64,000 bases of DNA from Ulota crispa (lineage: Eukaryota; Streptophyta; Bryopsida; Orthotrichales; Orthotrichaceae). Location of the stretch: NCBI GenBank assembly GCA_963920765.1, contig OY987243.1, forward strand, positions 17,360,001 through 17,424,000, read 5' to 3'. Both the position numbers and the translations under genes were made by a program. Numbering within the stretch: position 1 is the first letter of the stretch; the number at the start of each line of letters is the position of its first letter. Shown here in pieces: positions 1 through 64,000 of the stretch. Under the pieces are notes generated by a model. It ran no database searches and had not been told where the DNA came from. It worked only from the letters and a program-made list of their open reading frames with translations.

Positions 1-134
1 ACAAAGATTCCTGCAAATTAACCACGGTCACCAACTTTCTACCCGCTAGAGTTCAGAAAAACGGGGGAGGAAAGTAACACTTGCAAAAACGCCAACAGCT
101 GTTCCATCTTCTTCTCTTTTTTGTGAAGGCAATA

Positions 135-553
135 GGGGTAAGCTTAGTCACAACACTTTCTTCGCTACCTGTGAAGAATGAGAACGCAAATGTGTTGTTT
201 TGTTGGTGGTTGCCTGAGTTTGTCTTTTGCTTGGCATGTGAAACTTTTCATTGTTCCATTTTTCTCCTCTGGAGGTGAAGAATGGAGTGGAGAATGAGTT
301 AGCGCGTGAACTTCTTACCATGGTGTGCTCGTTTTTCCCGCTTGTGAATTGCTTTTCACCCTTGCCCTCTTTGCTCCTCCAATTGCTGGCCGTGCCACCT
401 TTCTCTAAATAAACCAATCTCCATTCTCCGTCACCCACAGAAGTGGTGTCACACCTTCTTCCATGGAGAAGTGCTCCCATTGGCTCCTACTTTCACTCAG
501 CTCATTCTCAATCTCCATTCTTTTTTCATTCTATGAGAAGTCGTGACTAACCC
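135..553. mobile_element. MITE X, TA-flanked, GGG-ended
   Basis: A 419-bp non-coding element with imperfect terminal inverted repeats. The left end reads GGGGTAAGCTTAGTCACAAC and the right end is the complement of GGGTTAGTCACGAC. TA dinucleotides at 133-134 and 554-555 fit a TA target duplication, as in Tc1/mariner-type elements. The interior is richer in GC than the flanks and holds short open frames on both strands that look like nothing known. Bases 1-132 and 556-654 hold no recognisable gene. Confidence 0.5.
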
Positions 554-654
554 TAATATTGAGTTGAGTTTGATTGAAGGTTTGCAGCAGAAAAGACAAC
601 TCAAGGTCAAAAAGTGAGAGACTCTCGGACCAATGATCTTGCCTATTTTCATTC

Positions 655-1024
655 TTAACCCTTAAACGCCAAGGAGGACATTTTTAGTCATTTGGCTCAA
701 AAAAAACATTATGTATGACAAAAATAAATTGCTTTTCATCTGATTTTTTTTCTAGAAGTGACCATAAACACAGGCTCATCATGGAAGGCAAAAAACAACC
801 TCATCAAATATACTCATATTTTTAGGTAACCCAAATTGTGAAAAGATTCACAATCACGGTCTTAGGTCCCATATTGCCTTTCTTGCAATCTTCCTCAGGT
901 CAACATGTATTGTTGACTTTTGTAGTAGCTGGGCACTTGCCACACAAATGACAGCTTTGGAGTCACTCTAGAAGTCATTGTAGTTGGGTTGGTCACAGTG
1001 ACCAACCCGACATTTAAGGGTTAA
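655..1024. mobile_element. TTAA element A1 (piggyBac-like MITE)
   Basis: A 370-bp element bounded by TTAA at 655-658 and 1021-1024. The ends are CCCTTAAACGCCAAGG and, on the other strand, CCCTTAAATGTCGGG. Its core is shared with A2 (23403), A3 (23722) and A4 (38869), for example the stretch about surviving TTCATCTGATTTTT. No coding capacity. TTAA duplication plus ends starting CCC is the known signature of piggyBac elements; the family assignment is inference because no transposase is present. Confidence 0.7.
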
Positions 1025-1565
1025 CTTGTAAATGCCCAAGGCTTTTTTGAGCTTCTTGGACTTTCCATGAAACTGACAATCAACCAACCTTTTCATAAAT
1101 TTCATAAAAAGAAATTCAATTGTAACCGTACAAATTCAAATTAAACATGTTAAAGATTACAAGGAAACAAAAACCACAATAAAATCACTTATAGTTTGAA
1201 ATATTATAATGTTTGAACATGAGGGTATTAAAAATGCAAAAGTGACTTGAAGTCTTCCAATCCTCATTTCACATGTCAAATCTAAAAACTTGGTCACCAA
1301 ATAAATATGAGGGTTAACCCCTCACCACCCAAGGGGCCCAAAATTGCCCACCTCTACATATCCATTTGGAAAAGACTAACTTTCTAGAAGATTAATTTTA
1401 GTGGTTATTTTTTAAATTATTCTTGTTGAAGTCTTGTTTTAGTATCAAAAATCTGATTTTGAAAATGAATGATTATGATTTGTATATTCAAGATTTTGTG
1501 CAAGGGTGTCCATTGCAAATTTTCACTTTCTAGTGTTGAGAGCTCTTGGAAATGAGCCTCAAGTA

Positions 1566-2456
1566 CAGTTGGGTACAATAATCTTACAAATTTTTTTGCA
1601 GTGAAATTTCAGCCAACAATTCAACAACTTTAAGAAGCCATATCTTCCTCAAAAGTTGTTCAATTTTGAAACCGCAAATTGCATTGGAATCACACAAAAG
1701 AGTACTACATGATTTGATTTTAAAAAAATCAGAAATTTTACAAATGATAAAAAAAGTTTGGCTACTTCCTATATTGTGTCTACCATCTAGTACTTCCACC
1801 TCTTGCAGAAATCACCGCTTGAATTGATTGGGCATACTTGTAATAAGAGTTCTTAGTTGCTCCATGGATACCTCATCCCATACAACACCATATTAATTAA
1901 ACTGGGAAAAACAATACATTTTCGGACTTCCAAAGGATTAAGGTGATCACCTTAATTTGAGCTCCAACATTTTTTTTGGGTACATATGCCCTCACTTGAG
2001 AGGAGTAGTTTGGGAGGGAAAAAATCTTAGTGGCTCAGACTAAATTTGATACCTTCAAATCTGGTTTAAGGTAACTTTTTGGGTTTAAGGTGGAGTACAA
2101 AATGGGACCCTTGTTTTTCCCAATTTTAACTAATATGGTGTTATACTCTTTGAATGATGTGTAACCTTTGTCGCTTGTTCTTTGGCCGTTGGTGGTGGCG
2201 TAGCTCAATCAAATTCAAGCGGTGATTTTGGCAAGAGGTGGAAGTATACTATATAGGAAGTAGCCCAATTTTTTTTATCATTTATAAAATTTCAGATTTT
2301 TTTTTATCAAATCATGTAGCACCCTTCAGTAGTATTCCAACACAATTTTTGATTTCAAAAACGGACAATTTTTGAGGAAGTTATGACCTTCGGAAGGTCC
2401 TAAAGTTGGATGAAGTTATACTGGAAAAAAATTCATAAGTTTATTGTACCCGACTG
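1566..2456. mobile_element. Mariner-like foldback Y, nested in C1
   Basis: An 891-bp element with TA at 1564-1565 and 2457-2458. The ends are CAGTTGGGTACAATAA and, inverted, CAGTCGGGTACAATAA. The arms stay complementary for roughly 250 bp, for example the shared CTACATGATTTGAT and CTTCCACCTCTTGC. CAGT-starting ends plus a TA duplication are typical of Tc1/mariner. It is non-coding. B1 has TACACTAGAGCTTGG uninterrupted at the matching place. D1 lies in its loop. Confidence 0.7.
1884..2142. mobile_element. MITE D1, nested in Y
   Basis: A 259-bp element with ends AACACCATATTA and TAATATGGTGTT; inner arms add TGGGAAAAACAA versus TTGTTTTTCCCA. A 4-bp duplication ATAC flanks it (1880-1883 and 2143-2146). 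Two more copies lie at 26656-26892 and 33729-33845. The superfamily is not assigned. This is the innermost layer of a four-deep nest (B2, C1, Y, D1). Confidence 0.6.
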
Positions 2457-2996
2457 TACACTAGAACTTGGAGAAACAATCATATTAGAAACTTAATTTA
2501 AAAAGTTGTAGAGTAGATTTTAAGAAGCCGTAAATTGATTAGGGTTACACATGTTGTACTTTACATACTTGTAATTTTTTTTTTATATCCTCAATTTTAA
2601 ATTTGAGATGTGAAAAGAGGATTGAAAGACTTCATATCACTTTCACAGTTTTAGCACCCCCATGATCAAATCTTATAATCTTTCAATCCATAAGTGATAT
2701 TTTTATGTTTTCTTTTCCCATGTGATCTCTAACATATCTAGTTTGAATTTGTATGGTTACAATCTAAATAAATTGATGCAACTTATCAAAATGTTGCCAT
2801 TTTGTTCATCCAAAAGCATATTCTGAGATACCCCAAAAAGTCCATGGGCGGTGAGGGTTAAAGTCATTACATGTCTAACTATAATCAATTTACGATTTTC
2901 AAAATCTACTCTTATGTTTTTTTAAATAGATTTCAAATGTGGATTTTTCTCCAAACTCTAATATATATGAGGCTCATTTTCAAGATCTTTCAACAC

Positions 2997-3196
2997 NNNN
3001 NNNNNNNNNNNNNNNNNNNNNNNNNNNNNNNNNNNNNNNNNNNNNNNNNNNNNNNNNNNNNNNNNNNNNNNNNNNNNNNNNNNNNNNNNNNNNNNNNNNN
3101 NNNNNNNNNNNNNNNNNNNNNNNNNNNNNNNNNNNNNNNNNNNNNNNNNNNNNNNNNNNNNNNNNNNNNNNNNNNNNNNNNNNNNNNNNNNNNNNN
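2997..3196. other. Assembly gap, 200 N
   Basis: A run of exactly 200 N, which suggests a placeholder of unknown true size. It removes the right half of B2. Open frames spanning it are artefacts. Confidence 0.99.
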
Positions 3197-3430
3197 AAGG
3201 AGAAAGAAAACCCATCACGAATTTCACGACGACAAAGGAGTGTGGCAATTTGGCATGAATTACAATATCATCTATGACTTTACCATTAGTTTAGCATTTG
3301 TTTCCCCATCTGCATGGGCTGTACTTGGGGAACAGTGCAGACAATCAGGGTGTGGCTTGTGCTCGCATCTATTTGCCAAGTTGTATTGTAGGGCCGCTTT
3401 ACACTGGGAGTCAAGATTATGAAAATTTGG

Positions 3431-3569
3431 GCCCATATCAACCAAAATTCTAATCCAAATGGTCTCGAGCAGGGTTTTTTTTCTTTCTTTCAATGGTTGA
3501 GCCCATATCAACCAAAATTCTAATCCAAATGGTCTCGAGCAGGGTTTTTTTCTTTCTTTCAGTGGTTGA
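3431..3569. repeat. Tandem duplication, 70-bp unit, two copies
   Basis: GCCCATATCAACCAAAATTC begins at 3431 and again at 3501. The copies differ by about two positions in the T/C-rich tail. Upstream, 3391-3410 (GGGCCGCTTTACACTGGGAG) resembles the end of element U (34709), so part of a U-like element may lie here. The rest of 3197-4457 shows no gene or clear repeat. Confidence 0.85.
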
Positions 3570-4457
3570 GCAACCCACACCTAACAATGCAAGCATATAA
3601 CAGAAATTTGGATAGAATTGGATAAAATCAACAACATGTGCACGCTCATTCATAGCTTATACTAATATTACTAAATTTTATCCAAAAGCCAGAGAATCTA
3701 GTGTTTGTTGAGGGAGTCATCTGGCAATTTCATCCATCTTTTCACCAAAGTTTTACATTGTAATGTTAGCCAGTGCCCAATTGAGGTAAGATTTAGTCAA
3801 ATTTTTGTTAGAAAAAAAAACCATGATTTTAAGCAAGGCCTCAAGCATCCATTATAATAAGAGTATAACATGGTCAATTCCTTTTCAAGTAAAACCTTTG
3901 AGGCTAGAAAGTTGAGGTTGTCAGTGCAAAGATTGAAAATTTTAGGAGAAAATGGACAAAAAACTCAGAATCAAGTAGAATTGTTCATATTTTTATTCCA
4001 TACTACAATATTGACTATCTCAAAAGAACGTGTTTTCTTCAATATTAGATCATAAAATCTAATAATGACCCCAAAATAGGCTTCTCATTTTTGGAAAACC
4101 TAATTTTTGAAAACGGGGTTGCATCAAATCTTGTTTTTTAAATATTGAAATATGCTCTAAAAATTGGCATGACTCCTATTGGAAAGACCTTGGATTTAAT
4201 TTTATGTAATTAACCAATGAGAGATTAGCGTTGGAACTATAGTTAGTCTCAAAATACTGATTAGCTTCATTGTTACTATGACATTCTTCAGTTTTTATCA
4301 TATTTTTTATAAACCTGACCATAGGAACTCTTATTGAGCATATTCAAGTATATAACTGTAAAACTCCTTATCAAAAGTCCTTACCAATTGCATGCTCATA
4401 ACGCTTAAACTTCAAAATTAAGTTTATTGTGGCCATTCCAAAAGGTGAAGTTTTTCT

Positions 4458-4688
4458 TTAAACCCTAAAAAGCACATTGTCCGTACATGGGGACAAATTG
4501 AATCTTGGGCAGCTCACTACTTGGTAGAGTTTTTATTTTATTTCTTTGAAAATTTTAAACAGCATATGCTTAAGGAGTAGTTTGGGCAATTTGGGCATCT
4601 TTGGAGAATCTTATGCTAAAATTTTCATCAACTTTTGAAATTTGACAAGTATGTAACTAAAAAAACATGGTGTACAATTGTCAAAAAG

Positions 4689-4722
<34 letters not shown>

Positions 4723-5323
4723 TACATCACATTTTGAAAGGAGTCAAACTTTGTTAATTATGTTTGGGCAATTTCAAGGGAAAAAAAATCCTCTAACTTC
4801 AAGCCCTATTATCTTTCAATTTATAAATCTTGAAACTTCCTTTCACATATTCCAAATGTTTTTCTCTAGCATTTTCCATTCAGATTTCAAATAAAAGACT
4901 TTCTCATTGCACAAGAAATCATGAGAATGACTAATGTATTGCTAATTCACTAAACCTCCTTGCATTGCAAGATGATATAAGATAAGTTAGATTCTCACAT
5001 ATGCATCTGAAAATTTTCATGAGTGAACCTAACATCATATATTTGTGAATGGTCAAAAAGCTCATTTTTGTGTAGAGCAAGGCTCAAAGTGTGTTGACCT
5101 TGTTTTGCAAGTGAAAAAAAAATTGTTTTTCTCACTTCAAACATTATAATCTTACAAACCACGCAATCAAATGGGCTGAATTTTGTTTGCGCACATTCAT
5201 TTATCTAATTTACACACTTTTGTACAATTTCAGAGAAAAAAAAATTTATTTTAAATTTTGGGCAATGCACTAAAAGTTGGCAATTTCTGAGATTTTTTCT
5301 CAAAAAGGTCCTTTAGGGGTTAA
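4458..5323. mobile_element. TTAA element, diverged family E member (E8)
   Basis: The left end at 4458 reads TTAAACCCTAAAAAGCAC (one extra A) and the right end at 5309-5323 reads TCCTTTAGGGGTTAA. Internal phrases such as ATTGTCCGTACATGGGGACA and GGGCAGCTCAC recall family E, but the copy is much more diverged than E1-E6. A 33-base poly-A run sits inside at about 4688-4718. Non-coding. Confidence 0.5.
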
Positions 5324-6070
5324 CACATATTGACTTCATTCACAAGGATCATTGAATGATTGAGAAAAAGGGCAGATGATTCATAGGATGAGAACAAACA
5401 TGCAAACATGCTAGAAACTCACAAGGAACTTACCAAAATCCTTTGTTTGAGTATGCCTAAAGCATTAGCATACTAGAAAAAAATACATTTGTCTTTGAAT
5501 CTCAATGGCTATTAAAGATTTTGTTTCTTAAGTTTTCCTTTGATGATTGTCAATAAAGCAAAAAAATCAATTTATCAATTTAGGGTTTTTATTATCATTG
5601 ATAGATGCCTTTAAGTTTTGATTTACAAATAGTCTTGGTGTAGTTGAATTCTCAACTCATATTTGTAATGCAAGCCCATGTAGGACGTACTTTTTGTCTC
5701 CATTGGCCATGAAAACATGTAGAAACATGCCTAACATGCTTTAGACCATGTTAGATTAATATATTGTGTATTATATAATGCAAAATATGTCCACAACGAG
5801 CAATCAAAGAGACTTGAATTTTTCAAATAAGAGTCAAAAAAACAAATTTTGACTCGTTTCAAATGATCATATCTCTTGATTCGTAAAGTCAAAATTTATT
5901 AAATTCTTACCACAGCTTTTACATAAATCTAATGTAAGACCCTATGATTAGTATTTTTTTAGTACTCTTTGAGAAAAGAAAAATGGGCTTGGGCCTGTAG
6001 GAGTGGAATGCATGTTAAAGGGGGAATGAAAAAACCAACACACACACAAATTAATATTTTATGGAATAAA
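5324..6070. other. Gene-free AT-rich spacer
   Basis: No coding frame, tRNA or clear element boundary is visible; only short AT-rich open frames. It may be decayed transposon sequence. Confidence 0.5.
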
Positions 6071-6082
6071 CAAATTGTATTA

Positions 6083-6933
6083 TGGCCTCCAAGCTAGTTC
6101 GTTCACCCTAATTTACTCTTTAAAATTTTTGGTATTTTATAAAATAAAATTAGCATTTAAAATCTTGTACCATTCTATTTTAATTCTTACTCAATCACAA
6201 TCAAGCATATTATATTTTGAGTTTCAAAAAACCAAAATCTTATTTTTAGTGGATTGCTTTACATAATATTAATGGTTTTACATGATAAATGATTAAAAAA
6301 AATTGGTAATGAATTTTGAGATTTGATTGCATGGATGCATAGGAAACATCCACATACATATCTTTTCTTCTAACAAGCATCTCCAAAAAAAAAAATCCTT
6401 CTATGTAGAGATGAAGCAATTACAACCAAATCTTGTAAATTAGATATTTCTTCATGGTAATCAAATTTTTTTGTTTGACTTATACAATATAGTTGGGTTT
6501 GAATCTTTGAGCATAATGATATGGTTATTTTGCCAAAAATTAGTTAAAATACATAAATTTCTATTTTACAAAATTTGGTCATGATCACTCCAATGTTAAA
6601 ATCTACATAGATAGAATTGTAATTTTTTTGGAGATGCTTTTTAGAAGAAAAGATGTGTATGTGGATGTTTCCTATGCATCCACGCAATCAAATCTCAAAA
6701 ATTTATTACCAATCTTTTTAATCATTTATCATGTAAAACCATTAATATTATGTAAAGCAATTCACCAAAAATAGGATTTTGGTTTTTTGAAACTCAAAAT
6801 ATGATATGTTTGATTGGGATTGAGTAAGAATTAAAATAGAATGGTACAAGATTTTAAAATGCTAATTTTATTTTATAAAATACCAAAAATTTTGAAGCGT
6901 AAAACAGGGTGAATGAAACTAGCTTGGAGGCCA
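6083..6933. mobile_element. Long-arm foldback element M0
   Basis: An 851-bp element whose two halves are inverted copies for about 350 bp. The ends are TGGCCTCCAAGCTAGTTC and, inverted, TGGCCTCCAAGCTAGTTTC, with TA at 6081-6082 and 6934-6935. Complementarity may extend a few bases further out. The central 150 bp are shared with M1 (19555-21339), although the outer arms differ. It is non-coding and could fold into a long hairpin if transcribed. Confidence 0.65.
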
Positions 6934-6935
6934 TA

Positions 6936-7657
6936 GTACAATAATTCATTTACGTAATAACATAAAACTACTGTTTTCATTGTAAGGCATCTCAGCTTAC
7001 TCGGTCTCTAGGGTTTCTCTACTTATAAAATCAATGAAGGCTGGGTTTCCTCTTTCTTTACTTTTCTCTTTTTGTAAAGCTCTTCTTGTGAAAGATCAAG
7101 AAAGAAAATTAAGTGCAACCAAAAGAAGTACAACTCCTCATTGGTATCTAAGTTTGACCTTATGAGCTTTTCCCAAGTCTGGAACTTTTCAAAAGTAGAT
7201 GTAAGCTTACTTAAAATACACCGTAACTCTAACAAAGCCTTACTTTTGTGAAGAGGTACTTTACTTGGGAATAATTGTATGGGAGTGTTGGACCATCTTT
7301 GATCTCATTGGTCTCTAAGTTGATTTTGTACTCCCCTGGTTGACTCACCCATGCATGAATCTAAACTATGTAATCATGCTTAGAAACATGGTAATTAAGA
7401 TACTTTGAAATTTAACTTGCTGATACAAGTCTACATCACCAATGTACTACTACTTGGAAATAATCAACTCATTTCATTAAAGTATCTTTGAAAACTTTAA
7501 TGTAGATTGCCATACTTTTATGTTATGAAATTCCTCTACACTTCGTGGTCATTTAGGCTTGAAGTTGTCCCAAGACATTTCTTTCTAAAACAATACTAAA
7601 ACTTTAATATTTTTTTAACATTTTGATAAGAAATTCCCTAAAATCTCTTATGTGATT
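6936..7657. other. Gene-free spacer
   Basis: AT-rich sequence with no supported gene, RNA or repeat. Base composition matches the surrounding decayed repeats. Confidence 0.45.
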
Positions 7658-7659
7658 TA

Positions 7660-7783
7660 GGGTATGTTCACACTTAGTGTTAAGAATGGTAGTAGCAAAG
7701 GAAAATTAGATACATTTGGACACACTTTTAGACTGCATTCATATTGCTAATATTCCTCCTAACACCCAAGTGTGAACATATCC
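7660..7783 (+). mobile_element. MITE R1, 124 bp
   Basis: The ends are GGGTATGTTCACACTTAG and, inverted, GGATATGTTCACACTTGG, with TA on both sides (7658-7659, 7784-7785). A second copy in opposite orientation lies inside the gene island at 56131-56253 with the same interior (AAAGGAAAATTAGAT). Non-coding, TA-duplicating, Tc1/mariner-type by inference. Confidence 0.7.
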
Positions 7784-8246
7784 TAACATACTCAAGTATG
7801 TATCTCTCAAATTTATTATTTTGAAAGTTGGCCAATTGTAACATATTACTGCTTAAATTTTAAAGGCATTTTTTTTTCATAAACATTAACTCAACTCGAG
7901 GTTTCAACTCTTGAAAAAATTAGTAAAGAGTAGTAATCCTACAATTTGAGAGAATGTTTTATTTATTACTTTTGAAAAATGCATCTTTCAAGCACATAAA
8001 TTAATACTAAGTATATATACGCCGTATTTATTATTGGAAAATTTACATAGGACGGGGAAATAAAATGACACCAAGCACCACATCACCAACAACTTAATTC
8101 TTTTTTCAGAATGTTGTTGGAAATGGTCAAAATATTGCAATAGGTGGTTTAGACTTATTTTTTTCTCATTTTCTCATTTTTTCATTTAAAAAAATAATCT
8201 AAAGCTGTTGATAATTGAGTTAAAGTTAGAACTTGAATGAGTAATA

Positions 8247-8561
8247 AGGTATGTACACCCATAAGCGTCAAACTAAAAGTTTTTGAACATGATGAGTATC
8301 AATAAACAACTAGCAAATTATAGGATCCTATTGGGAATAGAAAAATAATGAGTTTGCACTTTCAAATGTATCATTTGGATACTGTGAGAATAAGTTGTGA
8401 ATTTTTAAAAAGTAAACTGCCATTGCACCCATAACCATTATTAAGATTTCATGTTCACATGTTGTACATCCCTATCATTACATCTATTCACTTCCACATA
8501 TTTTTCAAGATTTTAGGGGTGAAGATTATGTGGATAGTGGTGCTTATGGGTATACATACCT
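8247..8561. mobile_element. AGGT-ended element I1
   Basis: A 315-bp element with ends AGGTATGTACACCCATAAGC and, inverted, AGGTATGTATACCCATAAGC, and TA at 8245-8246 and 8562-8563. It is the short, uninterrupted copy of the large composite I2 (19091-22734) and so serves as its empty-site control: GAATTTTTAAAAAG here versus the L1 insertion there, and TTGTACATCCC here versus the M1 insertion there. Confidence 0.75.
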
Positions 8562-8704
8562 TATTAGGAAGAGGTGCCAAGATTGCTAGCAAAACAAAGC
8601 ACTTCATCAATCAAAGGAATTAACATTGGAATATGTTTATATACATATAGGTCAATGTAATTAAGTCCCTAGTTTGTTTTGAAGACAAAGATTTTGTTTC
8701 TTGC

Positions 8705-9650
8705 TTAACCCATAAAGGACCATTGTCCCTTCAGGGTACAAATGGGATTTCGGGCATGTATCTTTGGATAAGCTACTTTGTGTGATTTTTTGAAACTCTT
8801 ATTGAAAGTGTGGAATTCAAAGATCTACGTGGGCATCTAGTTTTTTCTTCATTTGGACATCTGACAAAGAAGCTATGCAAGAGTTTATCCAAGCTAGGGG
8901 AGGAGAGGCAGTTCACGCAACCCAAAAAACTTCTTTAAAATTTACATTTTCTAAAAATAACAATTTGGAATTGGTTCTTTATAGTTTTTTACACAAGGGA
9001 AGCTTTGAATCATTCAATTTTAATCAATGACATGAAATTTATGAAGAGTTTTTGTTTGCAGGCGGTCATGGATTCTCTACTCTAAAATAAACTTCAAAGT
9101 CCTTTGTTTTACTCAATTTCCAATATTTTGGGAAAAACAATTAAACCAAAGGAAGTACATTGCTTATCACAACATCATAACCATTGGGATTTGAATTTTT
9201 CATTTCAATAATTAAATTCTTTTATCAACTTAGTGTTTTAATTCATTCTCTACTTCTTTTTACTTAATATTTTTTCACATGTGTTATATAGTTCCAGTTG
9301 ATTTGAAAATTCTCCCACATATACCTAACTGGATCTCCTACATGGAAAATTAAAAGCACAACTTTGGGTAGAGCAATCTTTTTCATGTACAAGAGGTCAA
9401 AGGCTTCTAAAACTTACTGAAAGCAAGGAAAAAAACCTTTTCCCTTCATTTCAGATGTAAATATCTCCCTCCTCTCCATCTAGAATGAGCTGATTTTTTC
9501 CCCACAAGTACCTCTTCTAGTCTAAGGCAATTTCCTAAGATTGGATTTCCAAAAAATAAAAAAAATAAATTCACCTCATTACTCATACCCTAGAAGTGGC
9601 ATTTTTAAGTGATTTCGGCAGAAAAGAGGGCTTGGTCCTTGAGGGGTTAA
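8705..9650 (+). mobile_element. TTAA element E1
   Basis: A 946-bp family E element between TTAA at 8705-8708 and 9647-9650. The ends are CCCATAAAGGACCATTGTCC and, inverted, CCCCTCAAGGACCAAGCCC. The first 780 bp or so are almost identical to E2 (24225); I counted about five substitutions. The last 150 bp differ far more. No open frame of note, so non-autonomous. Confidence 0.8.
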
Positions 9651-10233
9651 TATTTAAAGGATTGAAATCACTGTGCGTTTTGCAGAATAAGTGGAATGAG
9701 TTTACATAAACCCAAGTGCTTTGAAATTTTTGAAATTGTCACTCTTTATGTATGTAATAAGGTAGAATATCATAGTGCAAACCAATTTTTTGTGTCACTT
9801 TTTGATTAAAATATGACTACTGACTCTCAATTTCAAGCTGTGCTTAGCTTTGGTGTAAAATTGCGATTTCCAACTAGACTATAACCCCTAAAATTCCTTT
9901 GAGTTTACATGCTGAAATGGCTTGAATTTGACCTCTCTCAATAAAATGATTAGTGGGTCAAATTTTTGAATTATTTTCATTAATTTAATTGTAAGATCTA
10001 TTTGTCGCTTACTTATGTAAACTCTCTTAATTTCAGATTTTGGAAGGGCATACTTCATTAACTTAGAATATGAAATTCAAAGTAGGGTCAATTTTTTTTT
10101 GAAGCTTGCCTAAGGTGTCAATGTTTTTTTTTGGTCATCCAAAATGATGTCTATCACTTTATGAGTTTTTGTGCAATTTAAGTGTTTTGTAAAGCATGAA
10201 GTTGGCTATATGCCTTACAAATTTCATGATCAC
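9651..10233. other. Gene-free spacer
   Basis: AT-rich sequence without a supported gene. Nothing recognisable beyond short T-runs. Confidence 0.45.
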
Positions 10234-10467
10234 TTAACCCTTAAACAATCAAGAGGCCCTTAACGAGCAATACAATATGGGGCATTTTTCTTGTATTTGG
10301 AATGGATCCATACCTCTACTACATTTGAGATCAATAAAGAAGTTGGAGAATAGATCAATACGGTTCTAGTGAGCTATTTGAGATCCCAAATTAAAATTTC
10401 TTATTGGTAGCAAATGACAATCATACATCACCATATATACTATACCCTATGGTTACTCAAGGGTTAA
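10234..10467 (-). mobile_element. TTAA element G2
   Basis: A 234-bp element between TTAA at 10234-10237 and 10464-10467, ends CCCTTAAACAATCAAGAGG and, inverted, CCCTTGAGTAACCATAGGG. The core (AATACAATATGGGG and GGAATGGATCCA) is shared with G1 (25397) and with G3 (27269), which lies in the opposite orientation. Non-coding. Confidence 0.75.
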
Positions 10468-11020
10468 TGCACAAAACACAATGAAAAAAAATTGGAAGCT
10501 GGAACTGCTTTGTTGAAACTAAGGAAACTTCATGGGAGAGATTCTTATACAAATTAATCTCAATTACAAAAAATTTGTTGTGTAAACCTAAAACATCATG
10601 TTGAGCACTTGCCAAAGTAATTTAATTTAACATTAAAAAGTAATATAGAAGATACTACATAGTCAAGGAGAGTTGACAACAAATTTTGTCCATGGACCAA
10701 CCCATTGTAAAGTGCTTTTGAACAATTTGTGGGCAACACCCTCCTTCAATCCTTTTGAATTTGTTATTTTTTAAGATGACTAAATTGACACCAAAATCAC
10801 ATATGGTACAGTATCTTGCTTTAAAATCATTCAATTCCACAGTTTTTTGGGAAAAATGCAAGCTTTTCAATATAAACACATACATCCTTATTTTCACAAT
10901 CTTACTTGAAGTATTTACACAGGAAATGCTTGCCCACCAAATACCCAAGTGAGCTTCTGGGTCCCTAAGGGGATGAATTAGCTTTTGAAAATCAGTATCT
11001 CTTGAGTACAACAAAATCAT

Positions 11021-11431
11021 CTAACCCTTTAACGATTGTGGTCGATTCAAGGGTGGACAATCCTTTGTAGGCCATTTGGGGGAAAATTTTAAAACTACTG
11101 AATACAGATGTCTACCAAAGATATAACCGTACAGATGGAAGTATTTTGCGGGTTTAGTGTTATGCATCATGAATTATGCTCACTCTTAAGTTGTTATGGC
11201 CATCTATTTGCATTCATTGGTGTATTTTCAGCTGGTACTCTTTTAGTTTTTTCAACCCTCTGGTCACATGCCACCTCAAATTGGCTTGGTTATTGTCCTA
11301 AACTCTTCCCTTCCCAACTCCCTAGATACGTCCCCTTTGATTAATCACCATATTCATTGCCATTCTCATCCTACACACAAAAAAAGGGCCGGATTGACCA
11401 CAAAATGGTTGATTGGTCGTTAAAGGGTTAA
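11021..11431. mobile_element. TTAA element O1
   Basis: A 411-bp element. The left end CCCTTTAACGATTGTGG follows CTAA (11021-11024, one mismatch to TTAA); the right end is the inverse of CCCTTTAACGACCAATC followed by TTAA (11428-11431). Only AG... two bases separate it from P1 (11434). It spans a short open frame of 78 codons that resembles nothing known. 10468-11020 before it is gene-free. Confidence 0.65.
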
Positions 11432-11433
11432 GT

Positions 11434-12346
11434 TTAACCCTTTAAGGACCACACAACCATATTTTGGTTGCTGGGAGTGGTTATTGGCCTGTAGGTTGAA
11501 ATCGCTCAATAATTTGGAATTTGATCTTGAAGTATGCATGTGATCACAAGAATTTTGCATCCATCCAAAAAAATAACAATGCAATTGGGTATATGAGTTG
11601 ATAAATAATGGTGTTTATATGACATGGCTTCAAAATATGTATCCAATTTATGTCAAAGATGGTTCAAAGCAACAGCACAATACAACAAGTATGCAAGAAG
11701 AATGTCAAGTTTCAATTTCACAATTCTAAAAAATTTCAAATTGCTTAAGAAATACGCTTGTATTGTTTTCATATATGATAGTAGTATAATTTTAGTATTT
11801 GAAGATCTACTGGAATGTTGTTGTCATTTTGGCTTTAAAATTTATCATCTTACATTTAAGGCCAATTCTTGATTTTTTTCACCAATTGGATTTTCCAAAA
11901 TAATTATCAAATTTCTTGTAGAACCGTTTTAGGGTAGCAAAGAAAGTAGGTTTTGACCCTTTTTGTCCACTTAGCTACACCTTGTGATTGCTATTTTTGT
12001 CTATTTTGTGTGAAACTAGTCTTATTGGAAAGGTGGGAAACCTTGCTTTTTAGAAATGTAAGACTCTTCTCAATCAAAGCTTGCATGAAAGGTTAACATT
12101 CAAAACTAAACAAGAATGAATCACAAGAGATCTTCCGCATATGGCTCACTCAATCATTATAATATTTCACCTTCAACGATAGATCTAGTTGAAATTTTGG
12201 TGCTTTACAATAAACAAGGTGTACTTTCCATTTGTACAGTTGGATTACTGAAAATGGGTCCATATTTGAGTCAATTCCAAATCTAAGCTTACAGCCCCTA
12301 TTTTCAGTAGATTCTGTGAAAATGAGTGCGGTCGTTAAAGGGTTAA
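11434..12346 (+). mobile_element. TTAA element P1
   Basis: A 913-bp element between TTAA at 11434-11437 and 12343-12346, ends CCCTTTAAGGACCACACAAC and, inverted, CCCTTTAACGACCGCAC. It aligns along its length with P2 (15456-16536), for example ACATTTAAGGCCAA and TTTTTGTCCACTTAGCTACA. P2 carries the hairpin V1 that P1 lacks. Non-coding. Confidence 0.75.
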
Positions 12347-12477
12347 AGGTCAAAGTTACGATTTAGAACATGGCATGAGTGCTCAAACAAACTTCACGTT
12401 CTATAAAAATTAATTGAAGCACAATTTTATTCATACTAATGCAGCTTAATTAAAAATCAACGCTCAATCTGGATAAA

Positions 12478-12803
12478 ATGTAGCATGCTCATAAACTATC
12501 CAGGTATCAAAACCGCCCACCTTCTCAAATGCTCCTTTCATGTACATACTTTTTTTCATAGGTTTTCAAAATGTGCAAGGAGTGTATATTTGAGGAGGTG
12601 GGCGGTTTTAGAGATTTGTGGCCTTTCCACTCCAAAATTTCATACCTAATTCCACAAAGCTCCAAAAAATATGAAATAATTTGGGTTAGATGTCAATTCT
12701 TCTTGTCTCTGAACAAAAATGTACTGAAAAATAGTTCAAGAAGTTCCACCTCCCTAAAATTCAATTTTAGCCCTTAGATGGACAATTTAAGAGCACACTA
12801 CCT
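12478..12803 (-). mobile_element. AGGT-ended element K2, reversed
   Basis: A reversed, somewhat decayed K-family copy. Shared landmarks with K1 and K3, on the complement, are CCATCTAAGGGCT, the GGGGAGGTAGAACTTC-like motif, and an inner hairpin formed by ACCGCCCACCT at 12512 and GAGGAGGTGGGCGG at 12592. The end at 12803 reads CTACCT followed by TG in place of TA. Confidence 0.6.
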
Positions 12804-12819
12804 TGGTTCACTGTTTTTA

Positions 12820-13212
12820 AGGTAGGAGCACCCGTGGGCGTCACGTCCTCATGGGCATCATTGACAAAATCAGGGATTTTTTAACACAAAAGCAAATGTT
12901 AAGGGTACTTAAGTGATAGTTATGGGTGACAAAGTGATGGTTGTGGGTGACTGACATGACAATTTTGAGTACCCATCTCACTATTGAAAAACCAACAAGC
13001 CTTATTTTTAGATCTCTTACACATGGTTCTTACAATTTTAGTGATTTTAAACTTGAAAATTCTTTGTGAACAAATACTTGCAGTTGAAACCTTGAAATTG
13101 ATGCCAATATTTTTGGTCTCCACTTCCTAGCTTACAATATTTTTTTCAAAGGTAGTCAATTGTTTTGCCTACTCCAAAACCCTTATTTCCACGCTTATGG
13201 CTGCGCCAACCT
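12820..13212 (+). mobile_element. AGGT-ended element J2
   Basis: A 393-bp element with TA at 12818-12819 and 13213-13214. The left end is AGGTAGGAGCACCCGTGGGC and the right end is the inverse of AGGTTGGCGCAGCCATAAGC. The interior (GAGTACCCATCTCACTATT, CAACAAGCCT) is shared with J3 and J4. Where J3 carries N2, this copy reads CACTATTGAAAAACC without insertion. Confidence 0.75.
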
Positions 13213-13214
13213 TA

Positions 13215-14248
13215 GTTGGGGATTCAGAATGGTTTGGCCGTTCAGAAAAAAACTTATAATTCTAATAGATTCAGATGATTAAAATAGAATTGTCTTGTAC
13301 CGTGCATTTGCGCTCATCTGCATAAGTTACATAAAGTTAAAATCTGTAACTTGAGATTACTTCTTACTTGTAGACAAATAAATCAAAAAAGAATTTCATA
13401 AATACACTAATTTTATGGTCTCATTAATAAGATGTACAATATAGTTTGCCTTGTGAAGGCTATACAAAATATTACATTTAGGTTGCTTCAACAATTAGGT
13501 TGCCATACTTTAGAAAGCCACCTCATGACTTATTGAGTAATCATTGGAAGGCACATGTAATTCTCTAAATATTAGGATATCTCATTGTTTAAGGTATAGA
13601 AAACGCTATTTTGTTTTTCTTGAACTTTGTTGTTGTTGCCAAGTCCTTATTGTTGTTAAAGAAAATTACATTGAATAATACATTTAGATTGGTGCATACT
13701 AATTGTTTGCCATTTTACACTATATAAAACCTTAGTGATATTACAATAGTTTTCATCAATAATTACTACAATAAACAAATTTTAAAAGGCTTGACAACAA
13801 CAATGAACTTAAGAAAAAAAAAAACTAACAGTATGTAAGACCTAAATCATGGGAGATACTGATATTTGGAGAGTTGCATACACCTCTAACAATGAGTCAT
13901 GAGGAAAGTTCATAGGATAAAACAACTTAATTGTTAAAGCTACCTACATGCAATATCCATTGTACTTATTGTGAGTAAAACCACCTCACGTTTTCTTGGA
14001 TTTGTTGAACTGCCCCTGGGACCTGGTCAAAGATTGGTCCTTACTTCCTCTTGTTCTATTGATGGCACCGTCACTTTTCAAAGAAGAAAGTAAGGAAACC
14101 AAATATTATAAAGAAAAAGAGACTTCAGTTCAGCTAAAGTGATTAAATTTGCAGGGATTGAAAAGTTTTTTTAAAAAGAATTGTAGATCTGCTTTTGGAT
14201 TGCCACGTCCCTCTCAACTAACAGGTATGATTCAAAGTGGTGCTGCAG
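13215..14248. other. Gene-free AT-rich stretch
   Basis: About 1 kb with no supported gene or clear terminal repeats. A mirrored motif (AGGTTGCTTCAACAATTAGG) occurs near 13480 but I could not delimit an element. Confidence 0.4.
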
Positions 14249-14250
14249 TA

Positions 14251-14671
14251 AGGTAAGAGGCTCATAAACCGACCATCTAAGGGCTGAAACTGAATTTTGG
14301 GGCTGAAACTGAATTTTGGGGCTGAAACTGAATTTTGGGGCTGAAACTGAATTTTGGGGCTGAAACTGAATTTTGGGGCTGAAACTGAATTTTGGGGAGG
14401 TCGAACTTCTTGAAATAGTTTTCAGTAAGTTTTACTTGAAAGGTAAGAGGAAATGGCATCTAACTCAAGTTTTTTCATATTTTTTGGAGTTTTATGGAAT
14501 TAGTTATGAAATTTTGAAGTGGAAAGGCCATAGGGCTCTAAATCGCCCATCTTCTCAAATTTACATCTATAGTACATTATTGAAAGGCTATGAATAAGAA
14601 CATGTACTGGCACAGTCCATTTGGGGAGGTGAGCGGCTTTAATGCCCTAGCAGAGTTTGAGCCTCCTATCT
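14251..14671 (+). mobile_element. AGGT-ended element K1 with expanded 19-mer
   Basis: TA at 14249-14250 and 14672-14673; ends AGGTAAGAGGCTCAT and, inverted, AGATAGGAGGCTCAA. The body matches K3 (21425-21750): TTCTTGAAATA, TTTTTTGGAGTTTT, TTAGTTATGAAATTTTGAAG. At 14281-14397 it carries six tandem copies of a 19-bp unit that K3 has once. Non-coding. Confidence 0.75.
14281..14397 (+). repeat. Tandem repeat, 19-bp unit, six copies
   Basis: The unit GGCTGAAACTGAATTTTGG recurs exactly at 19-bp steps (CTGAAAC at 14284, 14303, 14322, 14341, 14360, 14379). The near-perfect identity of the copies implies recent expansion. The apparent repetitive protein on the minus strand is an artefact of it. Confidence 0.95.
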
Positions 14672-14825
14672 TATAATTATTCCATTGCATCAATTCTAGT
14701 GATGAAGAAGAATTGCCATCTACACCACAAAAACCAACATTTTGAATGGCCGTACACGTAAGTGAAACATGAAAATGTGCTTGAAACTAAAATATCCATG
14801 GTAAATTTGGAAAATCAAAATACTA

Positions 14826-15455
14826 AGGGCTGCTTCACACCATGATAAGCCAAATCGAGAGGTCGTGAGATTGAGTGGCCAAACTTTGGTGAGAGACCAA
14901 CGAAATGGGTTGAAAATAGGTAATAATATATTTTTTGACACCTTTGGCCGCTCTTAGTGTGAAGTTTCCAAAGGCCAAGTCCAAAGGCCAAACTCTTGGC
15001 AATGAGCTTTCACGGCCTCTCAACTTGAATGGCCATAGTGTGAAGCCTCCAAAGGCCAAGCCCAAAGTCCAAAGTCATAAACTTTCATGGCCTCTCAACT
15101 TGAATGGCCATGATGTGAAACCTCCAAAAGCCAAGCCCAAGGTCCAAAGCCATAACATTTATTAAACCTTCCAAATATAACGACCAAGATTTTGTAAGCT
15201 TTTGATTATTTTATGAAAACAATGTGACTGCCTCTCAACCATAGTTCGGGTCTCCATTTTTGCTTAACCTAAACTATTGTCGAGTGGCTGTCTACCTTGG
15301 ATGATAAAATGCTGTCATGTAGACATTTGGAGGATGATAGCCTTTGGAGTTTGGCCTCTAGTGTGAAGGGTTGAGAGGCCAAACTCTTGGTTTCTTGTAA
15401 TCTAATTGGTGGAAATCGACGGCCTCTTGACTTTCGGTCATAATGTGAAGCTGTG
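14826..15455. mobile_element. Element S with threefold internal repeat
   Basis: Imperfect inverted ends: GGGCTGCTTCACACCATGA at the left and, inverted, GCACAGCTTCACATTATGAC at the right, with AGAGG(T/C)CGT a little further in on both. Inside, a unit containing GTGTGAAGCCTCCAAAGGCC recurs at 14957, 15038 and 15113 (spacing 81 and 75). The element abuts P2 directly. Superfamily not assigned; no coding capacity seen. Confidence 0.5.
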
Positions 15456-16536
15456 CTAATCCTTTAAGGACCACACAAGCATATTTTGGTTGCAGGGAGT
15501 GGCCATAAGGTGACCCTCCCCATACCCAACCCTTTCCCAATTCTGACCCCTATGTACCCAGGGTGTTCATTTACACCCTGGGTACATAGGGGTCAAAATT
15601 GGGAAAGAGTCGGGTATGGGGAGGGTTACCTTATTTTAATTGCAAAGAGTGGCCATATTTTGGTTGCAAAGAGTGTTTTTTGGCTCATAGAGCAAAATAG
15701 CTCTACAATTTGGAAATTGGTCTTGAAGAACGCATGTGGTCACAAGAATTTTGCATCTAACCAAAAAAATAACAATGGAATCATGTGAGTTGACAAATAA
15801 TGGGGTTTATATAGCATGGCCTCAAAATATGTATGGATATTTGGTCAAAAATGGATCAAAGCTACAACAAAATACATCAAATATCTAAGAAGAATGTCAC
15901 ATTTCAATTGTATGGTCCTATAAAAATTCTAATTTGCTTAAGAAATACGCTCATATTGTTTCTCTATATGATAGCAATATAATTGTAGTATTTGAAGATC
16001 TATTGAAAAGATGTTGTTATTTCATCTATAAAACTTGTCAACCTACATTTAAGGCCAATTTTTGATTTTTTTCATTGAAAATTTTTCCATGGCATTTATC
16101 AAATTTCTTGTAGAATTGTTTTAGGGTAACAAATAAAGTGGGATTTTTATCCTTTTTGTCCACTTAGCTACACCTTGTGATTGCTAATTTCATTCATCTT
16201 GTGTGGAACTAATTTTATTGGGAAGGCGAGAAACCCTACTTTTTAGAAATATAAGACATTTCTTAAGCATATCTTGTATGAAGAGTTAACATTCAAAATA
16301 ACACAAGCATGAAAAACTAGAGATTTTCACCTATGGCTTACTCAATCATTTTAATATTTCACCTCCAATAATAGAACTGGTTGAAATTTTGATACTTTAC
16401 AATAAACAAGTTATTCCTCTCATTTATACGGTTGGATTATTCAAATTGGGTCCATATTTGATTCAACTGCTCATCTAAATTTACTGCTCTGGTTTTAGTG
16501 AATTTTGTGAAAATGTATGTGATCCTCAAACGGTTA
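15456..16536 (+). mobile_element. TTAA element P2 with nested V1
   Basis: A second copy of P1, 1,081 bp including V1. The left boundary is CTAA (15456-15459) followed by TCCTTTAAGGACCACACAAG; the right boundary is the inverse of CCGTTTGAGGATC then TTAA (16533-16536). Older than P1 by the look of its ends. Non-coding. Confidence 0.7.
15508..15631. mobile_element. Near-perfect hairpin MITE V1
   Basis: A 124-bp palindrome with TA at 15506-15507 and 15632-15633. Left arm AGGTGACCCTCCCCATACCC, right arm its near-exact inverse; the arms meet around TGTTCATTTACA. The inner part GACCCCTATGTAC is shared with V2 (56917-57058), although the outer arms differ. The RNA would form a duplex of about 55 bp, so it is a possible small-RNA source. 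Confidence 0.8.
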
Positions 16537-19088
16537 AGTAGTTTGAGAAAAAGAAAACAGCTGATGCTTGTAGCCGCTCTAAACATGACGGATTTTAGTT
16601 GGATTTTCCTTCAATAAGTAGATACTTGCTGGTTACAATAAAATTAGAGGAAACTACCAAAACACCCTTTGATTTTCTTACGAAATGACCGAAATGGTTT
16701 TAGATTTTGGAAAATCTCAAAAATAACATTGCATATCAAATTTACCATCCAAATCATTTTCTAGCAATTATGCTATCGAACAATTTGCTTCCAAATGATG
16801 CAATCTTTCAATCTTCATGTAGCAGTACACAATTTATTTCAACTAGTGCTAAACTTTGACTAGTGCAAGATTCTTTCACATTGATCTGGGTAAGTTTTGT
16901 CTAACTTATGTGAAAACGTGGTGTATGTCCAGCCCTTGTTTTTCAAGTGGAGTTTTAGTCACAATTTTTTTATGTCGCTCATGTAATTACGTGGTAGCAC
17001 AATCTTTGTGACGTAGTATCTTGGGGAGGTCACTCAATGTATTTTTTGGATACCCGTGCAATTAAATAAAAGTTTCACCCCTATTTACTTTATTTTTTTG
17101 TTTCAAAATTTTGGATATTTTAGATTCAAATGAATTATATGAGATATCCAAACATGTAATTGAAGATTGCACTAAAATGGTTGAATTTTCACTTCAAATA
17201 TTTATCAAAATTGCGTTTGAATTGCATCCAATTTTGGTACACAAAAACTATAACCAAGCCTTAATTTATTGTCAATTTGAAAATATTTTTTACCATATAA
17301 TATAAGGGGTCAAACAAAATTCTAGCTATGCAATGTATTTATTTTCTTCCGAAATTTGTAAGTAATTATTTAGATTTTTTTTTTTAATAAAGCACAATGT
17401 AAATTTTCAATATAGAAGAACACACTATAAAATTTTCAAACTATTCAATTGATTTTTTACAATATAAGGTAGGGATCAAAGATTTTGATTGCGTGTGTGC
17501 CAAAAAAATAGGGAGTGCACCCCCCAAGTGTAGTTTGCTTCATACACTCTCTTACTAATATAAATGCTTCCAAAACATCCTTAGAATTTTGAACACTTGA
17601 GTCACAATTTTTGAAATAGTGTTTATATATTGTGATTCACAATGTTTTGAATTAACCTAGATTACCAGGAATTAAATTATGAATGCTCTTTGCAAATTCA
17701 CTTATATCTTGAATTAGTGCAATTTAGAGTTGTTAATGCAAGGTGTAGTAATCTAAGTAACTTGTGTAGTACCTCAAATAAATTATCGACATGTTGTCCT
17801 CATGTTCCAAAATGCACAACTTGTTTTTCTAAATTACAATCCTATGTTCTAATGCACTTGGATGCTATTTGGAGAAACTTTACGTGTTTGTATAGCTTTA
17901 AGTGAACAATTTGTCAAGAAAATGTGCGTCAAGTGGTAAGTAGTTATATTGTGGGCGTTGGTGTCACCAATGGTGTTTTAGATTATTATTATTAATTTTT
18001 CTGAAGTTAGGAGAATTTGGAAATTCTATGAAAAGTGAAGGGTGTATTGGTAATGATTCATAAAAGTGTTATGATAGATATCTTGATCTTTACTCAAAAT
18101 CTGTGGCCAAAGGGTGGGGCTGTATAACAAGCAAATGGTATTAAATCACACTTTAAATGTAATTTGAACTCCTAATCAAATTTTCTAATTTTATTTGGTC
18201 TTGTGAACACTCTTCATTGTCAATAGCTTGGAGAATCTTAGACCTTCACAAGGTCAAAGGATGTGTGGGTTTAAAGAATTTGAATGGGTAAAGATGTTGA
18301 AGTGGAAGCACCCACAGCCACCAATGTCCTATACCCAACTTGTAGGGGGTACTGCTTTCAAACTCAACAAAGAGAGGTGATTTGGAATGCAATCTAGGTC
18401 CTTTTCAAGGTTGGGATTACTCAAGTCATCCTACATGTCCCAAAGTGCAGTAGGAAGTAATGACAGAAAGTAATACGACTATTATTAGAATTATATGAGT
18501 TTAGACTAGAGGTTAGCAATGGGTTCAAAGCACTTTTTGACTCCTAAAATTTAAAATAATTTCAATTTTACAAATAATATTATGAAAATTTGCAATCCCA
18601 ATACTTCTTATCTTCCTACATGAAAAACACATTTGTTGCCTCAAACTCTTTGTAGTTTGTTACATAATTGCTTATCGGGTACGGGTGCATCCACCTTAGT
18701 TTGGAGGAAACAAGTTGGTACTAATATGGGTTTGTTGGAAAAACATTGGAATTGGAAAATTTTAGAGTGGGGGGGGGGATGAAACCGACGGCAATGGACG
18801 GAAACCGATGCACTCTTGGAAGAGGAGGAGAAAAACTAGAGGAGCGTTTAAATCTCACCTTACCCTGATCAATATCACGTAGCAAATGGCTGAAATTTTG
18901 AACAATTTCCAAAATTGTAACAGACCCCAGAGTAACGACTCTGTAACACTGAATCTACAAAACTGACAGAAGACTGTTGATTGAAAACAATTAAGTTTTT
19001 GGCAGTTACGGTGAACCACTGAACCCTACATGAGCCCAATTATAGTGGGTTTACGGCCGGTGGTTCGTCTTCGTAGTAAAAAAGGAGA
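16537..19088. other. Gene-free stretch with one possible TIR element
   Basis: No supported gene in 2.5 kb. A probable element runs from about 17022 to 17530: its left end CTTGGGGAGGTCACTC and right end (inverted CTTGGGGGGTGCACTC) continue into TTTTTTGG. The target duplication is unclear. A G-run and GC-richer patch at 18767-18860 may be a remnant of something else. Remaining sequence is AT-rich and unrecognised. Confidence 0.4.
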
Positions 19089-19247
19089 TAGGGTAGGAAC
19101 ACCCATAAGCGTTAGTTTAAGGGTTTTGAACATGATGACTATTAATAAACATCTAACAAATTATAGGATTATGTTAGCAACAAAAAAAATAATGAGTTTC
19201 CACATTTGAATGTATTATTTGGATATTGTGAGAATAAGCTGTGAATT

Positions 19248-19496
19248 TTCAACCCTAAGCGCCCAACCCAAATTTGTGTCATGCTGGACCTCATGGCAAA
19301 CAATTTGACATCGCAAGTTCAAAAACAACATTTGGAAGAGTTAGCCTTTGATATTGCACAAGGCTTTGGGTACGGAGATGTAGAAAAAATTTGGTAAGTT
19401 TTCATTGCACGGATCAAAAGATTATAACAGTCAAAAATAACAAAGTGCTAAATATTAAGAGGCCATATTTTGGCCCTTGGGGCATTCAGGGGTTAA
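19248..19496. mobile_element. TTAA element L1, nested in I2
   Basis: A 249-bp element. The left end is TCAA then CCCTAAGCGCCCAACCC; the right end is GGGGCATTCAGGGG then TTAA (19493-19496). In I1 the matching site reads GAATTTTTAAAAAGTAAACTG without insertion, which shows that a TTAA was duplicated here. Non-coding. Confidence 0.75.
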
Positions 19497-19554
19497 AGAG
19501 CAAACTGTCATTGTATCCATAACCAACACAAAGGTTTCATGTTCACATGTTGTA

Positions 19555-21339
19555 CAATACCAAGTAGTATAGGTACGTAATGCATGTTTTGGCATTCCCA
19601 ACAAGTTTGTATAACAAAAAATACAAATAGTATTATAATCTCATATTGTTGGTATATGATTCTCATGCAATCCCAATCAACCATACCAAATTTTGGTTAC
19701 TAAAAACCAAAATCTTATTTTTGGTAAATTGTTTTGTGTCAAAATCATGGTTTTACAAGAAAGTTGATTTAAAAACATTGTTGATGAATTTTTGAGATTT
19801 GATTACATGGATGTGTTGGAGACCTTAGTGCGCACATATTTTTTTCTAACAAGCATCTTCAAAATGTTCAAAATTCCTTAAATGGAGACTTGAATGCTGG
19901 AGTGATCATGACCAAATTTAGTGAAATAGATATTTCTTTATGGTAATTAGATTGTACTGTTTGACTCATACATTATGATTGAGTTTGTAGCTTTGTGCAT
20001 GATGATATGTTTATTTTGCCAAAACTTATTAAAAAATTTGAGATATTTATTTTACTAAATTAGGTCATGATTACACCAACGTGCAAGTCTCCATTGAAGG
20101 AATTTTGAACATTTTGAAGATGTTCATTAGAAAGAAATATGTGCACACTAAGGTCTCCAACACATCCATGCAATCAAATCTCAAAAATTCATCACTAGTG
20201 TCTTTTAACCCCTCAAGTCCCAAACCATTTTTTCTATGAAAAGACTTGTTTTTTTTTTTTTGTTTTTTTTTGTTTTTTTGTTTTTTTGAAATCCAACCGT
20301 AAGATCTTGCTCTAGATAGTATGAAGTACTTGGGAAAAGAATTGAGCTTATTCCAAATGAAAAGGAGTGAGATATTTGCTTGCAAAGCGTAGGAAAAAGT
20401 TTTTTTTCATACTGCCCAAAAATTTCAGAAATCGTTTACCATTTCTATATCAAAAAAATTGCTCTATGCAAAGTTGAGGTTTTTTTTTCCCATGTAGAAG
20501 ACCAAGTTAGGTATGTGTGGGAGAATTTTCAAATCAATTGGAACTATACAGCACATGGGAAAAATCAATAAGTAAAAAGAAGTAGAGAATGGGTCAAAAC
20601 ACTAAATTGTTAAGAATCTAATTATTGAAATGAAAAATGCAAATCTCAACATTGATAATGTTGTATTAAAAAATCTACTTCCTTTGGTTTAGTTTTTTAC
20701 TCCAAAAGATTGAAAATTGAGTAAAACAAAGGACTTCAAAGTTTATTTTAGAGTAGAGAATCCATAATTGCTTGCAAACAAAAAATCCTCATAACTTTCA
20801 TGTCATTGATTGAAATTGAATGATTCAAAGCTTCTCATGTATGGAAAAATCTAAAGAACCAGTTTCAAAATTTTATTTTAAAAATATATAATTTTTAAAG
20901 ACGTTTTTGAGCTGCCCAAATGGGCAGCCCTCCCCAAAATTTCAGAAAAACATGCATAACTTCTTCAATAAATGTCGGAATGAAGAATTTTTTTGATGCC
21001 CACTTAGATTTTTGAATTCCCCATCTCCCATAAAAGTTTCAAGAAATTACATAAAGTAGTTTACTCATAGGTACATGACCGAACCCCAAACGGTCCCTGA
21101 AAGGACAATGGGCTTTTAGGGGTTAATCAACTTTCTTGTAAAACCATGATTTTGACACAAAACAATTTACCAAAAATAAGATTTTGGTTTTCTGTAACCA
21201 AAATTTGGTATGATTGATTAGGATTGCATGAGGATCATATACCATCAATATAAGATTATAATTCCATTTATAATTTTTGTTTTACAAACTTGTTGGGAAT
21301 GCCAAAATAGACATTACGTACCTATACTACCTGGTACTG
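19555..21339. mobile_element. Mariner-like foldback M1, nested in I2
   Basis: TA at 19553-19554 and 21340-21341. The ends CAATACCAAGTAGTATAGG and, inverted, CAGTACCAGGTAGTATAGG are followed by complementary arms of about 400 bp. Without E3 it is about 865 bp, close to M0 (851 bp), with which it shares the centre (GTTTGACTCATAC, ATTTTGCCAAAA). CAGT ends plus TA duplication point to Tc1/mariner. Non-coding. Confidence 0.7.
20205..21126 (-). mobile_element. TTAA element E3, reversed, nested in M1
   Basis: A 922-bp family E element in reverse orientation, TTAA at 20205-20208 and 21123-21126. The opposite arm of M1 reads TTTTTAAATCAACTTTC without insertion, an internal empty-site control. A T-rich run (20249-20288) sits near the left end. 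Confidence 0.8.
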
Positions 21340-21424
21340 TACTTCCTCGTAATTGCATCTATTTATTTCTACAAATTTTCCAAAATTTTCCAAGATTTTA
21401 GAAGAGAATATTATGGGGACACTA

Positions 21425-21750
21425 AGGTAGAAGGCTCAAAAATCAACCATCTAAGGGCTTAAACTGAATTTTGGGGAGGTAGAACTTCTTGAAATATTTT
21501 TCAGTAAAATTTCCTTGAAATACAAGAAGAATTGACATCTAACCCAAATTGTTTCATGTTTTTTGGAGTTTTGTAGAATTAGTTATGAAATTTTGAAGCT
21601 GAAGTGGCATAGGGCTCTATAACCGCTCACCTCCTCAAATGTACACCACCTATACATTTTAGAAATCTATGAAAAAATACATGTACAGAGAGAGAACATT
21701 TTGGAGGGCAAATGATTTTAGAGCCTGGACGGTTTTTGGGCCTTCTACCT
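21425..21750 (+). mobile_element. AGGT-ended element K3, nested in I2
   Basis: TA at 21423-21424 and 21751-21752; ends AGGTAGAAGGCTCAAAAATC and, inverted, AGGTAGAAGGCCCAAAAACC. It has one copy of the 19-bp unit that K1 has six times. Its right TA is part of the TTAA used by B3. Confidence 0.75.
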
Positions 21751-22714
21751 TAACCCCTAAATGCCCAAGAGTGTTTTTCTTGTTTTGAGAAGGTAGTTAT
21801 GAAGTTTTGGAATTGTCCTTGTAAGATCATTATAAAACATCAAAATAAAATTGTGACCATTGAATCTTGAACTTCAAGGTTTCTAAATGGCACTATCCAA
21901 AAAGAATCCAAAATAGTTGCACAGATTTCAAGATATTTGTGATTGAATGGTGATGAGTATGGAATTTTTTACTTTTTTGGAACTGCCCAAAACTTCTAAT
22001 GCAAATTGGCAACTTTTGGACACAAAATTGGGAAACAACCACTTAGGATGTTTTAGTATTTATTGTTGTTACATCAAAACCAATGGCCCCTCTTCCAAAT
22101 CCATGACCACAATTTCACAAATGAGCCTGCAATGCAATTGCCAAAACGCAACTGTCCAATACAAAGAAAATTTTCAGCTTCAATTATTGCCCAAAAATCA
22201 TTATGAATGAAAGAATTTTCAGTGGTGAATAGATTCTAATTAGTATTACAAAGACATTCCAAGTGAAATTAGTCCAAAAGCACTTTTAGATTTTGTTAAA
22301 TGTCAAAATTTCATAAAAAAGGCCCTTATTGCCCAAGGGAGTGCCCAAGAGAAATCTTCACCTTTTGCTCAACTTGATGCCCATCTTTTCAATGTGTCAA
22401 CTTCTCATAAGCTCTGTGACACTATTCACGACACTATTCACGACACTATTCATGACACTATTCATGACACTATCCATGACACTATTCACAACACTATTCA
22501 TGTCACAAAATGTATGCTTGTAGTTAACCTTCCACCAAAAACAATTGAAATAAGATATGAAGGAAGTTGAATTTGAAAGGTGGAACTAACTTGAACGCGC
22601 AACTTTTCCAAAAAAAAAAACTTGAAAATGACAAAATCTGTACCTTCAACAGGACTTCAAAGTTTCTTGAAGTTTGGACACCCAATTTGGGTGCCTTGGG
22701 CATTTAGGGGTTAA
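21750..22714. mobile_element. TTAA element B3, nested in I2
   Basis: A 965-bp element, TTAA at 21750-21753 and 22711-22714, with 16-bp ends CCCCTAAATGCCCAAG on both sides; next to the right end is GGACACCCAATTTGGGTG, shared with B1. Most of the core differs from B1. It contains a 12-bp tandem array (22418-22501). It was inserted in the TTAA formed at the right border of K3. Non-coding. Confidence 0.75.
22418..22501 (+). repeat. Tandem repeat, 12-bp unit, seven copies
   Basis: The unit GACACTATTCAY is repeated seven times with few changes, inside B3. The threonine-leucine-rich short open frame across it is a by-product. Confidence 0.9.
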
Positions 22715-22736
22715 CGCTTATGGTGTTCCTACCTTA

Positions 22737-23402
22737 TAACTTGTTTCATCCTGCAGTTGTTTCGTGCGAAGTTTTGTTAATGGTGATATCCACATCTTTG
22801 ACTAATGTCCAAGTCATGTGATTTTATTATGTGATTCAATGTGCTCTTTTGCTCATTATTACATCACTCCATGTAGTAAACTTCAGTGTTTTTGGCCGAT
22901 TGTTCCAAGGACTTAAATCTTTTAAATATTCTTTGAATCTGTTTTTAAAATGAATTTTTTGTTCCAACTTGAAACTAAGAAATAACAGAGTACAAGTATG
23001 GTGGCGTTTTCCAAAAATAAATAACTGTCATATTTTGTATATGATGTGCTTCCAGAAAAAAAAGCTTTTTCTTCAATGATAGTTCTAATTTGAAATCTTT
23101 ACAAATGATGTGAACTCCAAAACATATGGTTTTATCAATGTAACGAAAAAAAACTGTTTATAGATAATGGCAAAAGGGCGCATGGAAGGTATTGAATATT
23201 GACTCTATGAAAATATGCTCCCAATTTTCTAAGCGTTTTTTATTTTATCATCTGTGTTTGAATGTTTGTTTAGGTATTTGCTCAAACATTGGGGTGTGTG
23301 CAACTTGATTTTTATTGCCAACCATTATGAGGTTCTACTCAGGAAGGAACATAAACTTACAGAGTAATTATGGTTTCCCCTTGCAAGCTATGGCATGACT
23401 TT
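22737..23402. other. Gene-free spacer
   Basis: AT-rich sequence with no supported gene, RNA or repeat. Confidence 0.45.
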
Positions 23403-23725
23403 TTAACCCTGGAACGCAGATGCGAACATTTTTGTCCGATGGATGCCAGAAAAAAACTGTGTATGATGAAAAAGGCCGTTTTTCATCTTAGTTTTTTAAA
23501 AGGAACAAGCTTAGTGAATGCACTCTTATTTACATGTAATACAAATGTGAGAAGATTCACAAACACGGTATAAGGTCCCATGTTGCCTTTCTTACAATTT
23601 TTATGAGGGTAGCATGTAATGTTGACTTATGCAATTTTTGGAAATAATGTTAAAATGTGTGCGCACTTGTTGTAGCACCATTGTAGTCAACTGTCACGAT
23701 GACAAACCTCACATTAAAGGGTTAA
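23403..23725. mobile_element. TTAA element A2
   Basis: A 323-bp A-family copy between TTAA at 23403-23406 and 23722-23725; ends CCCTGGAACGCAGATGCG and, inverted, CCCTTTAATGTGAGG. Its last TTAA is also the first TTAA of A3. Confidence 0.7.
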
Positions 23726-24101
23726 CACTTAAATGTCCAAGAGGACGTTTATTGTGTTCTTGTCATCAAAAAAACAATTTGTAGGCAAAAGAAAAGCCAT
23801 TTTCCATTTGTTTTTTTAGAAATGATCATACATTCATGATACATTATGGAAGGCAAAAAAAAAACCTCACCAAATACATTCATATTTTTAGGTAACTCAA
23901 ATTGTGAGAAAATCCAAAGACACAATATTATGTGCCACACTGCCCTTCTTTTGATTTTCACAAGGTTAGCATGCACTACTTACTTTTGCAACTATTAGAA
24001 ACCATTTCATAATGAGTGAGCACTTGCCACACCATTGTAAAGCACTATAGAGCTATTGTAGAGAGATGGTCATGGTGACTAGCAGGACATTCAAGGGTTA
24101 A
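23722..24101. mobile_element. TTAA element A3, chained to A2
   Basis: A 380-bp A-family copy sharing TTAA 23722-23725 with A2 and ending at TTAA 24098-24101. The left end CACTTAAATGTCCAAGAGG and the right (inverted CCCTTGAATGTCC) match A1. Non-coding. 24102-24224 is a short spacer. Confidence 0.7.
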
Positions 24102-24224
24102 ACTACATTAGGTGTTTGAAGTTTCTACTAAATACTCATTTCCCAAGCCCACTCGTCAACTCTCTTGCGAAATCCTATGGAGTCAAACATTGGATACACA
24201 ACATTATCATTTGCCTAGCTATGA

Positions 24225-25172
24225 TTGACCCCTAAAGGACCATTGTCCCTTCAGGGTACAAATGGGATTTCGGGCATGTATCTTTGGATAAGCTACTTTG
24301 TGTGATTTTTTGAAACTCTTATTGAAAGTGTGGAATTCAAAGATCTACGTGGGCATCTAGTTTTTTCTTCATTTGGACATCTGACAAAGAAGCTATGCAA
24401 GAGTTTATCAAAGCTAGGGGAGGAGAGGCAGTTCATGCAACCCAAAAAACTTCTTTAAAATTTACATTTTCTAAAAATAACAATTTGGAATTGGTTCTTT
24501 ACAGTTTTTTACACAAGGGAAGCTTTGAATCATTCAATTTTAATCAATGACATGAAATTTATGAAGAGTTTTTGTTTGCAGGCGGTCATGGATTCTCTAC
24601 TCTAAAATAAACTTCAAAGTCCTTTGTTTTACTCAATTTCCAATATTTTGGGAAAAACAATTAAACCAAAGGAAGTACATTGCTTATCACAACATCATAA
24701 CCATTGGGATTTGAATTTTTCATTTCAATAATTAAATTCTTTTATCAACTTAGTGTTTTAATTCATTCTCTACTTCTTTTTACTTAATATTTTTTCACAT
24801 GTGTTATATAGTTCCAGTTGATTTGAAAATTCTCCCACATATACCTAACTGGATCTCCTACATGGAAAATTAAAAGCACAACATTGGGTAGAGCAATCTT
24901 TTTCATGTACAAGAGGTCAAAGGCTTCTAAAACTTACTGAAAGCAAGGAAAAAAACCTTTTCCCTTCATTTCAGATGTAAATATCTCCCTCCTCTCCATC
25001 TAGAATGAGCTGATTTTTTTCCCACATGTACATCTTCTAGTCTAAGGCAAGATCCTATGGTTGGATTTCCAAAAAAATAAAACAAAAAAGTCTACCTTAT
25101 TACTCATACCCTAGAAGTGGCAGTTTTCAGTGATTTTGGCAAAAAGAAAGAGCTTTGTCCTTTCAAGGTTAG
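24225..25172 (+). mobile_element. TTAA element E2
   Basis: A 948-bp copy, near-identical to E1 over the first 780 bp. The left boundary is TTGA (24225-24228) and CCCCTAAAGGACCATTGTCC follows; the right boundary is TTAG (25169-25172). Both deviate by one base from TTAA. It is chained to F1. Confidence 0.8.
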
Positions 25173-25400
25173 CCCCTGAACGGCACCAAAGCCCTTTACA
25201 GTCGTATGTAGGGCCATATATATAGACATATTTGAGCTATTCTGAGGGCTTTCCAAATTTTTTATGCACCCCCCCATCATACAACCCTTCAATATGTATG
25301 GTTGTAACACTTAATTTCTAGCTAATTCAAACTCCTAAATAATGGTTGCAACCATATTTGGTACCATATCTCCAGAGCCCATGTGACGTTTAGGGGTTAA
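25169..25400. mobile_element. TTAA element F1, chained
   Basis: A 232-bp element between TTAG 25169-25172 (shared with E2) and TTAA 25397-25400 (shared with G1). Ends CCCCTGAACGGCACC and, inverted, CCCCTAAACGTCACATGGG. Its core matches no other copy in the window. Confidence 0.65.
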
Positions 25401-25653
25401 CCCCTAAATGTTTGAGCGTGCCGCTCCGACCAATACAATATGGGGAATTTTCGTTGTATTTGGAATGGATCCACACATTTACTACATGTGAGACCAACAA
25501 TGAACTTGGAGAATAGATCAATGGGGTTCTAGTGAGCTACTTGAGATCCAAAATTAAGATTTCTTGAGATCCAAAATTAAAATTTCTTATTGGTAGCAAA
25601 TGACAATTATACGTCAGCATATATATTATGCCCTATGGGCATTTAAGGGTTAA
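25397..25653 (-). mobile_element. TTAA element G1, chained
   Basis: A 257-bp G-family copy, TTAA at 25397-25400 and 25650-25653. It has an internal 23-bp direct duplication around TTTCTTGAGATCCAAAATTAA (about 25540-25590) absent from G2 and G3. Confidence 0.75.
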
Positions 25654-25746
25654 AGAAGGGCAACTACTTTTCCTTTTCCCCAAAAATTGGCAGTATTATG
25701 AGCTTATCCAATGTCTAGTTTGAAAGACCAGGGGAAGGAAACAATA

Positions 25747-26347
25747 AGGTAGCAGCATCCATAAGCATTGTGTCCCCATGGTCGTCACCTGACAGTGGCA
25801 GGGGGTAATCAATAAAAAAGCAAATGGTTGTGGGTGATTAGCATGAGGTTTTGAGTACCCATCTCACTATTTAACCCCTGAGTGCCCTACAGCCCCAAAT
25901 ATTGCCTCTCACAATTGAAAAAGTTTTATGTTTGACTATTATAATCTTTTCATCAATATAGTCAAATCATGTGTCCTATTTTCCTATACTTTTGTACCTA
26001 TATCCCCTATCAATCAATGTGGTTGGATTTTATGGATCTCATTTGTCATGACAAATTAGTTGGATTGAGTGTGACTAGGTCTGCATTTTGGTGAATATGG
26101 CCTGGGCGTGCAGGTGTTGAGAACCAACAAGCCTTGTTTTTAGCATCTCTTACACATGGTTCTTACAATTTCAGTGATTTTGGACTTTGAAAAATCTTTG
26201 TAAACAAATATTTGTAATTGAAACCTTAAAATTGATGTCAATATTTTTGGTTTCCACTTCCTAACTTACAGTATTTTTTTCAAAAGTTAGTCAATTGTTT
26301 TACCTACTCCAAAACCGTAATTTCCACGCTTATGGGTGCGCCTACCT
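25747..26347 (+). mobile_element. AGGT-ended element J3
   Basis: TA at 25745-25746 and 26348-26349; ends AGGTAGCAGCATCCATAAGC and, inverted, AGGTAGGCGCACCCATAAGC. Interrupted by N2; without it the length is about 350 bp, like J2 and J4. Confidence 0.75.
25871..26120. mobile_element. TTAA element N2, nested in J3
   Basis: A 250-bp element between TTAA 25871-25874 and TTGA 26117-26120, ends CCCCTGAGTGCCC and, inverted, CACCTGCACGCCCAGG. J4 reads CTCACTATTTAAGAACCAAC at the same point without insertion. It is related to N1 (37953) by ends and by the ATGAATATGGC(C/A)TGGGCG-like right border. Confidence 0.75.
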
Positions 26348-26655
26348 TACTTGGGATACGTGTGTGCTACAGACAATATAGTCAACCTAGGAAGAAAATA
26401 CCGGCAAAGTACCGGCATGCACTAGAATTCTGTACTTTTGATACCTTGATAGCTAGGCCTAGCTCATAACATAGCATGCTTAAGAAAATAGTTGGGTAGA
26501 GACCGTAGAGCTACAGGGCTGAGATTGTTGCTACTTTGGCGCTTACCCAAAATCCTCAAAAGTTGTTGCCATAACTTGTTTTGCTCCAAGAGCCAATATC
26601 CATGCTGCATCTGAACTGGAGAAATGCAAAAACTACAACGGAGTAATAGAGCCAG

Positions 26656-26892
26656 CACCATATTCGTTAATTTGGGAAAAACAGTACATTTTGGACTTTC
26701 AAATTTTGATATGAAAATTTTAGGTGGCCTCCTAAAACCTACACGTGTCCTCACTTGAAAGGAAGAATTTATGAGAGAAAAAATCTTATTGGATCAGATT
26801 GATACCTTTGAATTTGGTTTAAAGCAACTTTTTGGGTTTAAGGTGGAGTACAAAGCAAGACACCTATTTTTCCCAAATTAACGAATATGGTG
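26656..26892. mobile_element. MITE D2
   Basis: Ends CACCATATTCGTTAATTTGG and, inverted, CACCATATTCGTTAATTTGG, near identical over 25 bp; the inner TTTAAGGTGGAGTACAAA is shared with D1. Target duplication not clear here. The flanks (26350-26655, 26893-27268) show no gene. Confidence 0.7.
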
Positions 26893-27268
26893 TTACCCAT
26901 GCTATAATATTGTGCTAAAAAAACAGTAGAATTGGAACTTAAACACGGTGTTTCAACAATTTTATTGCTAGAAGCTCGTGAATTTGGGCTACGGGTTTTC
27001 TAAGGAAGTTTGCCCTAAGTTTCACAATGATACAAACTTGACATACCAATTTCCATTCCTGTATTTTATTGGAAGTATTAGCAAGTAGCTTAGCACGACT
27101 TGGCTACATATCTATGCTACGTAGTCACTAATCTTTGAATACAAATGGGATTTTCTACCATTACCTATAATTTACATTTGAAGTGGTATGAAATCTTGTG
27201 TGTTAGCATTGCAAAAAATTCATAAATAGTGATGAAAAATTGGACCTCAATTGGATTTACTCTTGTGT

Positions 27269-27502
27269 TTAACCCTTAAATGACCATAGGGCATAGTATA
27301 TACGCTGACGTATAATTGTCATTTGCTACCAATAAGAAATTTTAATTTGGGATTTCAAGTAGCTCACTAGAATCCCATTGATCTATTCTCCAAATTATTT
27401 GTTGGTCTCAAATGTAGCAGAAGTGTGGATCCATTCCAAATACAAGAAAGATACCCCGTATAGTACCAGTTGCAAAGGGCCTTTCAGTCCTTTAAGGGTT
27501 GA
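27269..27502 (+). mobile_element. TTAA element G3, reversed relative to G2
   Basis: A 234-bp G-family copy between TTAA 27269-27272 and TTGA 27499-27502, with left end CCCTTAAATGACCATAGGGC. It aligns with the complement of G1 and G2. 27503-28380 beyond it is gene-free, with only weak open frames. Confidence 0.75.
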
Positions 27503-28382
27503 GGATCTCCACAATTCTATTCATCTTTCAAAATATGCACTCCTACAGTACATGAATTAAGATGCTTGTACTAATAAAAGTTGATATTGTCTACCTTTTT
27601 AAAATCATAGCCAGTTTTCTATCCACAGTACATACTTGGGAGAAAAAATAAATGGGCAAATAAACCTTGAGAATAAAATATTTGTGAAACTACATATTTG
27701 GTGCCCCATGCCATTTTCTTCAGTTTTCAATCAAGAATTCATAATAGCTTAGAATAGTAAACACGGTGGTTTTGAGTTTTGAATTTGTACCATAATTAAA
27801 AAGCCAATCGTAAGGTTCAAAGCGCATCTTTTTCAAATGTTTGTTAAGAGTATGAAGCAACATACAAAGAGAACCAACCTTTAGTTACATGCTAGCTAAT
27901 TTTTTGACAATTATCTAAACAAAATGAAAGATGGTGGATGCACTCCCACTTGTAAAAACATGGTTTGGAGAAATCAACCGAGTCACTTAGGACTTAACCT
28001 TGTGGGTGTTATACCAAATTTGTACTTGGTAATGAGGAATAGGTTGAATAGAATTAAAAAATATTGGAAACTAACCTATGAACTTGTTTATGGTAGGGAA
28101 ATTTCCTAACCCTCATAACAACAAACAACAAACTTATAAGCATGTGAAAAGAACGAACCTTGGTCTTTTGGGGTTAAAATACAAACAAACTCATATACAA
28201 TGGTATTGCCACAACCCTTATTTTTCAAAAAATCCCTTCCAATCAATGACCGTGTTTAGATGAATCAACCCCTTCTAACATGCCAAGCAAGCAAGTGGGA
28301 TGAAAAAGCTGGGGTTGTGCAAATTTAAAGCAATAAGTTACTCTTTAAGGCTAAAAGAGGAAGATTGAAGGTAAAACTTATA

Positions 28383-28754
28383 AGGTAGCCGCACCCATGG
28401 GCGTGACGTCCCCATGGGCGTCACTAACAAAGCCGTGATGGTTATGGGTACTTAAGTGATATTTATGAGTGACAAAGTGATGGTTGTGGGTGATTCCATG
28501 ACGGTTTTTAGTACCCATCTCACTATTTAAGAACCAACAAGCCTTGTGATTAGCATCTCTTACACATGGTTCCTATAACTTCAGTGATTTTAGACTTTCA
28601 AAAATCTTTATGAACAAATGCTTGCAATTGGAACCTTGAAATTGATGCCAATATTTTTGGTTTCCACTTCCTAACTTATAGTATTTTTCAAAGGTAGTCA
28701 ATTGTTTTACCTACTCCAAAACCCTTATTTCCATGCTTATGGGTGCACCTACCT
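28383..28754 (+). mobile_element. AGGT-ended element J4
   Basis: A 372-bp uninterrupted J copy, TA at 28381-28382 and 28755-28756; ends AGGTAGCCGCACCCATGGGC and, inverted, AGGTAGGTGCACCCATAAGC. It lies immediately upstream of a broken hAT transposase fragment and may have inserted into it. Confidence 0.8.
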
Positions 28755-28756
28755 TA

Positions 28757-29160
28757 CTTCTCTTGTTGAAATTCCAGGTATCCAACAAAGTATTTGTGGC
28801 TCTGATCTTCAAGCCACCAGAAAGTAGCTTGAAATTAGGAATTTGTGGGGCATAAATATTTGGAGCCATAATCTTCAAAACTGCTATTCTCACCTCCTCA
28901 ATTTGACTGAATTGGGCAAAGTTCAATGTAATAATACTAGTGCTTGTGAACGGGCATTCTCTATCCAAAATTTGATAAAAACAAGGGTAGGATCAACTTG
29001 CATTGAAGAATTTAGAAGCAACGTTAATTATTGCTTTAGAGGGACCAAATGAAAACTTTGACAATAGAACTCTTGATGCAATTCCTCTTTGAAAAAATGG
29101 CGTCAAGTTTAGATATCTGTACTCTAATTTGGAAGCATATTTGACCTCAAGTTCAAATGA
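28757..29160 (+). pseudogene. hAT transposase C-terminal fragment (broken)
   Basis: The frame at 28843-29052 encodes NNTSACERAFSIQNLIKTR, the conserved core of the hAT C-terminal dimerisation domain (usual form SAACERxFSxxxxIxxxxRNRL). A different frame then continues it with ALEGPNENFDNRTLDAIPL and, after a stop, a stretch ending in YLYSNLEAYLTS, so at least one frameshift and one stop separate the parts. The catalytic core, zinc finger and start are absent. This is the only trace of transposase coding in the window, and hAT elements make 8-bp duplications, so it cannot have mobilised the TTAA or TA families. Confidence 0.75.
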
Positions 29161-29950
29161 TAGTTGTAAATAACTTTTTGAGAAAGCTTCATGTATCAAA
29201 ATTCGATTTGCATGTCCCTTTGATGTACTAAACAAGCTTCAAAAAAAGTGTGATCTTTCAACTTGGGATCCTAACATTTGTTGAAGGCTTAAATCTTTGT
29301 ATCTAGGACAATGGAGCTTGGTCTTTATCAAATTCAGACAAGGATCTTTGAGCATTAGATTTCAACAATAAACCTTAAAATTCAATACAGCACACTAAGA
29401 TTTGGATTTTCACCAAACCAATTTTTTAAATTAGGAATAAATTTAAACGCAGAACATTTAAGAAGTTACTGAAAGACCAAGAAAAACATATCTCAGATAC
29501 AACTGATTAGAAAGGGAAAAAAAACCCCAGTGAACTCAAATAGAAGAGGAAGTTCACCGAGTTTCATAAAAAAATCCCCAGACTGTGAGTATGAAATAGG
29601 CAAGCTGATGTAGGGGTTTTCCAGAATATAATTGTAGATCTCGCACAGAACACCGTGTGGTGTGGATCATTTGCGTGTTCCCGGGGGACCTTTGAAAAGG
29701 ACAAAAGGAGGAGTTAAGGATTTTGCTAGAAACAAGGCGAGACTCGAGAGCAACGAGTGAATTTACTGGTTGGACTTGGATCAGTCTCTCACGGAAGAAC
29801 CCAAAGCGCCCCCTCACATGTCCTGTAAGTTACTCCTGTTCACTTCAATATCAATATCCACGGGATGGTCCAAACTTGGAGCGGGCTTTGCATGTGGCGA
29901 CCACGTTGGCCGAAGGGCCCAGACATTTCACAGGGGTTGGTAAGTTACTG
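29161..29950. other. Gene-free stretch with a GC-richer patch
   Basis: 29600-29950 is clearly less AT-rich than its surroundings and is open on both strands for about 90 codons (29554-29817 minus, 29723-30001 plus). Neither frame resembles a known protein. B1 is inserted at its right edge. It could be remnant coding sequence. Confidence 0.3.
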
Positions 29951-30602
29951 TTAACCCCTAAATGCCCAAGGCACCCAATTTGGGTGTTTGCAAAACTTTG
30001 AAGACAAATAAATCCTTATCAAATCACTGTTTTTGGTATTTTCTTTGACTACAAGTTTATTTTGAAGTTTATTTTCAACTCCAAAAATCTGATTTAAGAA
30101 ATGAATATTGATGATTTTTCTACTCAAGATTTTGTACAAGGGTGTCCACTGCAATCTTGAGTTTTCTAGTGTTTGAAGATCTTGAAAATGAGCCTCAAAT
30201 ACACTAGAGCTTGGAGAAAAATCTGCATTAGCAATCCATTTAAAAAAATTACATGAGTAGATTTTGGATGCTGTAAATTGACTAAAGTTAAGCATGTAAC
30301 AAACTTAAACCTCATATTTTTTTGACGACCAAATTTTTAGATTTGACATGTGAAATGATGATTAGAAGGCTTCAAGTCACTTTTGCAGTTTTAACACCCT
30401 CATATTCAAACATTATAATCTTTCAAACTATAAGTGATATTTTTGTGTTTTCTTTTTCCATGTAATCTCTAACATGTCAAGTTCAGATTTGTACGATTGC
30501 AGTTTAAAAAAACTTGATGAGATTTATGAAAAGGTTGATTGATTTTTCACTTTCTTGATAATGCCAAGAAATTTAGAAAAGCCTTGGGCATTTAGGGGTT
30601 AA
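29951..30602 (-). mobile_element. TTAA element B1, complete
   Basis: A 652-bp element with TTAA at 29951-29954 and 30599-30602 and matching 16-bp ends CCCCTAAATGCCCAAG on both sides, the cleanest ends of any TTAA element here. It is the uninterrupted reference for B2. Non-coding. Confidence 0.85.
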
Positions 30603-30778
30603 ACCATATTTCTCCCACTGTCACAAACCACATTTCCATGTGAAGAGGGAGAGGTGAGAGGATAAGTGAAGGAGTAAGATTGCTTTTGTTGTTGAAAGAA
30701 ATTTGAAATGTGCCATTATTCAAAATATATCGCCATCAAATTTTTTTCTACATCCCATAAGAGGATTCATTATTTATA

Positions 30779-31090
30779 GGGAAAATTTCATGGATACCCC
30801 TAAAGTTTGCCATATTTTCATAGATATCCCTATTTTTTCAGAAATTTCACAAATACCCTTGGAGCAATATTTTCAGGTGTTTATTTTGTTGTGCATGCCA
30901 TTTTCTTTCATCCTTTATGCACACACTTAACAAGAAAGAAGTAATGTACACACAAAGGGAGAAGAAAGTGACATACACAACAAAACAAATTCCTGCAAAT
31001 TTTGGTCCAAGAGTATTTGTGAAATTTCTGAAAAAGCAAGGGTATCTGTGAAAATATGGCAAACTTCAGGGGTATCCATGAAATCTTCCC
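30779..31090. mobile_element. Mutator-like MITE, 9-bp duplication
   Basis: A 312-bp element with ends GGGAAAATTTCATGGATACC and, inverted, GGGAAGATTTCATGGATACC; complementarity continues about 75 bp. It is flanked by an exact 9-bp direct repeat, TTATTTATA (30770-30778 and 31091-31099). A G-starting long inverted repeat with a 9-bp duplication is the signature of Mutator-like elements. Non-coding. Confidence 0.85.
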
Positions 31091-31099
31091 TTATTTATA

Positions 31100-31715
31100 T
31101 TAGACTAGTGATTTGCTGTTGGAAGTGTCTTGATAAAACCTTTTAATATTGTTACCGGACACTGCTTAAAATTGGTGACCTTCTAGTGCATGTAAAATTC
31201 AATTACCAAATTTTGACCAAATTCTCAATCGACACTAACCTTTTTTTTTCTATATTATAGGTCAATTTTGCTTACCAAGTTTTGACCAAGTTCTTGATCA
31301 ACACAAACTGCTTAAAGTACAAGTTTGTTCTTAAATCATGTTCGTTCAAAGTTTGATGGGATTTTTTTTGGTTTCACTTAGCCACACCTTCATGCACCAA
31401 AAACTGCCACTATTTGATTTCACCTATAGTTGCAAAGGAAGAATTAAACATATTATAAAAGAAAAAACATTGTAAACTTTTGCCAAACTTATTTAATTTG
31501 ATTCACCTACAAAGTATGCCACATGAGCGTGCAATATAGTACAATTTATTCCGTGGGTGACAAATGCCATCTTTGAAATTAGTTTTGGAAAATTGCAAAC
31601 ATATGACATGTCATTATAACCAAATATTGACTAAAACTATAACCGTCGTAATGAATTGATACATTATTTTTAGAACTTAAATGCTTTAAAATTTGGAAAT
31701 ATTCGAAATAATGTC
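31100..31715. other. Gene-free spacer
   Basis: No supported gene. A short local duplication is visible near 31195 and 31265 (ACCAARTTTTGACCAARTTC). Confidence 0.45.
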
Positions 31716-32657
31716 TTGATCCCTAAAGGACCATTGTCCCTTTAGGGGATAAATGGGATTTTGAGCATGTACTTTTGAATAAGTTACTTTGTGTGATTTT
31801 TGAAACTTTTATTGAAAGTGAGGAATTCAAAGATCTATGTGGGCATCTAGTTTTTTTTTCATTTTGACATTTGACATAGAAGCTATGCAAGAATTTATCA
31901 AAGCTAGGGGAGGAGGGGCAGTTTGGCAGCCCACAAAACTTTTTTGAAAATTATTATTTTTTTAAATGAAAATTTGGAATCAGTTCTTTAGATTTTTTTA
32001 TACTTGAGAAGCTTTGAATCATTCAATTTCGATTAATGACATGAAAGTTATGAGGATTTTTGTTTGCGGGCAATTATGGATTCTCCACTCTAAAATAAAC
32101 TTTGAAGTCCTTTGTTTTACTCAATTTCCAATATTTTGGGAAAAACAATTAAACCAAAGGAAGTAGACTTTTATCACAACATTATAACCATTGGGATTTG
32201 CATTTTTTGTTTCAATAATAAAATTCTTAACAATTTAGTGTGTTGAGACTCATTCTCTACTTCTTTTTACTTACTATTTTTTTCCCATGTGTTGTATAGT
32301 TCCAATTGATTTGAAAATTCTCCCACATATACCTAACTGGATCTCCTACATGGAAAATTAAAAGCACAACATTGGGTAGAGCAATTTTTGTAATGTAAGA
32401 GTGGTTAAAGGCTTCTTAAATTTACGAAAAGCAGGGAAGGAAAACTTTTCCCTTCACTTTAGATGTAAATATCTCCTTCCTCTCCATCTAGAATGAGTTG
32501 ATTTTTTCCCAGAAGTACCTCTTCTAGTCTAAGGCAAGATCCTAAGGTTGGATTTCCAAAAAATAAAATAAAAAAGTCTACCTTATTACTCATACCCTAG
32601 AAGTGGTAGTTTTCAAGGATTTTGGCAAAAAAGAGGGCTTGGTCCTTTAGGGGTTAA
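31716..32657 (+). mobile_element. TTAA element E4
   Basis: A 942-bp E copy; left boundary TTGA (31716-31719) then TCCCTAAAGGACCATTGTCC, right boundary CCTTTAGGGG then TTAA (32654-32657). Alignable with E1 over its whole length. Non-coding. Confidence 0.8.
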
Positions 32658-32727
32658 TTGAATGAGTGAGTTTTGCATTACACTGAAAAGCAACTCTTCA
32701 TATTAGGTACAATTTTGAATTGTGCCT

Positions 32728-33687
32728 TTAACCCCTAAAGGACCAACTGTCCCCTCAAGGGACAAATGGATTTCGGGCATGTACCTATAGCTAATCTACT
32801 TTTTGTGATTTTTTGAAACTTTTATTAAAGGTGGGCAATTCAAAGATCTATGTGGGCATCTAAATTTTTCTTCATTTTGACATTTACTGAAGAAATTATG
32901 CATTAATTTTTGAAAAAGGGCAAGAGCAGGTAGCCCAAAAAAAAATTCCAAATTGTATTTTTTAAAAATAAAAATCTGAAATTGGTTCTTTAGATTTTTA
33001 TATACGTGGACATTTTTGGATCATTCAATTTTGATAGATGAGATGAAAGTTATGAGAAGTTTTAGTTTGCAGATAGGTATGGCACTCCCAAACCTCCATT
33101 CCTTTTCCCCTTTGTAAAACTTGTTGCTTTACTTTTTTGAGCTCTTTGTGTATTTGTTTTTTGACTTTTTTTTTTTTGCAAGTTGTAGTAGACTAAGATT
33201 CCTTGGTTTTCACCATTTGGATCAAAGTAATTTGGGTTTTTGAATTTTACATAAATCCTCCAATTTTGCCTAGTTTATATGCAAATTTCATGACCTTATG
33301 GCATTGTAGGATTTTACAAAGTATGATCCACATCTCCATTTCATTTGGAAATTCTCCCACATTTACCTAACTTGGTCTTCTACATGGGAAAAATAAACCT
33401 CAACTTTGCGTAGAGCAATTTTTTTGATATAGGAGCCGTCAAAGGCTTCTGAAATTTTTGGGCAGTAGGGAAAAAAACTCTTGTTTTCACTTCAAATGTA
33501 AATATCTCACTCCTCTACAACTAGAATGAGCTGATTTTTTTCCCACAAGTACCTCCCATAGTTTAGGGCGAGATTTTACGGTTAAATTTTCAAAAAAATC
33601 TTTTTTCCCACCTTTCTACTCATTCTTCCAAAAGTGGAAATTTTTAGTGATTTCAAAGAAAAAAGGACTTGATCCTTTAGGAGTTGA
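32728..33687 (+). mobile_element. TTAA element E5
   Basis: A 960-bp E copy of a different subfamily from E1/E2 (its middle, for example TTGTTGCTTTACTTTTTTGA, matches E7 at 60632). TTAA at 32728-32731; the right border is TTGA (33684-33687). Only 70 bp from E4. Confidence 0.8.
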
Positions 33688-33728
33688 ACATCATTTTGTT
33701 ACTACTCAATCACCTGCAAAAAAAGTAG

Positions 33729-33845
33729 AACACCATATTCATTAATTGAAAATTTTGTAACATTCGGGTTTAAGGTGGCCAACTTAAACCGGCCATTAGG
33801 GTACAACTTGGGAATCTGGTTTCCCAATTGAATGGATATGGTGTT
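33729..33845. mobile_element. MITE D3, short copy
   Basis: A 117-bp deleted D copy, ends AACACCATATTCATTAATTG and GATATGGTGTT, flanked by GTAG and ATAG (one mismatch to a 4-bp duplication). The sequence to 34283 shows nothing recognisable. Confidence 0.6.
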
Positions 33846-34286
33846 ATAGACAATTAAAGATGCCATGCTTAATTAGTCTAATTCAAAGTCAGGAAATAGA
33901 AACTATGTCACAAGGCAAACCAAAACTGGAACTTTCAACCAATCTATGATCTTTACAAATTGTATAGGGATATGCCTTGATAGGAGGCTAGTTTGTGCTT
34001 GATAATTTCAATTTTAGAGAATGTGTATAACATTGGAGTATAACTTAATTACTACGGCCATGTATAATCTAGATTTTCCTGAATAATCTAAAAATAGTAA
34101 GTTAAATATGATGTTACAGTTGCAAGTATCTACCCATGACAGTTTCAGGTCAAATTGGTACTATTTCACAGGGCCTTCTCTGAAGTAACTCATTTGGGTA
34201 TCTCCACCATACAGTGTTTCCTGAAGAAAAATCATGGAAAGAGCCAGCGGAGCCAAGTTTGCAGAGCAAAATTGAGCATTCACTTA

Positions 34287-34705
34287 GGGCATCCCCAATG
34301 CAGCCGTAATAGAGGTAGGCAAAATCCTATCAGATTGTGTGTCATACTGCGTCACATGTAGAGTAGGGGTATTTCTCCAATGCAGTAGCCCTAATGTACA
34401 CAAGCTCTGACATTCACTAAACATGAGTTTTTAATAGTTTATGTTTTTTTTAAGTGCTTATGTGTGCCTGATTCATGTCAAAAGTATCTGAAATTCTCTG
34501 AAATTGCGTCAGTGTCAGAGCTGGGGTGGTATGGAGGACTCTCCAAATAGTGAAAATTTGCAAGGGAGGGGCTCTTATGTGGGGAGCCTTGAAAAATGCA
34601 GTATGGTTTACCTGCTTCATCGGAGCCCATATTTTTGCTCAAGTCTGGTTTAAACCACTGCACAAGCTTTTGCCTGCCTCTATTACGGCTGCATTGGGGA
34701 TGCCC
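34287..34705. mobile_element. PIF/Harbinger-like MITE T
   Basis: A 419-bp element with inverted ends near-identical over about 38 bp, starting GGGCATCCCCAATGCAGCCG, flanked by TTA at 34284-34286 and 34706-34708. A 3-bp TTA duplication with a GGG start fits PIF/Harbinger (Tourist-like) MITEs. Its right TTA is also the left TTA of U. Short open frames inside are not significant. Confidence 0.8.
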
Positions 34706-35033
34706 TTAGGCCCGCTTTACATATGGAGGCTGGGCCATCTGACTGCGTCAGAGGCCACTAATCTTGCCCTCTGATTGGACAAAGAGTTGAAATCAGCCCC
34801 AAGGCCCTTACACCTAGTGACAGGGCCAATTTGGTGGAATGAATTTTTTATTCAACAAAGACAAGATCTGACATGGCTTGAGCTCTGTGAATTGGGTGCA
34901 CCAAAAATGGGAGGCCAATTCTTGGCCTTGGGGCCAATGTTAAGTTTCATTAAAAAAATATTTTTTTCATAAAATATTAAATTTTCTCCAATAGAATCCG
35001 TTATACCAGAAGCCCGGGCCACGAGAGAAGCCA

Positions 35034-35366
35034 GGGGATGGGGGGGATGGGAGGGGGGATGGGAGGGGGGATGGGGGGATGGGGGGATGAGGGGGATGAC
35101 ATGGGGGATGACATGGGGGATGACATGGGGGATGACATGGGGGGAAGGAGGGGATGACATGGGGGGATGGAGGGGATGGCATGGAGGGATGGAGGGGATG
35201 GCATGGAGGGATGGAGGGGATGGCATGGGGAGATAGGGAGGGGATGGCATGGGGGGATGGGGGAAGGGATGGCATGGGGGGATGGGGGAGGGGATGGCAT
35301 GGGGGGATGTGGGAGAGGATGGCATGGGGGGATGGGGGGATGGGGATGGCATGGAGGGCATGGGGC
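35034..35366 (+). repeat. G-rich minisatellite
   Basis: About 330 bp of irregular repeats built from GGGGGATG, GATGACATGGG and GATGGCATGGGGG, units about 15-31 bp. The plus strand is nearly free of C; the minus strand is open in three frames with proline-serine-histidine repeats, which is a composition artefact. Many G-runs of four to six could form G-quadruplexes. Confidence 0.9.
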
Positions 35367-35421
35367 ATTTAGCTGGCTAAATGAGTTTACTAATTACTTA
35401 TGTAGGCTTGTATATTTTGTA

Positions 35422-35800
35422 CTCCCTCCATCCCAATATAAAGCTCCAAATTAGGCATAGTTCTTGTCCCACTAAAAAGCTCCATTTTGCTAATTTCAAT
35501 TGTTGAGAAAGCATTTGTCATGTTCAATGATCTCATGGGGGTAATTTAAGCAATTATAGAGCATTCTTCTCCTAACACGCTTGGCCTTGCCCATATGAGG
35601 TACCATTGTTGCTACTGATCTTTAAATCATCAAATATGAGGAGCTAGCAACATGTACAAATATGATACTTTTTGCATGGAATTTGGGTGTCAACGACAAC
35701 ATAAAAATTAGAGATTTTTCAAACATTTGGTAGGTGGTATATTGATTCTAGAATGCATTTGTCACTAGCATAATGACTAAAACTAATAGGACAGAGGGAG
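35422..35800. mobile_element. Stowaway MITE
   Basis: A 379-bp element with the classic Stowaway end CTCCCTCCATCCCAATA and, inverted, CTCCCTCTGTCCTATTAG, and TA at 35420-35421 and 35801-35802. Stowaways are Tc1/mariner-derived MITEs known from many plants. Non-coding; nested in U. Confidence 0.9.
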
Positions 35801-36463
35801 TATCTATTTGCAAACCATTTTTTTCCTTCTATGCTTCTCATGAAGTTTTCAACTTTGCATACGTTGATATTCTGGTTTCTTTTTCTATGATCTTTTAAGC
35901 AAGATACTCTTGATGATTCATAATTCATAGTATATATTATGCTAGATACTATTTGCATAAAACTTAATTTATGGAAGAACAAATCAATATGCAAAAATAT
36001 TATAAATGCTTTGTGGTTGATGAAAAGAAAATAATAAAGGCAATTGGTATAATATACCTTGATAAGGTAAACAAAGAACTTAAGAGTTTGTTTCAAACTT
36101 CATGTTTAGGGTTCATGCACATTTTGGCAACGTCCACCTTTTTCCAACTCTATTTTTTGGTATCTATCATCATGTCATTGTTTCAAAATAAAAAATAAAA
36201 AATAAAAAATAAAAAAATCAATTAATTAAAAAAATTGTGACCTATTCTAACTTTACATTGCAACAAGAAGCCACTATCTCCAAATGCTAGCTTTTTGAAA
36301 ACAAGCCATGGTCCATAAGAGATTTTTGTCACAACCTCTCACCTCTAGTGTAAAGATGGCTAAACTTTATTGAATTGGCCCCACTCCTTGGCCTCAAGGC
36401 CTTTACATATGAGACAATTGGCCCCCACTATAATCTTACTTTAATTAGTAGTGGAGGCTAGCC

Positions 36464-37397
36464 TTAATCCCTAAAGGACTGTTGTCCCTTGGGGGACAGG
36501 TGGGAGTTCGGGCATGTACCTTTGGATAAGCTACTTTGTGTGATTTTTTGAAACTTTTATTGAAGGTGGGGAGTTCAAAGATCTAAGTGGGCATCTAGTT
36601 TTTTCCTCATTTTGACAATTATTGAAGAAGTTACAGAAGAATTTCTGAGAATTTGGGGAGGATTGCCTGCTTGGGCAGCCCAAAAACTTCTTTAATTTAA
36701 AAAAAAAATCAAAAAAAAAAAATGAAATTGGTTCTTTAGATTTTTTAATAGGTGAGAAGCTTTGAATCATTTAATTTCAATCAATGACATGAAAGTTATG
36801 AGGACTTTTTGTTTGCGGGCAATTATGGATTCTCTACTCTAAAATAAACTTTGAAGTCCTTTATTTTACACAATTTTTAATATTTTGGAAAAATAATTAA
36901 ACCAAAGGAAGTAGATTGTTTATCACAACATTATCACCGTTGGGATTTGCATTTTTCATTTCCATAATTAAATTCTTAACAATTTAGTGTGTTGACTCAT
37001 TCTCTACTTCTTTTTACTTAATATTTTTTCCCATGTGTTGTATAGTTCCAATTGATTTGAAATTCTCCCACACATACCTAACTTGATCTCCTACATAGGA
37101 AAAATAAAGTGCAAAGTTGTGTAGAGCAACTTTTTTGTTATAAGAGTGGTTAAAGGCTTCTGAAATTTTGGAGCAGCATGAAAAAAACTTTTCTTTTCAC
37201 TTTAGATGAAAATATCTCACCCATGTCCATCTAGAATGACCTAATTATTTTTCCACAAGTACCTAATTCAGTCTAGGGCAAGATTTTACGAGTGGATTTC
37301 CTAAATTAAGAAAAAAAATTACCTTCTTACTAACCCCCAAAAGTAACAGTTTTGAGTGATTTTCACTGAAAAAATGACTCGATCCTTTAGGAGTTAA
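36464..37397 (+). mobile_element. TTAA element E6, nested in U
   Basis: A 934-bp E copy, TTAA at 36464-36467 and 37394-37397; ends TCCCTAAAGGACTGTTGTCC and, inverted, CTCCTAAAGGATCGAGTC. Closest by eye to E4. Upstream at 36183-36216 is a short (AAAAAT)n microsatellite. Confidence 0.8.
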
Positions 37398-37742
37398 GCA
37401 AAATGTGGGTTGAAATTTGAGACAATTGGCCCTTAGCCAAATTGGCCTGGCCCCCATATGTAAAGCGGCCCTTAACTCACAGAACAAGAGAACCAGCTGA
37501 CAGTCAGTGCTACCAGAGTATGTAGTATTATAGTATACTGAAATGGTAATATTGATACCAGTTGTTATTATACTGTAATCATGTAACTGCACTCCACATC
37601 GGAAAGGAACTTGTAGGCTAACTTATTGACCACGTAGCAGAGAAGTTGAAAGGGCCGATCGAAAGAAGAGAACAAATTGTAAGGCAGATGTTAAGATGAA
37701 TAGAAATGTCATGATGGTACAGGTGATAAGTTACCTACACTG

Positions 37743-38218
37743 AGGTAAGATGTCCTTGAAGCGACCCTTTACCAGCTGATTTGTACTTTTGGGAACTGGA
37801 CTCCTTAAAAAGATTTCAGTAAGTTTTTCTGGACAGATAAATGGAATAAGTATATAACTCAAGTATTTTTTGCAGTTTTGAAAACTTTGTAGTATTAGTT
37901 ATGAGCTTCTGAAGCTGGAATGGTAGAAGCTCTGTCTGTGTTAGTGGAGGCTTTAACCCCTTCAGCGCCTCAGCGACCACTATGTGGTTGCTCAGTTTTG
38001 AAAAATGTCCATGTTTGACTCTTATTTTCTTCTTAATGATAAAGTCGAAGGACTTGTACTTTTTCATGTACCTCTAGGCATGTGTCTACTACCACTCAAA
38101 AAAATTCAAGCTATTTGATTCTACTAAGGTAATACTTTTATTGGACTAAGTACACAAGGGTATGGATTTGAATGAGTATGGCATGGGCGCTCAGGGGTTA
38201 AGAGCTCGCCTCCTACCT
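37743..38218 (+). mobile_element. AGGT-ended element K4, decayed
   Basis: A diverged K copy: AGGTAAGATG at the left, GCCTCCTACCT at the right, and K landmarks between (TTTCAGTAAGTTTTTCT, GTATTAGTTATGA). It is flanked by GA rather than TA on both sides. Interrupted by N1. Confidence 0.5.
37953..38201. mobile_element. TTAA element N1, nested in K4
   Basis: A 249-bp element, TTAA at 37953-37956 and 38198-38201; ends CCCCTTCAGCGCCTCAGCG and, inverted, CCCCTGAGCGCCCATGCC. Related to N2 (25871). Non-coding. 38219-38868 after it is gene-free; GGAGGGGTTAA at 38587 may be the end of a further, undelimited copy. Confidence 0.75.
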
Positions 38219-38868
38219 GAGTGCAATTACAACAATGGAAATCTGTCCGTATTGCATTATTTGCATGATAGTATGACACACGATAGTCTCTGTCAATAAC
38301 TGTTTCAAGTTTAAATGTAAAAGGAGATGGGAGCCCTCGGAAGCCTCTGGTCACACAAGTTGGATCTTTCCAGAACTCATGTTACTGACATGTTGATTTT
38401 TACTTTTCAACCATCATTTGTGACATCATTTTTGACAGATGTAGTAAATGTGCACGCTTCTGGCATTCAAAATGCTTGTTCTTTTTTTTGTTAAGGGCTG
38501 CCACTGAAAAGTTTTTACAAATCACTCCAAAAATATTCCCGTTTAGGAATCATGGCCATTTGAAATTTATGGTCATTTCTGGTTAGGAGGGGTTAATACA
38601 AAGTACTCATACAAGTCAGGAATACCTAGTTGCGATGTTCATTTCCTTGAGACACAACATACGATGACACTAAGATTTTTAAATCGAAATAATACTATGT
38701 TCTTAGATGTTTCACAATCAGGTGAACAAATCTAACATAGATTATACCAGGTATGGTAGGTTGATCCAAAAGTGAGCATAAGTGAGCATGTATTCAAAAG
38801 CGTGCTCTGATAAGTCTAAATGTCGAATGCCTAAGTGATGAATGAATGTTTCATTCCTTACAAAATGT

Positions 38869-39226
38869 TTAACCCCTAAACGTCAAGGAGGACAAAAAAC
38901 TTCCTCGGGTTCTGAAAAAGATTATGTGATTTAAAAAAAAGTTATTTTTCATCTGATTTTTTTCAGAAGTGACCATAAACACATGGTCCGTCATTGAAGG
39001 CAAAAAATTACCTCATGAGATGTATTCATATTTTTGTTGTAACCCAAATTGTGATAAGATTCAAAAACATGGTCTAAGGTCCCAAGCTGCCCTTCTTGCA
39101 ACTTACATGAGGGCACTATGCACCGTTCACTTTTACAACTTTATAAAACAAAAATTTAATGGGTAGGCACTTGCCACACCATTGTAGAGGGCAGGCACGT
39201 CCACCCATCTGCCGCGTAAGGGTTAA
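38869..39226. mobile_element. TTAA element A4
   Basis: A 358-bp A copy, TTAA at 38869-38872 and 39223-39226; left end CCCCTAAACGTCAAGGAGG. It is the last TTAA element before the gene island. Confidence 0.75.
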
Positions 39227-39618
39227 CATTGGGTCTTTGTATCTGAAACGCCCTATTTCGATTTCACTTTTGATGAAAATTGTTTGTGTTTGGCTTGAAA
39301 AGTGTAACATACTTGAGGATGTATAAGGAAAATAAGTTCATGAAACAAGTTTTCATGATTTTCAAGGGGTAGATAATCACGATTGTTGAGGCAATTTGCT
39401 TGGTAATAGATCAATCTGCCATACCTTACATCAGGAATATCTTACTTCAGGTTACATGACAGCATTAGTACTTTTACAGTTCAACAATGCTGAGAAAAGT
39501 CCACACTCCCAGATGGATTATAAGGTTGATCACTTTCCTTCGATTTGTCCAAAAAAACGGTTACATGAAACTTTGCTAACGGTAAACACACACCCCGGCC
39601 CCTCTTCCCTCCTACATT

Positions 39619-42600
39619 TCAAAAATGTTTGAATTTTTCTATCTGCCCTTTTAAATTTCCTACAGCCTGAGCCAACTCAGCATCAACACCTGCTACATCA
39701 GCCCAGGCTAAAACCCGAGTGTACAAATCCTCCAGCATTTGAATGCGCCTATGATACACAGTTTCTACGTTGTGTGACTGGATCGTCAATTGAACCCAAT
39801 GATGGACACAAGCTGCAACAACCCTTCTAACAATAACTTTAGGACCGGACGAAGGAGTTAGTGAGGATTGGGACTCTGCAGAATTGGCAAAAATATTAGC
39901 ATCTAGGTAAGAAAAAAGGGCAGCAGCAAATGGAGCCCAACAGAAGTCCTCTTCTATCCTTGCATCGTTTTTGAATTGCTCCGTGCGATGGGGGGGCTCC
40001 GAAGATTTGTGTCGGTCTTTGTAACAGCAACTTGCACAATGCAAGTCTTCACATACTGTGCAACAGGAACGCGGTGATGATGATTTCTCCTTCGCCGGTG
40101 ATTCTTTGGATCCTGAGGTAAGGCCAAGTAGTATCATCGACAAGAGTAAGCCACCAACCTCAGGAGTGAACAGGTTTGCATCAGAGGACAGAGTCGCTAT
40201 TGGAAAAATCCGTATCACTTTCCACATCCCATCACCGTAGCTCTGGTGTTTGCTGACGCTCTTACATCCTGCCAAAAATCTCAGCAGTAGTGTAATCAGA
40301 ATACCCTCGAGTAAGGCACTATTGACGTCGAATTATGAGGATTAAGGAAAGTTGAACTCCAAAACATTTGCTAAACGTTAAGGCAACTACAATGGAAGAC
40401 ATGAACCATTGCAAATATATTCCGTTTTTACTATGAAAAGTCAGAAGCAGAAGAAGAGGAATGTTGCTGACGATTCCCACCTTTTAAGTTTAGCTGTTGA
40501 AGCTGAGTTTGAAGACTGCAGAATCTTAACAGCCATGCTACCAGATTCTGAAACGCTGGAGAATTTGAGACATGATGAGGTGTACCATTAACGAGATCAT
40601 CAGTACACTTCAGAGGAGACCCACAGAGGTTGCAAACTGTGAGTGGAAAGTTCGTCTTCTTAACATGTTTCAAGTCTGATAGACTCCGTGCAACACCAGG
40701 GGTCTTCAATGTTTGCGTCTCGTTGGTAATCCGTTCGTTCCAGAGAGACTGCCAATCTTCGGCAGCATGTAGGAATTCCGTACTGGCGTAGGCTCTCTCC
40801 TCCGGATTTGAAGGACACACCAACCAGCTCAGAAAATCTGCTGCACTTTGACGGTTAACTGTGCTTACATCCATATCCTGAAAGAGAAGTTGTGATGCAA
40901 AGGTTGACCAAGGTAGAAAATCTGCCAACAGAGTCCTGCACAGAACAATTGCAGACTATTAGAATGTAGCAAGAAAACGGAAGCGGGAAATGATTCAGAG
41001 AATTATACTAGAAAGCACATTCGAAGTTTGAAGATCCAATTTTGAAGTTTGAAGATCCAGTTTTGAAGTATTGAAAACACACACAGAAGCTGGGTGAGCA
41101 AAATGCCTATACCATGAAGGACAGTTGTCGACACCTTCCAGACTCGCGGCAGTAGTAGCATTAAGAATTTTTTTACATCCATCGATTGCGAATGGTGCAT
41201 TTGTCTCCGTTCTCAGGCCAGCGGTATCAAGCATGTTACTGGAACTGTTGTCCAGTGACTCATTTTGATCAACTGTGGCATAGCTTCTTCTTTGCCGCTT
41301 CGGTGACCTTTCCTGTGAATGTATCTCTGTTTTCTTAGTTGCTGCTGCTCTTGCAGTTGATTCTCGTCTTTCCATCAACTCGACAAGGTGACCCAGAGCA
41401 GAAGCTGTAGGCACACCTACCAAGATCTGAAGAAAAGGCCGCAAACTGCTGGAGTGCATAGTATGCAACCAGTCACAACCAGATAGCATGAACCCTGTAG
41501 CATTTGAGTATTGTAGAATGCCATGAACTGCAATGGTGAGTTGTGCACGAAGCTCCAGCAATCGCACTGCACGCCTACATGTATCCATTATGAGTGGCTT
41601 ATCCAATCAGCTTCCTTTGTGCCACAGATTTGGTTATTAGCATCAAACATTATGGAGGCTATGCAGCATCAATGTTTCTTTCAAACAAAAAAATTACTAC
41701 GCTAAACAGCTGCTTCTTAGCTTATAAAAGCAGCAAACCATTACCAGTTTTGATTCAGCTATTACATTACTGAACGCATTTCAGAGATAATGGAACTCAC
41801 TACCTCAACAATCGAAGAAAAAATACTCCCAATCTACAGGCAGACTATTATCAGTGAAACCTATGCAATTGATCTCATTCTGTAACTTATTACAAAGTAC
41901 AGACAGAGAAGGCAATCGTGACCACTTCGAAAGGGTATATAGCAAATCAATCATTGTTATTATCATCTCTCATTCCATTTACAAAGAAACCATGAAAAAA
42001 TCGAACCTTGATACGCTTCAATCTTTCTTCTAAAACGTTGCAAACCCTGCTAGCGAGTTAAGTGAACATGTACTTACACAGAGCTTGACCATATCAGAAG
42101 AAGGCGTCGAGCTTCATTGAGAAGATCAGGCGCAAGCGCAAGACTGGCAACCATGAAATCCAGAGTTCTGCAGCTACCAGATTCTACCTTCAGAGACAGC
42201 AATGGACGTTGCATAGCTTCCTTTGCGAGGTCCGACAGGTCCACCTTCAGAAGAGAAGGTCTGAGTCGCCATACTTGCAATCTGTACAAACCCTATTTCA
42301 CTCAGAACCAACAGTGGGAAGATACATAGGAACTTGAGAATTCATTGTAGGGCAACAATTTTGGAAGCCCAGAGGCTGCTGCAATTGCCCAGAACACATG
42401 ACTGGAACTATACAGAGTACTTGATTAACCATTTTTCTGGAACTGCCTGATTTGAAGCTGACATCACTTTCACACAGTTCTGGTTATAAATTATACCCCG
42501 AGAAAGGTCTGAAGTGGGTGAGGACAGACCTGGCCACCGGGCTGAAGTGATTGTATAGAAATTCTCTCTCCTTCGCCACATGCTCAAGGATTTTCTCGAT

Positions 42601-43417
42601 GGCCCACGCCGCATCGCTGATGTCGCCACTGCATTTGGTTCTCATGAAGCTCCAAGAGCCTGATGAGCTCTTCGGTGACATGTTCCTCATATGTACCGCC
42701 GCGTTTAAGAGAGCCTCGATCAGTTCCAGAAGTTGTTGCCCTGCATCAGGAACAAGGCTACACAACAATCACTCTTCTGCATATACAAACTGACCGAAAA
42801 CTTTAGACCTAAATCAGGTATCGTGGAGAAATTCTTGACTGTCATCGAAGATAGAGAGTCGAACTCACCTTTCAGGTCTCTCAAAACTAAGTCCACATTA
42901 TCCAAAATGCGTCGCAGCTTTAGAGCTGTCAAATGGTCGTAGCGGAGAAGAGCATGCACCGTGTCCATCCAGTACCTCATCATAATGTCGCAGACCTACA
43001 GAGAAAAAAAACACAGTCCGCATGAGCATTCGTACGGAGTATAACCTGGTTCCAAACCCCCCAAACCCTAAACCCTAGAATGCACACCAAGGGCGAGACC
43101 ACTACCTGTGGCACTTGGTACCCCATCACACCCAGCGCAGTTGTCACCAAGGGGGTTCTCCGATCGAAGCACACAACATCTTCAACGGATTGACCATCGC
43201 CATCGCCCATGCTGCTCTCTCTTTCCCGGTCGTCATCACCACCGGGACTTTCACCGCTCTGTGCATTTCGCAGCGTGTCCACAACACGACCAGCCGACAT
43301 CGATGAGACCCTGAAAACATTATTCTCTCCGGGGCTACTAATATCGCCAGCACACAATTCAAACTTCAAACGTCCCTCCCAAACGTATCGCTCGCGAATG
43401 ACGAAGACGACGCGCAT
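39619..43417 (-). CDS. Unrecognised 806-aa protein, 7 exons
   Basis: I do not recognise this protein. Exons on the minus strand are 43417-43106, 42995-42869, 42740-42530, 42281-42078, 41574-41113, 40935-40481 and 40268-39619; every junction is GT-AG and the phases agree, giving 806 codons. It has an acidic and Ser/Gly-rich N-terminus (to about residue 90), then mostly helical leucine-rich sequence, a basic patch SPKRQRRSY near residue 340 that could be a nuclear signal, and two Cys clusters: CNLCGSPLKC (about 540-549) and CCTVCEDLHCASCC (about 659-672). No membrane segment or transit peptide is clear. Introns are 110-503 bp; the fifth holds a small tandem repeat (GTTTGAAGATCCA). The start is the first ATG of the frame; a later Met at SMSAGR is possible. 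It is divergent from the CRM gene. Helical repeat scaffold is inference. Confidence 0.75.
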
Positions 43418-43622
43418 TTGATCAACATTCTAAACCCAGCCCTGACGGTTCCACGTGGAAACTCTCTCGAGGGTGCCGGTTCTGAACAGAACTGTCCTGT
43501 GAAGTTTCAGAACCGTCTTCCTCCCAGCAGAAGAGTGTTGTCTCTGTTTCGGTAATGTAGTTGGAGCGTTTGCACTTTGCAGTGAGCTCCCTCCATGGCC
43601 AGGTTGCAGATGTTGGAGCACC
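43418..43622. promoter_or_regulatory. Divergent promoter region, about 205 bp
   Basis: The start codons of the minus-strand unknown gene and the plus-strand CRM gene are only 205 bp apart, so both 5' UTRs and core promoters must fit here or overlap the coding regions. No clear TATA box is visible; the sequence is GC-balanced. A shared bidirectional promoter is inference from spacing. Confidence 0.6.
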
Positions 43623-46600
43623 GTGGACATGGCAGCTCGATTGCCCTTTGCGACAGGGAAGGGGTCAGTGGAATTGAGCTTACTCAGCTCCAATTACTGC
43701 AGGCAAAGCAGTTCCGGCGTTACTGTGCAATTGCGACTTCGGTTGTGGAATCCGAAGAGGCTTCAAGTGCACGCTGCGGACGACGCTGGCATTGATATCA
43801 AGGAGGTCACGCGGGTCGAGCAAGAGCATCATCCGTTCAGCGAGTACGCCCTCCTTCTCGAATCACTAGAATTTCAGGATAGCCGCTTGCAATTGCAATC
43901 AAGCTGTTGTAGAATGTGTTTGGTGATACCGAGGGAACGGGTACTCGTGTTTTAATTGCGCAGGAAAGGATTGACACTGCCGGATGTTTCAGAGGCTCAT
44001 CAGGCGGCGGACGCCTGGGAAGACAACGAGCAGAATCGCAAGCGGAGATGGGCAGCTCGGAAAGCGGCGAAAGCTGCTGGTCAGATAGGCGAGAAGTTGA
44101 GCCTGGTGAGTTCCATCTCTCCGTGTCGGTGTTCAAGGGACACATGTCTAGCTGCCCAGAGAATTTCTTATATACACTGTTGCATTAGATTTTCATTCTG
44201 GTGGTTGAGAATAAAATGTTTATGATTGTTGTCACCAAGGCAACATAACCTCATATCACAGTTGTCTTACGAGAGTATTTGGCAACGCGAGACCATAGTT
44301 GGGATTTTATCATGTTGGTACAAAGGTTTCAATTTCGATTACTGGTGGGGATGTGTGCACATCAGACAACTCGGAAGAAGAAATATGCAGAGGATCAGTT
44401 AGCCAGGCTGGATAGGCAGATGAAGCTCGCCGATGCACCTCCCGACCAGGAGCAGATTACAGATGAGGAACGGTACATGTTTCAGAAGCTTGGATTCAAA
44501 ATGAGAGCCAAGCTTCTACTAGGTAAGTCACAGCTAATGCCAAATGTGGTGAATTGTTGCTTGGAGTTTCTGAACTATAATCCGCATCATGATTTTCCTG
44601 CGTTTAGGGTTGATGGCCATTCAGGAGTGTTTTGCGTGTGATGCGCAGGGAGACGAGGAGTATTCGATGGCACTGTAGAGAACATGCATCTACACTGGAA
44701 GCATAGGGAGCTCGTGAAGTTAATGTTCAAGGGGCCCTTGGTCGAGGCAGAGCGTACGGCGAAGATCCTTGAGGTAGAGAGCGGAGGAGTGTTGGTCGGA
44801 ATCGAGACAACCTCGAAAGGGCAAGCCATACTGTTCTACCGTGGCAAGGATTATGAACGTCCTTCCGAGCTCAGACCCCGGCATCTGCTGACGAAGAGAC
44901 AGGCCTTGCAACGATCTCTTGAGCTGCAGCGGAAACGTGTAAGTTCCAACGGCTCGTTTTTCAGACATATACTGGCATCCGAGCTTTCTGTGGACCAGCT
45001 TTAGACATTGAGTCTCGGCATTCAGCGAACTGTGCATGTAACATTGCTTTCTACCGTGGTTCTTTCGAGTTTCAGGATCTGGAGCGACGTATCCTGAAGT
45101 TAGAGAAGGAGATTTCGAAATTGCAAGTGGGCCTGGTAAGCGTTTCTCCTTTCTTCTCCTTCGTCGTCGTCGGGTTATGGGATTTTTTTGTTTATATATG
45201 CATGGTTGAGATAGTCTTGTCTTATTTTGAAGGGAGCACTTGTGGCATTCCAGGAACATTGTGACCCTTTCACCCTCACTGGTCGAAAGAGAGTGTGACC
45301 CACGATTTGACATCAAGCAACATAATTGTTTGATTGGTGATAGATTATTTTGGTGATTGGTTTTCTTGTTACTAGAAAAGTGCTAAAATCAAGCGATTTA
45401 CCAACTTTTCTTTGTGCAGTACGAGACAGCTGACGTCGATAATGATCCTGAGAGGCAAGAAAGCAACGTGCTGGCTGCATTAGAAACACCGGGCACCAAA
45501 CTGGAAGATTTTGATGATGCAGAGTTGGACGCATATGCGGATTACGATGAGGACGTGACAGACAATCTTGAGCATTCCGCCTCTGGAAACGAGGAACCAA
45601 ATCCGAGGATTATCACACTGGATCCTATCTTCAAGGCTCAGCCACTGACTATAAAAGAGCGACTTTGCCTGCGCCAGGAAGCCCTAAAGCAGAGCAATCC
45701 TATGCACATCAATGTAGGTAAGAGTTTGCGTGAGGGTCGAGGGCTGTGAATAACCCGTGCAGAACTCCTGCTCTTTTCGTCACTAGGGTCGCAAATCTGA
45801 TTTTGACAGAAGCCAGCATCACGATATTTATATTACGACAAATGCACATGAATACTTTATTTTAAGAAACTGATTTGGAGGCAATTGTCTGCACAGGGAA
45901 GAGCAACATGGTGACAGGCTTGGCGAAGTCAATACGCGTGTACTTTCAGAAGCAGCCTTTCGCCGTTGTTGGTGTGAAGGGCAGAGCGAAGGGCACCCCA
46001 GTAGAGGAGATAATTCAGCAAGTAGAGGTGGAACTCATGACCTTGGCTTTCTGCAACGCCTCCTATATGTGCTTACAAAATGTTAGAGCCATGAGAGATG
46101 ATTCACTTTGTTTCTTCGGCTCCTAGTATGTATATTACTCGCCAATCGGCAGGAGCTTTTGAAATCGCCTAGTGGTGATTGACTAAGCCGTGCTCTTGCT
46201 GTCTTCGCAGGAGGCCACTGGGGCTGTGCTCGTGTCAAGAGAACCTAACAAGCTGATAATCTATCGGGGCTGGCCTGCTGGCGAACGTCGTCCTGATATG
46301 GTTCCAGAGGACGAGAAAGAAGAAGAGGTTCCGCCAGAGCTTAGAGCTGCTATCGTGAGGGAGGAGATTCGAAACCCACGGGACTTCAGCTATCTCACGA
46401 GAGAAGAGTGTGCCTTGGTTGGAATCGAGTACACAGGAAATGGAAGCGAGGAAGACGACGAAGAAGGGGCTGAATCGGAGCAGGAAGACGATGTCAGCAA
46501 TGCCTTTGACATGTGGAATGATGGGAAACAGCACACTGGAAGTGGTGATGGTGATGGAATAACTGGGGTAGGTGTAGATACGTGGAGCGAAGAGGAGAAT

Positions 46601-46669
46601 TGGTACGCAGAGAATGAGGATTATGCAGGAGCTGATCGAGATCTGGAGTTCGAAGCTGAAGGTAATTGA
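43623..46669 (+). CDS. CRM-domain (CRS1/YhbY) organelle splicing factor
   Basis: Exons: 43623-43843, 43964-44105, 44366-44522, 44649-44938, 45076-45135, 45420-45717, 45897-46027, 46211-46669; 585 aa. Phases agree at all junctions; the first donor (GCGA/GTACGC) is weak and exon 1 is the least certain. The N-terminus is rich in Ser/Arg/Leu and poor in acid, like an organelle transit peptide. A first CRM domain lies at about 152-245 (ITDEERYMFQKLGF, RRGVFDGTVENMHLHWKHRE, ending YRGKDYERP), close to the third CRM domain of plant CFM2/CFM3 proteins. A coiled coil (265-290), an acidic linker, and a second, more diverged CRM unit (386-454, VGKSNMVTGLAKSI to LIIYRGW) follow, then a very acidic tail. 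CRM proteins bind group II intron RNA in chloroplasts or mitochondria and aid splicing. The target intron and organelle cannot be told. The CFM paralogues usually have three CRM domains, so this is a shorter member. Confidence 0.9.
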
Positions 46670-49163
46670 AGCCGATTGTCGGAGCTTCTACTGCTAAGTT
46701 TTGAGCTACCTATTCTGCAATTGCAATGGCTCCAAGACTTGGGGCATAAAACCATGGGGAAGGATCCAACTCGAGAGTTGCAGTGGCTGATGGTTCAAGG
46801 AAGAAGACTTATCGAAGACACAGTTGGTGGCTTGGTGACTTGGCACATATTCAAGGACTCAGGTGATCAGGTCCCCAACCGATCAACGTCCTTCACCTGT
46901 TGCAAGTGTGACACAGAAAACGAAGTCCAATGGAGTGCCAGATCTGCTCGCTTTGGACGGGCCCTGGGTGATTCTTTCAGATCCTTCAGCATGCTAAGTT
47001 GCTAATCATGGGACTAAAGAATGGATTTCAAATGCCTTCACGTGCAGGTGGGCGAGTCAAGACTCTACCATGCTGTTTATACCGAAGGGTCATATTTTAT
47101 GTGTGAAAGGCTTGCGAGAGTAGACTGGATCCTCGATATGAATTGCGATAGTCGTGCTTGCTTCATCTCGTTGTTGCTTTGACTGCTCATGCAAATTCAC
47201 CAAGTTAGTCACTAGCAGAGAGTTGGAGACCGCAGATTTGAGTGCATTAAAGTGGGTGGTTTTTTTGTCTCTGGCCTTGGTGGTGTTCCACCAAATGGAA
47301 ATGAAGTGCGCCTGTTGTGTGAAGAGGTAGCGCTGTGTTAAAAACTGCTCATCATTGACCACACTTTTGCAAATCCAGCATCGTTCCAACATTTTTTTGA
47401 GCCTTTTAGATCGTCGTCAATCTGCTTTACTGTTTTGGCAGAGTATCTAGAGTAATGCACCGAGCCTCGCAAATCCATAACGAAAATGCGAGGAGTAGAA
47501 ACTGAAGGACCGGATATCTGTAGGAGCCCCAGGTTGGTTAATATTGATTGCGCTTAGAATCATCCCCAACGAGGATGTAAAATTTTTATTACAATTCCTA
47601 TCGTTGAGTACAAAGAAATCGAAGTTGACATTCAACCCTGAAAATTTCAGCTGTATTGGCTTTTCCCAAAAAACATGTTTTGTAATCCAAAATGTCCCGC
47701 TCTAATATAATCTCAGTGCATGGACCTACTGAAATTTACACCGGTACCAGACTATTTCACATATTAGGAAGAGAACACACATTGCAAACCAACACAAATT
47801 GTAAATCTTACTTACAGAACACAAATAATCTTGTTGTGTTCATTTCCCATTGTAGAAACACAATATAAGAATAATTAGGAGTGGCACTAGAGGCCACTAT
47901 GATTTTAGTAGTATGATAATTCTATTATAAATGTAAATAAAAAGCAAACATCACTTCAGTTTTAATGTAGTTACCAGTTTTGTTTCCAACATGATCCATG
48001 ACATGTCTGGTATGAATGAAAATTGTACCGGAACACAATTACATTGAGTAGCTAGAGTCTACATCCAGGTAATTGAGACTGCATGGATCAGAATTGAAAT
48101 TTTGCAGTGGGAAACGCATCAAAGTTTCTGCATGTATTTAATGACAAGTGTTGAATATTTCTATTGGAAAAATATCACAACACGTCAAGGTCATATGCTC
48201 AAGCTTGAATTTTTCACAACACTAGCCTCTAAATATCATTTTATGTTTTTTTCTTATGATTTCCAAATAGAGATAGTTTGTGTATAATTGCAAACTGTTG
48301 AAAGAGATTTTGGAGGCAATACACAATTTATATAAATACACGAAAGAAGTAATTTATCTTATAAAATTCATTGAATTTACATGTAAAACCTAAAATTACT
48401 AAACTTTAGTTTGAAAACATGTTCAAGCATCAAGACCTTAGTGAAATCCACAATAAAGACTGTTTCATGGTCAAAACATGATCACTTTGGATTCAATTTG
48501 CTTCACTTCTACGTGCACGTAGATCTCTAATCAAAAACTAGGATTGTGAAGTCTTGATTCCATGCATTTACAAGACTCTTGAGGTTGACCATCTCGTCAG
48601 AAAACAGTAGAGAGATGCATATCATTAAAGCTTGGGTACCTCATGATTCTCAGCACAGACTTCAGAACCAACCCGAAGGCCCCTTGTCATAGAGCCCATT
48701 GAGGCAAAGGACACTCGTAAGCCCAATTAGTGCCTGAATAGCGGACGCAATGCAACCACAACCCCTCGTCGTCACCAGTATACCTGCATCCATCACCTAA
48801 CTCTCAAAATCTCTCTTGGAATCACCAAAAAGTACTTCAGAAGGTCCACTGAATGAGTAATAAATAAGCATCACCAATCTCTTTCACCTTTAACGTTCAT
48901 TCTTGGATGTACAAATGGCAACATTTTTGGCTTTTCTGGGTGGACAACTTCAAGGCATTGCCAAGCAAATTCTAGAACAGTGTATACAATTCCTAAAGTA
49001 CCGATGGATGCATTGGCTCGATTCTTTCTGGGCATCAAATTTTGAGATTGATCTGCCATTTACTTTCAGAGTTTATTTATTTATTTGCCAAGCATAATTC
49101 CTGTACTTAAGCTGTGTACAAACGTACAGCGACCCAGATGTGGCTTATGAACCGTAATAAGGT
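46670..49163. other. Intergenic, convergent 3' ends
   Basis: 2.5 kb between two genes that end toward each other. The first few hundred bases are GC-balanced and probably the 3' UTR of the CRM gene; from about 47650 it becomes AT-rich. Open frames up to about 110 codons show no recognisable protein. No inverted-repeat element was delimited. Confidence 0.5.
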
Positions 49164-52100
49164 TTAAAGTAGCACAGGTTCAGATGAAACGCACCAAGAA
49201 GGCTCCAAGCTGGGGCAGTGGGTACAAAGAGGGTCCACCATGAAATCTGTGGTTGTACTTTTCGAATGGTCTTGTGGAAGGTCCTCCTTTTGCAGCTGAC
49301 AACCTCCTCCATCAGCATCCCTGGATACTAAAACAGGTGGTTCTGACAGGTCACCAGCATTGCACGCAACTGGCCTCTCCGTAAGTTTAGCAGCTCTGTC
49401 AGCGGTTGTATTCCTCTTTGACCGCTTGGCCACATTAGAGTAAAGGTATAGAGCATCGTTTGCTATAGGGAAGCCTAAATGTTGCAAGTGCACACGAATC
49501 TGCAGAAAGATCACACTGTAGTCAATTAGAAGGTAGCAATATGATTATGAAATAGAGGAAGTCGTTATCAAAGGACTTAGGCCCATTTGTTAAGCAGTCA
49601 CGCACTGAACCCTAAGAAATTTACATATTATTTGACCAAAACAGATGAACTGAGACCCAAAATACCTGCTAGGTGACAGCAAAAATAAACATTTGAGATA
49701 AAATGACGACTTCAATGAGCTGCATTTTGTTGACGCATAAAACGAGGGCACCGACACCTCTACCAAAAAGATTGAAAGTACAGGTAATTATCGAGGAATC
49801 TCACCTGATGCGTGCGGCCTGTTTGTGGCATGCAACGTACAATACTTTCCACACCGTTGGTACTCAATCTCTGAAACCTTGTACATGACTCCTTGCCCTT
49901 TGCGTCACTTCCTGGAGCTGTTCTGGAAGTTCCATTAAGTGTGGATGCCATCTCAGCTACAACTTCATCTGCAGGAGTTCGAACCTGGCAGCGCAGTCAC
50001 AATTTACTATGTAGAGAATTTCTATGTTTCAGAATGTCCATGTCTTGAGGTAGAGATTACGGATCACTAGAAATACATACAATACCACAATAATTGAACA
50101 ATATTGGCAGATTTCTCAAGAGCATTCTATATCCGAATCGATTGGAGAAAAAACTGCGCAAAATACATAAGGTGTTTCTTGTAGAAAATCAAAACCTAGA
50201 GGATTTTGTTCACTAAAATTTGCAAAGCATTGCCACACATATTAGAGTGTTTTGATCAGTGACACAACATATATCAACACATCTAGACACATAATCCACT
50301 ATAGGACAATCTTGTACCTCCACAGAACTCTTGCCTTCATGAGGATCGTAAAGCACTGCTGCATTCACCTCGACCTGTACAATACACATTCTTAAACTGT
50401 GATTAAGTTTGCCTCACTTCAATATGCATATGTGTTGGCCCACGATGATTATCAAGCAATGAAGCAGATTGCCAGCAGTTGGAGGCTAGACTTTACCTCC
50501 TCTGTTGGGAAAACGCCTCTCACCTTCGCCACATAATGCTTCTGAACGAGTCCAGCCATAATCTGCCAATTTCAATCACTCTTACGTGACAAAAAACAGA
50601 ACCAAGGCAGAAACAAAACATCAATAGGACAAAATGAACAGAACATCTTGAATTGAAAACCAACCAAGTAAACGCAGAGAAATAGAAAGAGCAATTGCAA
50701 AATACTGAAACGTGTTATGATACCTCTTGTCGAAAAAAATTTGCTGTGCGAGAATTTCGTGCCAAGATGAGCAGCCCTGAAACTAACCGATCTAAACGGT
50801 GCACAGCTATTCCCAGGTTCGACTAGTGAAGGAGTTTCGTTTCGTCCTTGCTAAAGGTAAAACATTTCAACACAAAACAATAAAAATCTTACGCAGAGAC
50901 AGAACAATATGTCGATGGATTTTGAGAACTCAACACCTAACTAGAGAACTTGGAGATTGGACCGGTAACTTAGAATTCCGGAAGAATTCTCGAAAGGATA
51001 CGAAAAAGTGGACCAGTCTTATGCTCAGCCTCTAAAATGCCCATCACCGTATTCTTGCGATATTGTCCACATGGATGCACCTGCACAGAAGAAAGGCATC
51101 AGACACGATTTAAGACTCTGCTGTACCACATGGGGTGCTTTCAAATCTGGCATGAAGCTTCAGTCACAGCTTATTGGCAGAAAGCAAGGTTATCTAATTA
51201 TGTACAGTCAAATTTCTGAGAGTCAAAATTTCTGAGACAGGTTCATATCTCGGACGATCGTCAAGTAATCTCTAGCAATGATTAGTTTTCCTCTTTCAAT
51301 ATTCATTCTCTTGACTTTTTCATTTCAGAAATTCAATAAAATAAAAAATCTTGTGCATCCAAAATACCAACACGTCTGCATAATGGATAAGAAAGAATAC
51401 GCAAGCACTATTACAGGAATTGAAGCTGGTTTGCAGACAGTAATGACATCTGCTCCTTCTTCTAGGACAATCACTGCTCCCGCTAATACAGGTGGTTCAT
51501 GTCTGCTCAACCAAAAGACGTCATCCACATACAGCTGTAAGACACAACAGCAGTCCCTGAAAGTAGTCGAATTTGCAAAGGGCACTTGCAACAAATGATG
51601 CAAAGCTCCAGGAATGCATCAATCTAAGGCCACATGAATTCAAATAGCAATAATGAAAATTTTCAGTTCAGCATTCATCGACCTGTGAACAAAATGACTC
51701 ATTATTTCTGAGTCACGGACCACGTACGAATGTGCCACTATCTTGCCTTCCACTTGGATGCGACCCAGCTTGACTGCATCCTCCTACATAGTGCCCATAT
51801 GTAAATATGAAGAACCGATTGCATAGAAGATATTAGCCTGAGCTCCACTTCAATTAGCAAACAAACAGGTATAATCCTCAAGGAACTTGAATAAATCCTT
51901 CAGCATGGCAAGCCTTCAAAGAGCCAAGGCCAAGAGGTGAAAGATCTAATACTGCATCCCAAGAAACCCGTATACTGCGCGCACTGGGGATAAGAACAAC
52001 CTAATGTCACCTGAGGATACCTTGAACAAACGATACTAGTCTATCAAACACAGAACAAGCATAGTAAAGAATTTATTGTCTTTGAGAATTCTTCTGCAAC

Positions 52101-53080
52101 TGCTAAAATTGCAAAAAACAGCAGTAACAAGAAGAAGAGAAGAGTAAATGTGTCGCACATAGTATTCGCGAGGGCGTTGACGAAACTCTTCTGCAAACAG
52201 ATCCACAACAGATTTTCCTGCCCATCGTCTCTTGACCTGCAACTTAGCCATGTGGTCTCAGAAATCTGCAAGCACTGTAACATCTCCCCCAGTACAAAGC
52301 TACGTGAATTGGCCTTCGTTGGTATTTCTGCAGGTTATAATGAGGACGGACGATGCTCAAGAAACTCCACCAGAATAAGAAGCCAGAAACTTATTGTTAT
52401 AAAAAATACGTTCATTCAAGTGGCACATTTGAAGGCTCACAAGTCTTGAGAACAAATGGAGGGTTTAGAAACGCACATGAGCAAGGAATTCAAAGAAGTA
52501 AGGGCGCACCATCCGCAATCCTGTGCCCACATAATGTGCCCATGTTCTCTCATCTCTTCACATGGTGTTTTCAATCACAAGTTCAAGAAGAAGCTGAATC
52601 TCAATCCTTCAGAAAAGATGTTAATACTTCCTAACTTATCATTCTCCTGCCCATCCTTGATGCAGTGCAAAGGTCTTTACTGAGATCTATTCAAGTAGTT
52701 AAACCGAGCCCCTTGCATTCCAATCCTCAGGTTACAATGCAAGGCAAAGCACCCTTTAGATCAAACTCAGACCACGGTGAACAGAATCGATACAAACATG
52801 CATATTTGTGGAAATTGAAACGTAGTTCACACGCTCAATTGTAAGCATCAAATGTGTGCTTTAATCAGTTTTACGAGAAATTGCCATCAAGTTACAATAC
52901 TTCTAGGGCAGAACACATACATGGGCAAGAGGGAGAGAGAGTACCATTCCTGATGACGTAATCGTCTGGATGCACAGGAGTAGAAGGAGTCTCCCAAGTG
53001 ATATTCAAGTCTGCAGCAATCTGCGCCTCCACCTCGGCCTCGACTTGCCCGTCAATCGTACCAAACTGGGCAGTCTTCAT
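49164..53080 (-). CDS. PUS7-like (At5g51140-type): RNA pseudouridine synthase 7 (RluA family)
   Basis: Minus-strand exons: 53080-52945, 52520-52477, 52236-52159, 51783-51683, 51502-51415, 51080-51002, 50806-50724, 50562-50497, 50374-50318, 49984-49805, 49499-49164; 415 aa with all phases consistent. An S4-like RNA-binding part (VRPYFFEFLAH, RWAGKSVVDLFAEEF, about 50-107) precedes the RluA catalytic domain: VCKPASIPV, VHPCGQYRKNT, the catalytic motif PVHRLDRLVSG (Asp near residue 181) and GRTHQIRVHL near 300-308. The enzyme isomerises uridine to pseudouridine in RNA; it is related to animal RPUSD2. Even a 44-bp exon is conserved in frame. The family normally continues after DPLCTHCPSL with a Trp/Cys-rich tail; here translation stops 17 residues later and I found no exon for that tail. 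Start chosen at MKTAQF; an upstream in-frame Met exists at 53254 but its extra sequence looks unlike coding. The target RNA is unknown. Confidence 0.92.
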
Positions 53081-54189
53081 GCTGGAACAGAGCCAGACAC
53101 CGAATAATGATACTGGAACCAAAATTGATATTTTTTTTCTTGCAAAAAAACCCTTGCGGGGAAATACACCGGAACGTCTGGAGACCGTGGAACCAAAATT
53201 GATATTACTGGCGCCTTTGCAGGAGACCGCTATACAGGTACGTGCATTGAGCATCTTCCTTCTCGTGCATCACTTCTCTTCATCGTGCTGCGTGTGATCA
53301 ATTCTCTGCACTTGGAGCCAAACGGAACCCTTTCTTATGTTCATCTTCCTCTTCTCAGCTTGCACCTAAACACAAAACGTATATAGCGAGACAAACAACA
53401 TTCAAAAATGAATTTAAAAGGAGAAGTAGACCACTACAGTAGTAAACGGGAGAGTTCTTGTTTACGTCATCAAGTATTCTTCGGTGAACCTAATGTATGA
53501 AAAAGCTCCTTCATTCAAGGCAACCAAACCCCAGTTTGAAGAGGACAAGTGCCATGACTGCCATCGACGTTTACAGGGGAATAGGTGGATGATAACTCGC
53601 TGATTATGTTGACAAAAATAGATGAAAAGAGTCCGATGGATGAGTCGTCGGAAGATTTCGTGCCTAGAATGGGAGGGAAATCGTACGTTTCGTGCGCTTA
53701 GGGTTTCGTCGCTCCGAGCTCCACCTGCTGATCGTTGCGCGCTTGGTTGCTGTGCGATCGGGTCCTGGCACACGCCCCCTGGCATTCTGCGTCCGTCTGT
53801 GTTCGACGGAGCTTCGTTTGAACTCTAGACCGTCCATGTTGGCAGCGTATCGAGTGCGTGGCGGTCGATTTGTTGGGAGGGATCCTCGGGAAGGGGGGTT
53901 TGAAGCTCTGGTTCGGGCTTCGGTAGGAGCTCTTTGACGTGCACAGAGCGGGGCATTGGTTCTGTAGTACCCCGTTTGGCAGTGCGGTAGGCAGGTGTAG
54001 TCGGGCCTTCTCTGTTGCCCTGGGTGATGTAATTAATTACTCGGGAAGGGTCGCTTGTCATAGCCCGTCTTTGAATCCACAGAAATTATTTAGATCTTTG
54101 CGATCATTTTAATTCCATATCGTTACATTCGTACATTTTTCTTTTCTTGAGATATTTCTGCTTTCAATTGAGAAAGGAGTGGATTAGCG
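53081..54189. other. Divergent intergenic region, 1.1 kb
   Basis: Between the starts of the pseudouridine synthase and the BORCS6-like gene. 53620-53940 is GC-rich with overlapping open frames on both strands, none recognisable; it probably holds the promoters and 5' UTRs of both genes. Confidence 0.5.
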
Positions 54190-54732
54190 ATGGAGAGTGG
54201 TCTAAATGAGGACGACATCGAACTGCAATCTGAAAGTGCTGAAGTCCCACACGAAGAACGAGAGGGGCGAGATGAGCAGCCTGGCAGGAGCAACTCAATG
54301 GTGGAGCAGATCCCGAGGTTCGTCTCTGGAAGCGGGACCAGCGAGGATATCAATGTCCACGGTGCTAGTAGTATGCGATCAGAGGGACGAGAGAGTGACA
54401 TTGCCGTGGCCGTGAGGATGGTCAAGGCTGTGGAGGATGATGCCACAGCAGTGGCAGGAAGCCTTGCGAAATTGTTTTCGTCGCTGCAGTCTGCACTGTC
54501 TGAGGTGACGGGGAGCTCAATTGAGCACATGCGGTGTCACAGCGAAGCCGCCGGATTGCTTCAAGATGCGTCTATCGACGCTGCTTCCAAAGGACAGAGG
54601 TTCATCAACGCTTGCTTGCGGTTGAATGAGGAGATGAAGAGCGTGGGAAGCCTTGCGACTCAGCTCAAAACACTTCGGCAAGTAGTGGACCAATTTGAGT
54701 ATCATGCATCCAGAAGTCTCCCTCGTTTGTGA
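54190..54732 (+). CDS. BORCS6-like (BORC complex subunit) protein
   Basis: A single-exon gene of 180 aa. The first 75 residues are acidic and probably disordered. Residues about 76-175 are helical and match the BORCS6 (lyspersin, formerly DUF2365) C-terminal domain in pattern: SLQSALSEVTGSS, then the most conserved part FINACLRLNEEMKSVGSLA and LKTLRQVVDQFE, which parallels the animal sequence of the form MARCxELDxxMxPVxxLAxQVRDIRRTLExLE. In animals BORC sits on lysosomes and links them to kinesin through Arl8; the plant role is unproven and probably endosomal or vacuolar. The start is the first ATG after an upstream stop (TTAGCGATGG). A possible polyadenylation signal AATAAA follows at 54761. 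Identification rests on a pattern match made by eye. Confidence 0.7.
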   Translation: MESGLNEDDIELQSESAEVPHEEREGRDEQPGRSNSMVEQIPRFVSGSGTSEDINVHGASSMRSEGRESDIAVAVRMVKAVEDDATAVAGSLAKLFSSLQSALSEVTGSSIEHMRCHSEAAGLLQDASIDAASKGQRFINACLRLNEEMKSVGSLATQLKTLRQVVDQFEYHASRSLPRL

Positions 54733-56130
54733 TTTCTTTTGTCGATTGTTGTAAGATTTGTAAATAAACACTATCCAATTTTTCAGCTGAGCGTTGGTTA
54801 TATCTACTTAAGAGCATCTTCGGGAAGATGCTGGATGATTTGAGGGTGGTGATTGGTTTAACAAAGCTGTCAGGTTATCGTATCCTTATATTTACGATGA
54901 AGGACACAGCTTTATGAATTCATCAGTTTGTGCAGATGATCATTTTGCACTTCAGGTTTAAAGATAGTGCAACAGTTCATCAAAGAGTTTTGTGAGGAGT
55001 TCTCATCTCGTAGACAAGTCTTCTCTAATCTTCATCTGCATTCCTCATTCCTGATAACTGGCTGAAAGGCACCCCTAGTGAAACAAACTAGCCTGAGTTG
55101 CTGTTCAACTAATTTACACGAAATCTATTGTAAGTTTGAAGAGGACTGCGAGACCGGTCGCATGAGCTAACTGGATCAGAGCGATGAAGGATCAGTTTTC
55201 TTTCAAGCAGCTTTTTCAGCAGCCTTAGTCTACCCAGGCCAGGAACAAGTCAGACTCTGCTTCCTACTTTACAACACAAGCTCAGGCCTTGTGTTAAAGA
55301 TGGCGCTTGTTGGCTTACTGACTCACCAACTCATATCTTGTCGACTTATATAGCAGTCACGTACTTCTTTGCAACGTGAAAACTCCGATCTCAGTCTCTG
55401 TCCATATTCAGTCGTTACTGATTTGCTCTCAGATTCAGTAAGTGGAATAATTTTCGCCTCCAGATATGAAAAGTACAGCGTATAACTCAGCATTCATGAT
55501 CCTGTTGATTTCGGCGGCGCAAAACTAGGGTGATTTGCTTGACCATTCTACTATAATCTCATGCTGCAGTACGCGTACAATTTGTTTCATCGCGTGCTTA
55601 TCTTTCGATGCATTTTGCTTCTTTCGCGTGTTTAACTTGCGACGATCAGTTGATTTAGGTAGCGGCTACTTGGATTGATATCGTGATTTTCAGGGTTGAT
55701 AGAATCGACCGAGTAGCCAGCAAAGTTGGTGAACTGGATGGCTAAGTTGAAGGAAGAGGAGCGAGGAGGATTACTGGTGGTAGCAGAGCGAGCAGATAAA
55801 CGGTGATGAAGCATCAGTCACGTACTCATCGCCATTTTTTCTCATGCTTTAGGTTGTTATTGCATTCTCTGCTCCATGTTCGCCTACAATGCGTTGAGCT
55901 GCTCTTAAATTGTCGTCTGATGCTTCCAACTAGTCATCTGGTTCATGTAAAGAGCCCTCATATAACTCCACTTTTGGCATAGCTCTCTCTGGTCATGTTT
56001 GGCTGTCCACCTCAAGCATTGAGTAACAACCCCTTCTGCAGAATCAAGCAACCAGACTCTACGGAGTCCATTCTACACTCGCATGATCCTGGTAGGTTCG
56101 TGTTCAAGGCAAAGGCAGAGTTTATCACTA

Positions 56131-56253
56131 GTGTATGTTCACACTTGGTGTTAAGAGGGGTATTAGCAATATGAATGCAGTCTAAAGGTGTGTCCAAATG
56201 CATCTAATTTTCCTTTGCTACTACCCCTCTTAAGATCAAGTGTGAACATACCC
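56131..56253 (-). mobile_element. MITE R2, 123 bp
   Basis: Same element as R1 (7660-7783) in reverse orientation, with TA at 56129-56130 and 56254-56255. Ends GTGTATGTTCACACTTGG and, inverted, GGGTATGTTCACACTTGA. The two copies align without large gaps. Confidence 0.75.
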
Positions 56254-56916
56254 TAAGTCGGCCAGCGTCTCCGTTTGCTGGAAGAAGTGGATAATTGGTA
56301 GTATGGAATCCTCGTTTAAAACTCTAGATTTTCGCAAAGTGGAATTTCAGAGCTTCACATCGTAAATGTATCCCAGCCCTGCGGAAAGATAGAGCATGGT
56401 CATTCCTTGAGAGTATTTTCAGGTCTTTGTTACACAACGAGAATGCGAGCTAAGTATACGACCAAATTCAGAGAATGCTTCAAGTCGATCTAGGTCTACT
56501 TTCCTAGTTTCCTACAGACTCTGATTTCGATGGAAATTGGGGGTTTGATTTATGGTAAGGAACATGAGTTCCTAATGATGTTTTCTTGGGCAGCAAGATT
56601 GGAGCTTGTGAGTGACGTTGTGGCCGACTTTCCGTGGCCGAAATGGCAGATCACTGGGCTGGATTCCGGGAGTAAATGTCATTGCAGTCTGTACCTGAGT
56701 TTTTTGGGAATTTGGAAGTGTTACCGACAGACATGATGGCTGTGAGAATTGTGAGGGTGAAGACTGCCCGACTCAGTCAAAAGGTTTGAGCTGGTACCTT
56801 ACTCGAAATGTGTGCCAGTGCGAGTGGGTCAGAGCAAATCGTAGCCTAGCTTCTTGTCGTGTTACGGTGGATATGATTCTTCTTCAGTGGCTCACAACGC
56901 TGGACAACCATGCATA

Positions 56917-57058
56917 AGGTAAGGCAGACGTACCCATTAGCGAGCGTGTCCGAATTGCGACCCCTATGTACTTAGGATATTCATTTCAAAACTGAAATGA
57001 ATATCGTAAGTACATAGGGTTGGAATTCTTAAATGCTCGCTAATGGGTACGTCTACCT
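56917..57058. mobile_element. Near-perfect hairpin MITE V2
   Basis: A 142-bp palindrome with TA at 56915-56916 and 57059-57060. The arms start AGGTAAGGCAGACGTACCC and, inverted, AGGTAGACGTACCC, then ATTAGCGAGC on both; they meet at TTTCAAAACTGAAA. It shares the inner GACCCCTATGTAC with V1. A transcript would form a stem of about 60 bp, about 0.9 kb upstream of the membrane-protein gene. Confidence 0.8.
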
Positions 57059-57948
57059 TAGAGGCACCTATAACGGTTAACTTAAGCGATTCTACAACAG
57101 ATTACGAGCAGTTTGAGGCTATGCAGATTCACGTGTACGAAGCTAGGAAATATGGAGATTGCTTTTGTAATTTTATTCCCAAAATTGAAATTACTACGAA
57201 TTTTGGGAGCCAAAAAGTGCTCCAAATCCATAGCCAAGGTCTAAACTCTTCTAATTCGGATCTTAGCCTAACGACTTTCCCACTCACTACTTCCTACTAA
57301 GTTTGGTTGGAATTTTTTCCAAGGCTTGATCCAGAATAGGCTACCCTGCAGGTTGGGTATGGATCCCTGATCCGGAATGGGTGCCTCTACCGACCCCGTG
57401 CTGTGAAACTCAGTGATAGTATGTGGCGTCTGTCGCCACTTGAAGCTCATCTCGACGTTCGTTGCAGCATCTAGCCTAGCTGCACCAGAGCAAAGCAGAT
57501 TCCGGAGCAGGATCTCGTGATTCCTCTGGACGTCGTGCTTGAAAATTAGTTCTGCGCCAACCAGGCGGCTAGTACGAACTACTCAGCCCGGGGGAACCGG
57601 AGGCACTGCTCCAGCATGTGGTTGCTGCTGCGATGTTGCCTTGGTAAATTCTTCGAACCGGGGGAAGGGAGCATTATTCTACTTGAGTCGGGGGAAGAGA
57701 GTATTTTTGTACTGGAGTCCAACTGATTCCAATTCTGGGGGAGTCCAACTGATTCCAGTCTGGGGAGCGCAGTTGCGGGATTGAAGGCTACAAACTGTGC
57801 TTGCACCAATTGTCAATGGAAAGTATGATTTCTGCTCATCTTGCATGATTTTGCTGCTTTAGAGTGTTGTATCCAGCGTACGAGTAAATGACACGCATCA
57901 AAAGTTTGAAACCAAAAATCTGACCCTCGGCTACCATTGGGCATACTT

Positions 57949-59994
57949 ATGGCTGCAGGACATTCTCCACAGGGCATTTTGGCACCTTTCACCGTGCAGA
58001 TCCCTTCGTGGCAGATCGTTGCAGTTGCACTCGCTTGCGTAAGCGCTTTCGTGCACATCTGCGTTCTCAAGAGAGCTTCGTATTCCCTGAGAACCTTGAT
58101 TGGTCTGGCGGGTTTGTCCTTATTTCTGTCCTCGACGACTGCCTCTGAACTCGCTGCGCAGGATGACTCGAGTGTGCAGCAATTGCTGTGGTGCTTGTGC
58201 ACAAGCATATTGACAGACAACTATGACCCCAACACAGATGCCCAGGCGTGGAAGCGAGTCCTGTGGATGCTTTCCACGTGGTTGCAGCTGGGTCTTATGT
58301 ACAGGAGGACATCTGTCGCCTCATCGACTGCACAACAGATCCTGTTTCGAGCTGTTGTGGTTCTGAAAGGTATGAAACTTCATTTCTTGCATGGATAGCA
58401 CTGTAGTAGCTGGGACGAGACCAAAGATGATTCCAAGACACAGTGTGAACATCTGGCAGCGGTTGCGACCTGGTCGGAGAAAGAGTGGAGCCCGTTCCTC
58501 GAACGAGTTGAGGCCACATCGGTCATGAATGGCACCATCTTAGATCTCGACAATGTCTTCTTCTGGAGATCAATACTGGAGGGGAAGCCTCGACGGGCTA
58601 TTCCAGGGGGATTCACGATCGGTCGAGATTGCTGTGACATAGCCGTTCGGTTCAAAAGGACGCCTAGCGCGGTTATTCCCGCCGTGGCCTTTAGCATCAA
58701 GCGCCAGTTCAAGGCCAAGCTGGGGTCTATGGCGACTTTGAGTGCCCATTACTCCTATTTAGCAACGAGTGAAATGGCCTTGGCTTTCAGCATCATAGCC
58801 CTCATGGCGTGCGAGTGGAGGGAAGAGAAGAGAACTTTGCCCGCACGTTTCTGCTTGTTGGTTTGGTGCCTTGAGCTCGTTTACCACGTGGTCACCTGTC
58901 GACGTGCGTTCAGCCTTTCGGAGGAAATATATCAACAATCCTCTGAAATGTGTAGGTTACGAAAATCGGGTCTTCGTCCAGTGAAGCAGACCTGCCTTGT
59001 GATCACGGATCTGATTCTGGGTAGCATTGCTGAAGCTGTTGTGACGTGGCTGGCAAGCATTGGGAAGGGTGCGACGGTGTGGGCCAAGTTGTCGAACTTC
59101 AAGATGATGAAGCAATGGGTTGAGGCTGTCCGTTGGACCATCGCTATGTGCATCGTCATGCCTATGGCTATACTTGCAAGTGGGGGGAAATATCTCTTTG
59201 ATTTGTCAAATGGAGTTTGCAAGAAACGGAGTCGGAGTGGTCACTTCGATGAGCAATTATTGGATTGTATCACAAGCTTACAAAGATTGCAGGATTTGCT
59301 GAAAAGACATCCAGATGAAACGTCCGTGGTGGAGAGAATTATGTATCCCTCCATTTCAGACACAACTGCAAGTAGTTTGGAAGCACCAAGCGAGCCAACA
59401 TCTGCTCCTGTGACCTGTTACTCATTGACTGCTCTAGAAGCCGTTTTGTTCTCCCAGCTACTAGGTCAGGCCGCTACTTTGGCCTTGGCTGGTGAAATTG
59501 ATGAGCCTCAAAGTTTTTTGAATGTTTGGAAGTGGACATCAAAAGCTTTCAAAGATGGCATGGTGGACTCTTCGTGGTTATCGCCCAACATCAGCAGAGC
59601 AATGTGGCATGCTGCTACATTGGAACAATCGGAAGTGTGGCAAACCGCTCTTTCAGATGTACGACAAGTATTGGTTGGAGATATCAACCCATCTGTACCT
59701 GAATCCTTGTCATTAGAAGATGTGTCCAAGGCTGCTGGTGCGGGTATGGCTAGCTTGGAAGGAGCCCGTCGAGCTGTGCTGCATCTGATTGCCAATCTAG
59801 ATTCGGAACCCGGGCGACCGAGTCGAAAGGTGGAATTGGCCATGAGAGCAGGATTGTTCGCGGTGGTGGTGTTTTGTCAAACTTGGGGAGGGCCTGAAAC
59901 GGTGGGGGTGCCAGGACCTCTGGAGCACGAATGCTTAATGGCTTGCTTTGTACCTCCTGCATTCAAAGACACCAGTACAACAATTTCCGCGTAA
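57949..59994 (+). CDS. Unrecognised 651-aa multi-pass membrane protein
   Basis: I do not recognise this protein. Two exons, 57949-58369 and 58460-59994, with a 90-bp intron (AAAG/GTATGA to CTGGCAG) that keeps the frame. The start is the first ATG of the frame. Hydrophobic segments occur at about 21-40 (WQIVAVALACVSAFVHICVL), 49-63, 245-258, 268-286, 318-341 and 364-382. A soluble half (about 385-651) follows, with a helical stretch CITSLQRLQDLLKRHPDE and a variable Ser/Thr/Pro linker. No catalytic motif, Cys cluster or targeting signal is evident. The final residues end on TAA at 59992. Codon use and base composition match neighbouring genes. Membrane location is inferred from hydrophobicity; topology and organelle are unknown. 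Confidence 0.85.
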
Positions 59995-60631
59995 ACTTAA
60001 TAGCTTTACACTAAGCTTGTAATTCTTCGTCATAAAATGAATGATGAGTTGGACCAAGTGTGAGCCCGAAAGCTTTAGTATACGTAGACCATTCTACTAC
60101 TGGTAGTGAGAACAACAATTATAGCTTTTCAACCACAAATGTGATGCCATATGTTGTTGTTTATGGACGTGTTTTAACTGATATTTGACGGAATGAATGT
60201 TTCGACTGATATTGGTAGTTTCGGTTGATTGAGGAATTTGATTTCTTTCACATTGCTTTTCGTGTGCTGTGGTGTCGGGTCGTGGAGTTGTGAGACATGG
60301 TGTAACTTACGGTGTGAAATGATTTCGGAGCTCGCCCTGGCGAGGCTTTTCTTGCGACCCAGAGCACTGTACAGCGTGCATGTGATCTGCATTACGACAC
60401 GAGCTCTTCGTCGCGGATCGAGATGGGGTCTCTCTCCCCGTGTGCAGACTGCAGAGGACGAACACTTTCAATCGCACCTCAGGTGGCATGATGATTGGTG
60501 GTAGCTCTCTTCCCTTTAGGTCAGCCCAACACCTAGCATAACAATTTCAAACTAAAATTGTCATTGTTGGAAACTTCTAGAAGTTACAAAGTTCCTTTGA
60601 ATTGATTCATTTCCACGCATCGACAGGATTT
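59995..60631. other. Intergenic with GC-rich patch
   Basis: 60290-60500 is GC-rich and open on both strands. The minus frame starting at 60392 (MQITCTLYSALGRKKSLARA) meets a good donor (CACC/GTAAGTTA) at about 60310, so a short upstream exon of an unseen gene is possible but unsupported. The rest looks like the 3' UTR of the membrane-protein gene. Confidence 0.35.
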
Positions 60632-61592
60632 ACAATGCCCCTAAAGGACCAAGCCCTTTTTTCTTTGAAAATCACTGAAAACTGCCACTTTTCGGGGGAA
60701 TGAGTAGAAAGGTAGGACAAAAAGTTTTTTTGAAATTTAACCGTAAAATCTTGCCCTAGACTATGGGAGGTACCAGTGGGAAAAATTTCAGCTCATTCTA
60801 GAAGTAGAGGAGTGAGATATTGACATTTGAATTGAAAAAAAATAAAAAAATTTCCTGCCGTCCAAAAATTTCAGAAGCCTTTGACGGCTCCTATATCAAA
60901 AAAATTGCTCTACGCAAAGTTGAGGTTTATTTTTTCCATGTAGAAGACCAAGTTAGGTAAATGTGGGAGAATTTTCAAATGAATTGGAGGTGTGAATCAT
61001 ACTTTATAAAATCTTGCAATGCCGTAAGGCCATGAAATTTGCATATACACTAGGCAAAACTGGAGAATTTATGTAAAATTCAAAAATGTGAATTACTTTG
61101 ATCCAAATGGTAAAAATCAAGGAAACTTAGTCTACTACAACTTGGAAAAAAAAAAGGTCAAGAAAAAGATATACAAAGAGCTTAAAAAAGTAAAGCAACA
61201 AATTTTACAAGGGGCAAAAAGAATGGAGGTTTGGGAGTCCCATACCTACCCACAAACTAAAACTTCTCATAACTTTCATCTCGTTAATCAAATTGAATAA
61301 TTCAAAAATTCCCACATATACATAAATCTAAAGAACCAATTTCATTGTTTAGTTTTTTTTTAAAGCAATTTTGATTTTTTTTGGGCTGCCCGCCCTCCCC
61401 TTTTTTTCAAAAATTCATGCATAACTTCTTCAATAAATGTCAAAATGAAGAAAGAAATAGATGCCCACGTAGTTCTTTGAATTCCACACCTTCAATAGAA
61501 GTTCAAAAAATCACAAAAAGTAGATTAGCTATAGGTACATGCCCAAAATCCATTTTTCCCTTGAGGGGACAGTTGGTCCTTTAGGGGATGTG
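60632..61592 (-). mobile_element. Family E element E7, reversed, borders not TTAA
   Basis: A roughly 960-bp E copy of the E5 subfamily in reverse. The ends CCCCTAAAGGACCAAGCCC and, inverted, CCCCTAAAGGACCAACTGTC are well kept, but the flanks are AATG and ATGT, not TTAA. It is the only TTAA-class element downstream of the gene island. Non-coding. Confidence 0.75.
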
Positions 61593-63089
61593 AGAACCTT
61601 TGAGCTTGGTTTATGAACCAAAGTATAATCATTAAATGCACATGTGAAAGAAGCTTGAAATATTCTAAATTAAAATCGGAAATATAAAAGCAAAAGTAGA
61701 AAGTATTCACAAATTGTCAACTCTGGTTTCTCATTTGAGATTCAATGCACACTAATCTTGGAAAAAATGTAATTTTTAGAAGGTGCAAAAAAACCCTCAG
61801 CTTTTTTCATGATCCCGCTTTGTTAAGGCTAGTGTTTGGGCGCTGCTGAGGTTAAGGTGCAGGTCATTGTAAGTTTTGGATTTTGGGTTTCATTCTAGGT
61901 ATGATAAGAGCACCTAATCCTTGCTAATACCAATTGAGTATACTCAATGGTTACAAAACTGAACTTAGTTTTGTTGGATGTTAAGTATGGACAAGTAAGA
62001 GAGAATTACAATGCACTTTAGCATGTAGTATTTGAACACTTAGTAAATTAAGTTTTAAAATTTCAAAACATTGTTTGTTGATGTTCCAGAAATCAATACA
62101 AGGCTCTTCCAAGCTCTCATCTTCTGATTGTGAATGTCTTGTGTCATCAATAACTAAATTTTAGTGTCCTAATTTTGATCAATTGTTGCTGTCACATTTT
62201 GGGTAGTGATGATTAGGGTGCATATACGTGAGAGGTTAATTTGATCTGCTATCTTTTCCTACTCTTGCATTGCCACATGGCACAATGTGGTTGAAAAGAT
62301 GGAGTGTGGTTAGAATTATTACTCTGATCTCCTCACATTCTTTGAGAGAGCTGTAGATTTCCAAGATTAGAAGGTCTTGATTTAGTTTGGAGGAGATGAT
62401 TATGCCCAATATCCAACTCAAGGCCTAACGACCACTACTTGGTTATCTAGCACGTACTCTTGTGGAACAATGCAAGTTCATTAGAACATCAATTAGAAAA
62501 ATTTGAGGAGAAGCAAATTTGATGAATGATCCAAGTTGGTTAGTGCATGCAAGGTGATCACACAATATGGTTGCCCCACCTGCAAAAAAAATACAAACTA
62601 GTAAGATCAAGTAAAAAATGTACGTAGATTGGTACCATATGGAATCAAAAAGTTTTTTATACCAGAATTCAATGATGACCCATTTGAAGAAAATTTAAAG
62701 AAAATTTAAAGGCTTTTACAATTCTAATATAATTTAAAAATTAATTAAAGTTACAATAAAATGAAAAACTTGAATTTTTTGATTACCTATTATGTCAAGT
62801 TCAATTTTCATTAAAGGGGAACGGTGACCCACTCTCAACTGATCAAGTTATCCACCAAACTCTTCAGCGCAATTTACCGCTTTCTAATTGCGACACTGCC
62901 CTTTATGGCCAGCTGAGCTGGTGACTATTTTGTTTATTTCCAAATGTTTTCATGTACAGATGGGCTGAGTGATGAAGCATCATTTGGTACCTTGCTGGAC
63001 TTATAATCAAATTACATGCACAACTCTCACTACGTACGCTACTTTGTACAGATCACCCTGGGCAATCATATTCTAATTATTCTTGCAGT
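61593..63089. other. Gene-free AT-rich stretch
   Basis: 1.5 kb with no supported gene, RNA or delimited repeat. Confidence 0.45.
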
Positions 63090-63987
63090 CTAATTGCAAG
63101 ATTGTTTGGCAAATGCCACGTCTATGCGCTTGAATGTGCTTAGAACCTCATGAGACGGCCACATAGCTCGTGTGGATTGCGTTGCTGACATTCGAGATTG
63201 GTTTATGAAAGCTTTGATTGTTGCAAGTGATTCACGTTCGAAGATATGGCGCTGATTGAAGAAAGGCTTCAACAAACTTTTAATCACTAGAAGGAAACCA
63301 TGGTCAAATTTACAAAAAGTTAACAAAGATTGTGACCTAATTTACAATATACTATAGATTAAATCACAATTTTTGTCAACTTTTTGTAGATTCAACCATG
63401 TTTCCTTGTAAAGAATCCTTCGCTAGACAAGTCGCAAGAATCGAGGTTTCAGTCGTGGACTGAGAAAGGGATGCCATCCCCGCCTCTGAATCTTTGATTA
63501 TTGCAAAGCTTGATGAAATAGGACCCGCGAGCGAATTCTAGCTGATCCGCTGTTGTGCAGATGACATACTCCAGCTAGGTCGAGGCACCGAAAGGTTTGT
63601 ACCTGCAGTTGCTAGCTTTCAGGAGCTCGGTGGAAGAATGCTTACAACAATTTCAAAGTGTCACTGGAAATGGGCAAGTGTTTAGATTTTGTGAACCGCC
63701 AATTCACACGTCGTCTTCGATTCTCCATCCATTACCATACACCAGTCGTCGTCGTCCTCGGAGCTCTCCAGCTCGGATTCCAAGAATTCAACATCCGACC
63801 AGCTTTCCTCGCTGAGGACGCATCCCCACCTTCTAGTGAAGTGAGTCTCAGAGAAGTTTGAACCTTCCACAGCATTCTCATAGATCCCGAACTCTCTGTG
63901 GAATGCCTCTTCAATGGCAGGAATCAGATCTGCGCCATCGCCAGCCAGAATTGCGCCCCTCGCAAGCTCAGATGCGGGGCAAGCCAT
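63090..63987 (-). CDS. Putative gene, 5' part secure only, minus strand
   Basis: The first exon appears to be 63987-63736: 84 codons from MACPASELARGAILAGDGAD through an acidic run ESELESSEDDDDW to a good donor (TATG/GTAATGG). A possible second exon is about 63652-63614 (HSSTELLKASNCR, ending CTGCAG/GTACAA). A GC-richer frame ending in a stop at 63090 (RMSATQSTRAMWPSHEVLST) may be the last exon, though the hairpin MITE W lies just before it. The links are not proven. I recognise no family. The promoter lies outside the window. Confidence 0.4.
63290..63408. mobile_element. Hairpin MITE W, 119 bp
   Basis: Ends GAAGGAAACCATGGTCAAAT and, inverted, CAAGGAAACATGGTTGAAT, arms of about 55 bp (TTACAAAAAGTTAACAAA versus CTACAAAAAGTTGACAAA), with TA at 63288-63289 and 63409-63410. 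It resembles a Stowaway/mariner-type MITE; no other copy in the window. It lies within the span of the putative last gene, presumably in an intron if that gene is real. Confidence 0.7.
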
Positions 63988-64000
63988 GGATATCGTCTCC

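Follow-up and report, generated by a model that had tools for sequence, protein, structure and literature searches.

What are the elements that crowd this stretch of moss DNA, alike at their ends and unrelated in their cores, and what moves them? The window analysed here is the whole stretch of 64,000 nucleotides from Ulota crispa that is shown in its first lines above. A preliminary description, made from the letters alone, had reported at least 25 TTAA elements with one end signature and about ten families of cores, all between 655 and 39226, and had proposed that one transposase may mobilise them.

A common end at TTAA

We delimited 25 elements of 232-1548 bp, and blastn sorts them into 11 core families, with unrelated cores behind the same tip, so that both the number of elements and the approximate number of families in the preliminary description are borne out. 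The span held for 24 of the elements, which together occupy 15,034 bp (about 38% of 39 kb), and failed for the remaining one, a diverged F1b copy at 60.6-61.6 kb. A further F3 copy stands beyond the 25; it starts at 1021, is interrupted by the element at 1314-2861 and ends in N. The element count excludes an unpaired TTAA end at 28177, and the class excludes families that end without TTAA (TAAGGTAG...CTACCTTA and others). Element ends coincide with repeat boundaries, and 40 of the 50 ends start with CCC, the other 10 being decayed variants.

Table 1. Elements and unfilled target sites in the window. Element coordinates include both TTAA.
Feature	Coordinates	Strand	Remarks
F2 element	655..1024	+	370 bp; palindrome at right end
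Older F3 copy, first part	1021..1317	-	split by 1314-2861; resumes 2858-2996 to N run
F3 copy	1314..2861	+	1548 bp; inserted at a TTAA within the older F3 copy; interrupted by a non-TTAA insert (about 1564-2459)
S1 element	4458..5323	.	866 bp; sole copy in window
Unfilled TTAA	6718..6721		in foldback repeat; relative filled by F1a copy 20205-21126
Unfilled TTAA	8405..8408		relative filled by F9 element 19249-19496
F1a element	8705..9650	+	946 bp
F4 element	10234..10467	+	234 bp
S2 element	11021..11431	.	411 bp; right end similar to F5 left end
F5 element	11434..12346	+	913 bp; palindrome CAACCATATTTTGGTTG, left end bp 17-33
F5 element	15631..16537	+	left end decayed; bp-25 palindrome at right end
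F9 element	19249..19496	.	248 bp; fills site unfilled at 8405-8408
F1a element	20205..21126	-	922 bp; within foldback repeat
S3 element	21750..22714	.	965 bp
F2 element	23403..23725	+	323 bp; right TTAA common to next element (23722..24101)
F2 element	23722..24101	+	380 bp
F1a element	24225..25172	+	948 bp; 97.2% identity to 8705-9650; flanking TTAA decayed
S4 element	25169..25400	.	232 bp; end tetramers common to both neighbours
F4 element	25397..25653	+	257 bp; palindrome GCATAATATATATGC at right end
F9 element	25871..26120	.	250 bp; right end TTGA
F4 element	27269..27502	-	234 bp
F3 element	29951..30602	+	652 bp; palindrome CACCCAATTTGGGTG at left end
Unfilled TTAA	30305-30308		in F3 element 29951..30602; relative site filled by F3 copy 1314..2861
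F1a element	31716..32657	+	942 bp
F1b element	32728..33687	+	960 bp; palindrome TGTCCCCTCAAGGGACA at left end
F1a element	36464..37397	+	934 bp
S5 element	37953..38201	.	249 bp; distant F9 relative
F2 element	38869..39226	+	358 bp
F1b element	60638..61587	-	tip to tip; no TTAA at flanks; diverged

The motif TTAACCC[CT]T[AT]AA occurs exactly 20 times (9 left and 11 right ends), all within 1-40 kb of the window, where first-order Markov resampling predicts 0.12 per 40 kb. Allowing one mismatch adds 11 sites (2.06 expected), and at two mismatches the count is at chance level (13 observed, 13.83 expected). A weight matrix for the 13 bp adjoining TTAA, at a threshold of 8, finds 34 sites in 1-40 kb (0.20 expected) and none in 40-64 kb; because this matrix was trained on these very element ends, the exact-motif count tests the excess more cleanly.

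Three older repeats allow an unfilled site to be compared with a filled relative. Each unfilled site, which would look the same had an element been excised and the site seamlessly repaired, has a single TTAA, and the filled relatives have TTAA on both sides, with the left one decayed to TCAA in one case. These comparisons show that TTAA is a true target duplication and, together with the CCC tips, agree with the earlier assignment to a TTAA-duplicating class with CCC...GGG ends.

Base composition is 29-39% GC in every 2-kb step of 1-34 kb. Such AT-rich DNA is where TTAACCC ends might arise by chance or convergence, an explanation left with practically no probability by the 20 exact sites against 0.12 expected, the agreement of ends with repeat boundaries and the three unfilled sites.

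The tip and the palindrome near bp 25

Across 21 family ends the common tip is about 13 bp long, CCCYTWAAnGnCC, conserved at bp 1-3, 5, 7, 8, 10 and 12, with two letters at bp 4 and mostly A or T at bp 6, and conservation is near background from bp 14-15. Positions 2-3 are C in all 21 ends and position 1 in 20, the exception starting with ACC. As characterised in the cited accounts, piggyBac elements have CCC as their first three bp, CCCTT as the most conserved motif and CCCTT or CCCT as the commonest tip, terminal inverted repeats mostly below 20 bp and a TTAA target site duplication (PMC10813416; PMC12732532). The elements described here likewise start with CCC, have short inverted repeats and, by the three comparisons above, duplicate TTAA. 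When the tip pattern TTAACCCYTWAANGNCCAAG was searched for elsewhere, 0 viral contigs matched, and the 8 prokaryote contigs that did were taken as chance.

Behind the tip lies a short palindrome with its centre close to bp 25, whose sequence differs between most families. It was noticed by eye before it was tested. A stem of at least 5 bp centred at bp 24-26 is found in 7 of the 21 family ends, against a mean of 0.69 in shuffled ends; none of 1000 shuffles reaches 7, and one of 1000 does so when the best centre is chosen anew for each shuffle. Among 554 control stretches running outward from other TTAA sites, 19 have such a stem in the same centre range. Each family end is represented in these tests, in the tip consensus, and in the by-family test, the search of opposite ends and the averaged score below, by its least decayed copy, a choice that could favour the palindrome. 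The F1 representative is the copy at 24225 in the strict test (no 5-bp stem) and that at 31716 in the lenient table (4-bp stem). The 21 ends omit the right end of S3, since it matches the left end of F3, and the 22 ends used in the by-family test include it.

The palindrome is confined to one end. With the centre range set to 23.5-26.5 for the by-element and by-family tests, 12 of the 25 elements have one palindromic end at the 5-bp cut and 13 have none; at the 4-bp cut, where 78 of the 554 control stretches are also positive, the numbers are 20 and 5, and at neither cut does any element have two. By family, exactly one end is palindromic in 10 of 11 cases, for which the chance is 0.018 given 10 palindromic ends among 22; S4 has no bp-25 palindrome at either end. 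Counting all 50 ends, decayed copies included, there are 12 with a 5-bp stem and 20 with a 4-bp stem, or 11 and 17 in the narrower range of 24-26. When the opposite ends were searched for a repeat of the palindrome of the family concerned, nothing significant emerged (lowest of 10 p-values 0.075). In F5, the copies at 15631 and 11434 carry their palindromes in opposite ends. The same or a similar palindrome occurs in F3 and S3 and, less clearly, in F5 and S2 and in F1a and F1b.

The left end of Trichoplusia ni (T. ni) piggyBac, in its published sequence, gives a single stem in the same scan, at bp 17-33 with its centre at 25.0. In the cited work this bp 17-33 palindrome is the CRD site, bound by the C-terminal domain of the transposase (PMC7351741). 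Both systems have a palindrome in this region of one end, about bp 17-33, with the reservation that the averaged paired-position score, which peaks at 25.0 (z 3.09), stays below the corrected 95% line (3.31). A second peak of that score at 70.5-71 is nearly as high; it was tempting, since the left end of piggyBat is described as bending near bp 69, and it was rejected because it failed correction.

Another TTAA superfamily, Kolobok or Sola3, is a very improbable source of these elements, even though both duplicate TTAA as well. Reports place Kolobok in chlorophytes (Micromonas) and rhodophytes, and the cited text gives its termini as 5'-RR/YY-3' (PMC9587614), whereas the ends here are CCC/GGG and 0 of the 21 family ends starts with RR; we rejected Kolobok on its termini, a point that bears on Kolobok alone. 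The correspondence of the bp-25 palindrome to that of T. ni piggyBac speaks against both superfamilies.

Mobilisation and exchange of interiors

We consider the elements to be, most probably, non-autonomous piggyBac-type DNA transposons, some MITE-like and some longer, which are mobilised in trans by transposases whose genes lie elsewhere in the genome. The preliminary description saw no transposase in the window, and a Pfam search at E 0.01 accords with it: neither a transposase nor a relic of one was found among the ORFs scanned, which were 149 of the 153 of at least 55 aa starting before 39.3 kb and 68 of the 97 of at least 70 aa listed from 39 kb on. A transposase of the DDE_Tnp_1_7 type is likewise missing from these ORFs, as is expected of non-autonomous copies.

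By analogy with piggyBac, a transposase dimer would recognise the common 13-bp tip, and its C-terminal domains would pair on the short palindrome near bp 25 at one end only, which would give the element a left and right asymmetry like that of piggyBac. The element would then be cut out and reinserted at a new TTAA, which would be duplicated. The requirement in cis may be the end alone, that is the tip and the palindrome in about the first 33 bp, and we propose that for this reason unrelated cores could be exchanged behind it.

Because the palindrome varies between families and the tip does not, we infer that several related transposases, differing in C-terminal specificity, are at work. The earlier suggestion that one transposase mobilises every family is not supported as stated, since the palindrome, the would-be site of the C-terminal domain, differs in most families. 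A single piggyBac-type transposase could still act through the 13-bp tip if the palindromes were family history, or structural signals (hairpins) that are not read by sequence; the tip hardly varies over the 21 family ends, the families lie side by side, and the palindrome is conserved in position and not in sequence. We regard this as unlikely, although worth weighing, for the C-terminal domain of T. ni piggyBac binds its palindrome, the domains of piggyBac and piggyBat are described as recognising unrelated palindromes, and one sequence-reading domain would hardly account for palindromes that differ in most families.

The cores themselves have little in common. In the cross-family blastn matches as listed, with a single match for each pair and E no higher than 1e-3, what the families have in common is ends or pieces no longer than 60 bp, with the exceptions of S5 and F9 (75 bp at 71%) and of F1a and F1b, which have the outer 350 bp or so on each side in common and differ in the central 260 bp or so. 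The right end of S3 agrees with the left end of F3 at 32 of 33 bp and at only 2 of the next 11. In both of these last pairs cores have been exchanged behind common ends. Since F3 and S3, F5 and S2, and F9 and S5 have ends or cores wholly or partly in common, the 11 families are not fully independent.

The families may instead be internal-deletion derivatives of several autonomous piggyBac elements, their cores being parental remnants and not captured passengers, and we give this a chance a little short of even. Deletion is the ordinary origin of MITEs, different palindromes would fit different parents, and copies within families are 72-97% identical, old enough for the parents to have been lost. 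Against it, no scanned ORF in the cores matches a transposase family, F1a and F1b differ centrally, and F3 and S3 share the end alone; the two last patterns call for exchange of interiors, beyond deletion. For the families other than these, an origin by deletion is compatible with piggyBac-type elements moved in trans.

A wider reading, which we offer tentatively and think rather doubtful, is a long-lived piggyBac radiation of many lineages in one green-plant genome, in which the 13-bp tip, as the cut site, would be combined with interchangeable palindromes at bp 25, specific to each family and serving as an address code for different transposases, with the DNA behind bp 33 freely replaced. 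If so, the ends would be modules, reshuffled among families by recombination.

Known systems and the plant context

T. ni piggyBac and its relatives resemble these elements in TTAA duplication, CCC tips, short inverted repeats, a bp 17-33 palindrome centred on bp 25 and unlike ends. T. ni piggyBac differs in its tip (CCCTAGAAAGATA against CCCYTWAAnGnCC), which scores 5.4 on our matrix, below the cut of 8, in its palindrome sequences, in a second palindrome further into its right end, of which no counterpart was found here, and in encoding a transposase, whereas none was seen in the window ORFs scanned. The piggyBat element of Myotis lucifugus also targets TTAA and is described as having its palindromes confined to the left end, which also bends around bp 25, but its tip begins with CAC and its ends score -3.1 and -8.5. 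Its imperfect left-end palindrome gives no stem in the same scan, and its right end only one of 4 bp, so that not every member of the superfamily has a stem at bp 25. The human piggyBac-like MITEs MER75, MER85 and Looper are likewise described as non-autonomous, with TTAA and subterminal inverted repeats, which in MER75B are said to lie at one end only, as the palindrome does here; they differ in having an animal host, and they are likened by description and not by sequence.

As for plants, piggyBac appears at the level of annotation in the accounts we consulted, both for land plants and among the MITEs of angiosperms; it is put at 0.00% of a fern assembly, and is called occasional in plants in the introduction to a 2025 paper (PMC12732532). 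A literature match for the moss Niphotrichum proved to be the word 'piggybacking' and not the transposon. Our literature search returned no plant for which piggyBac-type MITEs are reported at this density, a result that does not prove their absence from print. At the share of DNA found here, the class would be able to dominate the DNA adjoining plant genes, and such density points to a plant-adapted transposase, a possible native tool. One tip combined with varied palindromes at the same position also makes these families a natural data set for learning what in the end determines piggyBac specificity.

TTAA-flanked elements and their target site

The end motif TTAACCC[CT]T[AT]AA has 20 exact matches in 1-40 kb and none in 40-64 kb when both strands are counted, against an expectation of 0.12 from first-order Markov resampling of that DNA; TTAA itself occurs at 314 sites in 1-40 kb. 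By matching motif ends to repeat boundaries from self-comparison we delimited 25 elements of 232-1548 bp, and the 24 inside 655-39226 cover 15,034 bp of that span, which bears out the number, sizes and coverage given in the preliminary description. Among their core families, multi-copy (F1a, F1b, F2-F5, F9) or single-copy in the window (S1-S5), blastn finds only common ends or short pieces, except for F1a/F1b and F9/S5, in keeping with the unrelated cores reported there. Copies within a family are 72-97% identical, which makes them mostly old; one pair, the copies at 8705 and 24225 (97.2%), is fairly recent.

Because TTAA is palindromic and lies beside inverted ends, it could have belonged to the element itself. 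Three old repeats with unfilled relatives settle that it is a duplicated target, as had been proposed. The F1a copy 20205-21126 sits in a foldback repeat, both relatives of which have a single TTAA at that place (6718-6721, and near 6293 in the inverse arm); the F9 element 19249-19496, whose left TTAA has decayed to TCAA, fills a site that is a single TTAA at 8405-8408; and for the F3 copy 1314-2861 the unfilled site, one TTAA at 30305-30308, lies within another F3 copy.

Additional elements, junctions and other repeats in the window
Feature	Position	Remarks
Element outside 655-39226	60638-61587	single one of the 25
Additional F3 copy	start 1021	interrupted by 1314-2861, then lost in N run
TTAA (or decayed form) common to adjoining elements	1021-1024, 23722-23725, 25169-25172, 25397-25400	
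Three consecutive elements joined by common TTAA or decayed form	24225-25653	
Foldback repeat	6074-6942	888 columns, 84% self-inverse
Relative of foldback repeat	19552-20208 + 21123-21342	split by F1a element
Second inverted-repeat class	12503-12807, 14376-14646, 21421-21704, 12815-13217, 26122-26355, 28378-28759, 15505-15634, 56920-57060	ends of the type TAAGGTAG...CTACCTTA; hairpins throughout in some cases; outside the TTAA class
Element with inverted ends AGTYGGGTACAATAA	1564-2459	within an F3 copy; site unfilled in a relative at 30200-30203, pointing to a 3-4 bp duplication (TAC or RTAC)
~240-260-bp element, two copies	1883-2143, 26653-26895	~29-bp terminal inverted repeat; 74% identical
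~127-bp inverted-repeat element	7654-7780, 56134-56259	90.6% identical; common to element-rich and gene-rich parts
G-rich minisatellite	34852-35376	GGGGATGG-like units; long proline-rich minus-strand ORF, probably spurious

A common tip and a palindrome centred near bp 25

Directly inside TTAA lies a ~13-bp consensus tip, CCCYTWAAnGnCC, which in 21 family ends (representative left or right ends, bp counted inward) is strongly conserved at bp 1-3, 5, 7, 8, 10 and 12, with C or T at bp 4, mostly A or T at bp 6 and mostly C at bp 13. From bp 14-15 inward, identity between these ends is near background (0.29), with small rises (0.35-0.42) at bp 21, 23 and 25. Inward of the tip, what unites the families is a structure, not a common sequence: a palindrome with its centre near bp 25. 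The palindromes were spotted by eye before any test. Of the 21 family ends, 7 (F2, F3, F4, F5, F9, S1, S5) hold a perfect stem of at least 5 bp with its centre at bp 24-26; dinucleotide shuffles average 0.69 and 0 of 1000 reach 7, or 1 of 1000 if the best centre is picked for each shuffle. When S5, related to F9, is dropped, 6 of 20 ends have the stem, a count attained at any centre by 2 of those 1000 shuffles. As a control, stretches running outward from other TTAA sites carry a stem of at least 5 bp in 19 of 554 cases (78 of 554 at the 4-bp cut). A cruder averaged palindrome score peaks at 25.0, below the corrected 95% line and with a rival peak at 70.5-71; its uncorrected value at bp 25 is matched by 1 of 2000 shuffles.

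When each of the 25 elements is counted, decayed copies among them, with stem centres of 23.5-26.5, a 5-bp stem marks one end in 12, both in 0 and neither in 13; with a 4-bp stem the counts are 20, 0 and 5. At the 4-bp cut the palindromic end is constant within the family in 19 of 20 elements (single-copy families scored as consistent); only the F5 copy at 15631, which has a decayed left end, departs from this. Exactly one end is palindromic in 10 of 11 family representatives (chance 0.018 once the total of palindromic ends is fixed).

Comparison with known TTAA elements

A single-ended palindrome centred at about bp 25 likens these elements to T. ni piggyBac. In the T. ni complex, as described in PMC7351741, the core touches the first 16 bp of the ends, a C-terminal-domain dimer occupies, on just one end of the pair, the palindrome spanning bp 17-33, and the minor groove is narrowed near bp 25; the same stem scan of the published left end returns one stem, bp 17-33, centre 25.0. 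For piggyBat, a preprint describes a left end bent around bp 25 and a right end without such sites (PMC13405395), and the scan finds no perfect stem on the left and a 4-bp stem on the right. Animal surveys describe piggyBac ends with TTAA and CCC first, the commonest tip being CCCTT or CCCT, and terminal inverted repeats that are mostly shorter than 20 bp or as long as 26 bp (PMC10813416, PMC12732532). Kolobok also duplicates TTAA, but its termini, given as 5'-RR/YY-3' (PMC9587614), do not match the CCC-type tips here, and it was rejected. Judged by CCC tip, TTAA and palindrome, the ends fit piggyBac, the class named in the preliminary description, and not Kolobok, the other TTAA superfamily compared.

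The F3 left and S3 right ends match at 32 of their 33 outermost bp and at 2 of the 11 that follow, and similarity stops where the palindrome does. For the F5 left and S2 right ends the figures are 26 of 33 and 3 of the following 11, a less clear boundary because the match recovers to 7 of 11 deeper inside. F1a and F1b have ~350 bp in common at each side (75-80% by pair), and in their centres (231 and 262 bp) similarity is confined to two pieces, 14 and 17 bp long (best E 0.024). Interiors have thus been exchanged behind the ends.

Transposase and probable plant host

Pfam finds no transposase in the ORFs scanned, which agrees with the initial reading: these were 149 of 153 ORFs of at least 55 aa starting before 39.3 kb, with two matches, both weak and unrelated (E 0.0012 and 0.009), and 68 of 97 ORFs of at least 70 aa from 39 kb on. 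ORFs in the latter part match a CRS1_YhbY (CRM) domain (5.4e-11), BORCS6 (3.4e-22) and part of a pseudouridine synthase (1.2e-4). Proteins with several CRM domains are characteristic of plants, and the host is probably a green plant.

The piggyBac label is already known in plants: a 257-species compilation lists it in all groups, land plants included (PMC4438587), a review places it among angiosperm MITE superfamilies (PMC10004981), and one fern assembly is given as 0.00% piggyBac (PMC6890710). In the literature searched, we found no report from a plant of this density; nor did we find one of so many core families behind one tip, or of position-fixed palindromes in such ends.

The elements are most likely non-autonomous, of piggyBac type, and would be mobilised in trans. 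A single transposase had been proposed for all of them; one common tip with family-specific palindromes suggests instead several transposases that would have the same cut-site code and differ in their C-terminal site, and families with the same palindrome (F3/S3; less clearly F5/S2) may use the same one.
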